64,000 bases of DNA, from contig NZ_RJJD01000001.1 in assembly GCF_003721515.1 (NCBI RefSeq), forward strand, positions 868,001 to 932,000, written 5' to 3'. The position numbers and the translations under genes were made by a program. The notes beneath the pieces are model-generated. The model was not told the origin of the DNA and made no database searches. It saw only the letters and a program-made list of their open reading frames with translations. Shown here in pieces: positions 1-64,000 of this stretch. The first letter of the stretch is position 1. Each line of letters begins with the position of its first letter. Source of the DNA: Rufibacter latericius (lineage in GTDB: Bacteria; Bacteroidota; Bacteroidia; Cytophagales; Hymenobacteraceae).

Positions 1-284
1 CGGTGCGCAACAGCATCGCGACGGAGCGCATCAACAAAGTGGGCATTCTCATGAACTACGAGCAGGCGCGTAAACTGGGCGTGGACCATGACCTTCGCCG
101 CGATATCTACGAGAGCTTAGATGCGCTCACCCTAAATCAGATCAAGGCTTTTCAGCAGCAGTTTGTAAAAGGCCAGAACCAGACCATTCTGGTCATCGGG
201 TCAAAAAACAGGCTGAACTTCAAGGAACTAGCTAAATATGGCAAAGTGAAAGAGTTGACGTTGAAAGAGCTGTTTGGGTACTAA
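1..284 (+). CDS. M16 (insulinase-like) zinc peptidase, C-terminal end only
   Basis: The reading frame is open at the left edge of the window, so only the last ~93 residues are seen; the GTG at 3 is not taken as a real start. The tail, with TILVIGSKNRLNFKELAKYG near its end, is typical of the C-terminal non-catalytic half of Bacteroidota M16 peptidases, which come as HxxEH-bearing or inactive partner subunits. The zinc motif would lie upstream of the window, so activity cannot be judged. An intrinsic terminator follows 44 bases after the stop. Family assignment rests on overall resemblance of the tail only. Confidence 0.6.
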   Translation, partial: VRNSIATERINKVGILMNYEQARKLGVDHDLRRDIYESLDALTLNQIKAFQQQFVKGQNQTILVIGSKNRLNFKELAKYGKVKELTLKELFGY

Positions 285-327
285 GCGATGGATGTTAGAC
301 ACTAGATTTTAGTATTTAGACTTTTGC

Positions 328-365
328 AGAAGGAGGGGCCGTGGGTCTCTCCTTCTTTGTTTTTG
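328..365 (+). terminator. Intrinsic terminator after the M16 gene
   Basis: AGAAGGAG (328-335) pairs with CTCCTTCT (349-356) across a GC-rich loop and runs into a T-rich stretch. Confidence 0.8.
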
Positions 366-394
366 GCCTGTTTTGCAGAAAAGAAGCCAAAAAC
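359..394. repeat. Dispersed intergenic palindrome, copy 1
   Basis: Left arm GTTTTTGGCCTGTTTT, right arm AAAAGAAGCCAAAAAC. It starts inside the T-tract of the preceding terminator. See the finding on this repeat family. Confidence 0.7.
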
Positions 395-484
395 AATATG
401 GCTTCCTTCCCTGAAAATAAATCTCCCTGCGCCTGTGATTTTCTTCCGGCTAGATACACTAATGGGATGAAGATTGATTTTTAG

Positions 485-979
485 ATGGATTTACAAGAGC
501 AGTTTACCCACGTCATCCAGGAAAACAAAGGCTTGATCTTGAAGATAGCGGCTATGTATACCAACACCTTAGACGATAGAAAGGACCTGCAGCAGGAGAT
601 TGTGTTCCAGCTCTGGAAATCATATGCGTCATTTAAGCAGGAATCTAAGCTGAGTACCTGGATGTATAGGGTGGCCCTGAACACTGCCATTTCTCAACTT
701 CAGCAAACTAAAAGGAGAGTAAGTACCACACCCTTGGAACTGGATGCAGATGGTCTCGCCGAAGAGTATGACAAAGCCGAGGAGGAGCAGATTCAGCAGA
801 TGCACGCCCAGATCCAGAGTCTTAACCTGCTGGACCGAGGCATCATCCTGCTATTTCTGGAAGGCAAGAAGTACGATGAAATAGCCGCCATTGTGGGCAT
901 AACGTCCAGTAACGTGGGTACCAGAATCTCTCGCATCAAAGAAAAACTAAGAACACAGTTAACTAAACAACCCGCATAA
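485..979 (+). CDS. ECF-type RNA polymerase sigma factor
   Basis: A 164-residue sigma-70 family protein made only of regions 2 and 4, the ECF layout. Region 2 is seen around residues 32-70 (DLQQEIVFQLWKSYASF, then STWMYRVALNTAI), and region 4 with its helix-turn-helix at about 110-158 (LLFLEGKKYDEIAAIVGI, then NVGTRISRIKEKL). It would direct RNA polymerase to a small regulon. Its TAA overlaps the ATG of the next gene by one base, so the two are translationally coupled; partners placed like this are often anti-sigma factors. The stimulus cannot be read from the sequence. Confidence 0.9.
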   Translation: MDLQEQFTHVIQENKGLILKIAAMYTNTLDDRKDLQQEIVFQLWKSYASFKQESKLSTWMYRVALNTAISQLQQTKRRVSTTPLELDADGLAEEYDKAEEEQIQQMHAQIQSLNLLDRGIILLFLEGKKYDEIAAIVGITSSNVGTRISRIKEKLRTQLTKQPA

Positions 980-1587
980 TGGAACTGGAAGAAATGCAAC
1001 AGGCCTGGCTTAAACTAAGCCTGAAAGTAGAGCAACAAGAAGCCTTGGCCACTCAACTGGTGGAGAAAACCATGCATCAGAGCTATCACTCCACTTTGAA
1101 CAGAATCAAGTATCCTGAGATGGTGGGCACCTTTGTCTGCTACGCGGCCGCCGGATACGTGAGCGTGCACCTCTTTAAAATAGAAGGCCAGTTTATGCAG
1201 CTACTGGCAGCCTTGACCATTGTGGTGCTCTTGGTGCTGCCCATTATTTCTTTGTCCGCTGTGCGCGCCATCAAGGGCGTGAACATCTCAGGGGCCACAT
1301 ATGTGGAAACCATCAAGACGTTTGCCCAACAGAAGATACGGTTTCAAAGGCTTCAGAAAATAAACGTATTGCTGGGGCTGGTGCTCTTTGGGGTTTCTCT
1401 GCCGGTAATGGCCGCCATTCAAGGAAAAGACCTTAACCAAATCCCTTACCTCTACACAGTGATGCTACCCGTGGGCGTGGCGACGTTTCTGGCCTTCGCA
1501 TATTGGGTGTTGAGGGCTTACAATAAAACGCTGGCAGAGATGGAAAGCCTGCTCACAGATATACACAATGGATTAGCTTCACTTTAA
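979..1587 (+). CDS. Four-helix membrane protein, possible anti-sigma partner
   Basis: 202 residues. An N-terminal soluble part of ~50 residues is followed by four hydrophobic segments at about 51-68, 75-98, 127-147 and 155-180. It is coupled to the ECF sigma gene through a TAATG overlap. I see no classical anti-sigma zinc motif (HxxxCxxC). The soluble N-terminus could bind the sigma factor, but this is inferred from position only. Otherwise it is a hypothetical inner-membrane protein. Confidence 0.7.
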   Translation: MELEEMQQAWLKLSLKVEQQEALATQLVEKTMHQSYHSTLNRIKYPEMVGTFVCYAAAGYVSVHLFKIEGQFMQLLAALTIVVLLVLPIISLSAVRAIKGVNISGATYVETIKTFAQQKIRFQRLQKINVLLGLVLFGVSLPVMAAIQGKDLNQIPYLYTVMLPVGVATFLAFAYWVLRAYNKTLAEMESLLTDIHNGLASL

Positions 1588-1680
1588 AGAATAGCCATGC
1601 CGATAGAGCTTATGGGCTGAGGCTATAAAATAGTTTTCCGTTGTGCCGTGATTAAGTGTGGTTCACAGCGCCTACAGATA

Positions 1681-1717
1681 AGGAAGGAGCGGCCGTTGGT
1701 CTCTCCTCCTTCGTTTT
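1681..1717 (+). terminator. Intrinsic terminator of the sigma factor operon
   Basis: AAGGAAGGAG and CTCCTCCTT form the stem around 1680-1712 and are followed by TCGTTTTT. Confidence 0.75.
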
Positions 1718-1748
1718 TGGGCTGCTTCAACCAAACTAGGCCAAAACT
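1713..1748. repeat. Dispersed intergenic palindrome, copy 2
   Basis: Left arm GTTTTTGGGCTGCTTC, right arm AAACTAGGCCAAAACT; a degenerate copy that starts in the terminator's T-tract. Confidence 0.6.
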
Positions 1749-1948
1749 GAATTTGTAATCCGTAGGAAAACTAAGCGGATTCTCTTCAACATCAAGTTGT
1801 ACTATCTTTCTTGAGCAGCATCATTCCTAAAAAAGAAAACCTCTCAGGCAACCAGCGTCTTCTATATAGCATCTACAAGATATTAACCTTCTGCAGGGGC
1901 TTTAATATTAGAGCCGCTTGACCTACATCTTGTTAAACAACTAATTCT

Positions 1949-3190
1949 ATGATGCTCAAAAGAACCTTGCTGTTGCTGTTTTTCCTGGGGAATATGGCGT
2001 TGGCCCAAGCGCAACAAACCCAGATGGTGAATGTGGGGAACCACTCGCTGGAAATGGTACAGGCAGGCGCGGGAGAATACACCGTCATCTTTGAATCGGG
2101 GTTTGGAACGGCTTATATAGTATGGGGCAACGTAGCCTCTGAGGTGATGCAGACCAACCGGGTACTACTGTACTCCAGGGCCGGAACAGGCAACTCAGAA
2201 CCGAACCCCAATCCGCATACCCTGGAGCAGGCGGTGCAGGACCTGGAAACCCTGGTGCAAAAGGCCAACCTCAAAGCACCCTTCATTCTAGTGGGTCATT
2301 CCTACGGGGCCTTCATTATCCGTGCCTACGCGGCAAGGCACCCCGACAAAGTGAAGGGCTTTGTGTTTGTGGACCCGGCCCACGAGAAAATGATGCAGGA
2401 GCTGAAAAAGGCAGACTATGCCAAAGCGATGAAAGACATAGAACTACAGAACAGCTTCGTGCCCGCCAAGTTCAAGCAGGAGAACGAGGCCATTAACCAG
2501 ATCTTCGAGAAAGCCGAGCTGCCTTATTTCGGGAAGCTGCCCCAGGTACCCGCCGTGGTGCTGACCTCGGTACAGAAACGAGCGAACCCCGAGTTGTTCC
2601 TGCACGAGCCCAAGGGCGTGGAAATATGGCGGAATCTGCACAGCACGTTCTTTGATCAGCTTACCAGCGGCGCGCATGTCATCACCTCCAGAAGCGGACA
2701 TAACATACATCGCGAAGAGCCGGAGCTGGTGGTGAATGCCATCAACCAGGTGGTGCAGGCCGCCGCCAAGGAAAAGCAGCGGCAGGAACACGAAGCGAAA
2801 ATGACGGCCCTGGAGGCGAAGATGCTGCAAGCGGCCGCTCTCTTAAAACAGCGCAAAGAGCCGAAGGCCGAGGCAGTGGTGTTCGAGGCGCTGCGTAACT
2901 CCGGTTTTAAAGAGCCCATGATCAACACCATTGCCTACCAGCAGCTCAACAATCTAGATCACATCGCCCTGGCCCTGCTGACCTTCAAATACAACACCGT
3001 CCAGTACCCGCAATCGGCCAATGCATTTGACAGCTACGGGGAAGCCTTGCTGAAGCAGGGAAACCTCAAACTGGCAGAACAGCAGTTCCTGAAAGCCGTT
3101 GAACTTGCCTCCTCGGCAAACGACGCCTCCACCCTCAGAAACAGCAAGAACAACCTTGAGAAAATCAACCAGCTGAAACAAGCCAAATGA
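1949..3190 (+). CDS. Secreted alpha/beta hydrolase with C-terminal TPR-like repeats
   Basis: 413 residues. A signal peptide (residues 1-22, ending ALAQA) is followed by an alpha/beta-hydrolase domain to about 265. The nucleophile elbow GHSYG places Ser118, and SGHNIH near residue 250 is the likely catalytic His. From ~270 the chain turns into charged helices and a TPR-like repeat (ANAFDSYGEALLKQGNLKLA). Substrate is unknown; esterase or C-C hydrolase activity is possible. The next gene is built the same way with a different hydrolase family, so the TPR part may anchor both to a shared partner. Confidence 0.85.
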   Translation: MMLKRTLLLLFFLGNMALAQAQQTQMVNVGNHSLEMVQAGAGEYTVIFESGFGTAYIVWGNVASEVMQTNRVLLYSRAGTGNSEPNPNPHTLEQAVQDLETLVQKANLKAPFILVGHSYGAFIIRAYAARHPDKVKGFVFVDPAHEKMMQELKKADYAKAMKDIELQNSFVPAKFKQENEAINQIFEKAELPYFGKLPQVPAVVLTSVQKRANPELFLHEPKGVEIWRNLHSTFFDQLTSGAHVITSRSGHNIHREEPELVVNAINQVVQAAAKEKQRQEHEAKMTALEAKMLQAAALLKQRKEPKAEAVVFEALRNSGFKEPMINTIAYQQLNNLDHIALALLTFKYNTVQYPQSANAFDSYGEALLKQGNLKLAEQQFLKAVELASSANDASTLRNSKNNLEKINQLKQAK

Positions 3191-3519
3191 TGAAGGGCGA
3201 ATGGTCCTTTGGGTTGCTGAAGCTTATGGGGTGAAAGGTGCTTTTGCCCCTGGCCATCCTTGCTCTTGGAAGGTAGCGTCGTCCTTTCATCCTGCCGGAT
3301 GACGTCGTAACGTACGCATCCCGTGAGAACGCTGCTTTTGGGTTGTTTTCACAAAATAAGCCCGAAAACGGGAACTTGCTTCCTGAAGCAAGTCAGCAGC
3401 AGAATATACAGCTAATTATATATAGATTTTTCAGGGTGTAATCGGTGAAATCAGTTTACCTTAGTGAATCAATATTCGAAAAACATTTAACCACCCTAAC
3501 CTTTCTTCCCCTCACCTTC
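3191..3519. other. Intergenic gap between the two hydrolase-TPR genes
   Basis: Contains a short palindrome, TCATCC-tgcc-GGATGA near 3287-3302, and palindrome copy 3 (3336-3369). No strong terminator with a T-tract is seen. The reading frame of the next gene extends back to a GTG at 3445, but that part does not look coding. Confidence 0.5.
3336..3369. repeat. Dispersed intergenic palindrome, copy 3
   Basis: Left arm TTTTGGGTTGTTTTC, right arm AAAATAAGCCCGAAAAC. Confidence 0.65.
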
Positions 3520-4728
3520 ATGAGAGCATTTCTCTTCGCCTTATTGCTATTACCAACACTTTGCTTTGCGCAGGCTGCTAAGCAGAACGACAACCTAATC
3601 ACCATCGGCACCAAAGAAACCATCCATTCGGCTATTCTAAAAGAGGACCGACACTTGTGGGTGTATGTGCCTAAATCTGGTGATGGCGCGAAGACGCGAT
3701 ACCCGGTGATGTACCTGTTAGACGGAGACGCTTTTTTTACGTCCATGGCCGGCACAGTAGAATATCTGAGCGGACAAGGCAAGATGCCCGAAATGATCAT
3801 AATAGGCATTGAAAGCCCAGACCGGGTGCGGGACCTGACGCCTACTTATTATCCGTTCTACGCAGACGGAAGGGCAACCAACGATTTAAAGACTTCAGGC
3901 GGAGGAGCCAACTTTATGGCCTTTTTGGAGAAGGAGCTCATGCCGTACATTGAAAAGCGGTACCAAACCCAGCCGTACCGCATGCTAGTGGGGCACTCCC
4001 TGGGTGGTTTGACTGTCTTGCAGGCCCTGGTGCACCAACCAGCCCTGTTTACTTCTTACGTAGCCATTGACCCTAGCGTTTGGTGGGACAAGCAACTCAT
4101 CATGAAACAGGCCGAGAGAGTACTCACTCAGAAAGATTATGCCAGCGAAAGCCTCTTCTATGCTGTTGCCAACACCATGGAGAAGGGAATGGATACCGTG
4201 CGGGTCCTGCAGGACAACACAAACGACAACCACAGTGTGCGGGAAGCCCTCCAGTTCAGGGAGACGCTCAGAAAAAGCAAGAACCTTTCCTGGGCTTGGA
4301 AATTCTACCCAGAGGACAACCACAACTCGGTACCACTGCCTGGGCAGCAGGACGCACTGCGTTTCCTGTTCAAAAAGTATGAAATGCCCAAAGAATTAGA
4401 TGACTCCACCATCACGGTGGCGTACGTCAAAGACCATTACAAAGCGGTGTCGGCCATGATGCAGTATCCGGTGCTGCCATCAGCGGGGACGGTAAACGCG
4501 TTGGGCTACATCTCTCTGGGCAAAAAGCAGTATACAAAAGCTTACCAATTTTTCAAACTGAACATAGACAACTACCCCACCAGCTCTAACCCGTATGACT
4601 CTATGGGAGATTATTATTTAGAGATAGGCGACAAGAAGAAAGCCATGGAAGCCTTCAGGAAGGCCCTGTCTCTGAAGGAGGTAGCAGAAACCAGACGCAA
4701 GTTGAAGCAGTTGGAAGCCGGTCAATAA
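3520..4728 (+). CDS. Secreted esterase (enterochelin-esterase-like fold) with TPR-like tail
   Basis: 402 residues from the ATG at 3520, chosen because it opens a clean signal peptide (MRAFLFALLLLPTLCFAQ); the frame runs back to a GTG at 3445 that would bury the signal. The catalytic domain has YPVMYLLDGD, the elbow GHSLGGL with the nucleophile Ser, and EDNHNSVP carrying the likely catalytic His. This is the putative-esterase family (esterase D, IroE/Fes-like). The last ~90 residues form TPR-like helices (NPYDSMGDYYLEIGDKKKAM). Likely periplasmic; substrate unknown. Terminator and palindrome copy 4 follow. Confidence 0.85.
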   Translation: MRAFLFALLLLPTLCFAQAAKQNDNLITIGTKETIHSAILKEDRHLWVYVPKSGDGAKTRYPVMYLLDGDAFFTSMAGTVEYLSGQGKMPEMIIIGIESPDRVRDLTPTYYPFYADGRATNDLKTSGGGANFMAFLEKELMPYIEKRYQTQPYRMLVGHSLGGLTVLQALVHQPALFTSYVAIDPSVWWDKQLIMKQAERVLTQKDYASESLFYAVANTMEKGMDTVRVLQDNTNDNHSVREALQFRETLRKSKNLSWAWKFYPEDNHNSVPLPGQQDALRFLFKKYEMPKELDDSTITVAYVKDHYKAVSAMMQYPVLPSAGTVNALGYISLGKKQYTKAYQFFKLNIDNYPTSSNPYDSMGDYYLEIGDKKKAMEAFRKALSLKEVAETRRKLKQLEAGQ

Positions 4729-4755
4729 GGCTGGGGCACAAAGCTTAATTTATAA

Positions 4756-4790
4756 AAGCGGGAGCGACCACTAGTCGCTCCCGCTTCGTT
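4756..4790 (+). terminator. Strong intrinsic terminator
   Basis: A perfect 13-bp stem, AAGCGGGAGCGAC (4756-4768) with GTCGCTCCCGCTT (4774-4786), and a 5-base loop. Confidence 0.85.
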
Positions 4791-4823
4791 TGGAGGCCAT
4801 TTCAGAGAAAACAGGACTAAAAC
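4788..4823. repeat. Dispersed intergenic palindrome, copy 4
   Basis: Left arm GTTTGGAGGCCATTTC, right arm GAAAACAGGACTAAAACG. Confidence 0.65.
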
Positions 4824-5111
4824 GCGGGTGCAGATGTCCTTAGGAAGCAATGGGGTTTATACTTAATTGTCTTTTTCAGGGGAACATCAAGGCAACAAGA
4901 TCGTTAGACCTAATTCGTATTTACTTTTTGGCGCGGCAGGCACTCCGTTGGGAGCAGTGGTTTATTGTTCCATACCAACCTGTTGCGGCTGGCTTAACTT
5001 ATGTTTACCTACCTTTAAACTACAAACCGGTTGCTGTGCTTTATTCGGCTCCTTGTGGGAGGAAAGGCAAAACTCTTTTTACGATCCTCGGATTATCAAT
5101 AATACGCTTAC

Positions 5112-6305
5112 ATGAGTAGTACAAACAATTCCCCTATCAAACTTAGCCTGATCTCCCTTTTGCTCGGTGGTTTCAGCATTGGCATGACCGAGTTCCTGAT
5201 GATGGGCATTCTGCCCGATATGTCAAGGGCAGTCAACATCTCCATTCCCGAAGCTGGACACCTTATCTCTATCTATGCCTTGGGCGTAGTGATCGGCGCA
5301 CCTTTGATGGTGGGGCTCACGTCTAATATGCCGCCTAAAAAAGTATTGATTGGCTTGATGCTGATGGTGAGTGTCTTCAATGGTTTATTTGCCTTGATGA
5401 ACAGCTATCCATTGCTGATGGCTGCCCGTCTCCTGGCCGGTCTTCCGCATGGGGCTTTCTTTGGCATAGGCGCTGTGGTAGCGAGTAAATTAGCCCAACC
5501 AGGCCGAGAGGCGAGGGCAGTCTCCGTGATGTTCGCGGGGTTGACGGTAGCTAACATCATTGGGGTTCCGCTGGGCACGTACATAGGCCACCACTATAGC
5601 TGGCGGTTTTCTTTTGCCTTAATCGCCGCGGTGGCCTTAGTGGCTGCGTTCGCCGTGAAGATCTGGATGCCCTCGGTGAAATCAGACTCGGAAACCAGTT
5701 TCCTGAAAAGCCTCAATATTTTCAAGTACAAGGAGCTTTGGTTTATCATCGGCATCTCCACCATTGGCACCGGAGGCTTCTTTGCCTGGATCAGTTACAT
5801 CGCTCCATTAATGACCGAGATAGCCGGCTTCAACCCCAATTCCATGACCATCATCATGGTGGTGGCGGGCCTCGGCATGGTCGTGGGGAATATTATGGGC
5901 GGTCGTCTAGCCGATCGATTTTCTCCTTTAACTACCACTACCCTCTTGCTGGTAAGCATGGTGGCGGCTCTCTTTCTGATGGTCGCTTTGGTGCATTTCA
6001 AACCCACCGCCATCCTGATGACGTTTACCATCGGGGCGATTGGTTTCGGGATGATTGCTCCTATGCAGATGCTGATTGTCCAGCAGGCCAAAGGTGCCGA
6101 GATGCTGGCTTCTTCCCTTCTGCAGGCCACGTCCAACATGGGCAACGCCTTAGGCGCTTTCCTGGGCGGGCTACCTATTGCCGCTGGTTTCGGGTACACG
6201 TCTCCGGAGTATGTGGGCGCCGCATTGGCATTTACCGGGGTTCTGTTCTGCCTTCTTCTGATGGCTTCGTATAAGCAAAGAGCAAAAAGCATGGCGGTAG
6301 CCTAA
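5112..6305 (+). CDS. MFS transporter, AraJ/DHA1-like exporter
   Basis: 397 residues with about 12 hydrophobic segments. The start (LSLLLGGFSIGMTEFLMMGILPDM) and the following alternating helices match the DHA1/AraJ group of proton-driven exporters of sugars or drugs in the inner membrane. It ends 80 bases before the PRISE-type reductase on the same strand, so the two are probably co-transcribed and may deal with the same small molecule. Despite the AraJ likeness, no arabinose gene is beside it; the arabinosidases are 28 kb away. Confidence 0.85.
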   Translation: MSSTNNSPIKLSLISLLLGGFSIGMTEFLMMGILPDMSRAVNISIPEAGHLISIYALGVVIGAPLMVGLTSNMPPKKVLIGLMLMVSVFNGLFALMNSYPLLMAARLLAGLPHGAFFGIGAVVASKLAQPGREARAVSVMFAGLTVANIIGVPLGTYIGHHYSWRFSFALIAAVALVAAFAVKIWMPSVKSDSETSFLKSLNIFKYKELWFIIGISTIGTGGFFAWISYIAPLMTEIAGFNPNSMTIIMVVAGLGMVVGNIMGGRLADRFSPLTTTTLLLVSMVAALFLMVALVHFKPTAILMTFTIGAIGFGMIAPMQMLIVQQAKGAEMLASSLLQATSNMGNALGAFLGGLPIAAGFGYTSPEYVGAALAFTGVLFCLLLMASYKQRAKSMAVA

Positions 6306-6385
6306 CATCCCTTCCCTATTGCGGGAGGCAGTAGGTTGCTGAACCATGCTACTGCTTTCAAATCAATTCAACCAGAGACAGAAAC

Positions 6386-7453
6386 ATGGATAAAATAGCT
6401 TTAGTGGTTGGGGCCAGCGGCATCATAGGCAGCAACCTAGCCCAGGAACTCATTTTTCAGGGGTGGACTACCTACGGTTTAGCCCGCAATCCTCAAACCG
6501 ATGTACCCGGCCTGCAGCCAATCTCCGCGGACTTGATGAACCCCGAGAGCCTGCAGACAGCTTTGGCAGACATTGCGCCTACGCACGTGTTTTTCACCAG
6601 CTGGATGCGCCAGGAAACCGAGGCCGAGAACATCAGGGTGAACAGCGCCATGGTCCGGAACCTGCTGGATGCTTTGTCTCCGAAGAAATCGGTGCAGCAC
6701 GTGGCGTTGGTGACGGGTCTGAAGCATTACCTGGGGCCGTTCGAGGCCTATGCCTCCGAAGGGTTTCTGCCCGAGACTCCTCTGCGGGAAGAACATCCGC
6801 GCCTGGATATCGAGAACTTCTATTACGCCCAGGAAGACGAAGTGTATGCCGCCGCCGAGCGGGACGGCTTTACCTGGAGCATCCATCGGCCGCACACCGT
6901 CATCGGCAAAGCCGTGGGCAACCTCATGAACCTGGGCACCACCCTGGCCGTCTACGCCACCATCTGCAAAGAAACCGGACGCCCGTTCCACTGGCCGGGT
7001 TCCTCCGCCCAATGGAACGGCCTCTCTGACGTGACCGATGCCCGCGTGCTGGCCAAGCATCTGGTATGGGCCGCCACCACCGAGGCTGCCCGTAACGAGG
7101 CCTTCAACGTGGTCAACGGCGAGTACTTCCGATGGAACAAGTTATGGTACCAGCTGGCCGATTGGTTCGGGGTGAAGCCCGTGGGCTATGACGGCACCAT
7201 CCGTCCGCTGGAAGCCGAGTTAGCGAATGATGGCCCGCTATGGCGCGAGATTGCTCAGAAATACAACCTGGCAGAACCCAACCTTGACCGCCTGGCCTCG
7301 GCCTGGCACACCGACCTGGACCTGGGCCGCCCCATAGAGGTCATGACCGATATGTCCAAAAGCCGCCAACTGGGTTTCCACGTCTACCAAAGAACCGACG
7401 AGTCTTTCTTTGACCTGTTTGAGCACCTGCGCAAAGACCGGTTGATCCCGTAA
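6386..7453 (+). CDS. PRISE-type short-chain reductase (progesterone 5-beta-reductase/iridoid synthase family)
   Basis: 355 residues, extended SDR fold. The NAD(P) motif GASGIIG is at residues 9-15. The family signature KHYLGPFE starts at Lys113, and NFYYAQED supplies the Tyr at 146-147; this Lys/Tyr pair is the hallmark of the plant progesterone 5-beta-reductase/iridoid synthase group, which reduces activated enones with NADPH. Length fits (plant enzymes ~390). Bacterial members have no settled role. It follows an MFS exporter, and a terminator closes the pair. The substrate is unknown; detoxification of enones is one possibility. Confidence 0.8.
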   Translation: MDKIALVVGASGIIGSNLAQELIFQGWTTYGLARNPQTDVPGLQPISADLMNPESLQTALADIAPTHVFFTSWMRQETEAENIRVNSAMVRNLLDALSPKKSVQHVALVTGLKHYLGPFEAYASEGFLPETPLREEHPRLDIENFYYAQEDEVYAAAERDGFTWSIHRPHTVIGKAVGNLMNLGTTLAVYATICKETGRPFHWPGSSAQWNGLSDVTDARVLAKHLVWAATTEAARNEAFNVVNGEYFRWNKLWYQLADWFGVKPVGYDGTIRPLEAELANDGPLWREIAQKYNLAEPNLDRLASAWHTDLDLGRPIEVMTDMSKSRQLGFHVYQRTDESFFDLFEHLRKDRLIP

Positions 7454-7521
7454 AAGATTCAAGCGCTGAGTTTATAAAAAGAAAGGATAGATTCAGGACG
7501 ATTTACCCCCTTGAAAGAAAT

Positions 7522-7560
7522 AAAGAAGGAGCAGCTGCAGGGTTGCTCCTTCTTTATTTT
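7522..7560 (+). terminator. Intrinsic terminator after the reductase gene
   Basis: AAAGAAGGAGCA pairs with TGCTCCTTCTTT, followed by ATTTTT. Confidence 0.8.
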
Positions 7561-7592
7561 TAGGCAGGCTTTAGAGAAATAGACCCAAAACA
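7557..7592. repeat. Dispersed intergenic palindrome, copy 5
   Basis: Left arm TTTTTAGGCAGGCTTT, right arm AAATAGACCCAAAACAG, joined directly to the terminator. Confidence 0.6.
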
Positions 7593-7845
7593 GAATACCT
7601 ACAAAGTCCTTCAGTTGGGAAAATGCGAATTCACCTTCGGCACGATTATACGCTGGGCTGGTTTCCCTGTGCCAAAGACGAGCAATAGACTATGTTCAGC
7701 GTACTCCTGCCCCAAATCGGCGAAGATGTGTTTTTTGTTGCGGGCCCCGAGGTATGATCACGACCAACCCTCTACATCAACCTGCCCTAAAGGCCGGATT
7801 CTTGAAGGTGATGTAGCAGCCATAAAAGATTATTTCTGCTAGTGA

Positions 7846-7859
7846 ATATTAATTAATAT
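7846..7859. promoter_or_regulatory. Perfect AT palindrome upstream of GH9
   Basis: ATATTAATTAATAT reads the same on both strands. It lies 140 bases before the GH9 start and 5 bases from a second palindrome. A possible regulator site. Confidence 0.4.
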
Positions 7860-7864
7860 CTTAA

Positions 7865-7878
7865 TGCCAACGTTGGCA
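7865..7878. promoter_or_regulatory. Perfect palindrome TGCCAACGTTGGCA, candidate operator
   Basis: A 14-bp perfect palindrome with a central CG, the general form of LacI-family sites. It lies 121 bases before the GH9 start. No LacI-type regulator is encoded in the window, so the regulator would be elsewhere. Confidence 0.45.
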
Positions 7879-7998
7879 CAATTACACATTTCTCTTTGAT
7901 GGATTTGTACGCCACTTCGCAAATGATATCCAACCTCAGTAAGAGGTCCAACAGGAGGTCATTTATTTTTTAAACATGAAAACACGGATGTAAGAAAC

Positions 7999-10527
7999 AT
8001 GAAAAGACGAACACTTTTACCAGTAGTCATGCTACTACTAGGAGCCTTACCCTATGCTTCGGGCCAGGATCTGAAACTCAATGACCGGGAGTATTTTGAG
8101 CAGCAAGGCGTCAATGTCCTGGTGTACAACAACCTTTTTACCGGAGGTTTCAACGATGAGAAGAACGCCGGTATAGAGTTGATTCACCATGCCGTGAGAA
8201 CAGCGCAAGGCGGCGCGGTGCGGCTCTCCAACACGCCGGAGCAATGGGACTTGGTTCCTGACATCCTGAACCGAAAGGTAGACCGCGTCGCCAAAACGGT
8301 AGAGGCTACGTTACGGTACAAAGAGTACAATTTTGATTCTAGGGTAGTGGTGACAGCCAAGGGCAAAGGCGTGGAGATAGCGGTTTACCTGGACAAACCC
8401 GTTCCCAAGGAGCTGGAAGGAAGTGCCGGCTTTAACCTAGAGTTCCTGCCCTCGCAATACTGGGCAAAGAACTACCTAGTGGATGGCCGTCCCAATCTCT
8501 TCCCGCGCTATGTGGTTGGTAACACCGTTACCCGGCCCAACACCCAGAAACCGAAGCAATATAAAGGCTACGTCACCTCAGATGACCGGGGAACCGGCAA
8601 ATTCATTGATCCGCTTCCGCTGGAGACTGGCCGTACCTTTCTGTTTGCCCCTGATGCCCCGGAACGGATGGTGAAAATCACCTCGCCAGATGCCGATCTC
8701 ATGCTGTTTGATGGCCGCATGCTGGCCCAAAACGGCTGGTTTGTGGTGCGCAGTCTGCTTCCCGCTGGGAAAACAGGCAAGGTCTTGACCTGGACCGTGG
8801 AGCCAAATGCCATCAAAGACTGGGTAAGAGATCCAAACATCGGCTTCTCCCAGGTAGGCTACCTTCCAGCGCAACCAAAAGTCTCTATTATTGAACTGGA
8901 CAAGAAAGACAAACCGGCTAAAAGCGCTTCTATCTTTAAAGTAGGCGATGACGGCAAAGCCACCAAAGTATTCACCGGCAAAATCAATCCTTGGGGAGAC
9001 TACTTCAAGTACCACTACGTGAAGTTCGATTTCTCCTCTGTAAAGACGCCCGGCATCTACTACATTCAGTACGGAGACACCAAGACCAATAATTTCCTGA
9101 TCGGAGATCAGGTGTACAGCAAGATCACCGATGCTACCAGCGACATCTGGATTCCCATCCACATGAACCACATGTTCGTGAACGAGGCCTACCGCGTGTG
9201 GCACGGCGAGCCGTTCAAGGAAGGTTACCGCCAGGCTCCGCCCAACACCGATCACTTCGACCTGCACGCCCAAGGACCCACCACCGACACCAAGTACAAA
9301 GCGCTGGATTTGATCCCGGGCTTGAATGTAGGCGGCTTCTTCGATGCCGGAGATTTTGACATCGAGACCGGATCCAACATTAGTGTGGTGCAGAACTTTG
9401 TTAAAACCTGGGAGAGTTTTAAACCCCAGCGCGACCAGACGTTTATTGATCAGAAGCAGCGGTACGTAGACCTTCACCGCCCCGATGGGATTCCGGACGT
9501 GTTGCAGTTCATTGAGCACGGCACCCTGAACCTGGTAGCGCAGGCAGAGATTATCGGTCACATGGCCCAGACACTCTCCAATGCTGTGCTTGATAATTAC
9601 CACCACCTGGGTGACGCCGCCTCCTTAACAGACGGCCTTCCTTATAACCCCAAGCTTGGTCCGTACGAAGTAGCCAAGGATGGCCGCTCCAGCGGGGTGA
9701 AGGATGATCTGTGGGCCTTTACCAGCCGCGAACCCGAACTGGACCTCAGGGCAGCCACCATGTTTGCGGCTGCCAGCCGGGCCTTAAAGGGCTACAACGA
9801 TGACCTTTCGGCAAGAGCATTAACCCAATCCAAAAGACTTTTGAAAGAGGCCACTGCCTTACTGACCAATCAGAAGCAGGATACCAGTGGTCGGGGCAAC
9901 GCTGCCAACATGGCCACCAACCTACAACTGTACATCGCCACCAACGAGAAACAATACCTAGATAGGTTCCAGCAGCTTCTATGGCCTGCCCTGGAGCGAA
10001 ACGTGAGCGGCAACCTATTGACGGCCCTGGATGCCATCCCGCACCTGGACGCCTCTTATAAAGAAAAGCTCCGTCCGTACGTGGTGAAGTACAAAGAATA
10101 CATAGCTGGCCTTGAAAGGGATAACCCCTACGGAGTGCCTATTGGCCTTACCAACTGGGCTGGTAGCGGCGACGTGATGAACTTTGGTACCACCGTTTGC
10201 TTTGCTACTAAATACTTCCCCGAGATCATTGAGGGCCAACATGCCTTCAAAGCCACCAACTACCTATTTGGCGCGCATCCATACCATAATTATTCCTTAG
10301 TGGCCACTGTGGGCGCAACTCGCCTTAAGGCAGTTTTCTATGGTAATAACCGGGCTGATTTCTCCTTTATCCCCGGCAACGTGGCCCCCGGTATCTTATT
10401 TAGAAAACCAGACCACTTTGAAAACTACGATGACTGGCCTTTTCTGTGGGGCCAAAACGAAGGCACCATCGGTGGCAACACCGCATATTTGATTTTCGGG
10501 TCAGCGTTTAAGAACCTAGTGAAATAA
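7999..10527 (+). CDS. Secreted GH9 glycoside hydrolase (cellulase/exo-glucosaminidase-like family)
   Basis: 842 residues, about 200 longer than a simple GH9 because of an extra N-terminal beta-rich part. Signal peptide at 1-22. Residues ~25-270 are an unassigned beta region; an Ig-like cellulase N-domain (GFSQVGYLPAQPK, then GIYYIQYG) spans ~281-370; the (alpha/alpha)6 catalytic domain follows. GGFFDAGDFD carries the catalytic Asp pair (Asp449, Asp452), and GQNEGTIGGNTAYL near the end carries the likely proton donor Glu821. It would hydrolyse beta-glucan or a related polymer outside the cytoplasm. Exact substrate is open: some GH9 enzymes act on chitosan oligomers. Two palindromes upstream suggest specific regulation. 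Confidence 0.85.
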   Translation: MKRRTLLPVVMLLLGALPYASGQDLKLNDREYFEQQGVNVLVYNNLFTGGFNDEKNAGIELIHHAVRTAQGGAVRLSNTPEQWDLVPDILNRKVDRVAKTVEATLRYKEYNFDSRVVVTAKGKGVEIAVYLDKPVPKELEGSAGFNLEFLPSQYWAKNYLVDGRPNLFPRYVVGNTVTRPNTQKPKQYKGYVTSDDRGTGKFIDPLPLETGRTFLFAPDAPERMVKITSPDADLMLFDGRMLAQNGWFVVRSLLPAGKTGKVLTWTVEPNAIKDWVRDPNIGFSQVGYLPAQPKVSIIELDKKDKPAKSASIFKVGDDGKATKVFTGKINPWGDYFKYHYVKFDFSSVKTPGIYYIQYGDTKTNNFLIGDQVYSKITDATSDIWIPIHMNHMFVNEAYRVWHGEPFKEGYRQAPPNTDHFDLHAQGPTTDTKYKALDLIPGLNVGGFFDAGDFDIETGSNISVVQNFVKTWESFKPQRDQTFIDQKQRYVDLHRPDGIPDVLQFIEHGTLNLVAQAEIIGHMAQTLSNAVLDNYHHLGDAASLTDGLPYNPKLGPYEVAKDGRSSGVKDDLWAFTSREPELDLRAATMFAAASRALKGYNDDLSARALTQSKRLLKEATALLTNQKQDTSGRGNAANMATNLQLYIATNEKQYLDRFQQLLWPALERNVSGNLLTALDAIPHLDASYKEKLRPYVVKYKEYIAGLERDNPYGVPIGLTNWAGSGDVMNFGTTVCFATKYFPEIIEGQHAFKATNYLFGAHPYHNYSLVATVGATRLKAVFYGNNRADFSFIPGNVAPGILFRKPDHFENYDDWPFLWGQNEGTIGGNTAYLIFGSAFKNLVK

Positions 10528-10549
10528 CCAGATTGCTTTTAGCAGTTTT

Positions 10550-10597
10550 AGCGCGAGTTGTAAGTCTATCAATAGGGCTTATAACTCGCGCTTTTTG
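10550..10597 (+). terminator. Intrinsic terminator of the GH9 gene
   Basis: AGCGCGAGTT (10550-10559) pairs with AACTCGCGCT, followed by TTTT. Confidence 0.85.
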
Positions 10598-11075
10598 TTA
10601 CCACCTGGTCCTGAGAGAAGAACCCGGCTTTCAACTCCTCGCTTTGGCTTACTTCGCTAAAACTTAGGCAAGGAATTATATGTCTTTATTTAAAGACAAA
10701 ACAAAATTTTAGGATAATTACTGGAAACTGACCTGACAAGCTATTCACCCCTATCTTACAACCCCAAGAATTAGATAATTTATATATTTAAAAACCAAAT
10801 AGTTACTCATCTTGCTCACCTGCTTTTAAGTGATCTAAGCTTAACTTAAGTTTAAAAATACAAAGAGCAAAGCCCACCTAAAATAACACCTGACTGTCAG
10901 CACTTTAAACATTTAAGTTCAACTACAAACGCCTATCCATGAAAATAAAATTAAGTTTAATTAACTTAAAATGAACCATATAGAGTCTATATGCACTATA
11001 TTCCTAATAAATAGAAAATTTCCTTTCCCACATTTTATACAGTTTAACTATTCTTTAAACCTTTTATCAACTACC
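10598..11075. other. AT-rich gap before the subtilase gene
   Basis: About 480 bases, markedly AT-rich from 10680 on, with runs of A and T and no coding character. The long leader probably carries the subtilase promoter. The in-frame ATG at 10971 is considered upstream noise. Confidence 0.5.
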
Positions 11076-12566
11076 ATGAACAAACAAATCAAATCCACAT
11101 TCATCAATTCACTGTTTGCAGTAGGGCTGCTAGGAGCATTTGGGTGTAGCGAAGAAGAGATCGTTCCAGAAGGCCTTAGACAGAATGTGATCAGCAATGC
11201 AACTTCAGCAACCCCTTCTGTCACCTTCCAATCAAAGAAGTACATTATCATCTCTTCTGGCGCTAAGCTACCAGCAGATATTGAAGGAAAAGTAAATGCC
11301 TCAAATGGCAAGTTAACAGCCTTGCTTACTGAAGTGGGCCTGGCAACTGCTACTTCAGATGACCCTAACTTTGCGGCCAAGGCAGCCAAAATCAGTGGCG
11401 TTCGGTCTGTTGTCAATGACTTTACTTACCAGGGATTTGATCCGCTGAAAGACAAAGCAGTAGAAGCAGACAACGTAAACCCGGCAAGCACCGGGGACAG
11501 CAACCCTTACTTCCCGTTTCAGTGGGGACACACCGCCATTCAGGCACCTGAAGCCTGGAATGAAGGCGCGCTGGGCCAGGGAGTCAGAGTAGCTGTGTTA
11601 GACGGCGGCTTTGACCTGACGCACCCAGATCTTCAAGGCAACATAGTGGATGCCAGATCCTTCGTACCTACGGAACCGGCCCAATTCAACAGAGCTGGAG
11701 CCAGCCATGGCAGCCATACCGCCGGCACAATTGCCGCCGTAGACAATAACCTAGGCGTTATTGGCGTGGCCCCGGCTGCTAAATTGATTTTGGTGAAAGT
11801 ATTGGCTGATGCTGGTTCAGGGTCTTTCTCCTGGATGATGCAGGGGATCTTGTACGCTACTCAACAAAAAGCTGACGTCATCAACATGAGCTTGGGAGCT
11901 GCTATACCGCGCAACTCTAAGTACCTGTATGACAATGGCACGCCAGAGAATCCAGCGGACGATTATGTGGTGAATGAAACCAAAGCCATTCAGGAGTTAG
12001 TTGTGGCCATTAACCGGGTGACTACGTATGCCGCTCAGCAAGGAGTGACCATCATCACTTCTGCTGGTAACGATGCCAATAACGGAAACGCCGATCAGGA
12101 TCTGGTACACATCCCGTCTGATGCCCCTAACGTTATTTCTATCTCTGCCACTGGTCCAACAGGCTGGGCCAATGCCCCCCTCACCACCAACCTGGATGAG
12201 TTTGCCTCTTACTCTAACTTCGGGACATCTGTAATTGACTTTGCAGCTCCAGGTGGAGACTTTGACTACCCTACTAATGAACTCATCGCTTTCAGAGGTA
12301 TCACCCAATACACCTGGGCCCTTGACATGGTCCTGAGTACTTCCGCTAGAGGGGGTTATACCTGGATGGCTGGAACCAGCATGGCGGCACCACATGCTTC
12401 AGGCGTGGCCGCTTTGATCATTGGCAGAAACGGCGGACAAATGGACCCAGCTAAAGTAGAAGCAGTGCTTCGCGCTTCTTCTGATGACTTGGACAAACCA
12501 GGACGTGACATGTACTATGGTAATGGCCGTGTGAACGCTTTACGCGCCATAAGAGCTGTTCAATAA
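11076..12566 (+). CDS. Subtilisin-like serine protease, lipoprotein
   Basis: 496 residues from the ATG at 11076, chosen because it gives a lipoprotein signal with a lipobox ending AFGC (Cys24); the frame continues to an ATG at 10971 that would place 35 residues before it. A propeptide-like region (SVTFQSKKYIIISSGAKLP) covers ~45-115. The S8 triad is complete: Asp176 (VLDGGFD), His211 (SHGSHTAG), Ser435 (GTSMAAPH), with the oxyanion Asn in SAGND near 332. Lipid-anchored, probably outer membrane or exported. It degrades proteins; no partner gene is adjacent. Confidence 0.92.
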   Translation: MNKQIKSTFINSLFAVGLLGAFGCSEEEIVPEGLRQNVISNATSATPSVTFQSKKYIIISSGAKLPADIEGKVNASNGKLTALLTEVGLATATSDDPNFAAKAAKISGVRSVVNDFTYQGFDPLKDKAVEADNVNPASTGDSNPYFPFQWGHTAIQAPEAWNEGALGQGVRVAVLDGGFDLTHPDLQGNIVDARSFVPTEPAQFNRAGASHGSHTAGTIAAVDNNLGVIGVAPAAKLILVKVLADAGSGSFSWMMQGILYATQQKADVINMSLGAAIPRNSKYLYDNGTPENPADDYVVNETKAIQELVVAINRVTTYAAQQGVTIITSAGNDANNGNADQDLVHIPSDAPNVISISATGPTGWANAPLTTNLDEFASYSNFGTSVIDFAAPGGDFDYPTNELIAFRGITQYTWALDMVLSTSARGGYTWMAGTSMAAPHASGVAALIIGRNGGQMDPAKVEAVLRASSDDLDKPGRDMYYGNGRVNALRAIRAVQ

Positions 12567-12588
12567 GCGTAAAGTCTTAGCACAAATT

Positions 12589-12635
12589 AAAAGAAGAAGG
12601 GCAACTCTGCCAATACGAGTTGCCCTTCTTCTTTT
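12589..12635 (+). terminator. Strong intrinsic terminator of the subtilase gene
   Basis: AAGAAGAAGGGCAACTC pairs perfectly with GAGTTGCCCTTCTTCTT, with a T-run at the end. Confidence 0.9.
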
Positions 12636-12749
12636 AAGCCATTTCGCTTGCCGCTTTTCTCAGGCATAAGGACACAAGCGTGATACTCCCTCCTTTACCC
12701 GTACGCACACGAGGTCGTTTTATGAATGTTTTTTTGAAAAACAGGCGTG

Positions 12750-12795
12750 AAAAAGGCTGCCCAGGATTTCTCCCGGACAGCCTTTCTTTTGTTAA
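12750..12795 (-). terminator. icd: Intrinsic terminator of the isocitrate dehydrogenase gene
   Basis: On the minus strand GGCTGTCC pairs with GGGCAGCC and is followed by TTTTT. It also faces the subtilase terminator, closing a convergent gene pair. Confidence 0.8.
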
Positions 12796-12809
12796 GCTAT
12801 TTTTCTCGC

Positions 12810-15845
<3,036 letters not shown>

Positions 15846-17639
15846 ATGAAATCAGTTTTACAGATGATCTTAGTGGGCTTGGTGGTTTTCCTCCAAACAG
15901 CGGCGTATGGGCAAAGAACCCCTATCTATCATGAAAATTTCTCCGGCACTCTCTCCAATACCGCCTATCGTGGCGGAGACTTCCCTTGGCAATTAGGCTC
16001 TACCTCGGTCAATACTGATTCCTATCCCAAAGCTTCCCGAACCGATCACCTCAAAACAGGAAAAGATGCTGGGGCCTATGTTTTAGAGATTGGTGAGTTC
16101 TCAACCGGAGGGTATGAAGACATAAAGGTGAGCTGGGGCGGCAAAACCTCAGGCGAATCATCCATAAAACTGGAATACAGCTATAATGGCGGCCCGTATG
16201 TACCCGTAACTAACTGGTTTGAGGTAGGCACTGAGTGGTCTAAAGTAAATGCCGAACAGGAAATTCCGCTTCCGGCGTGTTTTAACAAAGGAAGGGTAAA
16301 ACTGCGCTGGACCTACACAGTGACTAACTCCTCTACCACCTATGCTATAGACGACATCACAGTGACGGGCATTCCTTACGGCGGCCCCAATGTTCCGTCG
16401 GCTACTTCTACCTTCAATTGGTATTCCAGACCGGTGAGAGAGACAGAGAACCCCTTCACAGTGGTAAAATACAAAAGCAACAATTACTATGAACAGGATG
16501 GGGTTCTCATGCAATGGGACAAAGAACAATTTGGTTCTGCCGCTATGTACACCCAGCAAACCACCTATAATTATCAGGGAATTTCTTTTGCCATAGAACA
16601 ATCACTGGCTGGCAACACCACCAGCAACAACTACACCGCCAGCAAGCTTTATTTTACAAATAAATCGGTGAGAGGGCTCACGTTCACCATTTATGATGTT
16701 GACCGCAACAGCAATCAGTTTTTGGACATCTTGAAAGTAGTGGCTTTCAAAAAAGGACAATCTGCTCCTATCTATCCACAGAAAAACCTGGTACAGACTA
16801 CGTCCAACAATGAATTTGTGGTGGAGGGATCAACGGTATTGCTTAAGAGCAAAACCCAATCTAACGGGGGAGCCAACATAGATAATTCCTCTCCTGAGGG
16901 AGACATCACCGTCACTTTCGCTGAGACCATTGACTGGGTGGAAATCTACTACTACAATGGAGCCAATTATTCAAAAGTTAGCCACCAGGGCTTAGCTATC
17001 TCTGATCTTTCCTGGCGCCACACTGAACTGCCAACCCCGCCCGTAGACTTCACCACGCCCAGCGGACCCGGCGACTTAGGTGGCACCGGCCCGAACCCTC
17101 TTCCTATCACCTTAGTTTCCTTTGAGGTAAAGAAGGTAGCTGAAGGCGCCCGTCTTACTTGGGCAACCGCCGCCGAGAAAGACAATGACCGTTTTGTAGT
17201 AGAGCGCAGCGTAGACGGAAAAACCTTTGAGGCTATAGGCGAAGTGAAAGGTGCCGGCAACAGCAACGTTCTCCTGAAGTATTCTTTCCTTGACCGTTCG
17301 CCCAGAACCGTGGTAAATTATTACCGCCTGACCCAACATGATTATGACGGGAAAGCCGAGACGCACCGCACCATCTACCTGGTGATAAAAGACAACCCCG
17401 CGACTTCCCTTACGCTCACCACTTACCCCAACCCTGCAACAGATGAGCTCACGATCAAGCCGTCGGCAAGCTCCAACGAAGACCAGACCTTTTACCTCCT
17501 GAATGCGGCAGGCAGTGTAGTAAAAACCGTGGTTTTGCCTAAGCATGAAAACGCCCTGCACCTCTCTGTACGTGACTTGGCTAGTGGCTTGTATCTGGTG
17601 AAATCAGGGAAAGCGGTGAGCAAGTTTTTTAAGCAATAA
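15846..17639 (+). CDS. Secreted protein with type IX secretion C-terminal sorting domain
   Basis: 597 residues. A signal peptide (1-22, ending AAYG) is followed by two beta-rich regions that may bind ligands (SSIKLEYSYNGGPYVPVTNW; YAIDDITVTG; WVEIYYYNG), a Gly/Pro-rich linker near 395-415, a fibronectin-like segment (PLPITLVSFEVKKVAEGARL, then RFVVERSVDGKTFEAIGEV), and the last ~75 residues (YPNPATDELTIKP to SGLYLVKSGKAVSKFFKQ), a type A T9SS sorting domain. It would cross the outer membrane through the T9SS and be attached to or released from the surface. No catalytic motif was found; an adhesin or matrix protein is possible. Confidence 0.85.
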   Translation: MKSVLQMILVGLVVFLQTAAYGQRTPIYHENFSGTLSNTAYRGGDFPWQLGSTSVNTDSYPKASRTDHLKTGKDAGAYVLEIGEFSTGGYEDIKVSWGGKTSGESSIKLEYSYNGGPYVPVTNWFEVGTEWSKVNAEQEIPLPACFNKGRVKLRWTYTVTNSSTTYAIDDITVTGIPYGGPNVPSATSTFNWYSRPVRETENPFTVVKYKSNNYYEQDGVLMQWDKEQFGSAAMYTQQTTYNYQGISFAIEQSLAGNTTSNNYTASKLYFTNKSVRGLTFTIYDVDRNSNQFLDILKVVAFKKGQSAPIYPQKNLVQTTSNNEFVVEGSTVLLKSKTQSNGGANIDNSSPEGDITVTFAETIDWVEIYYYNGANYSKVSHQGLAISDLSWRHTELPTPPVDFTTPSGPGDLGGTGPNPLPITLVSFEVKKVAEGARLTWATAAEKDNDRFVVERSVDGKTFEAIGEVKGAGNSNVLLKYSFLDRSPRTVVNYYRLTQHDYDGKAETHRTIYLVIKDNPATSLTLTTYPNPATDELTIKPSASSNEDQTFYLLNAAGSVVKTVVLPKHENALHLSVRDLASGLYLVKSGKAVSKFFKQ

Positions 17640-17678
17640 GACTGGCTGCCAGGATAAGCATATACAAAGTGCTTTTAA

Positions 17679-17725
17679 AAAAGGAAAGGTGCCTGCTCCG
17701 CTGGGGTAGGCACCTTTCCTTTTTG
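17679..17725 (+). terminator. Strong intrinsic terminator
   Basis: AAAAGGAAAGGTGCCT (17679-17694) pairs perfectly with AGGCACCTTTCCTTTT (17708-17723). Confidence 0.9.
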
Positions 17726-17762
17726 GTTTTACCACCCTTTTCCGTAAAAGAGGTGTAAAACA
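17720..17762. repeat. Dispersed intergenic palindrome, copy 6
   Basis: Left arm TTTTTGGTTTTACCACCCTT, right arm AAAAGAGGTGTAAAACA; the core stem is longer here (TTTTACcaCCcTTTT with AAAAGaGGtGTAAAA). Confidence 0.55.
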
Positions 17763-17855
17763 ACTATCCATCAAACTGAGGCATACTTCCCCCGCAATAT
17801 TTGAAAGGGATTCACTGCTTCTCTACACCCGGCGAAGGTTCTTCGTATACCGCAT

Positions 17856-18569
17856 ATGAAAACTTCGCGATTTGTACCGGTTTTGGCACTGATCCTATTA
17901 GCAAGTTGCCAATCCAATTCTCCACAACCCGGGGCTTCGGGGGAAGAAAGCAGGAAGCAGGTTACCCTTCAGGAGAAAAAGCGTTCCCAGGATCATGTGC
18001 TGGAGAAAGATACCCTTAACGCCTTACAGGAGGAGGTCATCCGGAAAACGTCAAGAAATAAGGAAGAAGCTTTCAGGGTGTTTTTCTCAAAGTTCGCCCA
18101 AAGCATAGAACAGCAGCAGGCCGAGGTTTTCAACCAATTTATTGACCCGGAACTCGGACTTTACTTGATTGAATCGCCGGGAGCCGTGCCTCATTTCACC
18201 TTCGTCACCGATATCAAAACCTTCCGGCGGGCAAACGCCCAGCAAGGTTCTTTCTTCACCATCAGGGAGGCATTTACTGATTGCAAGCTGGAGGAAGTGA
18301 AGGAACTACCCACTCTCACCTGCGCCGGCGAAAACAACAACTTTACCCGGCAGGGTTGCTTTGTGGCAGATGCCGCCGTGTTCCGGAAAAGCGATGCCTA
18401 TAAATACGCCGATTTACCCACCGAGGAACAACGCCGGATTGCCCAACACCAGGCAATGGCAAGTAAAACGGTGCTGCACACCGGCAGCGGTTTCAAGTTC
18501 CACTTCGGGCAGGTCAAGGGTCAATGGCGCGTGCTGTTTGCAGATCTCATGGTTCCGTGCAGTGCGTGA
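17856..18569 (+). CDS. Hypothetical lipoprotein
   Basis: 237 residues. The signal peptide ends in the lipobox LLASC (Cys18), then a Gln/Ser/Glu-rich spacer. A globular part from ~65 starts NKEEAFRVFFSKFAQSIEQQ and includes FNQFIDPELGLYLIESPGAV; residues 150-172 hold two Cys (LTCAGENNNFTRQGC) that could form a disulfide in the periplasm. Resembles no family I can name. It stands alone 197 bases before the endonuclease V gene. Confidence 0.75.
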   Translation: MKTSRFVPVLALILLASCQSNSPQPGASGEESRKQVTLQEKKRSQDHVLEKDTLNALQEEVIRKTSRNKEEAFRVFFSKFAQSIEQQQAEVFNQFIDPELGLYLIESPGAVPHFTFVTDIKTFRRANAQQGSFFTIREAFTDCKLEEVKELPTLTCAGENNNFTRQGCFVADAAVFRKSDAYKYADLPTEEQRRIAQHQAMASKTVLHTGSGFKFHFGQVKGQWRVLFADLMVPCSA

Positions 18570-18679
18570 TGCTTGTATCAGGCAGCCTACAGTTTTCTGT
18601 TCTATGGGCGCAAACCAATAACCAGCAACCGAAATAGCATCCTGCGCACCGAAGCACCGTATGAGACATTGCCAAGTCT

Positions 18680-18717
18680 GTTTCGGCCCTGTTTTTCTGA
18701 AAGCAGCCCCCAAACAG
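18680..18717. repeat. Dispersed intergenic palindrome, copy 7
   Basis: Left arm GTTTCGGCCCTGTTTTTC, right arm GAAAGCAGCCCCCAAACAG. It is followed by a short imperfect direct repeat (ACTCAGAATTC / ACTCAGAACTC, 18729-18761). Confidence 0.6.
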
Positions 18718-18765
18718 ATTTGTCCTAAAACTCAGAATTCAGAACTCTAGACTCAGAACTCTCCT

Positions 18766-19443
18766 ATGGCCTGGCCTTCCCAACTCCCTCCACCCGATCC
18801 GCAGCTTGTCAAATCCTTGACGGAGCAGCAAGAGACTTTGCGCCGGCAAGTGGTGCTGCAAAAACCTCAGTTCGAGTTGAAACTGCTGGCAGGCTGCGAT
18901 TCTTCGTTCATCGGGGAGAATATCCTGTCTGTCTTTGTGGTGTTGAAGTACCCGGAACTGGAACTGGTGGAAAGCGTGTGGCATTACGGGGAAGTGGAGT
19001 TGCCGTACATCCCGGGGTTCCTGGCGTTCAGGGAGGCGCCCAACCTGGTGAAAGCGTACGGAAAGCTGCAACATGAACCAGACCTGATCATGGTAGACGG
19101 ACACGGCATTGCGCACCCTCGGCGGTTGGGTATTGCCAGTCAGTTGGGCGTGTTGCTGAACAAACCCACCATGGGCGTGGCCAAAAAAGTGCTCACCGGC
19201 AAGCATGAAGAACCATTTATGGAAAAAGGAAGCATCACGCCGCTCACCCACCGTGGCGAACACATCGGCAACGTGATCAGAACCAAAGACAAGGTAAAGC
19301 CGGTTTTTGTCTCGCCCGGCCATCTGATGGACCTGGAATCTGCCACCGCGCTGGCCCTGCAAACCGTCCTGAAACACAAACTACCTGAGCCTACCCGCCT
19401 GGCAGACCATTACGCTGAGGTATTCAAGGCCGAGGTCCGGTAA
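18766..19443 (+). CDS. nfi: Endonuclease V, deoxyinosine repair
   Basis: 225 residues, the normal family length. Conserved blocks are GCDSSF (first metal-binding Asp), the wedge motif PYIPGFLAFREAP, VDGHGIAHPRRLGIASQLGV (second Asp and substrate pocket), and the C-terminal VSPGHLMDLESA. It nicks DNA near deaminated bases such as inosine. Cytoplasmic, single gene, closed by a terminator. The start at 18766 gives no extra residues before the conserved fold. Confidence 0.93.
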   Translation: MAWPSQLPPPDPQLVKSLTEQQETLRRQVVLQKPQFELKLLAGCDSSFIGENILSVFVVLKYPELELVESVWHYGEVELPYIPGFLAFREAPNLVKAYGKLQHEPDLIMVDGHGIAHPRRLGIASQLGVLLNKPTMGVAKKVLTGKHEEPFMEKGSITPLTHRGEHIGNVIRTKDKVKPVFVSPGHLMDLESATALALQTVLKHKLPEPTRLADHYAEVFKAEVR

Positions 19444-19463
19444 ATCATTTTCATTAACCTTTC

Positions 19464-19497
19464 AAAAGCTCAGTTAACTTCGTTAGCTGAGCTTTTT
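19464..19497 (+). terminator. Intrinsic terminator after endonuclease V
   Basis: AAAAGCTCAGTTAAC and GTTAGCTGAGCTTTTT with a TTC loop. Confidence 0.85.
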
Positions 19498-19607
19498 ACG
19501 TCTGTGCTGTTTGAATATAGATAGTATTGTAGATATTGCATATACCATTCAGGCCCAGGAGTTGAAACACCTGATTCCGGGTATCATCCGCCAAGACAGA
19601 GTAAGTT

Positions 19608-19799
19608 ATGAATTTGCTGTTTATACTTCTACTGCTGGTTTTAGTGGCCCTGGACATAATGGCCTTCACTGAGATCGTGCAGCTTTTACGGGCTCCCTCA
19701 GACAACGCCGTGCTCAAAGGGGTGGTGTTCTTCGCCTTGTTGATTATCTTAAACTATTTCCTTCTTCGTTTTCTCTTCTCTAAAATTAAAAACAGATGA
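19608..19799 (+). CDS. Small two-helix membrane protein coupled to an SPFH gene
   Basis: 63 residues, nearly all hydrophobic: helices at about 3-26 and 37-57, with a basic C-terminus (FSKIKNR). Its stop overlaps the start of the SPFH gene by four bases (ATGA), so they are translationally coupled. It is probably an inner-membrane accessory of the SPFH protein; no family is recognised. Confidence 0.75.
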   Translation: MNLLFILLLLVLVALDIMAFTEIVQLLRAPSDNAVLKGVVFFALLIILNYFLLRFLFSKIKNR

Positions 19800-20590
19800 A
19801 CCGCAGAGTTATTACGGGTGTCGTGAGTGCGCTCCTATTCCTAGTCTTAACGGTAACCCTTACCCAATCCTGCACCCGGGTAGATGCCGGGCATGAGGGT
19901 GTGCTGGTGAAATTGTACGGCACCGACAAAGGGGTACAGGATGTCTCCCTGGTGACGGGCCGGGTGTGGTACAACCCCCTTACCGAGGAGGTGCACGAGT
20001 TTCCCACCTTCATCCAGACCCGCGACTATGAAGCCTTCACCGTCAATGCCAAAGACGGATCGGTGTTCACGGTAGATCCTACCATTTCGTTTTATGTAAA
20101 GGCGGGCGCTTCGCCGCTTATTTTCAAAAAATACCGCAAAAACATAGACGAGATCACCCAGACCACCTTGCTCAACTATGTGAAAGACGCCTTCCGGATC
20201 CAGCTGAACCAGTACAGCACCGAGGAGATCATCTCCAAGCGCCAGCAGTTTGAAACCGAAGTCCAGAACACCCTGGATGCGGCCTTGCAGAAAGACGGCT
20301 TCAAACTAGAGCAAATGACCAGTGGTCTGTCGTACCCTGAGGAGATCGTGCGGGCCGTGAACCTCAAGAACCGCGCGGTACAGCAGGCCATGCAGGTAGA
20401 AAACGAACTGAAGGTAGCCGAGGCCCAGGCCCGCAAAAAGATAGTGGAAGCGCAAGCCGAGGCCGAAGCCAATAAACTGCGCCAACAGACCCTTACCCCG
20501 CTCCTCATCCAGCAGCAGTTCATTGAGAAATGGAACGGTTCCACCCCGCTGTACGGCAACTCGCCGGTGTTCTTCAAAAGCATGGAATAA
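19796..20590 (+). CDS. SPFH/prohibitin-family membrane protein
   Basis: 264 residues. One N-terminal membrane anchor (6-25) precedes the band-7 domain (VDAGHEGVLVKLYGTDKGVQ, then SFYVKAGASPLIFKKY), followed by a charged coiled coil (~190-235, ENELKVAEAQARKKIVEAQA) and a short tail. Prohibitin-like proteins form ring or cage assemblies in the membrane and often tune membrane proteases such as FtsH. The overlapping 63-residue membrane protein just upstream is its probable partner. Confidence 0.88.
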   Translation: MNRRVITGVVSALLFLVLTVTLTQSCTRVDAGHEGVLVKLYGTDKGVQDVSLVTGRVWYNPLTEEVHEFPTFIQTRDYEAFTVNAKDGSVFTVDPTISFYVKAGASPLIFKKYRKNIDEITQTTLLNYVKDAFRIQLNQYSTEEIISKRQQFETEVQNTLDAALQKDGFKLEQMTSGLSYPEEIVRAVNLKNRAVQQAMQVENELKVAEAQARKKIVEAQAEAEANKLRQQTLTPLLIQQQFIEKWNGSTPLYGNSPVFFKSME

Positions 20591-20685
20591 CCCCCTTAAC
20601 CAACGCCTACCAACCAAAAGCTCCGGTCTTACGTCCTTAGCCTAAACCAGAGCTATCACAGAAAGCTCCCACCAAAAAGAAACCT

Positions 20686-21234
20686 ATGGAAACCATCAAA
20701 TCCTTTTCCGCCGAAACCGAAGAAGAACTTTGGCACCAAGTGGCCCACGACATGGCCAGCCAGAAGGAATTGCTCTCCTATTCTGCGTTACTGGAGCAGC
20801 GGGGCACCCAGATCTATTTTGACACCGACATAGACCTGGGCGGCGGCTTTGAGAGCGGCATTTCCTCCACCACCTTTATGGCGCCGGTACCCAGCCACGT
20901 CACGCTCAGATTCGCCCTGCACGAACAAGGCTGGATAGACGAAGTAGGAAAGTTCTTCGGGATGGAAGACATAGAACTTGGTTTCCCCGATATTGACGAT
21001 GCCTTCATCATCAAGACAAATCAGCCGGAGGTCCTTAAAAACCTGTTCGCCGATCCCTTCATCCATGAAACCCTGCTCAAGCACAGGAACTGCGAGCTGC
21101 GCTTGAACGATGACGAAGATGAAACCGGTCCTGAAACCGTCCTCACCTTCAGCAAAGACGAGGCAATCCTGGACATGGGCGAACTGCGCGAGATTTACCG
21201 GCTTTTGTACGAGATGCTGCATAAACTGCGGTAA
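20686..21234 (+). CDS. Hypothetical acidic cytoplasmic protein
   Basis: 182 residues, no signal peptide or membrane segment, rich in Glu and Asp (e.g. LNDDEDETGPE). It opens METIKSFSAETEEELWHQVA and ends in a helix (LREIYRLLYEMLHKLR). The pattern looks like a small alpha/beta fold but I recognise no family. It lies between the SPFH gene and clpB on the same strand; co-transcription with the SPFH gene is possible (95-base gap). A GGAGCCAC/GTGGCTCC inverted repeat (21240-21279) follows the stop. Confidence 0.7.
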   Translation: METIKSFSAETEEELWHQVAHDMASQKELLSYSALLEQRGTQIYFDTDIDLGGGFESGISSTTFMAPVPSHVTLRFALHEQGWIDEVGKFFGMEDIELGFPDIDDAFIIKTNQPEVLKNLFADPFIHETLLKHRNCELRLNDDEDETGPETVLTFSKDEAILDMGELREIYRLLYEMLHKLR

Positions 21235-21335
21235 TTCAAGGAGCCACTCGTAGGAACTGCTCCCACTACAGGTGGCTCCGCCAACTGCCTCTCCCCCAGA
21301 CATTCCGTCACATTATGTTAATTATAACAACATAG

Positions 21336-21372
21336 TTTCTGCCACATTTTCCGAAAAACAGGCTAAAAACGG
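21336..21372. repeat. Dispersed intergenic palindrome, copy 8
   Basis: Left arm TTTCTGCCACATTTTC, right arm GAAAAACAGGCTAAAAACGG; 66 bases before the clpB start. Confidence 0.6.
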
Positions 21373-21392
21373 ATCGGTACCTCATTTGCTAC

Positions 21393-21431
21393 TATCGTCG
21401 TAACAAACTTAGTAACTACGCAACGACGATA
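21393..21431 (+). promoter_or_regulatory. Inverted repeat in the clpB leader
   Basis: TATCGTCGT (21393-21401) and ACGACGATA (21423-21431) are perfect inverses with 21 bases between, ending 7 bases before the clpB ATG. It could be an operator or an RNA hairpin that controls translation. It is not the CIRCE sequence. Confidence 0.5.
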
Positions 21432-21438
21432 TAGAGCT

Positions 21439-24057
21439 ATGAACTTTAACAACTATACCATTAAATCGCAGGAGGCCGTGCAGAAGGCAACCGAGATTGC
21501 CGGCGGCAACCAGCAGCAGGCCATCGAGACGGGGCACTTGCTGAAGGGAATCCTGCAGACCGACGAGAACGTGACCGGTTTCTACCTGAAGAAGCTGGGT
21601 GTGAACGCCAACCAATTCAACACGCGTCTAGACGAGATTGTGAACGCTTACCCCAAAGTGAGCGGTGGCAGTCCGTACCTGGCGAATGAGGCCGCGGCTG
21701 CGTTGCAGAAAGCCAATTCTTACCTGAAAGAGTTCGATGATGAGTATGTGGCCATTGAACACTTACTCTTAGGCTTGCTGGCAGGTAGAGACAAGGTGGC
21801 AACGCTGATGAAAGATGCGGGAATCACCGAGAAAGGCTTGAAAGCCGCCATCAAAGAACTGCGTGGTGACTCTAAAGTAACCGACCAGAACGCCGAGGCG
21901 AAATACAACTCGCTGAAACGTTATGCCATTGACCTGAACGAGCAGGCGCGCTTGGGCAAGATCGACCCGGTAATTGGCCGTGACGAGGAGATCCGCAGGG
22001 TGCTGCAAATTCTGAGCCGCCGCACCAAGAACAACCCTATTCTGTTGGGTGAGCCGGGCGTGGGTAAAACCGCCATTGTGGAAGGTCTGGCCCAACGCAT
22101 TGTGTCTGGTGACGTGCCCGAGAACCTGAAGTCCAAAACCATCATGAGCCTGGACATGGGTCTGCTCGTAGCGGGTGCCAAATACAAAGGGGAGTTTGAG
22201 GAGCGTCTGAAAGCCGTGATCAAAGAAGTGGTAGACTCTGAAGGCGAGATTGTGCTCTTCATTGACGAGATCCACACCTTGATTGGGGCCGGGGCCGGAG
22301 GTGACAGTGCCATGGACGCGGCTAACTTGCTCAAGCCAGCTTTGGCCCGAGGTGAGTTACACGCCATTGGTGCTACTACTTTGAAAGAGTACCAAAAGTA
22401 CTTTGAGAAGGATAAAGCCATGGAGCGCCGCTTCCAGGCCGTAACCGTTGATGAGCCAAGCATTCCGGATGCGATTTCTATCCTGCGCGGTATCAAAGAG
22501 AAATACGAGCTGCACCATGGGGTACGCATCAAAGACGATGCGATTATTGCTTCCGTGGAGTTGTCCAGCCGTTACATCTCTGACCGTTTCTTGCCAGACA
22601 AGGCCATCGACTTGATTGATGAGGCGGCGTCTAAACTGCGCATCGAGATTGACTCTTTGCCAGTTGAACTGGATGAGGTGCAGCGCAAGATCATGCAGTT
22701 GGAGATCGAGCGCGAAGCCATTCGGAGGGAGAATGACAAAGAGAAGGAGAATCTGCTTTCCAGGGAGATCGCGGACCTGAGCGAAACCAGAGATGCCTTA
22801 CGCGCTCAATGGCAGAGCGAGAAACAGGTCATTGAAGGCATCCAGAAGCAGAAAGAAGCCATTGAGCAATACCGCCTGGAAGCCGAACATGCTGAGCGGG
22901 CTGGTGATTACGGTAGAGTAGCGGAGCTGCGTTACGGTAAGATCCAGGAGGCTGAAGCCAAGCTGAAAGAACTACAGCAGCAAGTGCAGGAGCAACAAAA
23001 CGGCGACCACATGTTGCAGGAGGAAGTTACCTCTGAGGACATCGCCGAGGTAGTGGCCAAGTGGACCGGTGTACCAGTAAATAAAATGCTGCAAAGCGAC
23101 CGTGAGAAACTGTTGCACCTGGAAGAAGAACTAGGCCGCCGCGTAGCCGGTCAGGAAGAAGCGATTGCCGCCATTTCTGATGCCGTGCGCCGCAGCCGGG
23201 CTGGTCTGCAAGACCCTAAACGCCCCATCGGTTCGTTTATCTTCTTAGGTACTACAGGTGTGGGTAAAACCGAGTTGGCGAAGGCCCTGGCCGACTTCCT
23301 GTTCAACGACGAGAACGCCATGGTACGCATTGATATGAGTGAGTACCAGGAGCGCCATGCCGTGAGCCGTCTGGTAGGAGCGCCTCCAGGATACGTGGGT
23401 TACGATGAAGGTGGTCAGTTGACCGAAGCCGTTCGCCGGAAGCCGTACTCTGTGATTTTGCTGGACGAGATTGAGAAAGCGCACCCAGATGTGTTCAACA
23501 TCTTGCTGCAAGTGCTAGATGATGGCCGTTTGACCGATAACAAAGGTCGGGTTGCCAACTTCAAGAACACCATCATCATCATGACGTCTAACATTGGGGC
23601 GCACATTATCCAGGAAAACTTCCAGGATTTGGACGAACTGAACCCAGAACCAACCATTGACCGGACCCGTGACGAGGTGTTTGAGGTGCTGAAGAAAACG
23701 CTCAGACCTGAGTTCCTCAACCGTATTGATGAGTTGATCATGTTCCGTCCGCTGAGTTCCCGCGAGATCCGGAAGATTGTGGACATCCAGTTCCGCCACA
23801 TCCAGGAACGTTTGGAAGACAGCGGCATCCGTCTGGAAGCCACCGACGAAGTACTGGACTTCCTGGGCCGCGAAGGGTACGATCCGCAGTTCGGTGCCCG
23901 TCCGCTGAAACGTGTGCTGCAACGCCGCATCCTCAACGAGCTGTCCAAAGCCATCCTGGCCGGTGACATCCGCAAGGATGCCGTAGTAGAAGCTGAATTG
24001 GACGGTGACCACATCCGGTTCGTGAACGTGGACATTGACCTACCGATTGACAGATAA
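21439..24057 (+). CDS. clpB: ClpB disaggregase (AAA+ chaperone)
   Basis: 872 residues, full length. The N-terminal Clp repeat domain (1-150) is followed by AAA-1 with Walker A GEPGVGKT (~204-211) and Walker B LFIDEIH, a coiled-coil middle domain (~400-525, rich in Glu/Arg/Lys), AAA-2 with Walker A GTTGVGKT (~604-611) and Walker [10 protein letters not shown], and the small C-terminal domain. It rescues aggregated proteins after stress together with DnaK. The leader carries an inverted repeat next to the start, and a terminator follows. Confidence 0.97.
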
Positions 24058-24086
24058 TAGTTAATAGTTGTTTTAAGATTGATGAA

Positions 24087-24114
24087 GGCGCCAGAGAAAT
24101 CTGGCGCTTTTTTT
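24087..24114 (+). terminator. Intrinsic terminator of clpB
   Basis: GGCGCCAGA and TCTGGCGC with a GAAA-type loop and seven Ts. Confidence 0.9.
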
Positions 24115-24209
24115 ATGCTCCTCTCATTACACTCGTACCATGTTTCAGGGCAGATTTTCATAAAAGAGGCATTAAACCAGAAGCAATCACAAGCCATTTC
24201 AAATGCTGT

Positions 24210-24258
24210 AGCAATGCCCGCTGGCGCGAGCCGATGGCTCGCGCCAGCGGGCATTGCT
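24210..24258. repeat. Perfect 23-bp inverted repeat, REP-like
   Basis: Arms 24210-24232 and 24236-24258 are exact inverses around a GAT loop. They contain the 12-mer GCTGGCGCGAGC, which recurs inverted at 24457-24468. Very GC-rich in an AT-rich gap, without a T-tract, so a repeat element rather than a plain terminator. Confidence 0.75.
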
Positions 24259-24327
24259 AAACCACTTTCGTCTCCTACTTTTCACATCATGTATTCTAGT
24301 CCATTTTGAAAGAATTTCTCTCCGTTT

Positions 24328-24414
24328 GTCATCCTGGAAGGATCTTGTGGGCAACCTAAAAAGGCGTTGAAGAAACGACAATACCGTTCGTTCACAAGAT
24401 CTTTTCAGGATGAT
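24328..24414. repeat. Imperfect inverted repeat, family shared with 43889-43979
   Basis: Starts GTCATCCTGGAAGGATCTTG and ends with CACAAGATCTTTTCAGGATG, the near inverse, with ~40 bases between. The same arms recur 19.5 kb away, so it is a dispersed element. Confidence 0.7.
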
Positions 24415-24440
24415 GCAGTGCATGTTTTCAGGAATGCGTG

Positions 24441-24469
24441 CGGACACGAGCGGGACGCTCGCGCCAGCG
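24441..24469. repeat. REP-like unit with small hairpin
   Basis: CGAGCG-gga-CGCTCG (24447-24461) overlaps GCTCGCGCCAGC (24457-24468), the inverse of the 12-mer in the 23-bp repeat ~230 bases to the left. Confidence 0.6.
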
Positions 24470-24702
24470 ATTAGTAACTAAGAAAACTAGACATTATCAA
24501 ACTTTCAATTTATAAAGACGCACTCTCACCGCATATGCAAACCAAATACAATTAGCACCTATTCACCTTTCTCTTAGACTTCTTCTGTTTTAGAACTTGC
24601 TTCTACAAATTAGTCAATAAACCGTACCTCTTCCTGTAAGATGATGTAGAACTCCCGACCTGAGGCGCCTTGAACTTGTGAAAATGCTTCGTTTTTCTAA
24701 TC

Positions 24703-25341
24703 TTGCCTGTTAAACACCTCATTAATCCAGCATATCACGTGTCTTCTGTCTTTTTCACATACCTCCAATTAGGCTTTCACCACATCTTCAACCTGCTGGC
24801 ATATGACCATATGGTGTTTGTATTGGCCATGTGTGCGGTGTACTCTGCCAGTGAGTGGAGGCGTATTTTGGCGTTGGTGACCAGTTTTACCATTGGGCAC
24901 TCCATCACCCTGGCTCTTTCTACCTTAAACCTGCTAAAGTTCAATACGGCGCTTATTGAGTTGCTTATTCCTATCACCATTCTGCTCACGTGTTTGTACA
25001 ATTTCACCCAGCTGGAAACCGTGAAACGCCGGGGAGGCGCTCTGTGGTCATTCAATAACCTGTTTGCGGCGTTTTTCGGGTTGGTGCACGGCATGGGCTT
25101 CTCCAATTACCTCAAATCTTTGCTGGGCCAAGGCCAGAATATTGTGGTAGAACTGCTGGCGTTTAATGTGGGCATTGAATTGGGTCAACTGTTGATTGTT
25201 TTGCTCGTACTTTTACTTAACTTTCTTTTGACCCGGGCCTTGCCGGTCAAAAAACGGGATTGGGCTTTGGGTATCAGTAGTGCTGCCGGAGCCATTGCGC
25301 TCATGTTGATCCTGGATCAGGATTTTTCGGCTATTTTCTAA
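24703..25341 (+). CDS. HupE/UreJ-like membrane protein
   Basis: 212 residues, about six hydrophobic segments. The motif LGFHHIFNLLAYDHMVFVLAM with paired His and DH near the N-terminus, and HGMGFSNYL in the middle, mark the HupE/UreJ-2 family, linked elsewhere to nickel or metal handling. No urease or hydrogenase gene is nearby, so the role is open. No ATG starts the frame: the TTG at 24703 and the GTG at 24739 are candidates, and the latter would trim 12 residues that have no family likeness. The stop lies within a palindrome copy. Confidence 0.75.
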   Translation: MPVKHLINPAYHVSSVFFTYLQLGFHHIFNLLAYDHMVFVLAMCAVYSASEWRRILALVTSFTIGHSITLALSTLNLLKFNTALIELLIPITILLTCLYNFTQLETVKRRGGALWSFNNLFAAFFGLVHGMGFSNYLKSLLGQGQNIVVELLAFNVGIELGQLLIVLLVLLLNFLLTRALPVKKRDWALGISSAAGAIALMLILDQDFSAIF

Positions 25342-25357
25342 AAAAGGCCCCAAAACG
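25323..25357. repeat. Dispersed intergenic palindrome, copy 9
   Basis: Left arm TTTTTCGGCTATTTTCT, right arm AAAAAAGGCCCCAAAACGG; the left arm runs into the coding end of the HupE-like gene. Confidence 0.65.
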
Positions 25358-25393
25358 GCAGAACCATCACCCATTACCCTCAAAGCCGTACCC

Positions 25394-26017
25394 ATGCTGA
25401 CCGAGTCTTACCGCGTGTTAGGAGTTCCTTTTGGCGCTGACATGCCACAGATCAGGCATGCCTACCGGCAATTGGTGCTACAGTACCACCCAGACCGGAA
25501 CCACCACCCAGATGCCCCGGCCATGTTTTTGCGCATCCAGTCGGCGTACGAGTACCTGCAGCGGTTCCAGGAACTGGCAACGGCCCCCGCTAAGACCCAG
25601 GCTGCTGCTACTTCCCCGCCCCAGCCGCAATCTGACTGGGAAAAATACCAGTACACGTATGATCCGCCCGCTGACCCCAAAGAGTACCTGGCCTGGGCAG
25701 CCGTGGCCCGCGAAAGGGCCCGCCGTCAGAAAGAAAAAGACCACGCCGAGTATGTGCGCCGCACCCTGGAAATGAAGCAAAAGTGGTGGTTCCCGTTGGC
25801 TTATTACAGCAGCTACCTGGTGCTGGTGTTAGGCGCCATGGCCGGGTTGGTCTTCCTCCTGATTCCTTTGCTTTTTCTGGTGACCGGTCAGTTCAGGTCT
25901 ATGTTCCTGGGGGTCATGACCGTACCTATGGGTATCATGATTATGCGGCTTATGCAGGTGCTCAGGCAAGACATCAGAAAGCATTTCGGGGAGGACCTTC
26001 CTGAATTGTCTAAATAA
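25394..26017 (+). CDS. J-domain protein with membrane anchor
   Basis: 207 residues. The J domain at 1-60 has the HPD motif (LVLQYHPDRNHHPDAPAMF). A Pro/Gln-rich linker (residues ~65-85) and a charged helix (ARERARRQKEKDHAEYVRR) follow, then two hydrophobic segments at about 133-150 and 155-180. It would recruit DnaK to the inner membrane. It is not DnaJ itself: no zinc-finger or C-terminal domains. It sits 52 bases after the HupE-like gene and may be co-transcribed with it. Confidence 0.88.
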   Translation: MLTESYRVLGVPFGADMPQIRHAYRQLVLQYHPDRNHHPDAPAMFLRIQSAYEYLQRFQELATAPAKTQAAATSPPQPQSDWEKYQYTYDPPADPKEYLAWAAVARERARRQKEKDHAEYVRRTLEMKQKWWFPLAYYSSYLVLVLGAMAGLVFLLIPLLFLVTGQFRSMFLGVMTVPMGIMIMRLMQVLRQDIRKHFGEDLPELSK

Positions 26018-26099
26018 CCTATTTCAGGCTTTTTTCTTTGCGCAGAATTAACCAATTTGCTAGTTCTCACAACCCAACAAACACAACCTTACCTACTAA

Positions 26100-28433
26100 A
26101 TGAAACAGTTCTTACTCGCCTCCGGGCTGCTCCTGAGTTTGGCAGCACCGGTCCTGGCGCAGGAAAACATTGATAAGTCCAAGTTTCGGCAACTGGCACA
26201 AGAACTTCCCACTCCCAATACGTACCGTACTGCCTCCGGAGCCCCGGGCCATGAGTACTGGCAGCAGCGCGCCGATTACAACATCAAAGCCGAGCTGAAC
26301 GATGATAACCAGTCGCTCACCGGCTCCGAGACCATCACCTATACCAACCTTTCTCCGGATGTTTTGACGTACCTGTGGGTGCAGCTGGACCAGAACATCT
26401 TCAAGAAGAACTCCATGACCAATCTCACCCGTACGAACAAAATCCCGGACAAGCCAACCTTCGGTGTCGCCGAAGCTTTGGGCGAGCAGACGTTTGACGG
26501 CGGCTACAAAATAAAATCGGTGAAAGATGCCAACGGCAAGGCCTTGCCGCACACCATCAACTTCACCATGATGCGCATTGACCTTCCTCAGCCGTTGAAA
26601 CCGAAGCAGAGTGTAAAGTTCAGCATTGACTGGTCTAATAACATCAATGACCAGAAAAAGCAGGGCGGCCGCGGCGGTTACGAGTTCTTCCCCGAAGACG
26701 GCAACTACGAGTACCAGATGGCCCAATGGTTCCCGCGCATGGCCGTCTATGACGATGTGAACGGCTGGCAGCACAAGCAGTTCCTGGGCACCGGCGAGTT
26801 CGCCCTGCCCTTCGGTGACTACAAAGTGAGCCTTACCGTTCCCGCTGACCACGTGGTAGCTTCTACCGGCGAGTTACAGAACGAAGATGTGTTAACCTCT
26901 GCGCAACGCAACCGCCTGGCCCAAGCCAAAAAAGCAAACAAACCAGTGCTGATCGTGACGCCTGACGAAGCCCTGAAGGCCGAGAAAAACAAAGCCAAAG
27001 GCAAAAAGACCTGGACCTTCGTGGCCAAAGACGTGCGCGACTTCGCGTGGGCCTCTTCCCGCAAGTTCATCTGGGATGCCATGAACGTGAACTACGCCGG
27101 CAAAAACACGCTGGCTATGAGCTATTACCCCAAGGAAGGCAACCCGTTGTGGGGCCAGTACTCCACCGAGGTAGTGGCGCACACCATCAAGACGTATTCC
27201 AAGTTCACAATTGACTACCCGTATCCGGTGGCCATCTCAGTGCACGGTGCGGTGGGCGGTATGGAGTACCCCATGATCTCCTTCAACGGCGGCCGTCCGG
27301 AGAAAGACGGGTCTTACACCGAGCGTACTAAATACGGCATGATCTCCGTGATCATTCACGAAGTGGGCCACAACTTCTTCCCGATGATCATCAACTCAGA
27401 TGAGCGCCAGTGGACCTGGATGGACGAAGGCCTGAATACCTTCGTGCAGTATCTGACTGAGCAGGAATGGCAGCGTGATTACCCGTCTAGCCGTGGCGAA
27501 CCAAGAAACATGGTGACCTACATGAAGATGGACAAGAGCATGCAACAGCCCATCATGACCAACTCCGAGTCTATCACGCAGCTGGGCAACAACGCCTACG
27601 GCAAACCAGCCACAGCCTTGAACATCCTGCGTGAGACCGTAATGGGCCGCAAACTGTTTGACTACGCCTTCAAAGAATACTGCCGCCGCTGGGCCTTCAA
27701 ACACCCTATGCCAGCAGACTTCTTCCGCTCCATGGAAGACGCCTCGGGCACTGACCTGGACTGGTTCTGGAGAGGATGGTTCTACACCACCGATCACGTA
27801 GAGCAGGAACTCACCGGTGTGAAATGGTACTCTGTAGACACCCGTAACCCTGAGGTAGAAAACACCAAGCGCAGAACCGAGATCAATGCTGCGCCTAATA
27901 GCCTGTCGCAGCAACGCAACCTGCAGGATATCCCTAAAACGCTGCTGGACTCCAAACCAGAGCTGAAGGATTTCTACAACACCTATGATCCATTGGCCGT
28001 GACCGAGGAAAGCAAAGCGCAGTATCAAAAATACCTGCAGTCTTTGGCCCCCGAAGAACGCGCCCTGCTGGAGAAAGGCCTAAACTTCTACGAAGTGGGC
28101 ATCCGAAACAACGGCGGACTGGTGATGCCGGTAGTAATGCAGATGACCTACCAAGACGGAGCCTCTGAGATTGTGCGCATCCCCGCCGAGATCTGGCGCT
28201 ACGATGAGAACGAGATTACCAAGGTGTTCGTGACCGAGAAACCGGTGGCCAGCTTTATGCTGGATCCTTTCCAGGAAACGGCCGATATCGACATGAACAA
28301 CAACTCGTATCCGCAGCGTCAGCAGCCGAGCCGTTTTGAGCTGTTCAAAGAGCAACCCCGCGGCATTACACCCAACCCGTTGCAGCAGCAGACCCAACGC
28401 CAGGGCGCAACTCGCCCGCAAGGCGGCAAATAA
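26100..28433 (+). CDS. Secreted M1-family metallo-aminopeptidase
   Basis: 777 residues with a signal peptide (1-20, ending VLAQ). An N-terminal beta domain (~45-270) precedes a gluzincin catalytic domain with HEVGH (His420, Glu421, His424) and the third ligand Glu443 in WMDEGLNTF. The exopeptidase signature is GGMEYP (about residue 385). C-terminal ~60 residues are Gln/Pro-rich. Expected to remove N-terminal residues from peptides in the periplasm or outside. A second, shorter M1 gene lies at 59085-60758. Confidence 0.9.
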   Translation: MKQFLLASGLLLSLAAPVLAQENIDKSKFRQLAQELPTPNTYRTASGAPGHEYWQQRADYNIKAELNDDNQSLTGSETITYTNLSPDVLTYLWVQLDQNIFKKNSMTNLTRTNKIPDKPTFGVAEALGEQTFDGGYKIKSVKDANGKALPHTINFTMMRIDLPQPLKPKQSVKFSIDWSNNINDQKKQGGRGGYEFFPEDGNYEYQMAQWFPRMAVYDDVNGWQHKQFLGTGEFALPFGDYKVSLTVPADHVVASTGELQNEDVLTSAQRNRLAQAKKANKPVLIVTPDEALKAEKNKAKGKKTWTFVAKDVRDFAWASSRKFIWDAMNVNYAGKNTLAMSYYPKEGNPLWGQYSTEVVAHTIKTYSKFTIDYPYPVAISVHGAVGGMEYPMISFNGGRPEKDGSYTERTKYGMISVIIHEVGHNFFPMIINSDERQWTWMDEGLNTFVQYLTEQEWQRDYPSSRGEPRNMVTYMKMDKSMQQPIMTNSESITQLGNNAYGKPATALNILRETVMGRKLFDYAFKEYCRRWAFKHPMPADFFRSMEDASGTDLDWFWRGWFYTTDHVEQELTGVKWYSVDTRNPEVENTKRRTEINAAPNSLSQQRNLQDIPKTLLDSKPELKDFYNTYDPLAVTEESKAQYQKYLQSLAPEERALLEKGLNFYEVGIRNNGGLVMPVVMQMTYQDGASEIVRIPAEIWRYDENEITKVFVTEKPVASFMLDPFQETADIDMNNNSYPQRQQPSRFELFKEQPRGITPNPLQQQTQRQGATRPQGGK

Positions 28434-28440
28434 GCATTCT

Positions 28441-28477
28441 ATTTAGAGCCTATCTTCCTGAAAACAGGCTCTAAACA
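28441..28477. repeat. Dispersed intergenic palindrome, copy 10
   Basis: Left arm ATTTAGAGCCTATCTTC, right arm GAAAACAGGCTCTAAAC; here it lies before, not after, the terminator. Confidence 0.7.
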
Positions 28478-28488
28478 GCAACCCACCC

Positions 28489-28520
28489 AAAAGCCTCATC
28501 TGTTCGTTCAGGTGAGGCTT
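28489..28520 (+). terminator. Terminator between convergent genes
   Basis: AAGCCTCA and TGAGGCTTTT with a ~16-base loop; it may serve both the M1 gene and the facing lipoprotein gene. Confidence 0.7.
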
Positions 28521-28536
28521 TTCCCTTTTTGGATTC

Positions 28537-29037
28537 CTATTCTGGATTTACGCACTGCCAATTCCTGCCATCCCAAAAGATCCATCTCACCTCGTCTGGT
28601 TGATTCAATTCAAGCACAATACCACCTCCTTTGATGCCCGGCAAGACAGTGCCAGCGCCTGCCGGAAAATGGGAAGTTGCTTTCCAAAAAGCAATCTTGT
28701 TGAAAGCTTTCAACGCAGGCCATTCGCCTTCTCCCATCAAGATTGGATTCGTGGGAACAGCGCCCAGAACAAAGGCGATAGCAGGTTTCTGGCTGCGCTT
28801 GCTTTGTAGGAACACGGCGTAATCTGTGCTGCCGTCTCCATCAAAATTCCCGCTGAGGTAGAAAGGATTTAGGTTAGGGTTCAGCGTGTATTCCGTTTCT
28901 AGGTCGTTTTGCTCAAAAGCGGGCAAAAGCACATTGGGCAGTTGGTCCAGCGTTGGAGTTTTGAACAGCAGAGGTTTCGGGCAGCAACCCGTCAGCGCAA
29001 GCGCGATGCACAGCATAAGAGAAAAAAGCGTTTTCAT
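28537..29037 (-). CDS. Hypothetical lipoprotein
   Basis: 166 residues. Signal peptide with lipobox ALTGC (Cys18, followed by another Cys). The middle reads NPFYLSGNFDGDGSTDYAVF, an FG-GAP/calcium-binding-like DGDG turn, then VLGAVPTNPILMGEGEWPAL and, at the end, VRWIFWDGRNWQCV. No family name is certain. Single gene on the minus strand between convergent and same-strand neighbours. Confidence 0.75.
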   Translation of the reverse strand: MKTLFSLMLCIALALTGCCPKPLLFKTPTLDQLPNVLLPAFEQNDLETEYTLNPNLNPFYLSGNFDGDGSTDYAVFLQSKRSQKPAIAFVLGAVPTNPILMGEGEWPALKAFNKIAFWKATSHFPAGAGTVLPGIKGGGIVLELNQPDEVRWIFWDGRNWQCVNPE

Positions 29038-29110
29038 TTGAGTCTGAAGTAAACCAGTCTTTAGAAGACAGTCATTCGCTTCGTTTCCCTCCCACTTGTT
29101 TTAAAGGGCA

Positions 29111-29147
29111 TAAAAAAAGGGCTGCCCATTGCCTGGACAGTCCTTTG
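29111..29147 (-). terminator. Intrinsic terminator, minus strand
   Basis: On the minus strand AAAGGACTGTCC faces GGGCAGCCC and a T-run (TTTTTTT). Confidence 0.65.
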
Positions 29148-29166
29148 ATTAGCAGTTGTCCTGCGT

Positions 29167-29856
29167 TTATTCTTTTTTGAAATCGCCGTTCTTAATGGCC
29201 TTGATCACCTGGTACCACTTGATTGGATCTAACAGCGGATTGGTGGCCCCGGGATTATATCCGCCCCGGCGCATTTGCTGCTGGTTTTGCAGGTTCATGT
29301 ACGTGCGGTGGTTGGAGTTGGCATCCATAGGAGTGTTGCGGAACATCTGGTCCAGAATCTGCTGACTCATGGCGCTCTCCCGGTCAATATCTCCTACCGG
29401 CGATTTCATGGCCAGCACCGCCTGGGTAAAGTCCCGGAAAGTGGCATACGGGAATACCCGTATTTCAGGAAGCATGGTAGGGTCTTCCAGCATTTCCACG
29501 ATAATGGAATAACTGTCGCGCTCAAAACTCTCCGGAATCACCAGAGACTGTTTGGCGTACCCAATGGAACTGAACACCACGCTGTCGCCGGCCAGCACCG
29601 GTAACGAGAAGAAGCCATACTCATTGGTGTTGGTTCCGCGTCCGGCCCGAGGGATGTAGACACTGGCTCCGGGAATTCCCAGAAGGCTATCGCCGGCGGT
29701 AACCACCCCGGTCAACTGGATAACTTTCTTGGCTCCCTGCCCATGGGCGGAAGAAAGGCTAATGCCCGAGAGGAGGATAAATGCGATTAGAAAGTGCCCC
29801 AATCTTCCCCAAAGGCAGGAATACAGGGGTGAAGAATTGATATATTGCGTCGTCAT
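29167..29856 (-). CDS. Exported protein with carboxypeptidase-regulatory-like (CNA-B type) domain
   Basis: 229 residues. A hydrophobic signal/anchor at ~18-40 is followed by a beta-sandwich domain (LTGVVTAGDSLLGIPGASVY, then GTNTNEYGFFSLPVLAGDSV) of the kind found at the N-terminus of TonB-dependent receptors, here without a barrel. The remaining ~100 residues are alpha-helical and Asn/Gln-rich. Stand-alone proteins of this type are common in Bacteroidota and of unclear role. Divergent from the ArsR-like gene 82 bases away. Confidence 0.8.
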   Translation of the reverse strand: MTTQYINSSPLYSCLWGRLGHFLIAFILLSGISLSSAHGQGAKKVIQLTGVVTAGDSLLGIPGASVYIPRAGRGTNTNEYGFFSLPVLAGDSVVFSSIGYAKQSLVIPESFERDSYSIIVEMLEDPTMLPEIRVFPYATFRDFTQAVLAMKSPVGDIDRESAMSQQILDQMFRNTPMDANSNHRTYMNLQNQQQMRRGGYNPGATNPLLDPIKWYQVIKAIKNGDFKKE

Positions 29857-29938
29857 GGATCAGTTCGTTTACAAGTATAGGCTTTTTATAGTACTTTGTG
29901 CCGAAGCGCTTTAAATTAATTTTACGAAGAGATACTCC

Positions 29939-30325
29939 ATGAGGCTCAAACATTTTAACGTCAGTTTTGGGGAGCAAGTATTCAAGGCCATGAGTGACGT
30001 CTCCAGAATTCGGGTCCTTCACCTTTTACTGCGCAACAAGGAGTTTTGCATCGCCGACTTGGAGTTGGTACTTGATTTTACCCAAACCAAGACCTCCCGC
30101 CACCTCATCTATCTAAAAAACACCGGCTTGGTGTCTTTCCGTAAACAGGATCAATGGGCATTTTATTTCATAAAAGACGAAATGCTGGACTTTTTACAGC
30201 AGATGTTCGGCTACCTGGAGAAAGATCCGGTCCTGCTCAAGGACCAGGAAGTCTACCAAACCCTCTTCTCTAACCGCGAACTGGCCATCAACCGCCTTCA
30301 GCAGCGGCATTTCACGGGCCTGTAG
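29939..30325 (+). CDS. ArsR-family winged-helix regulator
   Basis: 128 residues. An ArsR-like winged helix spans ~10-90: FKAMSDVSRIRVLHLLL, then the recognition part ADLELVLDFTQTKTSRHLIY. The metal-binding ELCVCDL box of ArsR/SmtB is reduced to FCIADL with one Cys, so it is probably not a metal sensor of the classic type. It may regulate its own operon with the acyltransferase gene 4 bases downstream, or the divergent gene at 29167-29856. Confidence 0.85.
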   Translation: MRLKHFNVSFGEQVFKAMSDVSRIRVLHLLLRNKEFCIADLELVLDFTQTKTSRHLIYLKNTGLVSFRKQDQWAFYFIKDEMLDFLQQMFGYLEKDPVLLKDQEVYQTLFSNRELAINRLQQRHFTGL

Positions 30326-30329
30326 CAAC

Positions 30330-31451
30330 ATGAATTTACCTGCTTCTTCCAGGCAATACTTTCCGGCCTTAACCGGTCTACGCGCCGTGGCTGCCTTCCT
30401 GGTTTTTGCGCACCACGCTAAACCACAGGTACCCTTCGCCTCAGATTTCTTTCAGGCCTTCTTTCAGGAGGCGCACATGGGGGTGTCGGTTTTCTTTGTG
30501 CTGAGCGGATTTTTGATTGCTCTTCGGTATAGTCAATCATTCCAGGAAAGAGAACAAGGGGCCTGGAGGGTGTATTTGTTGCATAGAGTGGCGCGCATCT
30601 ACCCCGTTTATCTATTTTGCACAGTTATAGCCTTGCTGTTCAGGCATGATGTCAGGGTCAGTTCCTGGATCATCAACCTCCTGATGCTGGAGGGCCTGTT
30701 TCCTGAGTTTGCTTTCTCCGGCATTGGGGTGGGCTGGTCAATGACGGTGGAGCTTTTCTTCTACGCGGCAGCTCCTTTGGTCCTGATGTACTGGGAAAAA
30801 CTTGGCCTAATCCGGTGGACCCTTATCACCTTGCTGGCAGGTGTCATTTTCCTGATGATAGGGCAACTTCCTCTTCCTTTTGAGTTCTTCCCAGACTGGA
30901 ATTTCCTGACCAGGTCTACTTTCTTCGGCCGATGTTTTGAATTCTACGCAGGCATCTGGCTGGCCAAAAGGTTTTTTCTGGCTTCTTCGGCTCCTTTAAC
31001 GACCAGAAAAGTGCCCCTTGGGATGGTAACGTATGGTGGGGTAGTAGGTATCTTGGCCTGCATGTTTTGCATGGGGTATGTTCGGGGCTTCCCTCCTACT
31101 CCCCTTTCTTTTGCCAGACTTTTGACATTCCATGGGGTAAACAACTATGTGCTTCCGCTGTTTATAGGAGCCACCATTTGGGGGCTGGCGCGGGAAAAGA
31201 CCTGGCTCTCCCAAGTGCTAAGCACCAGAATAAGCCAGGATTTAGGAAAAGGCTCTTACCTCTTCTACTTGGTGCATTATACCTTCGGGTTTGATATTCT
31301 GTATTTCCATGTGTGGCCCAACCGGGGAGGAGTCTTGCTGCTCCTGGCCGTTCTTTCCATTGCAGGATATTACGGTTTAGAGGCTCCTTTGCGGAAAATG
31401 GCTCTAAAACGCCGGAGTTTGCCCCTTCTGCGCGAAACTAAAATCACTTAG
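30330..31451 (+). CDS. Acyltransferase-3 family membrane protein
   Basis: 373 residues with about 10 hydrophobic segments. The N-terminal motif PALTGLRAVAAFLVFAHHA contains the conserved His of the OafA/YrhL family, which moves acetyl or similar groups onto cell-surface sugars or lipids. FFVLSGFLIALRYS and VYLLHRVARIYPVY are further family blocks. Its start lies 4 bases after the ArsR-like gene, pointing to co-transcription. Target sugar unknown. Confidence 0.88.
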   Translation: MNLPASSRQYFPALTGLRAVAAFLVFAHHAKPQVPFASDFFQAFFQEAHMGVSVFFVLSGFLIALRYSQSFQEREQGAWRVYLLHRVARIYPVYLFCTVIALLFRHDVRVSSWIINLLMLEGLFPEFAFSGIGVGWSMTVELFFYAAAPLVLMYWEKLGLIRWTLITLLAGVIFLMIGQLPLPFEFFPDWNFLTRSTFFGRCFEFYAGIWLAKRFFLASSAPLTTRKVPLGMVTYGGVVGILACMFCMGYVRGFPPTPLSFARLLTFHGVNNYVLPLFIGATIWGLAREKTWLSQVLSTRISQDLGKGSYLFYLVHYTFGFDILYFHVWPNRGGVLLLLAVLSIAGYYGLEAPLRKMALKRRSLPLLRETKIT

Positions 31452-31508
31452 AATGGTTATAAAGTAGCACCTTTGCTGTTCTGGGCTTTCCAGCGCGCAA
31501 ATTCTTCT

Positions 31509-32213
31509 ATGAGAAAACCAAAAACATACCGTCACTTGTTCTTCGATCTGGACCACACCCTGTGGGACTTCGAAAAGAATTCAGAAGAGACGCTCCATCA
31601 CTTATATGATCATTTCAACCTAGGGCAACTGGGCAATTTCTCCCGGGATTCTTTCTACCGGAAGTACAGTTTCGTGAACCAGCGTATGTGGGACCTTTAC
31701 CACAAAGGAAAGATCACGCAGCAGCAGCTCCGCGAGAACCGGTTTATCAAATGCCTCACAGGGTTGGGAATGGCCGCCGATGATGTGCCCGCCGGTCTCA
31801 GCAAGGCCTTTACGGATATCTGTCCTACCAAAACAGGTGTTTTCCCGTTTACGCACGAAGTATTAGCTTACCTGAAGGAGAAGTACGTGCTGCACATCAT
31901 CACCAACGGGTTCAAAGACGTGCAGCATATTAAAATGAAGTCTGCCAACCTGAACTCCTATTTTTCAGAGATCATCACTTCTGAATGCGCCAACTGCACT
32001 AAACCTGATCGGCGCATCTTCTTCCATGCGTTGGAGAGAGCCGGAGTTACAGCCCAGGAAAGCTTAATGATAGGTGACAGTTTGGATGCCGATATCTTAG
32101 GCGCCATGAACGCCGGAATTGACCAGGTTCTTTTTAACCCGGAGAAGAAACGCCCCCGGTTAAGACCTACCTACGAAATCCATTGTCTAAGCGAATTGAA
32201 GACGTTTCTGTAA
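31509..32213 (+). CDS. yjjG: YjjG-type HAD nucleotidase
   Basis: 234 residues from the ATG at 31509; the frame opens 12 codons earlier but family members start as MRKPKTYRHLFFDLDHTLWD does. The HAD motifs are all visible: DLD (Asp13, Asp15), ITNG, the Lys of CTKPDRRIF, and GDSLDADILGA. YjjG enzymes dephosphorylate non-canonical or surplus pyrimidine nucleotides and keep them out of DNA. Cytoplasmic. Confidence 0.88.
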   Translation: MRKPKTYRHLFFDLDHTLWDFEKNSEETLHHLYDHFNLGQLGNFSRDSFYRKYSFVNQRMWDLYHKGKITQQQLRENRFIKCLTGLGMAADDVPAGLSKAFTDICPTKTGVFPFTHEVLAYLKEKYVLHIITNGFKDVQHIKMKSANLNSYFSEIITSECANCTKPDRRIFFHALERAGVTAQESLMIGDSLDADILGAMNAGIDQVLFNPEKKRPRLRPTYEIHCLSELKTFL

Positions 32214-32220
32214 GCCATTT

Positions 32221-32255
32221 CGAGGCTCCTTTCACGAAAACGGCCTTTAAACGGG
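32221..32255. repeat. Dispersed intergenic palindrome, copy 11
   Basis: Left arm CGAGGCTCCTTTC, right arm GAAAACGGCCTTTAAACGGG, just after the yjjG stop. Confidence 0.55.
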
Positions 32256-32290
32256 AACTCCTGAAGCGTAGGATTTGTCTATTATTTGGT

Positions 32291-32298
32291 TACTTTTG
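32291..32298 (+). promoter_or_regulatory. ssrA: Candidate -7 box of ssrA
   Basis: TACTTTTG fits TAnnTTTG and lies 42 bases before the mature tmRNA 5' end, leaving a short leader for RNase P to remove. TTTG at 32274-32277 is closer than the usual -33 spacing. Confidence 0.45.
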
Positions 32299-32340
32299 CA
32301 GGCCTCGGCCGTAGAAGGCTGAAAGAGTTCTTTTACAATT

Positions 32341-32710
32341 GGGGATGACCGGAATTGACAGCTTGAGCAAGCTGGGTGTAAGCATGTCGGGAGTTGGCAG
32401 TTTTCCCGTAAATCAGAATTGACCGACGATTATCTGGCGAGTCTAACTACGCCATGGCTGCCTAGTCTAGGTACTAAGCATTTTGCCATTGTCCTGCAGC
32501 TCCTCGGTTCGGTGGGGGTTGGTCACAGGGCATCGTAATGCCGATCTAGTGTAGTCCAAGGTGCGGGGACTGCATGAAACTAAAGCATCTAAGGTGACTT
32601 CATAGGCTAGGCTTGGGCCTGAAGCCACACGAAAACCCAACCAAGACTAAACATGTAGAAAGCGCTCAAGTTTCCTTGTCTGGACCAGGGTTCGAATCCC
32701 TGCATCTCCA
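32341..32710 (+). ncRNA. ssrA: Transfer-messenger RNA (tmRNA)
   Basis: The 5' end GGGGATG pairs with CATCTCC at 32704-32709 and its flank to form the acceptor stem, and GGTTCGAATCC near the 3' end is the T-arm. The tag frame starts at the resume codon GGC (32436) and reads GESNYAMAA before TAG at 32463-32465, typical of Bacteroidota tags. It frees stalled ribosomes and marks the partial protein for proteolysis. After the discriminator A (32710) the DNA reads CTA, so the CCA end is not fully encoded and must be added or repaired. One-piece type, no permutation. Confidence 0.93.
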
Positions 32711-32723
32711 CTATTATTGAATA

Positions 32724-32763
32724 AAACGCCCTGTAAAGCAAATCTCTACAGGGCGTTTTTGTT
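32724..32763 (+). terminator. ssrA: Intrinsic terminator of ssrA
   Basis: AAACGCCCTGTA pairs with TACAGGGCGTTT, followed by TT. Confidence 0.88.
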
Positions 32764-32825
32764 TATTCCGGAAGTATCCTGGACATCTTCCTACTAATTG
32801 GCACCTCCAAGCCGAAGCTTCAGAG

Positions 32826-33275
32826 TTACAGATGCTGACTTGTTGGGGCTGGCTGCTCCTGGACATTATTAGTTACGGCATTCTTGTATTCCCTCTTTTT
32901 GCTTGGAACTAGAAGTCCTGTCTCAATGGAGTTTACCAACCTTTTACTGATGTTCAGGCATTCTTTCAGTAGGTCTTGCCCCTCCTCTGAAGCGGTAGAT
33001 TGCTTTCTTTTCCTCGTATTCAATTCTTGCCAGTAGCGGCATAGATCATAAATCAATTTGGCCACTACGAAATTATTCTCCTGCGCCCATATTCCACGCA
33101 TCCGGTTAGCTTTTGACCCCGTTCCAACCTTATACTTTTCATCCATCAAGTCAATCCCAACACTTTTAGTGATAAATAGTTGCAAGGCATTATCAGTAAA
33201 GTTGAGCAAAAACCCTTGATTCATTCTCAAGAGTTTCTCTAGCTTTTGTTTCTCGGCAGCAGTAATATCAGACAT
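32826..33275 (-). CDS. Small protein resembling an AbiJ-type N-terminal domain, possible defence gene
   Basis: 149 residues from the ATG at 33275; a TTG at 33350 would add 25 residues but is less likely. The block LEKLLRMNQGFLLNFTDNAL, then a segment with VGTGSKANRMRGIWAQEN, is reminiscent of the N-terminal domain of abortive-infection AbiJ-like proteins, where it precedes an effector. Here it ends after ~150 residues with a polar tail, so it is either a one-domain protein or a truncated one. Base use is more A/T than its neighbours, and it lies right behind ssrA, a common integration site. Assignment from memory of the motif only. Confidence 0.5.
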   Translation of the reverse strand: MSDITAAEKQKLEKLLRMNQGFLLNFTDNALQLFITKSVGIDLMDEKYKVGTGSKANRMRGIWAQENNFVVAKLIYDLCRYWQELNTRKRKQSTASEEGQDLLKECLNISKRLVNSIETGLLVPSKKREYKNAVTNNVQEQPAPTSQHL

Positions 33276-33443
33276 ACTTTCTGAATTGAAGATGTTGGAT
33301 AAATTTATGTAGGTTAAATCTGCTATTAAATTCTTGTTGATGTGTTGCAAGGGTTTATGTAGCTCAGGACCCCTTCATTCTTTAGTTCCTGTACAATCTA
33401 ATGTCAGGTTGCCCAAGTGGGAAAACCATAAATTATGACCTCA

Positions 33444-36008
33444 TCACTTTGTTTTAAGCCTTAAAACCGAAATCGAAAAGGGTTTTAAACCTACTTTAAA
33501 AGAAGGCGCTACATTGTTCAGGGCAGTTGTTTGCGGCACGTACCTTATAGGGCTCGCAAAGGAATTCTCCGCCTCGTAGGAATCAGCGTTCAAGGTCACA
33601 ACTTCCCCAACAGGTGCCAGGTTGCTTACTCCTTCTACCTTAATATTAGCCTGATAGGGCTCTGAGGACCCGTTCACCACTTTCACGATGATATCGCCGG
33701 TTTTCTCGTCTACGCCGGAGATGCTGTAGAACATATCGGGGATGGTATAGCTCATGAGGAATTTATCATTCAGGTAGCAATCCACTTTGTCGAGGCCCAC
33801 TTCCAGCCGGATATCATACCAGCGGCCAGTCTCTATTTTCTCAGGCAGTTTGGTGGAGGAAGAAAGGTTGGCCACTTCGGTGCCTTCGGTTACCTGTTCG
33901 AAGACCGCGTACTGGTTCCAGTAAGAGCCTATGTGGGCCCGTATCTGCGTTTTGCCGCCATCTTTCACCGCAAACGGAATGATGAACGCATTGTACCCGC
34001 TGAGCTTGCGGCCTTTCAGCTTGAGAGTGTAAGTATCGTAGGATTTTTCTTTGAGCATGGCAAAAAGCTGCGCTCCCTCCGCGGTTTGGCCCATGGCGCC
34101 TTCCTTCACGCCCCAGGTGCCCCGCACCTTCTCCCACTCGCCTTCAGCTTTATCAAAGTTGCTGCTATAGACCACTTTGCCCTTCTGGATGACCTGGATG
34201 TCTTTGTACTCGGTCTGGGTGTCCCAGGTACTGAGACCAATGCCCCCGGCAAAAGCCGGCTTGGTTACCTTGGCGGGCTGCACCTGAACCGTGGTGGCCA
34301 GGTTCTGGTCGGCGCGGTGGTTGTTGAGCATCTGGATGGCGTAGTAGGAAATCCGCGCAAAACTCTGCGAATTATTGAAGTTGATCAGGTTCACCGGCCA
34401 GTCCACATCGTTGGTATTGACCAGCAACGGCGCGTAACTGGACATGGTCACCAGGTCGCCGTTACGCTCCATGGCAAGGATGTACACGGCGTCATTCAGC
34501 GCCGCGAGCATGTTCCCGCTGCCCACGCCAGCATTGGTGGCATATTCGCCCACGTACAGTTCCCAGTCGCCCCGTTTGTATTTGTCAAAGTGGTTGTAGT
34601 TGTTCATGGCCCAGAACGCCGATTTGTAGGCGTGCTCATCGGCGATGTCCAGCTTCTTCATCCCAGACAGGGTATGTTGGTTCACATCCCCGATACCCAT
34701 GCTGGCAATCACCTTCAGGTCTGGGTATTTGGCTTTGATGGCGTCGTAGAAAAGGTTGAACCGGTTAGCGTACCAGGGACCGTGCTGCTCGTTGCCCACT
34801 TCAACGTATTTTAAAGGAAAAGGAGCCGGGTGCCCGTTGGTGGCCCGTACTTTGCCCCATTTGGAGGTGGCGGGACCTACAGCGTATTCAATGGCATCCA
34901 GCACATCGGCAATCACCTCGGGCAATTGGGCATCGGGCAGGAAAGTGCCGCTCCTGAACTCACAGGCCACGCCGGCATTGAAGACGTACATGGCATCAGC
35001 GCCGGTGTCCTCGCAGAACTGCAAGAACTCATGGTAGCCGAGGCCGTCGCTGGACCAGTAGCCCCACGGGCTGAACGTACCCGGCCGTTTCTCCACCGGC
35101 CCAATGCTCTCTTTCCAATTGGGCGCACTTTCTACAGTGATGCCTTCCACAAAGCAACCGCCTGGCCACCGGATGAAGGAAGGTTTGAGATCAGCCAGGT
35201 ACTGCGCCAAATCCGGCCGCAAGCCGTTCTCCCGGTTCTTGTAGGTTTCAGCGGGGAAAAGTGAAACGAAGTCCAGAAACAATGTTCCGGTACTGCCGAA
35301 GCTGATAACGAATTTGGCTTTTGGATCAGAAACCTTCGCCACTAAATCACAGCTTAACTTTTGCCAGTTTCCGGCTTTGAGGGAGTTTTCAAATACGTGA
35401 CTGACCAGGGTTTTCCCGCCTTCGCTCTGAAGCGCCACGGTCAATGGTCCCTTGTATTTTTTCTCAGAGCGGGCGTAGAAATTGAGTTTGTAGGTTTTGC
35501 CCTGGTCCACCTTGATGCCCCAGAATCCCTCATTGACCAAGCTGGCATTGCCCGACTTATGGAGACCAGAAACGGTTACCTTCAGCGAGTTGGGCGTAGC
35601 CTCGTTCAGGGGCTTTTCCTGCGTTAAGGCCAGCGTTATGTTGGCCCCACCACTGGTCTGGCTTGACCAGGCCGGCCAATCAGACTTTAACGTCCAGGGC
35701 ATTTTCCAGTCGCTGGCTTGTCCGTTGGGCAGGTTGTAGTGCGGTGCCGGGTTAGGGACCAGAAACCCGTTCTGCAAAGTGGTACCTTTCGGGATGCGTA
35801 CTTCCTCAAAACCTCGGTTCTGGATCAGCTCGCCGTACAAGCCGCCTTCGCCCCCATGGCTGATTTCCTCAAAGAAGATTCCATGCAGCGATGGCGAAAC
35901 CTTCTTTTCACGCTTCTGGGCATCAATAGAGATGGTGGCCTGGCGCTGCCCTAAACAGACAGAAAACGAAGCAATCCAAAGAAGAAGAGTTCCAACTCTA
36001 GCGTTCAT
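33444..36008 (-). CDS. GH51 alpha-L-arabinofuranosidase, secreted
   Basis: 854 residues. Signal peptide 1-20. The order is: N-terminal beta strand unit, a CBM4/9-like domain (~100-255), the GH51 barrel (~260-545) with acid/base Glu407 (VEVGNEQHG) and nucleophile Glu488 (YVGEYA), a laminin-G-like insert (~590-740, SSNFDKAEGEWEKVRGTWGV), and the C-terminal beta domain. It removes alpha-L-arabinofuranosyl units from arabinans, arabinogalactan or the fourth arabinose of extensin Hyp-arabinosides. Last gene of the minus-strand run; 134 bases after the GH127 gene, with a long hairpin between. Confidence 0.92.
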   Translation of the reverse strand: MNARVGTLLLWIASFSVCLGQRQATISIDAQKREKKVSPSLHGIFFEEISHGGEGGLYGELIQNRGFEEVRIPKGTTLQNGFLVPNPAPHYNLPNGQASDWKMPWTLKSDWPAWSSQTSGGANITLALTQEKPLNEATPNSLKVTVSGLHKSGNASLVNEGFWGIKVDQGKTYKLNFYARSEKKYKGPLTVALQSEGGKTLVSHVFENSLKAGNWQKLSCDLVAKVSDPKAKFVISFGSTGTLFLDFVSLFPAETYKNRENGLRPDLAQYLADLKPSFIRWPGGCFVEGITVESAPNWKESIGPVEKRPGTFSPWGYWSSDGLGYHEFLQFCEDTGADAMYVFNAGVACEFRSGTFLPDAQLPEVIADVLDAIEYAVGPATSKWGKVRATNGHPAPFPLKYVEVGNEQHGPWYANRFNLFYDAIKAKYPDLKVIASMGIGDVNQHTLSGMKKLDIADEHAYKSAFWAMNNYNHFDKYKRGDWELYVGEYATNAGVGSGNMLAALNDAVYILAMERNGDLVTMSSYAPLLVNTNDVDWPVNLINFNNSQSFARISYYAIQMLNNHRADQNLATTVQVQPAKVTKPAFAGGIGLSTWDTQTEYKDIQVIQKGKVVYSSNFDKAEGEWEKVRGTWGVKEGAMGQTAEGAQLFAMLKEKSYDTYTLKLKGRKLSGYNAFIIPFAVKDGGKTQIRAHIGSYWNQYAVFEQVTEGTEVANLSSSTKLPEKIETGRWYDIRLEVGLDKVDCYLNDKFLMSYTIPDMFYSISGVDEKTGDIIVKVVNGSSEPYQANIKVEGVSNLAPVGEVVTLNADSYEAENSFASPIRYVPQTTALNNVAPSFKVGLKPFSISVLRLKTK

Positions 36009-36080
36009 ACGAAAACTGCCTTTTAGAATTCATTGCGGGGAGAGGTGTGGGATTGTAGGTCGTTTTTAGGAAAGGAGCTT

Positions 36081-36131
36081 TATCCTGAACTGGGAAACTC
36101 AAAGTCACTTTGAATTTCCCAATTCAGAATA
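36081..36131 (-). terminator. Long hairpin between GH127 and GH51 genes
   Basis: Arms 36081-36105 and 36107-36131 are near-perfect inverses (25 positions, few mismatches). There is no clean T-run after it on the minus strand, so partial termination or mRNA stabilisation is as likely as full termination. Confidence 0.6.
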
Positions 36132-36142
36132 AAGTGAAAAAG

Positions 36143-38548
36143 TTACTTAACTGCCCACTCATGGATGCCCGTAGCTGCTTCCTTGGGCAACTGGATCTCC
36201 ATCCGTAGCGCGGTGGTTTTCACCGGGGCAAACTTAACCATGTTGTACTTGTCCTTGGCCACCTCGTAAGCCGTGGTGTTTTTCACCGGCACCCACTTGT
36301 CGCCTTGCTTGTAGAAGATTTGGTAAGAAGCTGGAATAGTGCAACCGCCCCATGGACTGTCATCAAACCAGTACACCTGCGACTCAGACACGGTATGCTC
36401 CCCGTCAAAATCCAGCTGCACAAACTCTTTGGTGTCTTTATTGGGCCACCAATGCAGGTAAGGGTAGTTGGAGTCGCGGGAATCCTGCGGATCGTACTGG
36501 TCTACCAATGCGGCCAAGGTTCTGGCGTTCTTGAGCGAGGCTGAGATCTTGCTGGTAGAGGCGATGGTGGGTGCGGGTTGCGGCTTGGCGGCCGAGGCCT
36601 CATAAGGTACCCACACCGTCATGTCCACTGAGCCGCGGTTGGCCCAGGCGAAATACGGGATGGCTTTCACGGCCTGTTCAGTTTGCAGCAAGGCGGTGGT
36701 GTTAGTCTGACGTTTGGTACCTACCCCGTTGGTCTTGATCACCGGCACTCCCTTCAGCAGACTTGCCTCGAAAGTCTCCTCCACGGGGGCATTCTTGTCT
36801 ACCAGGATGTTATGTACCAGGTTGTCTTTGTTATCGGGTCCTTCCAGGCAATACACCAATGGGCCGCGCTGGAACGAGAACTTCCCAAGATCGTCTTTCA
36901 CATTCTGGTTGGCCAGCACTTTCTCGGTTTCCATGGGCAGGTCAAGGGTGATTTTGTCCCCTTTTTTCCATTTCCGCTTCAAAACAGCATAGCCTTTCTC
37001 GGTGCTGTATTGGACGGGTTTCCCGTTCACTTTCAAAACGATTGGTTTCTTCGTAGCATCGGCGAAGGTGTACAAATCGCCAGGAACCGGCTGCTGCTGT
37101 GCCCAACCCGGTATCCTTACTCTGAGGGTAAAATCCTTATTTTTCTGAGGGTCTACTTCCAGATCTACGGTGCCTTTGTATGGGTAATTGGTGGTTTGTT
37201 TCACGTTCACGGAGCCGCCGGGCAAGCTGATGTCGCTGGTGCTGGTCATAAACAGGTTTACATACAGGTCATTGTTGTTCTGCGCGTACACGTAGCCCGG
37301 CACCGAGGGCAGGAAGCGTGTCATGTTGGAGATACAGCAGGCGCAGCTGAACCACTCGCCCCGCTGGTGCTGCCCCATGGAAGCCAGCGGATTGGGATAG
37401 AAGAAACGGTTTCCGGTGAGGGAAATGCCGGAAAGTAGCCCGTTATACAAGGTCCTTTCCAGCACGTCTATGTACTTAGCGTCGCCGTGCAGCAGGAACA
37501 TGCGGTTGTTCCAGTACACGTTGGCGATGGAAGCGCAGGTTTCGGCGTAAGCCGACATGTTGGGCAGCTCATACGCCTTCCCGAAAGCCTCGCCGGCGCC
37601 CGTCGCCCCGATGCCGCCGGTGATGTACAGCTTTTTGTTCACCACATCGCTCCAAATGGCGTCAATGGCTTTCAGGTAACTTTTGTCCCCGGTGAGTGCT
37701 GCTATATCGGCCATGGCGGTGTACATGTAAGTCGCCCGTACGGCGTGGCCCACGGCTTCTTGCTGGTCTACCACGCGTGCGTGCGCCTGGTTGTATTCAG
37801 TTCCTTTAGGACCGCGCACGTCCAGGAAGAACTTGGCCAGATCCAGATATTCTTTCTTGCCGGTGATTCTATAAAGTCTCGCCAACCCGATCTCCACCAC
37901 CTGGTGGCCTGGGTACTTCTCCTCCTTGCCGTACCCGAAGTCCTTCACCAGCAGATCGGCATTCTTCAGGGCGATATTCAATAGCGATTTCTTGCCGGTA
38001 GCCTGGTAATGCGCCACGGCCGCCTCAAACAGGTGACCCGAGTTGTAGAGTTCATGGCTGAGTTCTTCCTCTTTCTCCCAACGCTTGCTCCCGATCCACT
38101 CATGCGGCTTGGCGGCCTTCACCGTCCGGAAGGTAAACAGATACCCATCCGGCTCCTGCGCATCCCCAATGATGGTGATCAGGGAATCCACGTAGGCGTC
38201 CAGCTTGGGATTTTTCTGCACCTGCATGGCGTAAGAAGCGCCCTCGATCACTTTGTAAATATCGGTATCATCGAAGGTGAACTGACTGAGCTTGTCGCCT
38301 TCCATTTTCCCGGCCGCCCGCAAGAAATTGTCTATGCGGCCCTGTTCCCGGCTTTTCTCTAGGGTATGGGGAATGGTCACTGTGGCGTTCACCTTCATCT
38401 TGGGCGCCCAGAACTCATCATGCACGTGCACGTGCGTGAACGGCACCGGCTGGATGGGATAATCATTGTGTTGGTGCTGCGCCACTCCAGGTTTTGCGAG
38501 AAACACAAATCCGGTAAGGGCAACAGCCATGAATCTGTTTATGAACAT
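36143..38548 (-). CDS. GH127 beta-L-arabinofuranosidase with F5/8-like C-terminal domain
   Basis: 801 residues from the ATG at 38548, which opens the signal peptide (MFINRFMAVALTGFVFLAKP); the frame runs 31 codons further upstream. The (alpha/alpha)6 domain has all the zinc/thiolate residues known from the family: Glu336 and Cys338 in AETCAS and Cys404-Cys405 in CACCIS, of which the first of the CC pair is the expected nucleophile. The last ~150 residues (VSESQVYWFDDSPWGGCTIP, then YQIFYKQGDKWVPV) form a discoidin-like module. HypBA1-type GH127 cuts the beta-1,2-linked arabinofuranose found on hydroxyproline in plant extensins; this enzyme shares its key residues. Confidence 0.92.
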   Translation of the reverse strand: MFINRFMAVALTGFVFLAKPGVAQHQHNDYPIQPVPFTHVHVHDEFWAPKMKVNATVTIPHTLEKSREQGRIDNFLRAAGKMEGDKLSQFTFDDTDIYKVIEGASYAMQVQKNPKLDAYVDSLITIIGDAQEPDGYLFTFRTVKAAKPHEWIGSKRWEKEEELSHELYNSGHLFEAAVAHYQATGKKSLLNIALKNADLLVKDFGYGKEEKYPGHQVVEIGLARLYRITGKKEYLDLAKFFLDVRGPKGTEYNQAHARVVDQQEAVGHAVRATYMYTAMADIAALTGDKSYLKAIDAIWSDVVNKKLYITGGIGATGAGEAFGKAYELPNMSAYAETCASIANVYWNNRMFLLHGDAKYIDVLERTLYNGLLSGISLTGNRFFYPNPLASMGQHQRGEWFSCACCISNMTRFLPSVPGYVYAQNNNDLYVNLFMTSTSDISLPGGSVNVKQTTNYPYKGTVDLEVDPQKNKDFTLRVRIPGWAQQQPVPGDLYTFADATKKPIVLKVNGKPVQYSTEKGYAVLKRKWKKGDKITLDLPMETEKVLANQNVKDDLGKFSFQRGPLVYCLEGPDNKDNLVHNILVDKNAPVEETFEASLLKGVPVIKTNGVGTKRQTNTTALLQTEQAVKAIPYFAWANRGSVDMTVWVPYEASAAKPQPAPTIASTSKISASLKNARTLAALVDQYDPQDSRDSNYPYLHWWPNKDTKEFVQLDFDGEHTVSESQVYWFDDSPWGGCTIPASYQIFYKQGDKWVPVKNTTAYEVAKDKYNMVKFAPVKTTALRMEIQLPKEAATGIHEWAVK

Positions 38549-38750
38549 GGCGTAAAACGTTAAGGCTTTGAAAAATGGGGAAGGATGGAAAACCGAAACA
38601 GGTTTACCAGCGAAAAAGCGTGTCTGACAGACACCTTTCATCTAACCAAATTTAGATTTCCCAAACCACTTTCCCTGACCGGATATTAGCCGATGCTTCC
38701 ACCATATTAACATCAACCTAACATCTAACTCAGCCAGATGCCTGCAAGCT

Positions 38751-38788
38751 GTTTTTAGCCTACTCTTCAGAAAACATCTTCAAACCAC
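38751..38788. repeat. Dispersed intergenic palindrome, copy 12
   Basis: Left arm GTTTTTAGCCTACTCTTC, right arm GAAAACATCTTCAAACC. Confidence 0.55.
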
Positions 38789-38811
38789 AATTGACCTAAA
38801 AACTGAAAAAC

Positions 38812-38849
38812 AAAACGGTCACCCACATGAATATGGATGACCGTTTTTA
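38812..38849 (-). terminator. Intrinsic terminator, aminopeptidase gene
   Basis: AAAACGGTCA and TGACCGTTTT form a stem with T-rich flanks on both strands, so it may act both ways. Confidence 0.75.
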
Positions 38850-38868
38850 ACTCTTTCTGGATATTCTT

Positions 38869-38904
38869 TATTTGGGCTATTTTCTGGAAAACAGGTCAAA
38901 AACC
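38869..38904. repeat. Dispersed intergenic palindrome, copy 13
   Basis: Left arm TATTTGGGCTATTTTC, right arm GGAAAACAGGTCAAAAACC. Confidence 0.65.
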
Positions 38905-38981
38905 ATTTTTAATCTGAATACATTCCTCAGCGCGAGCAATCTTATCATTTGCGACAAAGCTTAGTTATTGCCGAGGGGCGA

Positions 38982-40367
38982 TTACCCCGCAGAACTTCTG
39001 AACTCTTCCATATTTCTTGGAACAGGATTTCCCAGCAGTCGGCTACCCTCCGGGGTAATCAGAAAATCCTCTTCAATCCTGATGCCACCGAAGTCTTTGT
39101 AGTTCGCTACCTTGTCATAGTTGATGAAGTCTGCATGCATCTTCTCCCCCGCCCAAAGGTCAATCAAATCAGGATTGAAGTAAAGGCCGGGTTCTACCGT
39201 CAAAACAAACCCTGGCTCCAGGGCACGAGCCAGCCGCAGGGACTTCAACCCGAATTGGTTACTCTTTTGCTGGTCCTCGGCGTAACCCACATACTCCTCG
39301 CCCAGGTCTTCCATGTCGTGGGTGTCCAGACCCAGCATGTGACCCAACCCGCACGGAAAAAACAAGGCGTGGGCTCCCTGCGACACTGCTTCCTGCGTGT
39401 CTCCCTTCATGAGGCCGAACTGCTTGAGTCCGTCTACCAGGGAAGCACAGGCCTGCAGATGCACGTCTTTGTAACGAACGCCGGGTTTGAGCATGGCCAC
39501 AGCTTGCTCATAGGCCGTCATCATCACCTCATACATTTCTTTTTGCTGATTGGAGAAGCGCTCGTTTACAGGGAAAGTACGGGTCATGTCACCGGAGTAG
39601 TGCATACTTGAGGCCGCGCCGCAGTCTACCAGCACCAGTTGGCCTGCCTGCAGTTGGGCGGAGCTGTAATGGTTGTGCAGAATCTGTCCGTTCACCGTGA
39701 GAATAGTGGGGAAAGCCAGGTCACCGCCGTCTTTGATAGCAATGGCCTGTAGCTGTCCTGCCAGTTCTGCCTCGGTCATTCCGGCCCGGGCCAGGAGGGC
39801 GGCCGTTTTCAGCATCTCACCGGTGGTATTGATGCCTTTCTCAATTTCTACCACTTCCTCCGGAGTCTTGATGGAGCGCTGCGCCACCACCGCCTTAATC
39901 AACGGCACTGATACTATGGACTTGATAGAAGCCGGTGACGTTTGCAGCCAAGAACTAAGCTTCAACAGGTTCTCGGGCCGGTAAGGAGGCAGAAAATGGA
40001 TTTCGCGCTTCTTTGCCAAAGCATCTTGAAAATAGGAATCCAGCGTTGAAATCGGTTTAGTCACACCTACCCCTATCTCACTGGCTTGCTCCCGGATGGA
40101 TTTCTGCGGCCCCATCCAGACAATGTCATCCGGCGTCAGCTCATCCCCAAAGATGATTTCGGTATCATCCTCTACATCCAACACCGCCACCAGCCCGGCG
40201 CGGTCAATCCCGAAGAAATACAGGAAGGTACTGTCCTGCCGGAAGTGGTACCAATTATCTTTGTAGTTCATGCTGCTCTGCTCATTGCCCAGCAGCACAA
40301 TCAACCCACTTCCTACCTGTTTTTTCAGCCGATTTCTCCGGCTCACGTACGTTTCTTTGGTGAACAT
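38982..40367 (-). CDS. pepP: Xaa-Pro aminopeptidase (M24B)
   Basis: 461 residues from the ATG at 40367 (MFTKETYVSRRNRLKKQ), the normal family start. An N-terminal AMP_N domain (1-~150) with NYKDNWYHFRQDSTFLYFFG is followed by the pita-bread catalytic domain with five metal ligands: Asp in LVDCGAASSMHYSGD (two), His in GLGHMLGLDTHD, Glu in LTVEPGLYF, and Glu in GIRIEEDF. It removes an N-terminal residue when the second residue is proline. No signal peptide, so it acts in the cytoplasm on imported peptides. It is embedded among arabinosidases and other proline peptidases. Confidence 0.93.
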   Translation of the reverse strand: MFTKETYVSRRNRLKKQVGSGLIVLLGNEQSSMNYKDNWYHFRQDSTFLYFFGIDRAGLVAVLDVEDDTEIIFGDELTPDDIVWMGPQKSIREQASEIGVGVTKPISTLDSYFQDALAKKREIHFLPPYRPENLLKLSSWLQTSPASIKSIVSVPLIKAVVAQRSIKTPEEVVEIEKGINTTGEMLKTAALLARAGMTEAELAGQLQAIAIKDGGDLAFPTILTVNGQILHNHYSSAQLQAGQLVLVDCGAASSMHYSGDMTRTFPVNERFSNQQKEMYEVMMTAYEQAVAMLKPGVRYKDVHLQACASLVDGLKQFGLMKGDTQEAVSQGAHALFFPCGLGHMLGLDTHDMEDLGEEYVGYAEDQQKSNQFGLKSLRLARALEPGFVLTVEPGLYFNPDLIDLWAGEKMHADFINYDKVANYKDFGGIRIEEDFLITPEGSRLLGNPVPRNMEEFRSSAG

Positions 40368-40491
40368 ATTCTTATCGTCTATCAGGTGCCCGCCCACTAC
40401 CGGCAAGCACTTCTGGTCTGTAACATCGGGGCACTCGAATTCAACTGATTTCCTTCAAGAAGAGGGTGAAGCACCTCCTTCCGGCAAACCT

Positions 40492-40529
40492 GTTTTAAGG
40501 CAAGTTTATAGAAAATGGCCCTAAAACGG
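40492..40529. repeat. Dispersed intergenic palindrome, copy 14
   Basis: Left arm GTTTTAAGGCAAGTTTATA, right arm GAAAATGGCCCTAAAACGG. Confidence 0.6.
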
Positions 40530-40538
40530 TTTTTAAAA

Positions 40539-43796
<3,258 letters not shown>

Positions 43797-43888
43797 TTAT
43801 CTGTTAGTAGAAGGTAGTTTCGGATTTAACATACTCCTGCCGCTTTTATATAGTAAATAGACTAAAATCAGCATACCTCCCCTTCTTA

Positions 43889-43979
43889 TTGTCATCCTGA
43901 AAGGATCTTGGTGGCGAGCGGTAGTAGCGCCTAAACATAGCTTTATTAGTTCGCCCACAAGATCTTTCCAAGATGACAA
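43889..43979. repeat. Imperfect inverted repeat, family shared with 24328-24414
   Basis: Left arm TTGTCATCCTGAAAGGATCT, right arm AGATCTTTCCAAGATGACAA; inner segments GGTGGCGA and TTCGCCCAC also pair. About 91 bases end to end. Confidence 0.7.
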
Positions 43980-44009
43980 GAGGTGTGATTTAAATTGCAT
44001 CACTACCTA

Positions 44010-44046
44010 GTTTAAGCCAACTTTTCTAAAATCAGCCCCAAAACGG
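44010..44046. repeat. Dispersed intergenic palindrome, copy 16
   Basis: Left arm GTTTAAGCCAACTTTTCT, right arm AAAATCAGCCCCAAAACGG, 7 bases from the GH97 stop. Confidence 0.65.
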
Positions 44047-44052
44047 AAAGCC

Positions 44053-46035
44053 TTATTCTACCGGTCTCAGGATGGCCGCCCATCCTCCGCCGCCACTCAT
44101 TTTCACTTGAATGGTCTCACCAGCCTTCACGTTTTTGGTTTCAATCTTGTAGTCCTGCGGATGACGGTCGGCGTTGATGCCATCGCGGAGCACTTCCATC
44201 CGGTAGGCTTTTCCGTCCAGGAATGTGAGCGGGATACTTAGGTCGCGGGCATCCCAGTTGGTCATGCCCCCGATGTACCAGTTCTTGCCGTGCTGCCGCG
44301 CCATGGCCACGTACTCCCCGGATTTCCCAGCCAGCGCCACGGTTTTGTCCCAGGTAGTGGGAATCTGGCTGATGAACTTCGTGCACTCCGGGTCTTTGAG
44401 GTAATTGGTGGGGCTATCGGCAAGCATCTGCAGCGGGCTTTCGTAAATCACGTACATGGCTACCTGGTGCGCTCGGGTGCCCTGGCTCATGGGTTGGTTG
44501 AAAACGTCTTTGAAGCCTACTTTGGTGGAATTCACCATCGCGCCGGGTGTGAAATCCATAGGTCCGGCCACCATGCGGGTGAAGGGCACCGTGACATTGT
44601 GCGTGGGTGTGATGATGTCGCTCCACTTGTTGTTCTCCAATCCCTTCACACCCTCGTAACTCAGCACGTTGGGGTACTTCCGGTTCAGGCCTACCGGTTT
44701 GTAAGCGCCGTGCAGATCCACCAACAGTTGGCGACGGGCGGCGGCTTTAGCCACGCGCTCATAGTAGTTGACCATGTACTGATCGCCGCGGGCCATAAAA
44801 TCGACCTTCACCCCTTTCACGCCCCATTTCACAAACTGGTCCAAAATCCCGTCAATGTCTTTGTCCAGGGTGTTCCACAGGGCCCACAAAATCACGCCTA
44901 CCTTCTTGCTGTTGGCATATTGCATGAGTGCCACCAGGTCCAGGTCTTTGTTGGGCGCCATCAAGTTGGTGGTGGCCGCCGACCAGCCCTCGTCCAGGAT
45001 GATGTACTCCAGACCGTAATGGGCCGCAAAGTCGATGTAGTACTTGTAGGTATCGGTGTTCACGCCGGCCCTGAAATCCACGCCGTACACGTTGTTGAAG
45101 TTGTACCAGTCCCAGGCTACTTTGCCGGGCTTAATCCAGGCGGTTTGGCTCAGGACATTGGGCGTTGCCAGTTTGTACACCAGTTCTGTTTCCAGCAGGC
45201 CTTTGTCATCGGTGACAATAACCGTGCGCCACGGGAAGGTTCGTTTGCCGGAGGTGCGGGCGATGTACTCGGCTTTGCGGGTGATCTGCTCGCTGCGGTC
45301 GCTTCGGGGTTTCAATTGAGACTCCAGAATGACTTTGGGGAAAGCAGAGGTGAGCCGCGGGCTGCCCGTTCCGAAGAGAAACAGGTTAGGGTAGTCGTAC
45401 AAATCAGATTCCGTCAGGAGCACTTTGGTGCCTTTCGTAGAGGTAAACATCAAAGGCAGGTACCCATATTGCTGGCTATTGATGGAGGCAACGGTGGTGT
45501 CTTTGAACGTGGCTTCGTAGTGCGACTGAAACTCCGGGTCGGTTTCCTGGGGCCAGAACACCTGGTAATTACCGCCCAACTGAAAGTCGGCGGTTTCGTG
45601 CTGCACCTCTATTTCCCGGCCGGTGAACTGCGTCTCAAAGCGGTAGGCGGCACCATCGTTGTACGCCCGAAAGTGCACCACGTAGCCGCCTTTGCACTGC
45701 AACTTCAGCTCATTGTACACATCTGGGATAAAACGGTTCTTCACAGGCACCACCGCCGTAATGGTTTCCTTTACTGATTTCCGGCTATCCTTCTGCACCA
45801 CTGGATTAACGCCCAACTTCTCCCCAGAGATCAAGGTCATGCTCAACGGACTAGGCAACATCACCGTCTCTCCGTTTCTCGCCACCGACCACTTGATAAC
45901 ATCCGTCACCGATACCTGTACCCGAATGGATTTATCAGGCGAGGTGAGGAGGTAGTCTTTCGCGAAGGCAGCGGTGCTGGTGACCAGGAGACAGAGTTGC
46001 AGGACCAAGATTTTCCCGAGGAGGTTTCGTAGCAT
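44053..46035 (-). CDS. GH97 glycosidase, probable alpha-galactosidase subgroup
   Basis: 660 residues, normal for GH97. Signal peptide 1-25 (ending AAFA), beta-sandwich N-domain (~28-290), TIM barrel (~295-560), C-terminal beta domain. The barrel has GVKVDF with Asp412, the position of the nucleophile in retaining alpha-galactosidases of the family, and a Glu461/Glu467 region (VLSYEGVKGLEN) for the proton donor; in the inverting SusB subgroup this Asp is not used. So alpha-galactoside hydrolysis is more likely than alpha-glucoside. In the context of this locus, alpha-galactose on extensin Ser is one candidate substrate. Confidence 0.85.
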   Translation of the reverse strand: MLRNLLGKILVLQLCLLVTSTAAFAKDYLLTSPDKSIRVQVSVTDVIKWSVARNGETVMLPSPLSMTLISGEKLGVNPVVQKDSRKSVKETITAVVPVKNRFIPDVYNELKLQCKGGYVVHFRAYNDGAAYRFETQFTGREIEVQHETADFQLGGNYQVFWPQETDPEFQSHYEATFKDTTVASINSQQYGYLPLMFTSTKGTKVLLTESDLYDYPNLFLFGTGSPRLTSAFPKVILESQLKPRSDRSEQITRKAEYIARTSGKRTFPWRTVIVTDDKGLLETELVYKLATPNVLSQTAWIKPGKVAWDWYNFNNVYGVDFRAGVNTDTYKYYIDFAAHYGLEYIILDEGWSAATTNLMAPNKDLDLVALMQYANSKKVGVILWALWNTLDKDIDGILDQFVKWGVKGVKVDFMARGDQYMVNYYERVAKAAARRQLLVDLHGAYKPVGLNRKYPNVLSYEGVKGLENNKWSDIITPTHNVTVPFTRMVAGPMDFTPGAMVNSTKVGFKDVFNQPMSQGTRAHQVAMYVIYESPLQMLADSPTNYLKDPECTKFISQIPTTWDKTVALAGKSGEYVAMARQHGKNWYIGGMTNWDARDLSIPLTFLDGKAYRMEVLRDGINADRHPQDYKIETKNVKAGETIQVKMSGGGGWAAILRPVE

Positions 46036-46071
46036 GGAGGATTAGTTGGTTTTCTCAGGTTCTATCCGAGC

Positions 46072-46110
46072 TTTTTTAGGCCTGATTTCTAAAAAATAGC
46101 CTTAAAATGG
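46072..46110. repeat. Dispersed intergenic palindrome, copy 17
   Basis: Left arm TTTTTTAGGCCTGATTTCT, right arm AAAAATAGCCTTAAAATGG. Confidence 0.65.
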
Positions 46111-46144
46111 GTTTAGCTTAATTGAAGGCAGCAGCGAAGAAAGC

Positions 46145-48361
46145 TTACCGTCCACCCGGTGGGCAATACTGCTTCAGGTAATTGGTGAACAAGGTAGCCA
46201 GGTGCGTGGAAGTCCCCTCCCCTTCTGAGATGCTGTGCGACCGGTTGGGGTACGGCATCATCTGGAACTGCTTGTTGTGCTTGATCAACTCGTTAATGAG
46301 CTGCTCAGCGTTGTTGTAGTGCACGTTGTCGTCGCCGGTGCCGTGGATGTAGAGCAAGTTGCCCTTCAGGTTTTTGGCGTGCGTGATGGGCGATCCGTTC
46401 ACGAAATCTTCCAGGTTCTCCTGCGGCAGCCCCATGTAGCGTTCCTGGTAGATATTGTCGTAAGTAAGCTGATTGCCCACCGCGGCCACGGAGATGCCCG
46501 TTTTGTAGATCTGCGGAAACTGGAACATCAGGTTGAGCGTGGCCGAGCCGCCGCCGCTCCAGCCCCACACCGCCACCCGTGAGGTGTCCAAGAAGGGCTG
46601 CTTCAGGATTTCCTGCGCCGCCATCGCCTGATCTTTGATGTTGAGTTGGCCTACTTTGCGGTAGATGCTTTTGCGCCAGTTCCGGCCCTTCGGACCAGGT
46701 GTGCCCCGGTTGTCTACGGACACGTACACGTAGCCATCCTGGGCCATGTTGCCATTGTACAAATTGTTCATGCCGGTGCCATAGGAGTCCAGCACCGTTT
46801 GGCCGGCAGGCTCAGTGTAGACATGGAAGACTACTGGGTATTTCTTCTTCGCGTCGAAGTTGGTAGGCTTTACCATCCAGGCATCCATCTCCACGCCTTC
46901 TGAGGTTTTCACTTTGAAGAACTCTACAGGAGAATTGGCTTTGTTTGACTGGGCCAAGGCTTGATCTACCGCGCTGGTGCCGCCCAAGGCTTTATGGTCA
47001 GGCAGGGAAATGGATTCCGAGGCGGGTCTGGTGTAATGATTGGAGAAATTGTGGAAGGCGAACTTAGCGTTGGGTGACACGGTGTACTGGTGCGTACCCG
47101 GCTGCGAAGTGGGGGAAAGCCGTTCCAGTTTGCCTTTCCCGTTCAGCGCCACGCGGTACAGGTATTTTTGGGTGGCATTCTCCGGCGAGGCCATCACATA
47201 CACGTAGCCCTCGGGCTCGTTCACGTTCACGATGGACATCACGTCATAGTTGCCTTTTGTGATCAGGGCTTCTTTTTTGCCGTCACGGCTCACGCGGTAC
47301 AGGTGGCGCCAACCGTCTTTCTCGCTCGCCCACAAGAACTCTTTCCCGTTACTGAGCCAGTCCCAGCCGCCGTTGTTGTAATTGCTGTCCCAAGTAGAGA
47401 TCACATCAATCCAGGCTTGGTCTTTCTCGGAATGGATGTTGGTGGCTTTACCGGAAGTGGCGTTGCAGAGGAACAGCTTGCTTTCATTCTGCTTGCGGTT
47501 CAGTTGCTGCAGGATTATCTCGTTGGCATTGGTGGCCCACTCCATACGTGGCACGTAATTCTGGCGGGGATCACCGGGAACGTCCATCCATTTGGTAGCA
47601 CCCGCGGCCACGTCAATAACGCCAATTTTGTAGGGCGAAGGGGCTTCTCCCGCCGAAGGATATTCTACCGGTAAAACCTTAGAATAAACGCCATCGGTGA
47701 GGTTGAACATGAAGTAATCTTTCACGTCTGAGGCGTCTATCTGCCAGAAGGCTATTTTCTTACTATCGGGGCTCCAGCGGAAACCATCTCGGCAGGCGAA
47801 CTCTTCTTCGTAAGCCCAGTCAAAGGTACCGTTGATGCGTTTGCGGGTACCGTCACTCGTGAGTTGCTTTATTTGTTGCGAGGCGATGTCCTCAGAATAG
47901 ATATTATTCTCGCTCACGTAGGCCACCTGCTTGCCATCTGGCGAGAACTTGGCAAACATCAATGAGGAGACCGGACGACTAGCGCCCAGCTGCTGCAGTT
48001 TCTTCGTTTGGCGGTCATACACCCAGTAATCGCCGCGGGTGTGGTAGCGCCAGACTTTCTGGGTGTTGGTGAAGAGCAGCACTTTCTGCTCATCGTCAGA
48101 GAAGGCGAAACTGCGCACCTTCAAAGGTTCTGACTTCCCGGCGGGCACTAACTGTGCTTTCTCCACCAGTACCTGTTTGGTTTTGCCAGGCAAAGTATAG
48201 GCGGTAATGTTCCCCTCCTCCGGTACCACATAGGTATTTCCGGACTTAAGCCAAAACACGCCGCCTCGCTGCTGCGCGAACCCAGGCAAGCATAAAATCA
48301 GCAGTAGAATAAGTAAAAGGAAAACTGGTTTCCTGGAAGCATGGCGTGGCCTGTTATTCAT
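46145..48361 (-). CDS. Dipeptidyl peptidase IV-like serine peptidase (S9B)
   Basis: 738 residues. An N-terminal hydrophobic segment (~12-29, ending GFAQ) exports or anchors it. The beta-propeller carries the DPP-IV double-glutamate signature (DWAYEEEF, Glu185-187) that grips the peptide N-terminus. The hydrolase domain has Ser602 (WGWSGGG), Asp677/678 (HGTGDDN) and His709 (NRSHSI). It should release X-Pro dipeptides from Pro-rich chains. The elbow is GWSGGG where typical DPP-IV has GWSYGG. Part of the minus-strand run between the GH97 and DUF885 genes. Confidence 0.9.
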   Translation of the reverse strand: MNNRPRHASRKPVFLLLILLLILCLPGFAQQRGGVFWLKSGNTYVVPEEGNITAYTLPGKTKQVLVEKAQLVPAGKSEPLKVRSFAFSDDEQKVLLFTNTQKVWRYHTRGDYWVYDRQTKKLQQLGASRPVSSLMFAKFSPDGKQVAYVSENNIYSEDIASQQIKQLTSDGTRKRINGTFDWAYEEEFACRDGFRWSPDSKKIAFWQIDASDVKDYFMFNLTDGVYSKVLPVEYPSAGEAPSPYKIGVIDVAAGATKWMDVPGDPRQNYVPRMEWATNANEIILQQLNRKQNESKLFLCNATSGKATNIHSEKDQAWIDVISTWDSNYNNGGWDWLSNGKEFLWASEKDGWRHLYRVSRDGKKEALITKGNYDVMSIVNVNEPEGYVYVMASPENATQKYLYRVALNGKGKLERLSPTSQPGTHQYTVSPNAKFAFHNFSNHYTRPASESISLPDHKALGGTSAVDQALAQSNKANSPVEFFKVKTSEGVEMDAWMVKPTNFDAKKKYPVVFHVYTEPAGQTVLDSYGTGMNNLYNGNMAQDGYVYVSVDNRGTPGPKGRNWRKSIYRKVGQLNIKDQAMAAQEILKQPFLDTSRVAVWGWSGGGSATLNLMFQFPQIYKTGISVAAVGNQLTYDNIYQERYMGLPQENLEDFVNGSPITHAKNLKGNLLYIHGTGDDNVHYNNAEQLINELIKHNKQFQMMPYPNRSHSISEGEGTSTHLATLFTNYLKQYCPPGGR

Positions 48362-48437
48362 AGATCTATTGAAGAAGATTTACCTGCAGTATCGTGTATT
48401 TTAGAAGAACCTCAAAGTGCCGATGCTAGACACCCTT

Positions 48438-48477
48438 GTTTTTGGCCTACTTTCCTAAAATTGGGCCTAAAATAAGG
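48438..48477. repeat. Dispersed intergenic palindrome, copy 18
   Basis: Left arm GTTTTTGGCCTACTTTCCT, right arm AAAATTGGGCCTAAAATAAGG. Confidence 0.65.
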
Positions 48478-48522
48478 TTTGAAAAAGAATGTTGCACCTC
48501 GGGCTTTTAGGGTCTGGCCTAC

Positions 48523-50295
48523 CTATTTTCTGGAAGCGGATTTTCCATTAGTGTTGCCATAGAAGCGCCAGTTGGAGGTAAAATCCTTGGACAGTTGCTG
48601 GTTCAGCAGGATGGCGCGGACCATCTCCACGGGCATGTTGTTTTCCTGGATAATCGCGTCATGGAACTGCTTGTTCGTCATCTTTCCGGTCTGCACCAGT
48701 TCTCTTTGTAAGGCGTAGAATTGTAGCCCACCAATCATGTAGGCCAACTGGTACAACGGACTGTACCGGCCCTCGAAGGAGCGGCGCACCTCACCTTCGG
48801 CGTTGGCGCGTTCGTGGCCTACGCGGTCTACCAGGAAGTCAATGCATTCCTGCGGGGTCCATTTGCCCAGGTGGTAATTGAGGGAGAAGATGATGCGGGC
48901 GCAACGGTGCATCCGCCAGAACAGCATGCCTACGCGGTCCTCGGCGGAGCGCGGAAACTTCTGGTCCCAGAGCTGCATCTCCCAGTAGAGCGACCAGCCC
49001 TCGGTCCAGAAGGGCGTGAAAAAAGTTCGGTAGGCTTTGTAACGGTCGTTCATGAAGCCCTGCAGGTGGTGCCCGGCGATTAGCTCATGGTGCACGGTGG
49101 CGCGGGAGAAGTGTGGGTTGTTGCCGCGCATGCTCATGAGTTTGTCTTCATGGGCCATAGTGCTGGTCGGGTACGAGATGATGAAGGTCTCCCCTCCCAG
49201 GAAAAAGGGGTTCACCAGTTGCCGCTCAGGGCTCATCATCTGCATGCGCCAAGTTTCCTCGGCCACGGGCGGAATGGTGATCAAGTCTTTTTCCTTCAGG
49301 AAGGCCACCGATTGGTTGTAGAGGTCCAGCATAGCTTCGGGCTGCTTGCCGGCAGGCACGTACAGGTTTTTAACCTTCTCCAGCGCCGCGTGCCAGTCTT
49401 TCCCGAAGCCCATCTCCTGCGAGGCCTTCAGCATCTCCTGGTCGCACCAGGCAAACTCCTTGTTGGCAATGTCAATCAGTTCCTCGGGGGTGTAGGGAAT
49501 CATCTCAAACTGCAGCTGCCGGATCAGTTCATCCTTCCCGATGGGGTTACCCACGATGCCGCTCTGGTCTATCTTCTGGCCTTTCGCCGGAACCTTGCCT
49601 TTTTTCTCGGCCAGGGCCGCGTACTGGGTCAGCAGCGTATCTACTTTCTTGTACGGCTCTTTGGTCCACCATGAGAAGCTGGGCTCATAGTCATAGTAGA
49701 ACGTGTAGACACTTTTGAGGGCATCCTTCAGGTCCAGCGTCACGCCTTGCAAGCGGTAGGCCAGGTCCCGGTCTAAACGCGGTTCAGCCTCCAAAGCGGT
49801 TTTGGAGGTTTTCAGGCTTTTCTCAATCAGGTTCAGTTCGGCGGCTATTTTCTGCCCGTCCACGTTGAGGCCGCGGCGGCGGGGTTTCTCCAGGGCGTAG
49901 ATCTTCTCGGCGAACGGTACCCACTTGCTGATCTGGCTGTACTCATTGGCGGCCACGTCCAGCAGGCGCAACTCCTCGGCCAGGTCGCGTTTGGTGAGCA
50001 GGTAGTCTACCCGGCTGCCGGTGTTCAGGTTCTCGTAGTTGAGGGTGTTGAGCTGCTGCTGGTATTCTTTGTACAGTTTCTGAAAACGAGCCGTAAACTC
50101 GGGCGAGTTCTCCATGAAATAGAAGCGCCGGAGGCTCCCTTCATCGGCTTTCAGTTTTACCAGCAGGTTGTTCACCTCGCTTGTCTGTTCATACAGCACA
50201 TTGGGGCTTTGGGCAAAGATGTCACCCGAACTTAGCAGGGTGAAAACAACCGGTAAAAAGGAAAGCTTCAGGAAACGGGGGCAACGGTGGGTCAT
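48523..50295 (-). CDS. DUF885-family secreted metallopeptidase-like protein
   Basis: 590 residues from the ATG at 50295, which opens a signal peptide (MTHRCPRFLKLSFLPVVFTL, ending DIFAQ); an upstream TTG is less likely. The hallmark is HHELIAGHHLQGF with FWTEGWSLYWEM, an HExxxH-like zinc motif and its downstream Glu. DUF885 proteins are poorly characterised, with peptidase activity reported for some. It follows the hydroxyproline oxidase gene by 93 bases on the same strand, and a small CTCTCCC/GGGAGAG hairpin (50353-50372) lies between. In context it probably degrades peptides that feed the hydroxyproline pathway. Confidence 0.85.
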   Translation of the reverse strand: MTHRCPRFLKLSFLPVVFTLLSSGDIFAQSPNVLYEQTSEVNNLLVKLKADEGSLRRFYFMENSPEFTARFQKLYKEYQQQLNTLNYENLNTGSRVDYLLTKRDLAEELRLLDVAANEYSQISKWVPFAEKIYALEKPRRRGLNVDGQKIAAELNLIEKSLKTSKTALEAEPRLDRDLAYRLQGVTLDLKDALKSVYTFYYDYEPSFSWWTKEPYKKVDTLLTQYAALAEKKGKVPAKGQKIDQSGIVGNPIGKDELIRQLQFEMIPYTPEELIDIANKEFAWCDQEMLKASQEMGFGKDWHAALEKVKNLYVPAGKQPEAMLDLYNQSVAFLKEKDLITIPPVAEETWRMQMMSPERQLVNPFFLGGETFIISYPTSTMAHEDKLMSMRGNNPHFSRATVHHELIAGHHLQGFMNDRYKAYRTFFTPFWTEGWSLYWEMQLWDQKFPRSAEDRVGMLFWRMHRCARIIFSLNYHLGKWTPQECIDFLVDRVGHERANAEGEVRRSFEGRYSPLYQLAYMIGGLQFYALQRELVQTGKMTNKQFHDAIIQENNMPVEMVRAILLNQQLSKDFTSNWRFYGNTNGKSASRK

Positions 50296-50352
50296 GGTTT
50301 TCAGAAAGGGCTTAAGGGTCTCAGGTAAGTAGGATAAGCGCAATCAGGGTTT

Positions 50353-50372
50353 CCCTCTCCCTGGGAGAGAGG
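50353..50372 (-). promoter_or_regulatory. Intercistronic hairpin after the hydroxyproline oxidase gene
   Basis: A self-complementary CTCTCCC/GGGAGAG core without a T-run; possibly an mRNA processing or attenuation element. Confidence 0.4.
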
Positions 50373-50388
50373 AACCTACAAAGATGTT

Positions 50389-51636
50389 TTAGCTGTACCG
50401 GTCCGGCGAGAAGGCGTCAATGGCCACCGATGATTTCCGGCTCATGAGTTCCTCGGTGAGCAGTTTGCCGGTGGCCGGGGCCAGGCTGAGGCCCATCATA
50501 CTGTGGCCAGTACCGAACAGCACATTGTTCCAGCGGCTGGTGGCCCCGATGTAAGGCAACCCATCGGGCGAGCACGGACGCAGGCCACTCCAGATTTTGC
50601 CTTTTTCCGGAAAATCGGCCTTAAAACCGCCGTAGTATTTGGAGATGGAGTTGTGGATGCCTTTCACCCGGTTCAGGTTGATGCTGGTGTTGTCATTGGT
50701 GATTTCCATGGTGCCGCCAAACCGGATCTGATCCCCAAATGGCGTCACCGCCACGCGGGCCTCGGTGAGGATGGCGGGCCGCTGGATGGCGGGCGAATTC
50801 TTCGTGAGGAAGCTGTAGCCTTTGCCGCCCAGCATGGGCATGTTGATCTTGAGTTTCCGGGCCACTTCGCCGGCCCAGTTCCCGGCGGCAATGATGACCT
50901 GGTCTGAGGCGAACTCGCCTTTGTCGGTGATAACGGAGGTGACGGACCGGCCGGAGGTGGCAAAGTCCAGCACCTCGGCGTGGCGCACGATCTTCACGCC
51001 TTTTTTCTCCAGGTGCTTGATAAGATAAGCGTGTAGTTGCGCCGGATTCAGGTGCGCATCGCCGGGGAAAAAGACCCCGCCGCGCACGTCCATCCCGGCA
51101 TGGGGCTCCAGTTGCTTTACTTCGTCCGGCGACAGGATTTCGGTTTCCAGGCCGTGTCTGCGGGCCAGGTGCGCGAACTCTACTTCTTCGTGGGCTGCTT
51201 CCTCCGTTTTGTAGAGCATCAGCAAGCCTTTTTCCTGAAAGCCAACTTCCGGCGAGTTATGCTGTCCGGCAAATTCCCCATACAGACTTCTGCTGTAAAG
51301 GCTCAGGTTCTTCAGGTACGGAATGCTGTATTCCACGTGCTTTTTGGTGGCCGCTTTGTAGAAAAGCAGGCACCATTGCGCCAGCCGCAAATCCAGTTTG
51401 GGGTGAATGTAAAACGGACTGGTGGAGGAAAGCATCCATTTCATGCCTTTGGCAATGATGCCCGGCGAGGCCAACGGCACGATGTGGCTGGGCACGATCA
51501 TGCCGGCGTTGCCAATGGAACAGCTGTTGGCCATGTCTCCTTTGTCTAGGATGGTGACCTCAAAACCTTCTTCTACTAAGTAATAAGCGGTAAAGAGGCC
51601 GATGATGCCGCCCCCCACAATGGTAACTCTACTCAT
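50389..51636 (-). CDS. FAD-dependent D-hydroxyproline oxidase/dehydrogenase (DadA-like)
   Basis: 415 residues. N-terminal Rossmann motif VGGGIIG (7-13) and the DAO fold; SIGNAGMIVPSHIVPLASPG and the C-terminal SGLRPCSPDGLPYIGATSRW are shared with DadA-like amino-acid oxidoreductases. In this operon it should oxidise cis-4-hydroxy-D-proline to 1-pyrroline-4-hydroxy-2-carboxylate (the HypO/LhpB step). Cytoplasmic or at the inner membrane. Its start is one base after the epimerase stop, so the two are tightly coupled. Specificity is inferred from context. Confidence 0.85.
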   Translation of the reverse strand: MSRVTIVGGGIIGLFTAYYLVEEGFEVTILDKGDMANSCSIGNAGMIVPSHIVPLASPGIIAKGMKWMLSSTSPFYIHPKLDLRLAQWCLLFYKAATKKHVEYSIPYLKNLSLYSRSLYGEFAGQHNSPEVGFQEKGLLMLYKTEEAAHEEVEFAHLARRHGLETEILSPDEVKQLEPHAGMDVRGGVFFPGDAHLNPAQLHAYLIKHLEKKGVKIVRHAEVLDFATSGRSVTSVITDKGEFASDQVIIAAGNWAGEVARKLKINMPMLGGKGYSFLTKNSPAIQRPAILTEARVAVTPFGDQIRFGGTMEITNDNTSINLNRVKGIHNSISKYYGGFKADFPEKGKIWSGLRPCSPDGLPYIGATSRWNNVLFGTGHSMMGLSLAPATGKLLTEELMSRKSSVAIDAFSPDRYS

Positions 51637-51637
51637 A

Positions 51638-52639
51638 TTAAATCACTTGGAATCCGTGGACATAAGGGTCTTCGTCATCAAAGAAGATGGTGTTGAGCCC
51701 TGTAACGATGGCCCAGCCTTCAATGCCGGGCAGAATGGCGGGTTTGCCGGCAACCGTGGTTTCCCCCTCAATGGTGCCGTTGAAGATGGACCCGATGTAG
51801 CTTTCATGCACAAATACATCGCCCGGTTTCAACTTGCCTTTGGCATACCACTGGGCCATGCGCGCCGAGGTTCCGGTGCCGCAAGGCGAGCGGTCAATTG
51901 CTTTGTCGCCGTAGAAAACGGCGTTGCGGGCCGTGGAGGTGGGTTGCAGGGTATCGCCGACCCAGAGCACGTGCGACATACCGTTGATGGTAGGGTTCTC
52001 CGGATGCACGAAGCTGTACTTTTCGTTCATGCGCTCCCGGATGACGCGGCTCCAGGAAATCAGCTTATCGGCGGTGAATTCCTGAATACCCGGGAAATTC
52101 TCCTGCGGGTCAATGATGCCGTAGAAGTTTCCGCCGTAGGCCACGTCAATGGTCAGTTCGCCCAACTCCGGGCATTCTACCGTCAGACCCTCGGCGGCCA
52201 GGTAGGAAGCCACGTTGGTCAGCTTCACTGATTTTACCTTTTTGCCTTCCTGCTTATATTGAATTTTCACCAAGCCAGCCGGAGCTTCCAGGCGCAATTC
52301 ACCGGGGGTTTTAGGCGTAATCAAGCCTTCTTCAATGGCAATGGTCACGGTGCCTATGGTGCCGTGTCCGCACATGGGCAGGCAACCGCTGGTCTCAATG
52401 TACAAAACCGCAACGTCGTTCTCAGGGTCATGCGGCGGGTACAAAATGCTCCCTGACATCATATCATGGCCGCGGGGCTCAAACATGAGACCTTTCCGGA
52501 TGTAGTCGTATTCCTGCAGGAAGTGTTGGCGCTTTTCGCTCATGTTGGCGCCCTGCAAAACGGGTCCTCCGCCGGCCACCAGGCGTACCGGGTTCCCGCA
52601 GGTATGGGCATCAATACAGAAGAAGGTTTTTCTTGCCAT
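51638..52639 (-). CDS. 4-hydroxyproline 2-epimerase (proline racemase family)
   Basis: 333 residues, the family length. The two catalytic Cys of the racemase/epimerase type are present: Cys90 (PMCGHGTIG) and Cys253 (SPCGTGTSA); a Thr in the second or first place would indicate trans-3-hydroxyproline dehydratase instead. HTCGNPVR at 12-19 is also conserved. It converts trans-4-hydroxy-L-proline to cis-4-hydroxy-D-proline. 6 bases after the dehydrogenase gene and 1 base before the oxidase gene. Proline racemase itself is unlikely given the operon. Confidence 0.92.
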   Translation of the reverse strand: MARKTFFCIDAHTCGNPVRLVAGGGPVLQGANMSEKRQHFLQEYDYIRKGLMFEPRGHDMMSGSILYPPHDPENDVAVLYIETSGCLPMCGHGTIGTVTIAIEEGLITPKTPGELRLEAPAGLVKIQYKQEGKKVKSVKLTNVASYLAAEGLTVECPELGELTIDVAYGGNFYGIIDPQENFPGIQEFTADKLISWSRVIRERMNEKYSFVHPENPTINGMSHVLWVGDTLQPTSTARNAVFYGDKAIDRSPCGTGTSARMAQWYAKGKLKPGDVFVHESYIGSIFNGTIEGETTVAGKPAILPGIEGWAIVTGLNTIFFDDEDPYVHGFQVI

Positions 52640-52645
52640 AAAGGG

Positions 52646-54109
52646 TTAAATGGGGTCTTTGGTGAATTGTCCATCCACGGTGCGCCAGATGGAAAGGGGG
52701 TTCTGATCTTTTAGTTCATCGGGCAGGAGTTCCTGCGGTGCCGATTGGAAAGTGATAGGCCGGGCAAAACGCTTGATGGCGTTGGTACCCACCGAAGTAC
52801 TGCGGCTGTCAGAGGTAGCCGGGAACGGTCCACCGTGCGTCATGGCGGGGCTTACCTCCACGCCCGTTGGCACGCCGGCGAACAACAGTCGACCGCACTT
52901 CTCACGCACGGTGTCTACCAGGTTTCCGGCTTCAGCTAATTCTGAGTTCGTTCCCCAGATGGTACAGGTCAACTGACCTTGCAGCAATTCTGCCGCTTGT
53001 TCCAACTCTGCCATGTCTCCGTAGGTCACTACCAACGTAAATGGCCCGAAAACCTCTTCCTGCAAGGCCGTGTTTTTGAGCCACTCACTTACGGTAGTTC
53101 TAGCTAGGGCCGCATTGCCGGTCAATACATCTTCCTCCGCCGTCACCAAAGTTTCCACGCCGCTTTCTGCCAATAATCTGGTCAACCCCTGGTAATAGTT
53201 CTTGGAGATGCCCTCGTGCAGCATTTTATCGCCGGTAGATTCACTCAGTTTTTGGGAAAGGAGGTCCAAAAAGGCTTCGGTGGTTTGGCACTGGGGATAA
53301 AACACTAAACCCGGACAGGTACAGAATTGCCCTACGCCTTGCAACACAGAGGCTGCTGCCTGTTCTGCCAAGGCGGCGGTCTCGGCTTCCGCTTTCTCAG
53401 GTAAAATTAAAATGGGGTTGATGCTTCCCATCTCGGCGTACACCGGGATAGGTTGCTCGCGCTGACAAGCCAGATCAAAGATGGCTTTGCCGCCTTTGTA
53501 AGAACCCGTGAACGCCACCGCCTTGGTTTTAGGATGCTTCACCAGTTCCTGCCCTACTTCAATGCCGCCACTTACGTGCTGGAAAACCCCGGCCGGCATT
53601 CCGCAGGATTCAAGCGCTTTCTGGATAGCACCAAACACCATCTGTGAGGTTTTAGGGTGACCCGGATGCTCTTTGTACACGACCGGACAGCCAGTCGCCA
53701 GCGCCGAGGCGGAGTCCCCGCCGGCGGTAGAAAAGGCCAACGGGAAATTACTGGCGCCAAACACCACCACCGGTCCCAAAGGAAACAGCATGCGGCGCAA
53801 ATCTGGTCTGGGCAAAGGTTTTCTGTCTGGCATGGCCGGGTCAATGGTGGCTTCCAGCCAATTGCCCTGGTCCAGGAGATCAGCGAAAGCTTTGAGCTGG
53901 TTCATGGTGCGGCCCCGTTCTCCGGTCAGTCTCGCCAAAGGCAGATTGGACTCTTGGCTGGCCACCTGTAGCAGTTCCTCACCTAAAGCTTCTATCTCGG
54001 TGGCAATGGCTCTCAGGAAAGTAGCTTTTACCTTTGCAGGTGTTTTTTTATAGGTATGAAATGCTTCCTCTGATGTTTGCAGTACTTGGTCAAGCGGCAT
54101 GCTTTGCAT
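52646..54109 (-). CDS. 2-oxoglutarate semialdehyde (2,5-dioxovalerate) dehydrogenase
   Basis: 487 residues, aldehyde dehydrogenase fold. General base Glu226 in VYAEMGSINP and catalytic Cys263 in GVGQFCTCPG are in place; the NAD(P) site has FGASNFPLAFSTAGGD. This sequence type is the one found in hydroxyproline, arabinose and glucarate pathways, where it oxidises 2-oxoglutarate semialdehyde to 2-oxoglutarate. Here it completes hydroxyproline breakdown. Unlike most members, it comes second in the operon, behind a hairpin (54176-54215). Confidence 0.92.
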   Translation of the reverse strand: MQSMPLDQVLQTSEEAFHTYKKTPAKVKATFLRAIATEIEALGEELLQVASQESNLPLARLTGERGRTMNQLKAFADLLDQGNWLEATIDPAMPDRKPLPRPDLRRMLFPLGPVVVFGASNFPLAFSTAGGDSASALATGCPVVYKEHPGHPKTSQMVFGAIQKALESCGMPAGVFQHVSGGIEVGQELVKHPKTKAVAFTGSYKGGKAIFDLACQREQPIPVYAEMGSINPILILPEKAEAETAALAEQAAASVLQGVGQFCTCPGLVFYPQCQTTEAFLDLLSQKLSESTGDKMLHEGISKNYYQGLTRLLAESGVETLVTAEEDVLTGNAALARTTVSEWLKNTALQEEVFGPFTLVVTYGDMAELEQAAELLQGQLTCTIWGTNSELAEAGNLVDTVREKCGRLLFAGVPTGVEVSPAMTHGGPFPATSDSRSTSVGTNAIKRFARPITFQSAPQELLPDELKDQNPLSIWRTVDGQFTKDPI

Positions 54110-54175
54110 TGATTATCCTCCGTTTTAATAAATTCTCTTCCTTTCAGCGCAAGCCATCTTACCAGATGGCCCTAT

Positions 54176-54215
54176 AACACCTAAGCCCATGTTCAATTAC
54201 ATGGGCTTAGGTGTT
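54176..54215 (-). promoter_or_regulatory. Intercistronic 16-bp hairpin within the hydroxyproline operon
   Basis: AACACCTAAGCCCATG (54176-54191) and its exact inverse at 54200-54215, loop of 8. The right arm begins at the last base of the deaminase stop codon. No T-run follows on the minus strand, so it may partly terminate, protect or divide the transcript. Confidence 0.7.
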
Positions 54216-55147
54216 TACAAGGAGATAAGTTCTTTTTCTTTTTTGAACTCGGGCAAGGCCGGACGGTTTGCAAGGGCCTCATTGATAATGCCCAGAACTT
54301 CTTCGCGTTCTGCGCCTTCCAAAGGCAGGCGTGGCAGACGAACAGCTTCGGTTCCCAGGCCAGTACAGACTTCGGCGAGTTTGATGTTCTGCACCAGTTT
54401 AGGGTGTATGTCTAATTCCAGCAGCGGGTAGAACCATCTGTTAATGGCTACGGCTTCTTCCAGACGTCCGGATTTCACCAGATTGTAAATGGCTACGGTC
54501 TCACCCGGGAAAGCGCAAACTAAACCCGCTACCCAACCATCGGCACCCAGCACCAGACTTTCTAAGGCGATGGTATCCACACCGGAAAGGACTTTGAATC
54601 TGTCTCCGAAACGGGTCTTCATCTTGGTGATATTTCCTACATCGCGGGTAGATTCTTTCACCGCCTGAATGTTGTCTTCACTGGCCAGCTCTGCAAACAT
54701 ATCCAGGGTCACCAGGATGCGGTAATCAACGGGGTTGTTGTAGATCATGATAGGAAGCGGCGTTGACTGTGCTACGGCCTTGAAATAGGCTACGGTTTCC
54801 TTGTCATCCGCCTTGTAGCGCATGGGAGGCAACAGCATGAGTCCGCTGGCTCCGTTTTTACGGGCTTCCTCGGCCGCCTGAATGGCCTTGGCAGTAGACT
54901 GCTCGGCTACGTTCATGATCACGGGCACCTTCCCGCCCACGAAAGCAACGGTTTCTTTCACCAGAGTTGCTTTTTCTTCATCTGTTAAGGTGCTGGCTTC
55001 CCCTAAGGTGCCCCCTAAAATAATCCCGTCCACCCCGGCATTCAGCTGAGCCTCAATATTGCTCAGAAACGCAGGAATATCAAGCCGGTCATTATCCGTG
55101 AACTTGGTAGTGACAGCAGGGAAAACTCCTTTCCATTGTACATTCAT
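54215..55147 (-). CDS. DapA-family deaminase, probable 1-pyrroline-4-hydroxy-2-carboxylate deaminase
   Basis: 310 residues, TIM-barrel aldolase fold. Schiff-base Lys164 (IQAVKESTRD) and Tyr136 (IMIYNNPVDY) are present, with GGTLGEASTLT near 45 in the place of the usual GTTGE loop. In this operon it should convert 1-pyrroline-4-hydroxy-2-carboxylate to 2-oxoglutarate semialdehyde with loss of ammonia (the HypD/LhpC step). Dihydrodipicolinate synthase is less likely because the rest of the operon is hydroxyproline catabolism. First gene of the operon. Confidence 0.88.
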   Translation of the reverse strand: MNVQWKGVFPAVTTKFTDNDRLDIPAFLSNIEAQLNAGVDGIILGGTLGEASTLTDEEKATLVKETVAFVGGKVPVIMNVAEQSTAKAIQAAEEARKNGASGLMLLPPMRYKADDKETVAYFKAVAQSTPLPIMIYNNPVDYRILVTLDMFAELASEDNIQAVKESTRDVGNITKMKTRFGDRFKVLSGVDTIALESLVLGADGWVAGLVCAFPGETVAIYNLVKSGRLEEAVAINRWFYPLLELDIHPKLVQNIKLAEVCTGLGTEAVRLPRLPLEGAEREEVLGIINEALANRPALPEFKKEKELISL

Positions 55148-55210
55148 GGCGTGCTTTTTTTATGTTACTGTATTTGATTTTATAATTTGTAGACCTGAAT
55201 AAGAGCTTAA

Positions 55211-55218
55211 CAAAACTA
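55211..55218 (-). promoter_or_regulatory. Candidate -7 box of the hydroxyproline operon
   Basis: TAGTTTTG on the minus strand fits TAnnTTTG, 64 bases before the deaminase start, in the gap shared with the divergent AraC gene. Confidence 0.45.
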
Positions 55219-55357
55219 GCCGAAAGGGGCTGAAGCGGGTTCCTACATTTTACCCATTGGTAATACAGGATTATCAATTGGGCTTCTTATGCCGATTTCT
55301 CAATTAAGTTGGTTAAATTTAGGTACGTTCACCGTTTACTTTTTTCTCACCCAAACC

Positions 55358-56266
55358 ATGAAACCCCTTCATTTCAAAATCCCGAAGACGTCAGGAGAAT
55401 CGGTCCGGATTCAACATGATGAACAACGCCACTTCTATGAAAACCTGCATTTCCACCCGGAGCTGCAGATCATGGTCATTTGCGAAAGCACCGGAACCCG
55501 TTTCATTGGCGACAGCGTGGGTAGTTTCAATGCCGGGGACATCATTGTCTTAGGCTCCAACCTGCCGCACGTTTTCCGGAACGACAAAAGATACTACGAA
55601 TCTGACTCTGAGCTGAAGGCCGTCAATATATCGGTGTTTGTGGACCTTGCGGCTTTTGAAGATAATCTTTTCTCGCTTCCCGAGGCTCATGGCCTGCAAA
55701 GATTATTACTCAACAGCAAACGCGGATTGCTCATTCAGGGCGAGACCCGGAAAAAGGTCTTAGCCTTGGTTCAGGACATGCGCTCTATGAAAGGTTTTGA
55801 ACGCATCATCCAGGTCCTCATCATCCTCAACCTACTCTCCCACTCCAATGAAGTGGAAATGCTTTCCTCGGTGGGTTTCAACGCCAACCTCAACGAATCT
55901 GATAACCGCAAAATCAATGATGTCTTCAGTTACATCATGAACAACTTCACCGAAGACATCAAACTCAGCGATGCCGCCAACGTGGCCAACATGAGCGTGA
56001 ATGCGTTTTGCCGGTATTTTAAGCAACACACCCAGAAAACGTACTCCCAGTTCCTGAACGAAATCAGGATTGGCCATGCCTGCAAGCTGCTGATTGAAGA
56101 CAAATGGAACATCAGGGAAACGGCTTTTGAATGCGGGTATGACAATATCTCCTACTTCAACCGCCAGTTCAAAGACATCACCAATTTCACGCCCACCGAA
56201 TATGTGAAGCTCCACAACACCAAGTTCACCAGTGACTTCTCTTTGATGGAAACCACCGAAGCCTAA
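55358..56266 (+). CDS. AraC-family regulator, likely of hydroxyproline use
   Basis: 302 residues from the ATG at 55358 (MKPLHFKIPKTSGESVRIQ); the frame extends 23 codons upstream with no family likeness. An N-terminal cupin-like sensor domain (HFHPELQIMVICESTGTRF, then GDIIVLGSNLPHVFRN) precedes two helix-turn-helix motifs at ~205-290 (LSDAANVANMSVNAFCRYFK and RETAFECGYDNISYFNRQFK). It is the only plus-strand gene in the last 30 kb and is divergent from the hydroxyproline operon, so it is the obvious candidate regulator. The inducer is not known. Confidence 0.9.
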   Translation: MKPLHFKIPKTSGESVRIQHDEQRHFYENLHFHPELQIMVICESTGTRFIGDSVGSFNAGDIIVLGSNLPHVFRNDKRYYESDSELKAVNISVFVDLAAFEDNLFSLPEAHGLQRLLLNSKRGLLIQGETRKKVLALVQDMRSMKGFERIIQVLIILNLLSHSNEVEMLSSVGFNANLNESDNRKINDVFSYIMNNFTEDIKLSDAANVANMSVNAFCRYFKQHTQKTYSQFLNEIRIGHACKLLIEDKWNIRETAFECGYDNISYFNRQFKDITNFTPTEYVKLHNTKFTSDFSLMETTEA

Positions 56267-56303
56267 AGTTTAGCCATTAGGTTACCCAACTAGGATTGGT
56301 TCT

Positions 56304-56340
56304 GTTTTGAGGCCGTTTTTGGGTTTTCAGGCCTAAACTA
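56304..56340. repeat. Dispersed intergenic palindrome, copy 19
   Basis: GTTTTGAGGCCGTTTTTG and TTTTCAGGCCTAAAC; lies between convergent genes and covers the stop of the S9 gene. This copy looks flipped relative to most others. Confidence 0.6.
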
Positions 56341-58653
56341 GATTTTAGACATTCCCTGGTCTTTGGTCTCCCAGGCTGGCGGATCTATGCCCAGCAGATG
56401 CTTCACGAAGAAGTCACGGCGCTTGTGCTCCCCATATTCCCCACCCGACGAGTGGCCCATTCCAGGTACCATCAGGAAGTCAAAGTTCTTGTTGGCTTTG
56501 ATCAAGGCGTCTACCAGTTGCAGCGTGGAAGCAGGGTCTACGTTGTCGTCCAGTTCGCCCAGAATCAGCATCAGTTTGCCCTGTAGTTTGTGGGCGTTGA
56601 CCACGTTGGAAGAGGCGGCGTACTCCGGCCCGATGGGGAAGCCCATCCACTGCTCATTCCACCACATCTTGTCCATCCGGTTGTCATGGCAACCCGCCGA
56701 GGAAACCGCCACTTTGTAGAACTCCGGCTGGAATAGCAAAGCCCCTGCCGAGCTCTGCCCTCCGGCGGATGTCCCGAAAATGCCTACCCGCGTCAGATCC
56801 AAATAAGGATACTTTTGAGCAGCAGCCTTCATCCAGGCAATGCGATCCGGGAAACCAGCGTCTTTGATATTTTTCCAGGCAACATCCTGGAAAGCCTTGG
56901 ACCGATTAGAGGTTCCCATGCCGTCTATCTGCACCACCACAAACCCTAATTCTGCCAGTTCCTGCATGTGCCTGGCCCCGGAATTAAACGTCTTGGGCAC
57001 AAACGCGCTGTGCGGCCCGGCATAGATGTATTCAATGACAGGGTACGTTTTGCCAGGGTCAAAATTGGTAGGCCGCACCACGATGCCCCAGATATCGGTT
57101 TGTCCGTCGCGGCCTTTGGCCGAAAACACTCCCGGGGCTTTCCAGCCGGTTTTCTGCAGTTCAGCGGCATCTCCTTTCTCCAATTCCATCACCACTTTCC
57201 CGTCGGTAGCACTTCTGAGCACCGTTACTGGTGGACTGTCTACCCGCGAGTAATTGTCCACGAAATACTTGAAATCAGAAGAGAAACTTCCGGTGTGGTG
57301 GGCATCTTCTTTGGTGAGGGCAGTAAGCCCGGAGCCGTCAAAGTTCACCCGGTAATACTGCACCAGATAAGGGTCCTGCCCTGCCTCACGGCCGCTTCCC
57401 TCAAACACAATGCTGCGGTCCTTTTCATTTACGTTGATGACTCTACGCACCACCCAATCGCCTTTGGTGATCTGGTTCTTGACTTGGCCGGAGGTACCGT
57501 CAATGAGGTAAAGGTGGTTCCAGCCATCGCGCTCAGAGGCCCAGATGATCTCTTTCCCATCACCTACATCCTGCCGGAATTTCTTGCCGCTATAGTCAAT
57601 AAAGGTTTTGCTTTCTTCTTTGATCAAATCCCGCACCTTGCCTGTGAGCGCGTCCACTTCCAGCACTTTGTAAGCCTGGTGCCCGCGTTGGTTATACTCC
57701 ACCGTGAACGCCTGCCCATTCTTCCGCCAGTTTGGGTTAGATAGGTCATATTGCTGCCCCACCCCGAAGAGCGCCGGGTCTACTGCGACCTGCCGTTTCT
57801 CCTCCACCAGAAAAAGTTGGGGAGCTCTTTGCGGCAGCGCATCGCCGGGTTTGAGGTAATTTCGGGTTTGCAGTTTGGGCTGGAGCTGATCCTTTGGGGA
57901 GGATTCGATCAGGTACAAGAGGTGCTCTTTGTTGGGACGAACCCGGTTGGTGGCCAGTTTTTTTGAATCCGGGGACCATTCCATTAAAGAAGAATAGTAC
58001 TCCCCTGCCGAGCCATCGAAACTCAGTTGATGCTCTGTTTTCTTGTCTTTAACCGGCCGGATGTAAACGTTGTAGTTTTTGATAAAGGCTTCCCATTGTT
58101 TGTCAGGGGAAAGCACCGGCTTGTTGCTTTGGTCGCTCCAGCGATCCCCCCAATAACGGTTGTTTTGGTCCGGGGCTTTCCCCAAGTTCTGCAGTTTATA
58201 AGACCCCAAAGTGCTGCGCCACTTCGTTCCTTCCGCGTTGAATTCAATTGCCTTGTCGTCCTCCACAAACGTGACCTCAGAGAAAGGAAGATTGTACGCT
58301 TCCACGGGCTTGCCTAAAGCGGCTGATAATTCTTTGGCTAGTTTCTGCTGATCGAAGGCAGGTTTTTTGGATCGTTTCTGGGCATTCACCAACATAAACT
58401 CCTTCCCTTTGGGTGTCTGCCGCACATACCAGAAAGTGTCTTTTCCCTTCTCCCAACTGAACCGCGAGGGCGCATGGTACACCTTCGTATTCATGGCGAC
58501 TTTCAGTTTCTCCGCCCGCTCATAATCTGCCTTGGTGCCCTGCGCCTTAAGTTGGGCAGAACTCAGCAGAACGATGGCACAAACCAAAATCTGTTTCAGT
58601 GTGAAGTGATGCCCACACGGGTTGATATTAGGAAGGTAGGGGAAGTGAAACAT
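56338..58653 (-). CDS. Second S9B (DPP-IV-like) serine peptidase, secreted
   Basis: 771 residues. A hydrophobic signal (about 20-36, ending LKAQ) is preceded by an unusually long N-tail of ~19 residues; an internal start is possible. The beta-propeller (FSWEKGKDTFWYVRQTPKGK, then ISWASERDGWNHLYLI-like blades) precedes the hydrolase domain with the elbow FGTSAGG, Asp in LGELDDNVDP and His in GMGHSSGG. The double-Glu DPP signature is not obvious, so its exopeptidase type is uncertain. Probably periplasmic, acting on short peptides along with the DPP-IV-like enzyme at 46145. Confidence 0.87.
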   Translation of the reverse strand: MFHFPYLPNINPCGHHFTLKQILVCAIVLLSSAQLKAQGTKADYERAEKLKVAMNTKVYHAPSRFSWEKGKDTFWYVRQTPKGKEFMLVNAQKRSKKPAFDQQKLAKELSAALGKPVEAYNLPFSEVTFVEDDKAIEFNAEGTKWRSTLGSYKLQNLGKAPDQNNRYWGDRWSDQSNKPVLSPDKQWEAFIKNYNVYIRPVKDKKTEHQLSFDGSAGEYYSSLMEWSPDSKKLATNRVRPNKEHLLYLIESSPKDQLQPKLQTRNYLKPGDALPQRAPQLFLVEEKRQVAVDPALFGVGQQYDLSNPNWRKNGQAFTVEYNQRGHQAYKVLEVDALTGKVRDLIKEESKTFIDYSGKKFRQDVGDGKEIIWASERDGWNHLYLIDGTSGQVKNQITKGDWVVRRVINVNEKDRSIVFEGSGREAGQDPYLVQYYRVNFDGSGLTALTKEDAHHTGSFSSDFKYFVDNYSRVDSPPVTVLRSATDGKVVMELEKGDAAELQKTGWKAPGVFSAKGRDGQTDIWGIVVRPTNFDPGKTYPVIEYIYAGPHSAFVPKTFNSGARHMQELAELGFVVVQIDGMGTSNRSKAFQDVAWKNIKDAGFPDRIAWMKAAAQKYPYLDLTRVGIFGTSAGGQSSAGALLFQPEFYKVAVSSAGCHDNRMDKMWWNEQWMGFPIGPEYAASSNVVNAHKLQGKLMLILGELDDNVDPASTLQLVDALIKANKNFDFLMVPGMGHSSGGEYGEHKRRDFFVKHLLGIDPPAWETKDQGMSKI

Positions 58654-58860
58654 TTCAGGCAGGGGTTAGTGGAAGTGTATGGCAATATGTCTGTAATACC
58701 GGCAATTTCTGTTCAGCATATTAGCACGTCCTGATACAATATTAGCAGGACCGCCGTAGTTGGGATTTCAAACAACAAATCCGTAAACAATTCTTTATCA
58801 GAATGAAATACCCGTTTTACACCAGACCCTATTTCTGGTTCCAGTGAAACCGCTGTTCCT

Positions 58861-58895
58861 GTTTAGGGCTTGATTTTGGGAAAACAGTCTTAAAA
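58861..58895. repeat. Dispersed intergenic palindrome, copy 20
   Basis: Left arm GTTTAGGGCTTGATTTTG, right arm GAAAACAGTCTTAAAAG. Confidence 0.55.
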
Positions 58896-58953
58896 GAGGA
58901 ACCTACTTTTTACTCTAAAAGCAGGCCTTTTCCTTGTTTCTTCTTAAGGCAAA

Positions 58954-59006
58954 CTATTACCTGTTTTGTGGGTCTTTTAGGTAAAACAGCCCAAAAAAGG
59001 TAATAG
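58954..59006. repeat. Dispersed intergenic palindrome, copy 21, extended
   Basis: Outer arms CTATTACCT and AGGTAATAG add to the usual core (TTTTGTGGGTCTTTTA with TAAAACAGCCCAAAAAA), giving a ~53-bp palindrome. Confidence 0.6.
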
Positions 59007-59084
59007 TCATTCTTAGCAGCAGGTAGATTCAGAAACTGATTTCATACTTTGGAAAACAGACCGCCTAACGAGCAATCCATTAAA

Positions 59085-60758
59085 TCAACGTGACGAAATG
59101 CTCTCCTTTCGGGAAGACTCCACGTAGAAGTTTGGATCAAGGGTGAGCTCGGTTCCAGGCTTCACACCGCTTACTTCTTTCCAGGCGGTTACCGGTTCCA
59201 GCCATTTCTCTTTTCCATTCAGGTACACTTTCACCGGTAAGTTGAACCCGTCCACTGTGTTACTCCAACGGTACTTGAGCGTGTTGCCGGCAAGTTGGTA
59301 CTCTAACTTGGGAATCCGGATGTCGCGGAGGTACTGGTTGAAGAAAGGCGTGAGGTCACGGCCTACTTGTTTGCTCAGGTAGTTTTCGATCTGCTGCGTG
59401 GTGACGGTCTGGTGGTAGAACGTCTTGTTGAGCCCCCGCAGAATGTCGCGCCACTTCTTGTCATTGTTGACTACCTGCCGAAGCGTGTGCAGCATGTTGC
59501 CGCCTTTGGGGTACATGTCGCCGGAGCCTTTGTGGTTCACGTTGTACTCCCCGATGATAGGCTGCTTGTTCCCGATGCCTGCTCTAGTGCCGATCACGTA
59601 CTCGCTGCCGGCTTTCTTGCCGTAATGATACTCCACGAAAAGGTTCTCAGAGTAGTTGGTGAAACTCTCGTGGATCCACATGTCGGCGATGTCTTTGTAG
59701 GTGATGTTGTTCGCGAACCACTCGTGCCCCGATTCATGGATGATGATGAAATCGAACTTCATGCCCCAGCCGGTGGACCCGCTGGGGTCCTTGCCCCGAT
59801 AGCCGTTTTTATAGCCGTTGCCGTAGGTGACGGCGCTCTGGTGCTCCATGCCGGTATAAGGCACCTCAATCAGTTTAAAACCGTCTTCATAGAAAGGGTA
59901 AGGCCCGAACCAATGCTCAAACGCCTTGAGCATACGGGGCGCGTCTTTGAACTGCACTTTGGCTTTCTCCAGGTTTTCTTTCAAGACATAATAATCCAGG
60001 TCCAACAGGCCTTTCTCGCCTTTGTATTTCTCGGAGAAATGCACGTAGTCGCCAATGCTCAGGTTCACGCCGTAGTTGTTGATAGGGTTGGCCACAAACC
60101 AATGGAAGGTCTTGGTGCCGTCGTTATTCTGCTTCACGCCCCGGAGTTTTCCGTTGGAAATATCCATCAGGTTCTCGGGCACGGTGACGCTGATCTGCAT
60201 GCTGTCGGGTTCATCGTACATGTGGTCTTTGCAGGGCCACCACAAACTAGCGCCATCGCCTTGGTTCGAGTTTGCCACGAAGGGCTGACCGTTGGCGTCT
60301 TTCTTCCAGGTGATGCCGCCGCTCCACGGTGGGTTCTTGCTCACCACCGGTTTGCCGCCGTAATACACCTCTACGGTGTTCACCGCACCCTTCGTCTGTT
60401 TCCGATCTAACTGGACAAACCAGGCATTGCCGTCGCGGGTGAAGGTGAGTTCTTTGCCGTTCTGCGTTACTTTTTCAATCTGCATGGGCGGCTGCAGATC
60501 CACCTGCAAGCGCTGGCTCGGCGTGAGGACTTTGTAGGTGATGGCGTTCATGCCTTTGATGGTGCTATCGGCGGGGTTCACCTTCACATTGAGGTGGTAA
60601 TACGCCAAATCCCACCAGGCCCGCTCCGGGGTGATGCTTCCCCGCAGGGTATCCTGACGAGTAAACGTTTTGGTCTGCGCCTGCGCGGCGGTGCCCCAAA
60701 GCAGCAGAAAAATGACCGACAAAAAACAGGTTCTCACGCTAAGTGATGTATAATTCAT
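59085..60758 (-). CDS. Secreted M1-family aminopeptidase, short form
   Basis: 557 residues; signal peptide ending AAQAQ (~residue 28). The beta domain (~45-230) precedes the gluzincin domain with HESGH (His341, Glu342, His345) and Glu364 (WIHESFTNY); the exopeptidase motif GMEHQS (303-308) replaces the common GAMEN. It lacks the long helical C-terminal domain of larger M1 enzymes. Likely trims N-terminal residues in the periplasm, in step with the neighbouring S9 enzyme. Confidence 0.9.
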   Translation of the reverse strand: MNYTSLSVRTCFLSVIFLLLWGTAAQAQTKTFTRQDTLRGSITPERAWWDLAYYHLNVKVNPADSTIKGMNAITYKVLTPSQRLQVDLQPPMQIEKVTQNGKELTFTRDGNAWFVQLDRKQTKGAVNTVEVYYGGKPVVSKNPPWSGGITWKKDANGQPFVANSNQGDGASLWWPCKDHMYDEPDSMQISVTVPENLMDISNGKLRGVKQNNDGTKTFHWFVANPINNYGVNLSIGDYVHFSEKYKGEKGLLDLDYYVLKENLEKAKVQFKDAPRMLKAFEHWFGPYPFYEDGFKLIEVPYTGMEHQSAVTYGNGYKNGYRGKDPSGSTGWGMKFDFIIIHESGHEWFANNITYKDIADMWIHESFTNYSENLFVEYHYGKKAGSEYVIGTRAGIGNKQPIIGEYNVNHKGSGDMYPKGGNMLHTLRQVVNNDKKWRDILRGLNKTFYHQTVTTQQIENYLSKQVGRDLTPFFNQYLRDIRIPKLEYQLAGNTLKYRWSNTVDGFNLPVKVYLNGKEKWLEPVTAWKEVSGVKPGTELTLDPNFYVESSRKESISSR

Positions 60759-60775
60759 AGGAAAACTGATCAGGT

Positions 60776-60814
60776 GTTTCAGGCCCGATTTTCAGGAAAC
60801 AGGCCCAAAACAGG
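60776..60814. repeat. Dispersed intergenic palindrome, copy 22
   Basis: Left arm GTTTCAGGCCCGATTTTC, right arm GGAAACAGGCCCAAAACAGG; one of the best-preserved copies. Confidence 0.7.
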
Positions 60815-60892
60815 TAAAGTAAAATCAGGAAGGCACGCTGGCCCCAACCTGGCGAAAAGCATTCGGCTGGGCCATCGTGCATCTTCCTTTTA

Positions 60893-62863
60893 TCACTGGG
60901 TATAATTCAGCATGATGCCGTTGATCTTGGTGGGCAGCCAAACCTGCATAGGGCTTTTGCCGCGGTTAGCCCAGGAATAGTACGGGATGGCAGTGATGGT
61001 TTTCCTTTGGGTTACCGTTGACAAACCATCGGCACTCACTGAGATAACCGGTACTTCGGCTTTCAAAGCTACCACGCCGTTTAGGAGCTGTTGGTTGAAA
61101 GTAGCCTCAAAACGGGTATCCTCGGGCACCACCATGTTCCAGGCGGCATTGCCGTTGTCCACGCCTTCAACGCAGTACACCAGTGGTCCGCGTTGCAGGG
61201 CAATTCTGTTCTGGTTGTAGGTCAGGCTGTCTTTGGCGACTACCTTTTTCACCTCCATGGGGAAGTCCAGTTCCAGGTGGTCGCCTTTTTTCCACTTCCG
61301 GTCGATAACGGCATAGCCCCGTTCCATTTTGTAGGGCACGGCTTTCCCGTTCAGTTTTAGGGTGAATTTAGAAGGGGTTTTGTCAGAGAAGCGGTACAGA
61401 TCGCCGGGCACCGGTTCTCCCTGTACCCAGCCCGGAATGCGCAGGCGCAGCGTCGCGCTGGTTGCCTTCGCCGGATTCACGGTCAGATCCACTTTGCCCT
61501 CCCAGGGATAATTCGTTTTCATCTCCAGCGGAAGGTTCCCGTTAGGAGTACTGAGGTTGGTCTGGCTCCCGATGTACAGATTCACCCACACCCCATTGCC
61601 GGACTGCGCATAGACGTAATTGCCCAAAGAGGCGATCAGGCGGGAAATATTAGCCGGACAACAAGCTGTCCCGAACCACTCGCTGCGCTGGTGCTGCCCC
61701 CGTGAGGCCAGCGGATTTCCGTAAAAGAACCGGTCGCCGCTCAGCGACAAACCATCCAGGGCCCCGTTGTAAAGGCTTCGTTCCAGCACGTCTACGTATT
61801 TGCTGTCGCCGGTCATGGAGCTCATGCGTTGGTTCCAGAACACCATGCCTACCGAGGCGCAGGTCTCGCAGTACGCATGCTCGTTGGGGAGGTCATAGTC
61901 TTTGGAGAAGCCTTCGTTGCGGCCAGAAGAACCGATGCCGCCAGTGATGTACATGTTGCGGTAGACCACGTCTTCCCACACGTTTTTCATGGCGCCCATA
62001 TACGCTTCATCGCCTTTCAGGGCGGCTACATCAGCGGCGCCGGTGTACATGTACATGGCGCGCACGGCGTGGCCTGTGATTTCCTTCTGCAGTTTCACCG
62101 GCACCACGTCCTGGGCGTAAGCGGTGTCTTTCCAATCGGTCCAGGTGTAGCCTTTGGCCAGTTTACGGCCCCGCTCCTCCAGAAGCCAATCGGCTAAGTC
62201 CAGGTACTTTTTGTTTTTGGTGGTTTTGTACAGCTTCACCAGGGCTAGTTCCAGTTCCTGGTGCCCGGTTACCCAGTGCTGCTTGCCCGGCCCGAAAAGC
62301 GAGGCGAAATGATCGGCAAACTTGATGGAAACATCCAATAGTTTGCGTTTACCGGTAGCCTCATAATACGCCACAGCCGCTTCTATGAGGTGCCCGCCGT
62401 TGTAGTCTTCGTGCATGCTCATGTCGGTCCACCGCTTCTCGGGGAACTGGAGTGTGTAATAGGTGTTCAGATAGCCATCGGGTTGCTGGGCTTTCGCGAT
62501 GAGGTCAATCCACTGATCAGCTTTCTTCTCCAGCTCAGCCGAGGGCTTGTTTTTGATGGAATAGGCAATCGCCTCCAGGGCCTTGTAGACATCGGAGTCA
62601 TCGTAGAAAATGCCTTTGAACTCACCTTTCTTCAGACCCGCCATGATCTCGAAGTTCTGGATGCGGGGCGTTTTCACCTCGGTTTGCTCAATACAGACCG
62701 GAATCGTGACGGTGGCCACTTGGTCAATACGGGGCTTCCAGAAGGCATCGTTGATGGTGACTTTGGAAAAGTTGACCGGCGCAATGTTCCTGATGCCTCC
62801 CTGCGCGAACGCCCCCGTCTGCACGAGGCAGAGGGCAAATAGACTAAGTATGTTCTTCTTCAT
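60893..62863 (-). CDS. GH127 beta-L-arabinofuranosidase, second copy
   Basis: 656 residues, close to HypBA1 in length. Signal peptide 1-20 (ending GAFA). The zinc/thiolate set is complete: Glu333 and Cys335 in CETCAS, Cys401-Cys402 in TACCPA, matching HypBA1 Glu338/Cys340/Cys417/Cys418 in order and spacing. Only the catalytic barrel and two beta domains are present; the discoidin-like module of the copy at 36143 is missing. It would remove beta-L-arabinofuranose from Hyp-linked arabino-oligosaccharides. 89 bases downstream of the GH146-like gene. Confidence 0.93.
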   Translation of the reverse strand: MKKNILSLFALCLVQTGAFAQGGIRNIAPVNFSKVTINDAFWKPRIDQVATVTIPVCIEQTEVKTPRIQNFEIMAGLKKGEFKGIFYDDSDVYKALEAIAYSIKNKPSAELEKKADQWIDLIAKAQQPDGYLNTYYTLQFPEKRWTDMSMHEDYNGGHLIEAAVAYYEATGKRKLLDVSIKFADHFASLFGPGKQHWVTGHQELELALVKLYKTTKNKKYLDLADWLLEERGRKLAKGYTWTDWKDTAYAQDVVPVKLQKEITGHAVRAMYMYTGAADVAALKGDEAYMGAMKNVWEDVVYRNMYITGGIGSSGRNEGFSKDYDLPNEHAYCETCASVGMVFWNQRMSSMTGDSKYVDVLERSLYNGALDGLSLSGDRFFYGNPLASRGQHQRSEWFGTACCPANISRLIASLGNYVYAQSGNGVWVNLYIGSQTNLSTPNGNLPLEMKTNYPWEGKVDLTVNPAKATSATLRLRIPGWVQGEPVPGDLYRFSDKTPSKFTLKLNGKAVPYKMERGYAVIDRKWKKGDHLELDFPMEVKKVVAKDSLTYNQNRIALQRGPLVYCVEGVDNGNAAWNMVVPEDTRFEATFNQQLLNGVVALKAEVPVISVSADGLSTVTQRKTITAIPYYSWANRGKSPMQVWLPTKINGIMLNYTQ

Positions 62864-62952
62864 TTTTTTGGTCTTTTACAAAAAACAGAGCGTAAACACT
62901 TGAGACAAAAAGGACCAAATAAAACCGTTTTCCTGATCCTTGTGATGAGATT

Positions 62953-64000
62953 CTATTTGGCAGATGCCCTTCCTGTGGCCACATTTTCCTTCACCATCCG
63001 GACACCATAGACCGGACCAGCGCTGTTCTTCGGCTTGGCCTGGAGGGTTACCGTCACCTGCTGCTTGCCTTTCACCAGCTCTTGCGGAAGGTCATACCCA
63101 ATGTCGTAGAACTTGCTTGCCTTGTACTTGTTCAGGTCCTCAGAGGCTATTTTCACGCCGTCCACCAGAATATCGAAGTTCCGGTCGCGGTTGTCCATGC
63201 CCCAGTAGGTAGCTATGAGGGTGTTCTTGGCAGTAGGCGCCACTTTCATCTTGAACACCAGCTTGCCGCCCTGTTTGGTGGCCCGCCACTTCCGGCCGTG
63301 GTCTTCTCCGTTTGTGATGCTGTCGCCGGTGAGTTCATGGTCGCGCTCGGGCTGCATCTCCCCTACCCGCAGGATGTCCACTGTGCGGGCTTCCAGGTCC
63401 CTTTGCTTCTGCTTTTCGGCTTCGTAGACTTTCTTCTGCACTGCCCACTTCTCGGGGGTGAACACGTCCCAGTAGACGGTGTAGTATTCGGTGCCGGTCT
63501 GGTTGAACGGGATGAGGTTCACCTGCTCTGGCACGGCAATGCCCGAAGTCTGGAACTGGAGTTTCTCTTCGTTGAGAGTTCTAATCCACTTGTTCGCGTT
63601 GTTCTCGCTGGTCACCAGCACCGGCACGCCGGTCACAGGCTCCGGCTCTTTCTCCCCTAACACGCCGGCCAGCAGCACCGGACCGTAGAACACGGCTTTG
63701 CGGTTGGGGTTATCGGGCATGGCTTCGGTGTAGAAATCAGATTGGGCGGTAAATTCTATTTTATCGTTGTTTTTCCAATTTCGGGTCAAAACCAGGTAGC
63801 CGTCTTTGCCTGGGGTTACTTTCTGGGGTTCGCCGTTCACTTTCACCTGCAGGTTTTTGCCCCAATGCGGTCGGCGGATGCGGAGCGGGAAGGTGGTTGT
63901 TTTAGCTGTGGCGATGGTTAGGGTGGTGTGGTCTTTGGCCGGAAGTTCGGTCTCCTGTTTCACCTTGACGCCTTTCTCCTTCCAGTCCAGCTCTGAGGGG
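62953..64000 (-). CDS. GH146/GH127-like beta-L-arabinofuranosidase, C-terminal part only
   Basis: The frame is open at the right edge; the GTG at 63963 is internal because in-frame coding sequence (SELDWKEKGVKV) continues before it. Only ~349 residues are seen: the beta-sandwich after the barrel (LRIRRPHWGKNLQVKVNGEP), the TEYYTVYWDVFTPEKW segment, and a C-terminal domain (YWGMDNRDRNFDILVDGVKI) seen at the end of larger DUF1680 enzymes such as GH146. The catalytic Cys lie outside the window. Third arabinofuranosidase of this fold in the locus. Confidence 0.82.
   Translation of the reverse strand, partial: PSELDWKEKGVKVKQETELPAKDHTTLTIATAKTTTFPLRIRRPHWGKNLQVKVNGEPQKVTPGKDGYLVLTRNWKNNDKIEFTAQSDFYTEAMPDNPNRKAVFYGPVLLAGVLGEKEPEPVTGVPVLVTSENNANKWIRTLNEEKLQFQTSGIAVPEQVNLIPFNQTGTEYYTVYWDVFTPEKWAVQKKVYEAEKQKQRDLEARTVDILRVGEMQPERDHELTGDSITNGEDHGRKWRATKQGGKLVFKMKVAPTAKNTLIATYWGMDNRDRNFDILVDGVKIASEDLNKYKASKFYDIGYDLPQELVKGKQQVTVTLQAKPKNSAGPVYGVRMVKENVATGRASAK

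Follow-up and report, generated by a model that had tools for sequence, protein, structure and literature searches.

A PUL-like locus of Rufibacter latericius probably feeds on both the glycan and the backbone of plant hydroxyproline-rich glycoproteins (HRGPs). In the 64,000-nt stretch of DNA that was analysed (the window), positions 33444-64000 hold genes for GH51, two GH127, GH146, GH97, and GH2 proteins, M24, DUF885, M1, and two S9 peptidases, an AraC regulator, and a four-gene 4-hydroxyproline (Hyp) operon. The AraC gene alone lies on the plus strand; all others are on the minus strand. With the SusC and SusD genes to the right of the window, also on the minus strand, the block comprises 18 assigned genes. 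The gene list of the initial annotation was reproduced in place and strand, apart from the number of M1 genes and the subtype of the second S9 peptidase. Its proposal that HRGP deglycosylation, Pro-peptidases, and Hyp catabolism form one unit is partly supported, by adjacency beyond chance, whereas "complete" use of HRGPs, extensin rather than AGP as the target, and the bond-by-bond assignment of enzymes were not established.

The initial annotation had noted that SusC/SusD was absent, which is correct within the window, and had pointed to the region right of position 64000; the pair was found immediately past the window end, beside the GH146 gene. SusD (L003:3713-5311; window coordinate = L003 coordinate + 62000) and SusC (L003:5323-8388) are adjacent, 11 bases apart, at ~65.7-70.4 kb in window numbering. 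SusD matched PF07980 and PF14322 and has a lipobox-like ISSC motif, and SusC matched TIGR04056 (753.9 bits; cut-off, 368). Like a PUL, the locus has this adjacent SusC/SusD pair, CAZyme genes that share one orientation, and a regulator gene, and the set is conserved together. Outside the Rufibacter latericius genome, related SusD genes were near GH127/146 in 8 of 11 loci, with or without HypE, one of these eight resting on 24% identity only.

Three beta-L-arabinofuranosidase-like genes are present. GH127a (36143-38641; PF07944, 1.6e-109; closest solved structure 6ex6, 746 bits) and GH127b (60893-62863; PF07944, 2e-105; 4qjy, 558 bits, and 6ex6, 553 bits) each contain three Pfam GH127 domains. 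Motif comparison with HypBA1 revealed in both proteins ETC...ACC, which supplies the Glu/Cys Zn ligands and the nucleophilic Cys, as well as a Glu acting as acid/base and the His/Tyr/His/Arg set that binds substrate (HE.Y..GH, GH, GHAVR); this bears out the full HypBA1 catalytic set claimed earlier; the first (extra) Cys of the CACC motif is replaced by Thr in GH127b. For both sequences, 3wkw (HypBA1) is a more distant match than 6ex6 and 4qjy are. The roles of these residues as Zn ligands, nucleophile, acid/base, and substrate contacts in HypBA1 have been described (PMC10850190). The residue set is not diagnostic for Hyp-arabinosides, because GH127 also includes the aceric acid hydrolase BT1003 (PMC10850190); a beta-L-arabinofuranosidase role that includes Araf-Hyp is predicted for GH127a and GH127b. 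The GH127 aceric acid hydrolase model (NF049879) gave 479.3 and 461.3 bits, under its curated cut-off of 950.

The GH146 gene (62953-64000 for its C-terminal part; whole gene, L003:953-3352) has a BtGH146-like make-up, with a GH127-like catalytic domain (PF07944, 4e-127) plus DUF6805 and DUF4986, and its closest solved structure is 5opj (509 bits, residues 49-787). Two characterised GH146 enzymes are active on Araf-beta1-Hyp, and one GH146 is beta-1,3-specific on AGP (PMC10850190). The GH51 alpha-L-arabinofuranosidase-like protein (33444-36008; PF22848, 167 bits; PF06964, 72 bits) has a signal-peptide-like N-terminus and is a candidate for the alpha-1,3-Araf of Ara4-Hyp. The GH2 protein (40539-43736) is a LacZ-type beta-galactosidase by NF052611 (1037.5 bits; cut-off, 999). 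GH51 and GH2 are generic families. All 18 block genes belong to families other than the GH121 beta-arabinobiosidases. GH97 (44053-46035; PF10566, 8e-107) is retaining alpha-galactosidase-like: alignment with the retaining alpha-galactosidase 3a24 showed that the nucleophile Asp (KVDF) is kept, as had been read from the sequence before, and its NCBIfam NF053844 score (749.6 bits) narrowly missed the cut-off of 800.

Among the peptidases, the M24 Xaa-Pro aminopeptidase-like protein (38982-40406; PF00557 and PF05195; PRK10879, 166.7 bits, under the cut-off of 465) is presumed to be cytoplasmic, because no signal peptide was seen at its N-terminus. Two S9B peptidases had been annotated; the dipeptidyl peptidase IV-like protein at 46145-48361 (PF00930/PF00326; best solved matches 5olj and btDPP4) carries the double-Glu motif WAYEEEF and the Ser nucleophile motif GWSGGG, but the prolyl-oligopeptidase-type S9 protein at 56338-58653 (PF00930/PF00326; GTSAGG) lacks the double Glu before the catalytic part. 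One of the annotated M1 metallopeptidases lies inside the block (59085-60758; PF01433, 58 bits, cut-off 27.7; HESGH), and the other (26100-28433) falls outside it. The DUF885 protein (48523-50343; PF05960, 4e-46; HHELIAGHH; 3u24/3o0y/3iuk) is a putative exported metallopeptidase, and 28 of the 80 named HypE loci have a member of this family. The block contains nothing that is obviously a surface endo-glycosidase or a surface endoprotease.

The bacterial trans-4-hydroxyproline catabolic operon comprises HypE, D-Hyp dehydrogenase, a deaminase, and KGSA dehydrogenase, and the same four enzyme families are encoded here in one operon, as the initial annotation had reported. The 4-hydroxyproline epimerase HypE (51638-52639) passed the NCBIfam cut-off (NF010578, 599.9 bits; cut-off, 376) and has two catalytic-type Cys residues (Cys90, Cys253). 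The FAD-dependent D-amino acid dehydrogenase DAO (50389-51636; PF01266, 5e-71; PRK00711, 260 bits, cut-off 383), the aldehyde dehydrogenase ALDH (52646-54109; PF00171, 4e-45), and the DHDPS-family protein (54215-55147; PF00701, 1e-59; PDB matches at family level only) belong to the right superfamilies and scored under specific NCBIfam cut-offs: for ALDH none of the 25 NCBIfam matches listed exceeded its cut-off, and for the DHDPS-family protein no NCBIfam cut-off was reached. They are presumed, from family membership, to be D-Hyp dehydrogenase, 2-oxoglutarate semialdehyde (KGSA) dehydrogenase, and 1-pyrroline-4-hydroxy-2-carboxylate (Pyr4H2C) deaminase, respectively. The operon is tight, with intergenic gaps of 1 (DAO-HypE), 6, and 105 bp, and the AraC-family gene (55289-56266; PF12833) is divergent from it. 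The window's copy of the locus has no Hyp transporter, in agreement with the earlier caution; an SNF-type symporter or amino-acid permease lies inside the locus in some relatives.

Under the HRGP reading, SusC/SusD would mediate outer-membrane passage of Hyp-rich glycopeptides or their glycans. In the periplasm, according to localisation predicted from the N-termini, GH127/GH146 would cut beta-Araf including Araf-Hyp, GH51 would cut alpha-Araf, GH97 would take off alpha-Gal, GH2 would also strip sugars, and the S9, DUF885, and M1 peptidases would trim the Pro/Hyp-rich backbone. In the cytoplasm, the Xaa-Pro aminopeptidase would free Hyp from small peptides; HypE would epimerise 4-Hyp, the FAD enzyme would oxidise D-Hyp, the DHDPS-family enzyme would deaminate the oxidised product, and the aldehyde dehydrogenase would yield 2-oxoglutarate. 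AraC is the likely regulator, and the genes may be co-regulated.

The block was syntenic in all five other Rufibacter genomes with HypE, whose copies held GH127a in 5/5, GH2 in 4/5, and GH51 in 3/5; AraC was retained in 5/5 of them and in 3/3 Pontibacter loci. Of 59 relatives, eight carry orthologs of SusD (at least 78% identity), the same eight carry orthologs of GH127b (at least 79%), and every one of them has HypE; these orthologs occur in none of the 48 HypE-negative genomes. Two of three Pontibacter genomes kept 13 (G022) and 10 (G017) of the 18 block members in reshuffled order, without GH51, GH97, GH2, GH146, or a GH127a ortholog.

HypE and PF07944 (GH127/146) genes lay within 15 kb of each other in 12 of the 31 genomes of the class sample holding both, against 0.49 expected (P = 2e-14 under random placement). 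Six of the 19 genera show this linkage, and when the data are collapsed to genera the median P is 7e-6 and the worst P is 3e-3; gene order was read in eight of the 12 linked genomes, and the other four (G162, G238, G314, G444) are represented by coordinates only. The adjacency exceeds chance and occurs in many genomes and in varied arrangements; its confinement to this strain, which had been named as refuting, is not what was observed. Only a minority of genomes show it: of 47 HypE-positive genomes, 35 had no GH127/146 within 20 kb, and 60 of 80 named HypE loci had none within ~10 kb, 17 of the 80 ending early at contig ends. GH127/146 was the most frequent glycosidase among annotated HypE neighbour clusters (19/80 loci; several clusters lack annotation). 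In four loci a glycosidase sits inside the Hyp operon on the same strand, as DHDPS-ALDH-HypE-GH146-DAO (G380), DHDPS-ALDH-HypE-GH127-DAO (L077), HypE-permease-GH146-DAO (L058), and ALDH-permease-GH51-HypE-DAO (L080). As controls, GH97 was within 20 kb of HypE in 1 of 32 genomes (expected, 0.60; no excess), and GH92 had none near HypE among the matches listed. The alpha-galactosidase role via GH97 is lineage-specific, given this lack of class-wide linkage and its absence from the Pontibacter copies. Eight named loci, six of them from Mucilaginibacter, have GH127-GH27-DHDPS-ALDH-HypE-DAO on one strand (GH27 Pfam-confirmed in four of the eight), in which GH27, another alpha-galactosidase family, appears to take GH97's place between GH127 and the Hyp operon.

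Could the block be two independent neighbours, a pectic-arabinan PUL (SusCD, GH146, GH127, GH51, GH97, GH2) and a general operon for salvage of Pro/Hyp peptides? Arabinan, AGP, and RG-II are also among GH127/146 substrates (PMC10850190). The peptide/Hyp part occurs without GH127 in Pontibacter, where G026 has the peptidases and the Hyp genes but neither GH127 nor SusCD, and loci L036-L041 have no GH127/146 within ~10 kb of HypE; conversely, five HypE-negative genomes carry a related SusD, near GH127/146 in three. However, the genes are interleaved, with peptidases flanking the Hyp operon on both sides and sitting between the GH genes, the core set is retained despite the reshuffling in G017 and G022, linkage extends over six genera with GH genes within the Hyp operon itself, and no pectin lyase or GH28 is among the 18 assigned genes. 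We consider two separate loci unlikely. Still less probable is a locus for collagen or gelatin peptides (animal Hyp), with the S9, M1, M24, DUF885, and Hyp genes as its core and the glycosidases acting on collagen or unrelated glycans. The peptide/Hyp module does occur without GH genes, and collagen hydroxylysine bears Gal-beta that GH2 could take off; yet collagen is not known to contain arabinose, the locus encodes a GH51 and three proteins of the GH127/146 type (two GH127 and one GH146), and GH127/146 is the commonest annotated glycosidase at HypE.

An AGP rather than an extensin locus would be a variant of the HRGP reading, because AGPs are HRGPs too. The presence of GH2 would suit it, as would DUF5695, an uncharacterised PL27-like family that is distantly related to the PL27 gum-arabic rhamnose-glucuronate lyase, occurs in Pedobacter/flavobacterial-type loci, and lies near HypE in six of nine genomes. 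The fucosidase (2), GH43 (3), GH42, GH31, GH88, and BNR_4 neighbours of other linked loci (among 25 of 72 families listed) suit AGP or pectin equally. GH127 BT3674 helps to break down larch AG (PMC10850190). In L126, a GH146-like protein has an N-terminal LamG-type domain, a feature also of the AGP-active Bll3HypBA1 (PMC10850190). On the other hand, exo-beta-1,3-galactanase, GH145, and PL27-type genes are absent among the 18 Rufibacter block genes, and DUF5695 was not found in the Rufibacter genome by a weak search that gave no match in control genomes either. Extensin carries alpha-Gal on Ser, which the GH97 and GH27 alpha-galactosidases suit, and we rate the AGP variant as slightly more remote even than the collagen reading.

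Bifidobacterium longum HypBA1/HypBA2/HypAA and their Xanthomonas homologues likewise provide GH127/GH146 beta-L-arabinofuranosidases for Hyp-linked arabinosides (PMC10850190), and a (broken) prolyl oligopeptidase gene adjoins the latter (PMC6085000). Those systems have GH121 and GH43, whereas Rufibacter has GH51/GH97, SusCD, several peptidases, and the Hyp operon; Bifidobacterium uses an ABC importer (PMC7263609) instead of SusCD. The bacterial HRGP systems in PMC10850190 and PMC6085000 are described for sugar removal, and the parts of these sources covered here do not mention Hyp catabolism for them. Bacteroidota PULs, such as the RG-I PUL with GH146 BT0349 (PMC10850190), share the SusCD pair, exported exo-glycosidases, and a regulator gene; the Rufibacter locus differs in having peptidases directed at proline and an operon for amino-acid catabolism, which suggests that it targets the backbone of a glycoprotein along with its glycan. 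Degradation of HRGPs by GH127 and AGP enzymes was predicted in silico at the genome level for Latescibacteria (WS3), with no single locus, Hyp catabolism, or linkage analysis in the parts covered (PMC4454575). In the parts covered of a study that examined genome neighbourhoods across the proline racemase superfamily (eLife 2014, PMC4113996), the terms arabinofuranosidase, glycos-, collagen, and extensin never occur. Related blocks recur in other Bacteroidota, and together they may represent a feeding strategy not yet described as such.

A large share of plant-wall hydroxyproline resides in HRGPs, and Hyp-arabinosides are believed to protect their backbone. If the HRGP reading is true, some Bacteroidota draw carbon and nitrogen from this backbone too, HypE beside GH127/146 is a genomic marker for its use, and the locus offers both enzymes that act on Hyp-arabinosides and a handle on DUF5695 and DUF885, families of uncharacterised function recurring at such loci. 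We give even chances to a broader reading, in which a widespread class of Bacteroidota loci eats HRGP arabinosides and backbone and was repeatedly assembled from differing parts, with GH127/GH146/GH51/GH43 acting on arabinose, GH97 or GH27 on Ser-galactose, and S9/M1/M24/DUF885 on the backbone, while SusCD together with an SNF symporter or amino-acid permease serves import and the HypE operon handles Hyp. DUF5695 would be a PL27-like enzyme of such loci, and the SusCD clade would import Hyp-glycopeptides, not plain oligosaccharides.

The run 33444-64000 was re-called as six-frame ORFs and scanned against Pfam and NCBIfam, which gave, from left to right, genes for GH51, a first GH127 protein (GH127a), an M24 Xaa-Pro aminopeptidase, GH2, GH97, an S9B DPP4-like peptidase, DUF885, an FAD D-amino acid dehydrogenase-like protein (DAO), 4-hydroxyproline epimerase (HypE), aldehyde dehydrogenase (ALDH), a presumed deaminase of the DHDPS family, AraC, an S9 peptidase, an M1-like peptidase, a second GH127 protein (GH127b), and the C-terminal part of GH146. 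All are on the minus strand except AraC (plus strand), and the intergenic gaps in the 4-hydroxyproline (Hyp) operon are 1, 6, and 105 bp. The initial annotation, which proposed a locus for complete use of plant hydroxyproline-rich glycoproteins (HRGPs), had pointed to the region right of 64000 as the place to look for a SusC/SusD pair. There, on the same contig (extracted as L003, whose coordinates plus 62000 are window coordinates), the remainder of GH146 is followed by SusD and SusC, all on the same strand; the lack of the pair in the window is thus only a window-edge effect. The whole block including this flank has 18 genes, and beyond SusC the domain scan of L003 found an acyltransferase on the opposite strand. 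Another SusC/SusD pair, accompanied by a BglX-type GH3 gene (L003:17388-20000 to L004:9413, in the extracted flank), begins some 9 kb to the right of the HRGP SusC, also on the opposite strand, and is presumably a separate locus. A tmRNA gene with the tag GESNYAMAA (window 32341-32711) lies close to the block's left edge, and a 229-aa ORF at 29167-29856, whose SusC/RagA match covers only the initial ~100 model positions, is perhaps a stand-alone carboxypeptidase-regulatory-like domain.

Both GH127a and GH127b retain ETC, ACC, the acid/base Glu ahead of YELPN/YDLPN, HE.Y..GH, and GHAVR. Among solved chains, 6ex6 and 4qjy come closest, ranking above 3wkw, which we take to be HypBA1. In GH127, according to passages of PMC10850190, ETC and ACC hold the Zn ligands and the Cys nucleophile, and the same passages place BT1003, an aceric acid hydrolase, in GH127 as well. 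The retained residues are traits of the family as a whole. Candidacy of the two proteins as aceric acid hydrolases of RG-II was rejected by their scores (479.3 and 461.3 vs the model cut-off of 950). The nearest solved chain to GH146 is 5opj. GH97 aligns over its full length with the alpha-galactosidase 3a24 and retains Asp where 5e1q has Gly, which confirms the initial reading of an Asp at the alpha-galactosidase nucleophile position. HypE carries two catalytic-type Cys and scores over its own NCBIfam cut-off, with the dehydratase models well under theirs; the first S9 peptidase carries the DPP4 Glu motif and the serine motif, and a PDB search with the DHDPS-family protein found only generic relatives. 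The N-termini suggest that the glycoside hydrolases, S9 peptidases, DUF885, and M1 would be exported, SusD would be a lipoprotein, and M24 and the Hyp enzymes would be cytoplasmic.

HypE was found in 11 of the 59 genomes searched among relatives: 6/16 of the genus (own genome included), 3/5 Pontibacter, and two others. The block is syntenic in all five other HypE-bearing Rufibacter, where GH51 is present in 3/5, GH2 in 4/5, GH146 in 2/5, and the remaining 15 members including SusCD in 5/5. Of the 18 members, Pontibacter G022 holds 13 and G017 holds 10, 63-89% identical and reordered, with SusCD and GH127b included and without GH51, GH97, GH2, GH146, and a GH127a ortholog; the third HypE-bearing Pontibacter, G026, retains peptidase and Hyp genes but lacks GH127 and SusCD. 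Orthologs of SusD (at least 78%) and of GH127b (at least 79%) occur in the same eight of the 59 genomes, all HypE-positive, and at those identities neither was found in any of the 48 HypE-negative genomes. The three HypE-positive genomes without them are G026, G046, and G052.

The linkage was then assessed across 396 evenly drawn Bacteroidia genomes with a HypE threshold of E ≤1e-120. HypE was found in 48 genomes, or 47 after leaving out the own genome, and PF07944, the Pfam domain of GH127/GH146 proteins, in 31 of these 47 (82 genes). Twelve of the 31 carry a PF07944 gene at most 15 kb from HypE (10 of them at most 10 kb away) vs 0.49 expected (P = 2e-14) under random placement in the genome, a null that is generous because CAZyme genes cluster. 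The 12 genomes span 6 of 19 genera, and with one genome per genus the mean was 4.9 vs 0.29 expected (median P = 7e-6, worst P = 3e-3). Under the same null, GH27 was near HypE in 3/11 genomes (expected 0.13, P = 3e-4), and GH97 showed no excess (1/32 within 20 kb, expected 0.60), so GH97 was rejected as a class-wide part of the locus. As a partial control, no GH92 lay within 20 kb of HypE on HypE contigs among the matches listed. In the best 80 named HypE loci, GH127/GH146 lies within ~10 kb in 20 by tblastn (Rufibacter L035 among them) and 19 by ORF clustering, DUF885 in 28, M24 in 16, and M1 in 12. Since 60 of the 80 have no GH127/GH146 neighbor within ~10 kb, with contig ends cutting 17 of the 80, the linkage is a sub-pattern and not a rule. 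The relatives' synteny, the ortholog co-occurrence, and the class-wide linkage together reject a block peculiar to this strain: Hyp and GH127/GH146 genes are adjacent well beyond it.

In the gene maps of these loci, labels are best BLAST matches to window proteins, the amino-acid permease, GH27, and other cluster members rather than Pfam calls; Pfam was scanned for one representative per neighbor cluster, three further GH27, and one further symporter. Glycosidases sit within the Hyp operon on the same strand, as in HypE-GH146-DAO (G380) and HypE-GH127-DAO (L077), also together with a permease in HypE-permease-GH146-DAO (L058) and ALDH-permease-GH51-HypE (L080), and L087 reads HypE-DAO-DUF885-S9-GH146-GH127 on one strand. 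The order GH127-GH27-DHDPS-ALDH-HypE-DAO on one strand recurs in eight named loci (L042, L046, L048, L051, L052, L057, L059, and L066), six of Mucilaginibacter and two of other Bacteroidetes, and Pfam confirms GH27 in L042, L046, L051, and L059. Within the alpha-glycosidases, GH27 and GH97 are distantly related families. In these loci the same partners are joined by an alpha-galactosidase from a family other than GH97. This pairing, restricted to a few lineages, is what the Ser-alpha-Gal of extensin would require. The amino-acid permease cluster (one member Pfam-scanned) occurs in 22 of the 80 loci. A sodium:neurotransmitter-type symporter lies between GH127b and M1 in two of five other Rufibacter (G011 and G002) and in Pontibacter G022 (L022:9602-11290, L024:9166-10854, and L026:7118-8776) and is absent from the window's copy of the locus; it may be the missing importer.

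SusD relatives (E ≤1e-95) occur in 11 of the 396 genomes and are only modestly associated with HypE in this class-wide sample (5/10 non-own genomes HypE-positive vs 47/395 overall), so gene neighborhoods were relied on instead. Outside the own genome there are 11 SusD loci, three at HypE (G091, G118, and G428), all with GH127/GH146 nearby, and eight elsewhere, of which five have such a neighbor (G345 twice, one at only 24% identity, G328, G125, and G348); the gene maps show none near those of G258, G211, and G414. HypE-negative G125 (L146-L147) carries GH127-SusC-SusD-x-GH97-GH43-GH127-S9, plausibly a set for extensin sugar removal plus a prolyl-type peptidase without Hyp catabolism. In our reading, this SusCD clade goes with beta-arabinosylated substrates, and certain lineages have acquired Hyp catabolism in addition.

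Two neighboring but independent loci could also account for the block, since a peptide and Hyp module without glycoside hydrolases exists in some genomes and SusCD with glycoside hydrolases but no Hyp module in others. This separate occurrence indicates a unit put together from modules that also function by themselves, so the two-locus explanation retains a low probability. The conserved block, the co-occurrence, and the linkage support the functional unit proposed initially, in which removal of HRGP sugars, hydrolysis of Pro/Hyp peptides, and Hyp catabolism go together, with all activities predicted. We therefore consider it fairly likely that the locus would feed on plant HRGPs as one unit. 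The HRGP enzymes of Bifidobacterium and Xanthomonas, as covered in passages of PMC10850190 and PMC6085000, remove Hyp-arabinosides, and the Xanthomonas genes for them have a broken prolyl oligopeptidase gene next to them (PMC6085000); relative to these accounts, the Rufibacter block adds a Hyp catabolic operon. A literature search by titles and abstract starts, in which subscription journals were thinly covered, gave the weak negative that no locus joining Hyp catabolism with HRGP glycosidases was among the matches listed.

The neighbor scan covered 74 of 83 unassigned proteins of at least 300 aa from 22 mapped loci. Among the families listed (25 of 72), DUF5695 was the commonest (8), and GH43 (3), alpha-L-fucosidase (2), and single GH42, GH31, GH88, and BNR_4 would fit arabinogalactan-protein (AGP) or pectin too. 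DUF5695 was not found in the own genome by a search that was also negative in control genomes. It occurs in 9 of the 47 HypE genomes, within 15 kb of HypE in six (expected 0.06, P = 9e-12, random placement). DUF5695 proteins (PF18951, ~900 aa; L076:13405-16143, L079:88-2886, L102:2-2755, L112:16788-19565, L113:12332-15133, L120:5957-8875, and L126:2553-5240) are linked to HypE and GH146-like genes. The profile weakly matches PL27 BACCELL_00875 (E = 3e-6, profile positions 296-449), and the best Foldseek match of the AlphaFold model is the same PL27 structure (E = 1.7e-18), a lead only because the model is poor (mean pLDDT 50.5); DUF5695 looks like a distant PL27 relative. PL27 enzymes free rhamnose from gum arabic, according to passages of PMC8377490. 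In G118, DUF5695 shares one run with a GH146-like protein bearing an N-terminal LamG-type domain, and AGP-active Bll3HypBA1 also has such a domain, as stated in passages of PMC10850190. The PL27 likeness and the LamG-type GH146 neighbor point to AGP as the target in the DUF5695 lineages. GH146-like proteins longer than 1000 aa, 34-35% identical to the Rufibacter GH146, are encoded at L124:4283-7363, L126:7033-10074 (with an N-terminal LamG-type domain), L132:5567-8632, and in G348 (L148). Those of L124, L126, and L132 share a run with DUF5695, and the long proteins are possibly a distinct subfamily.
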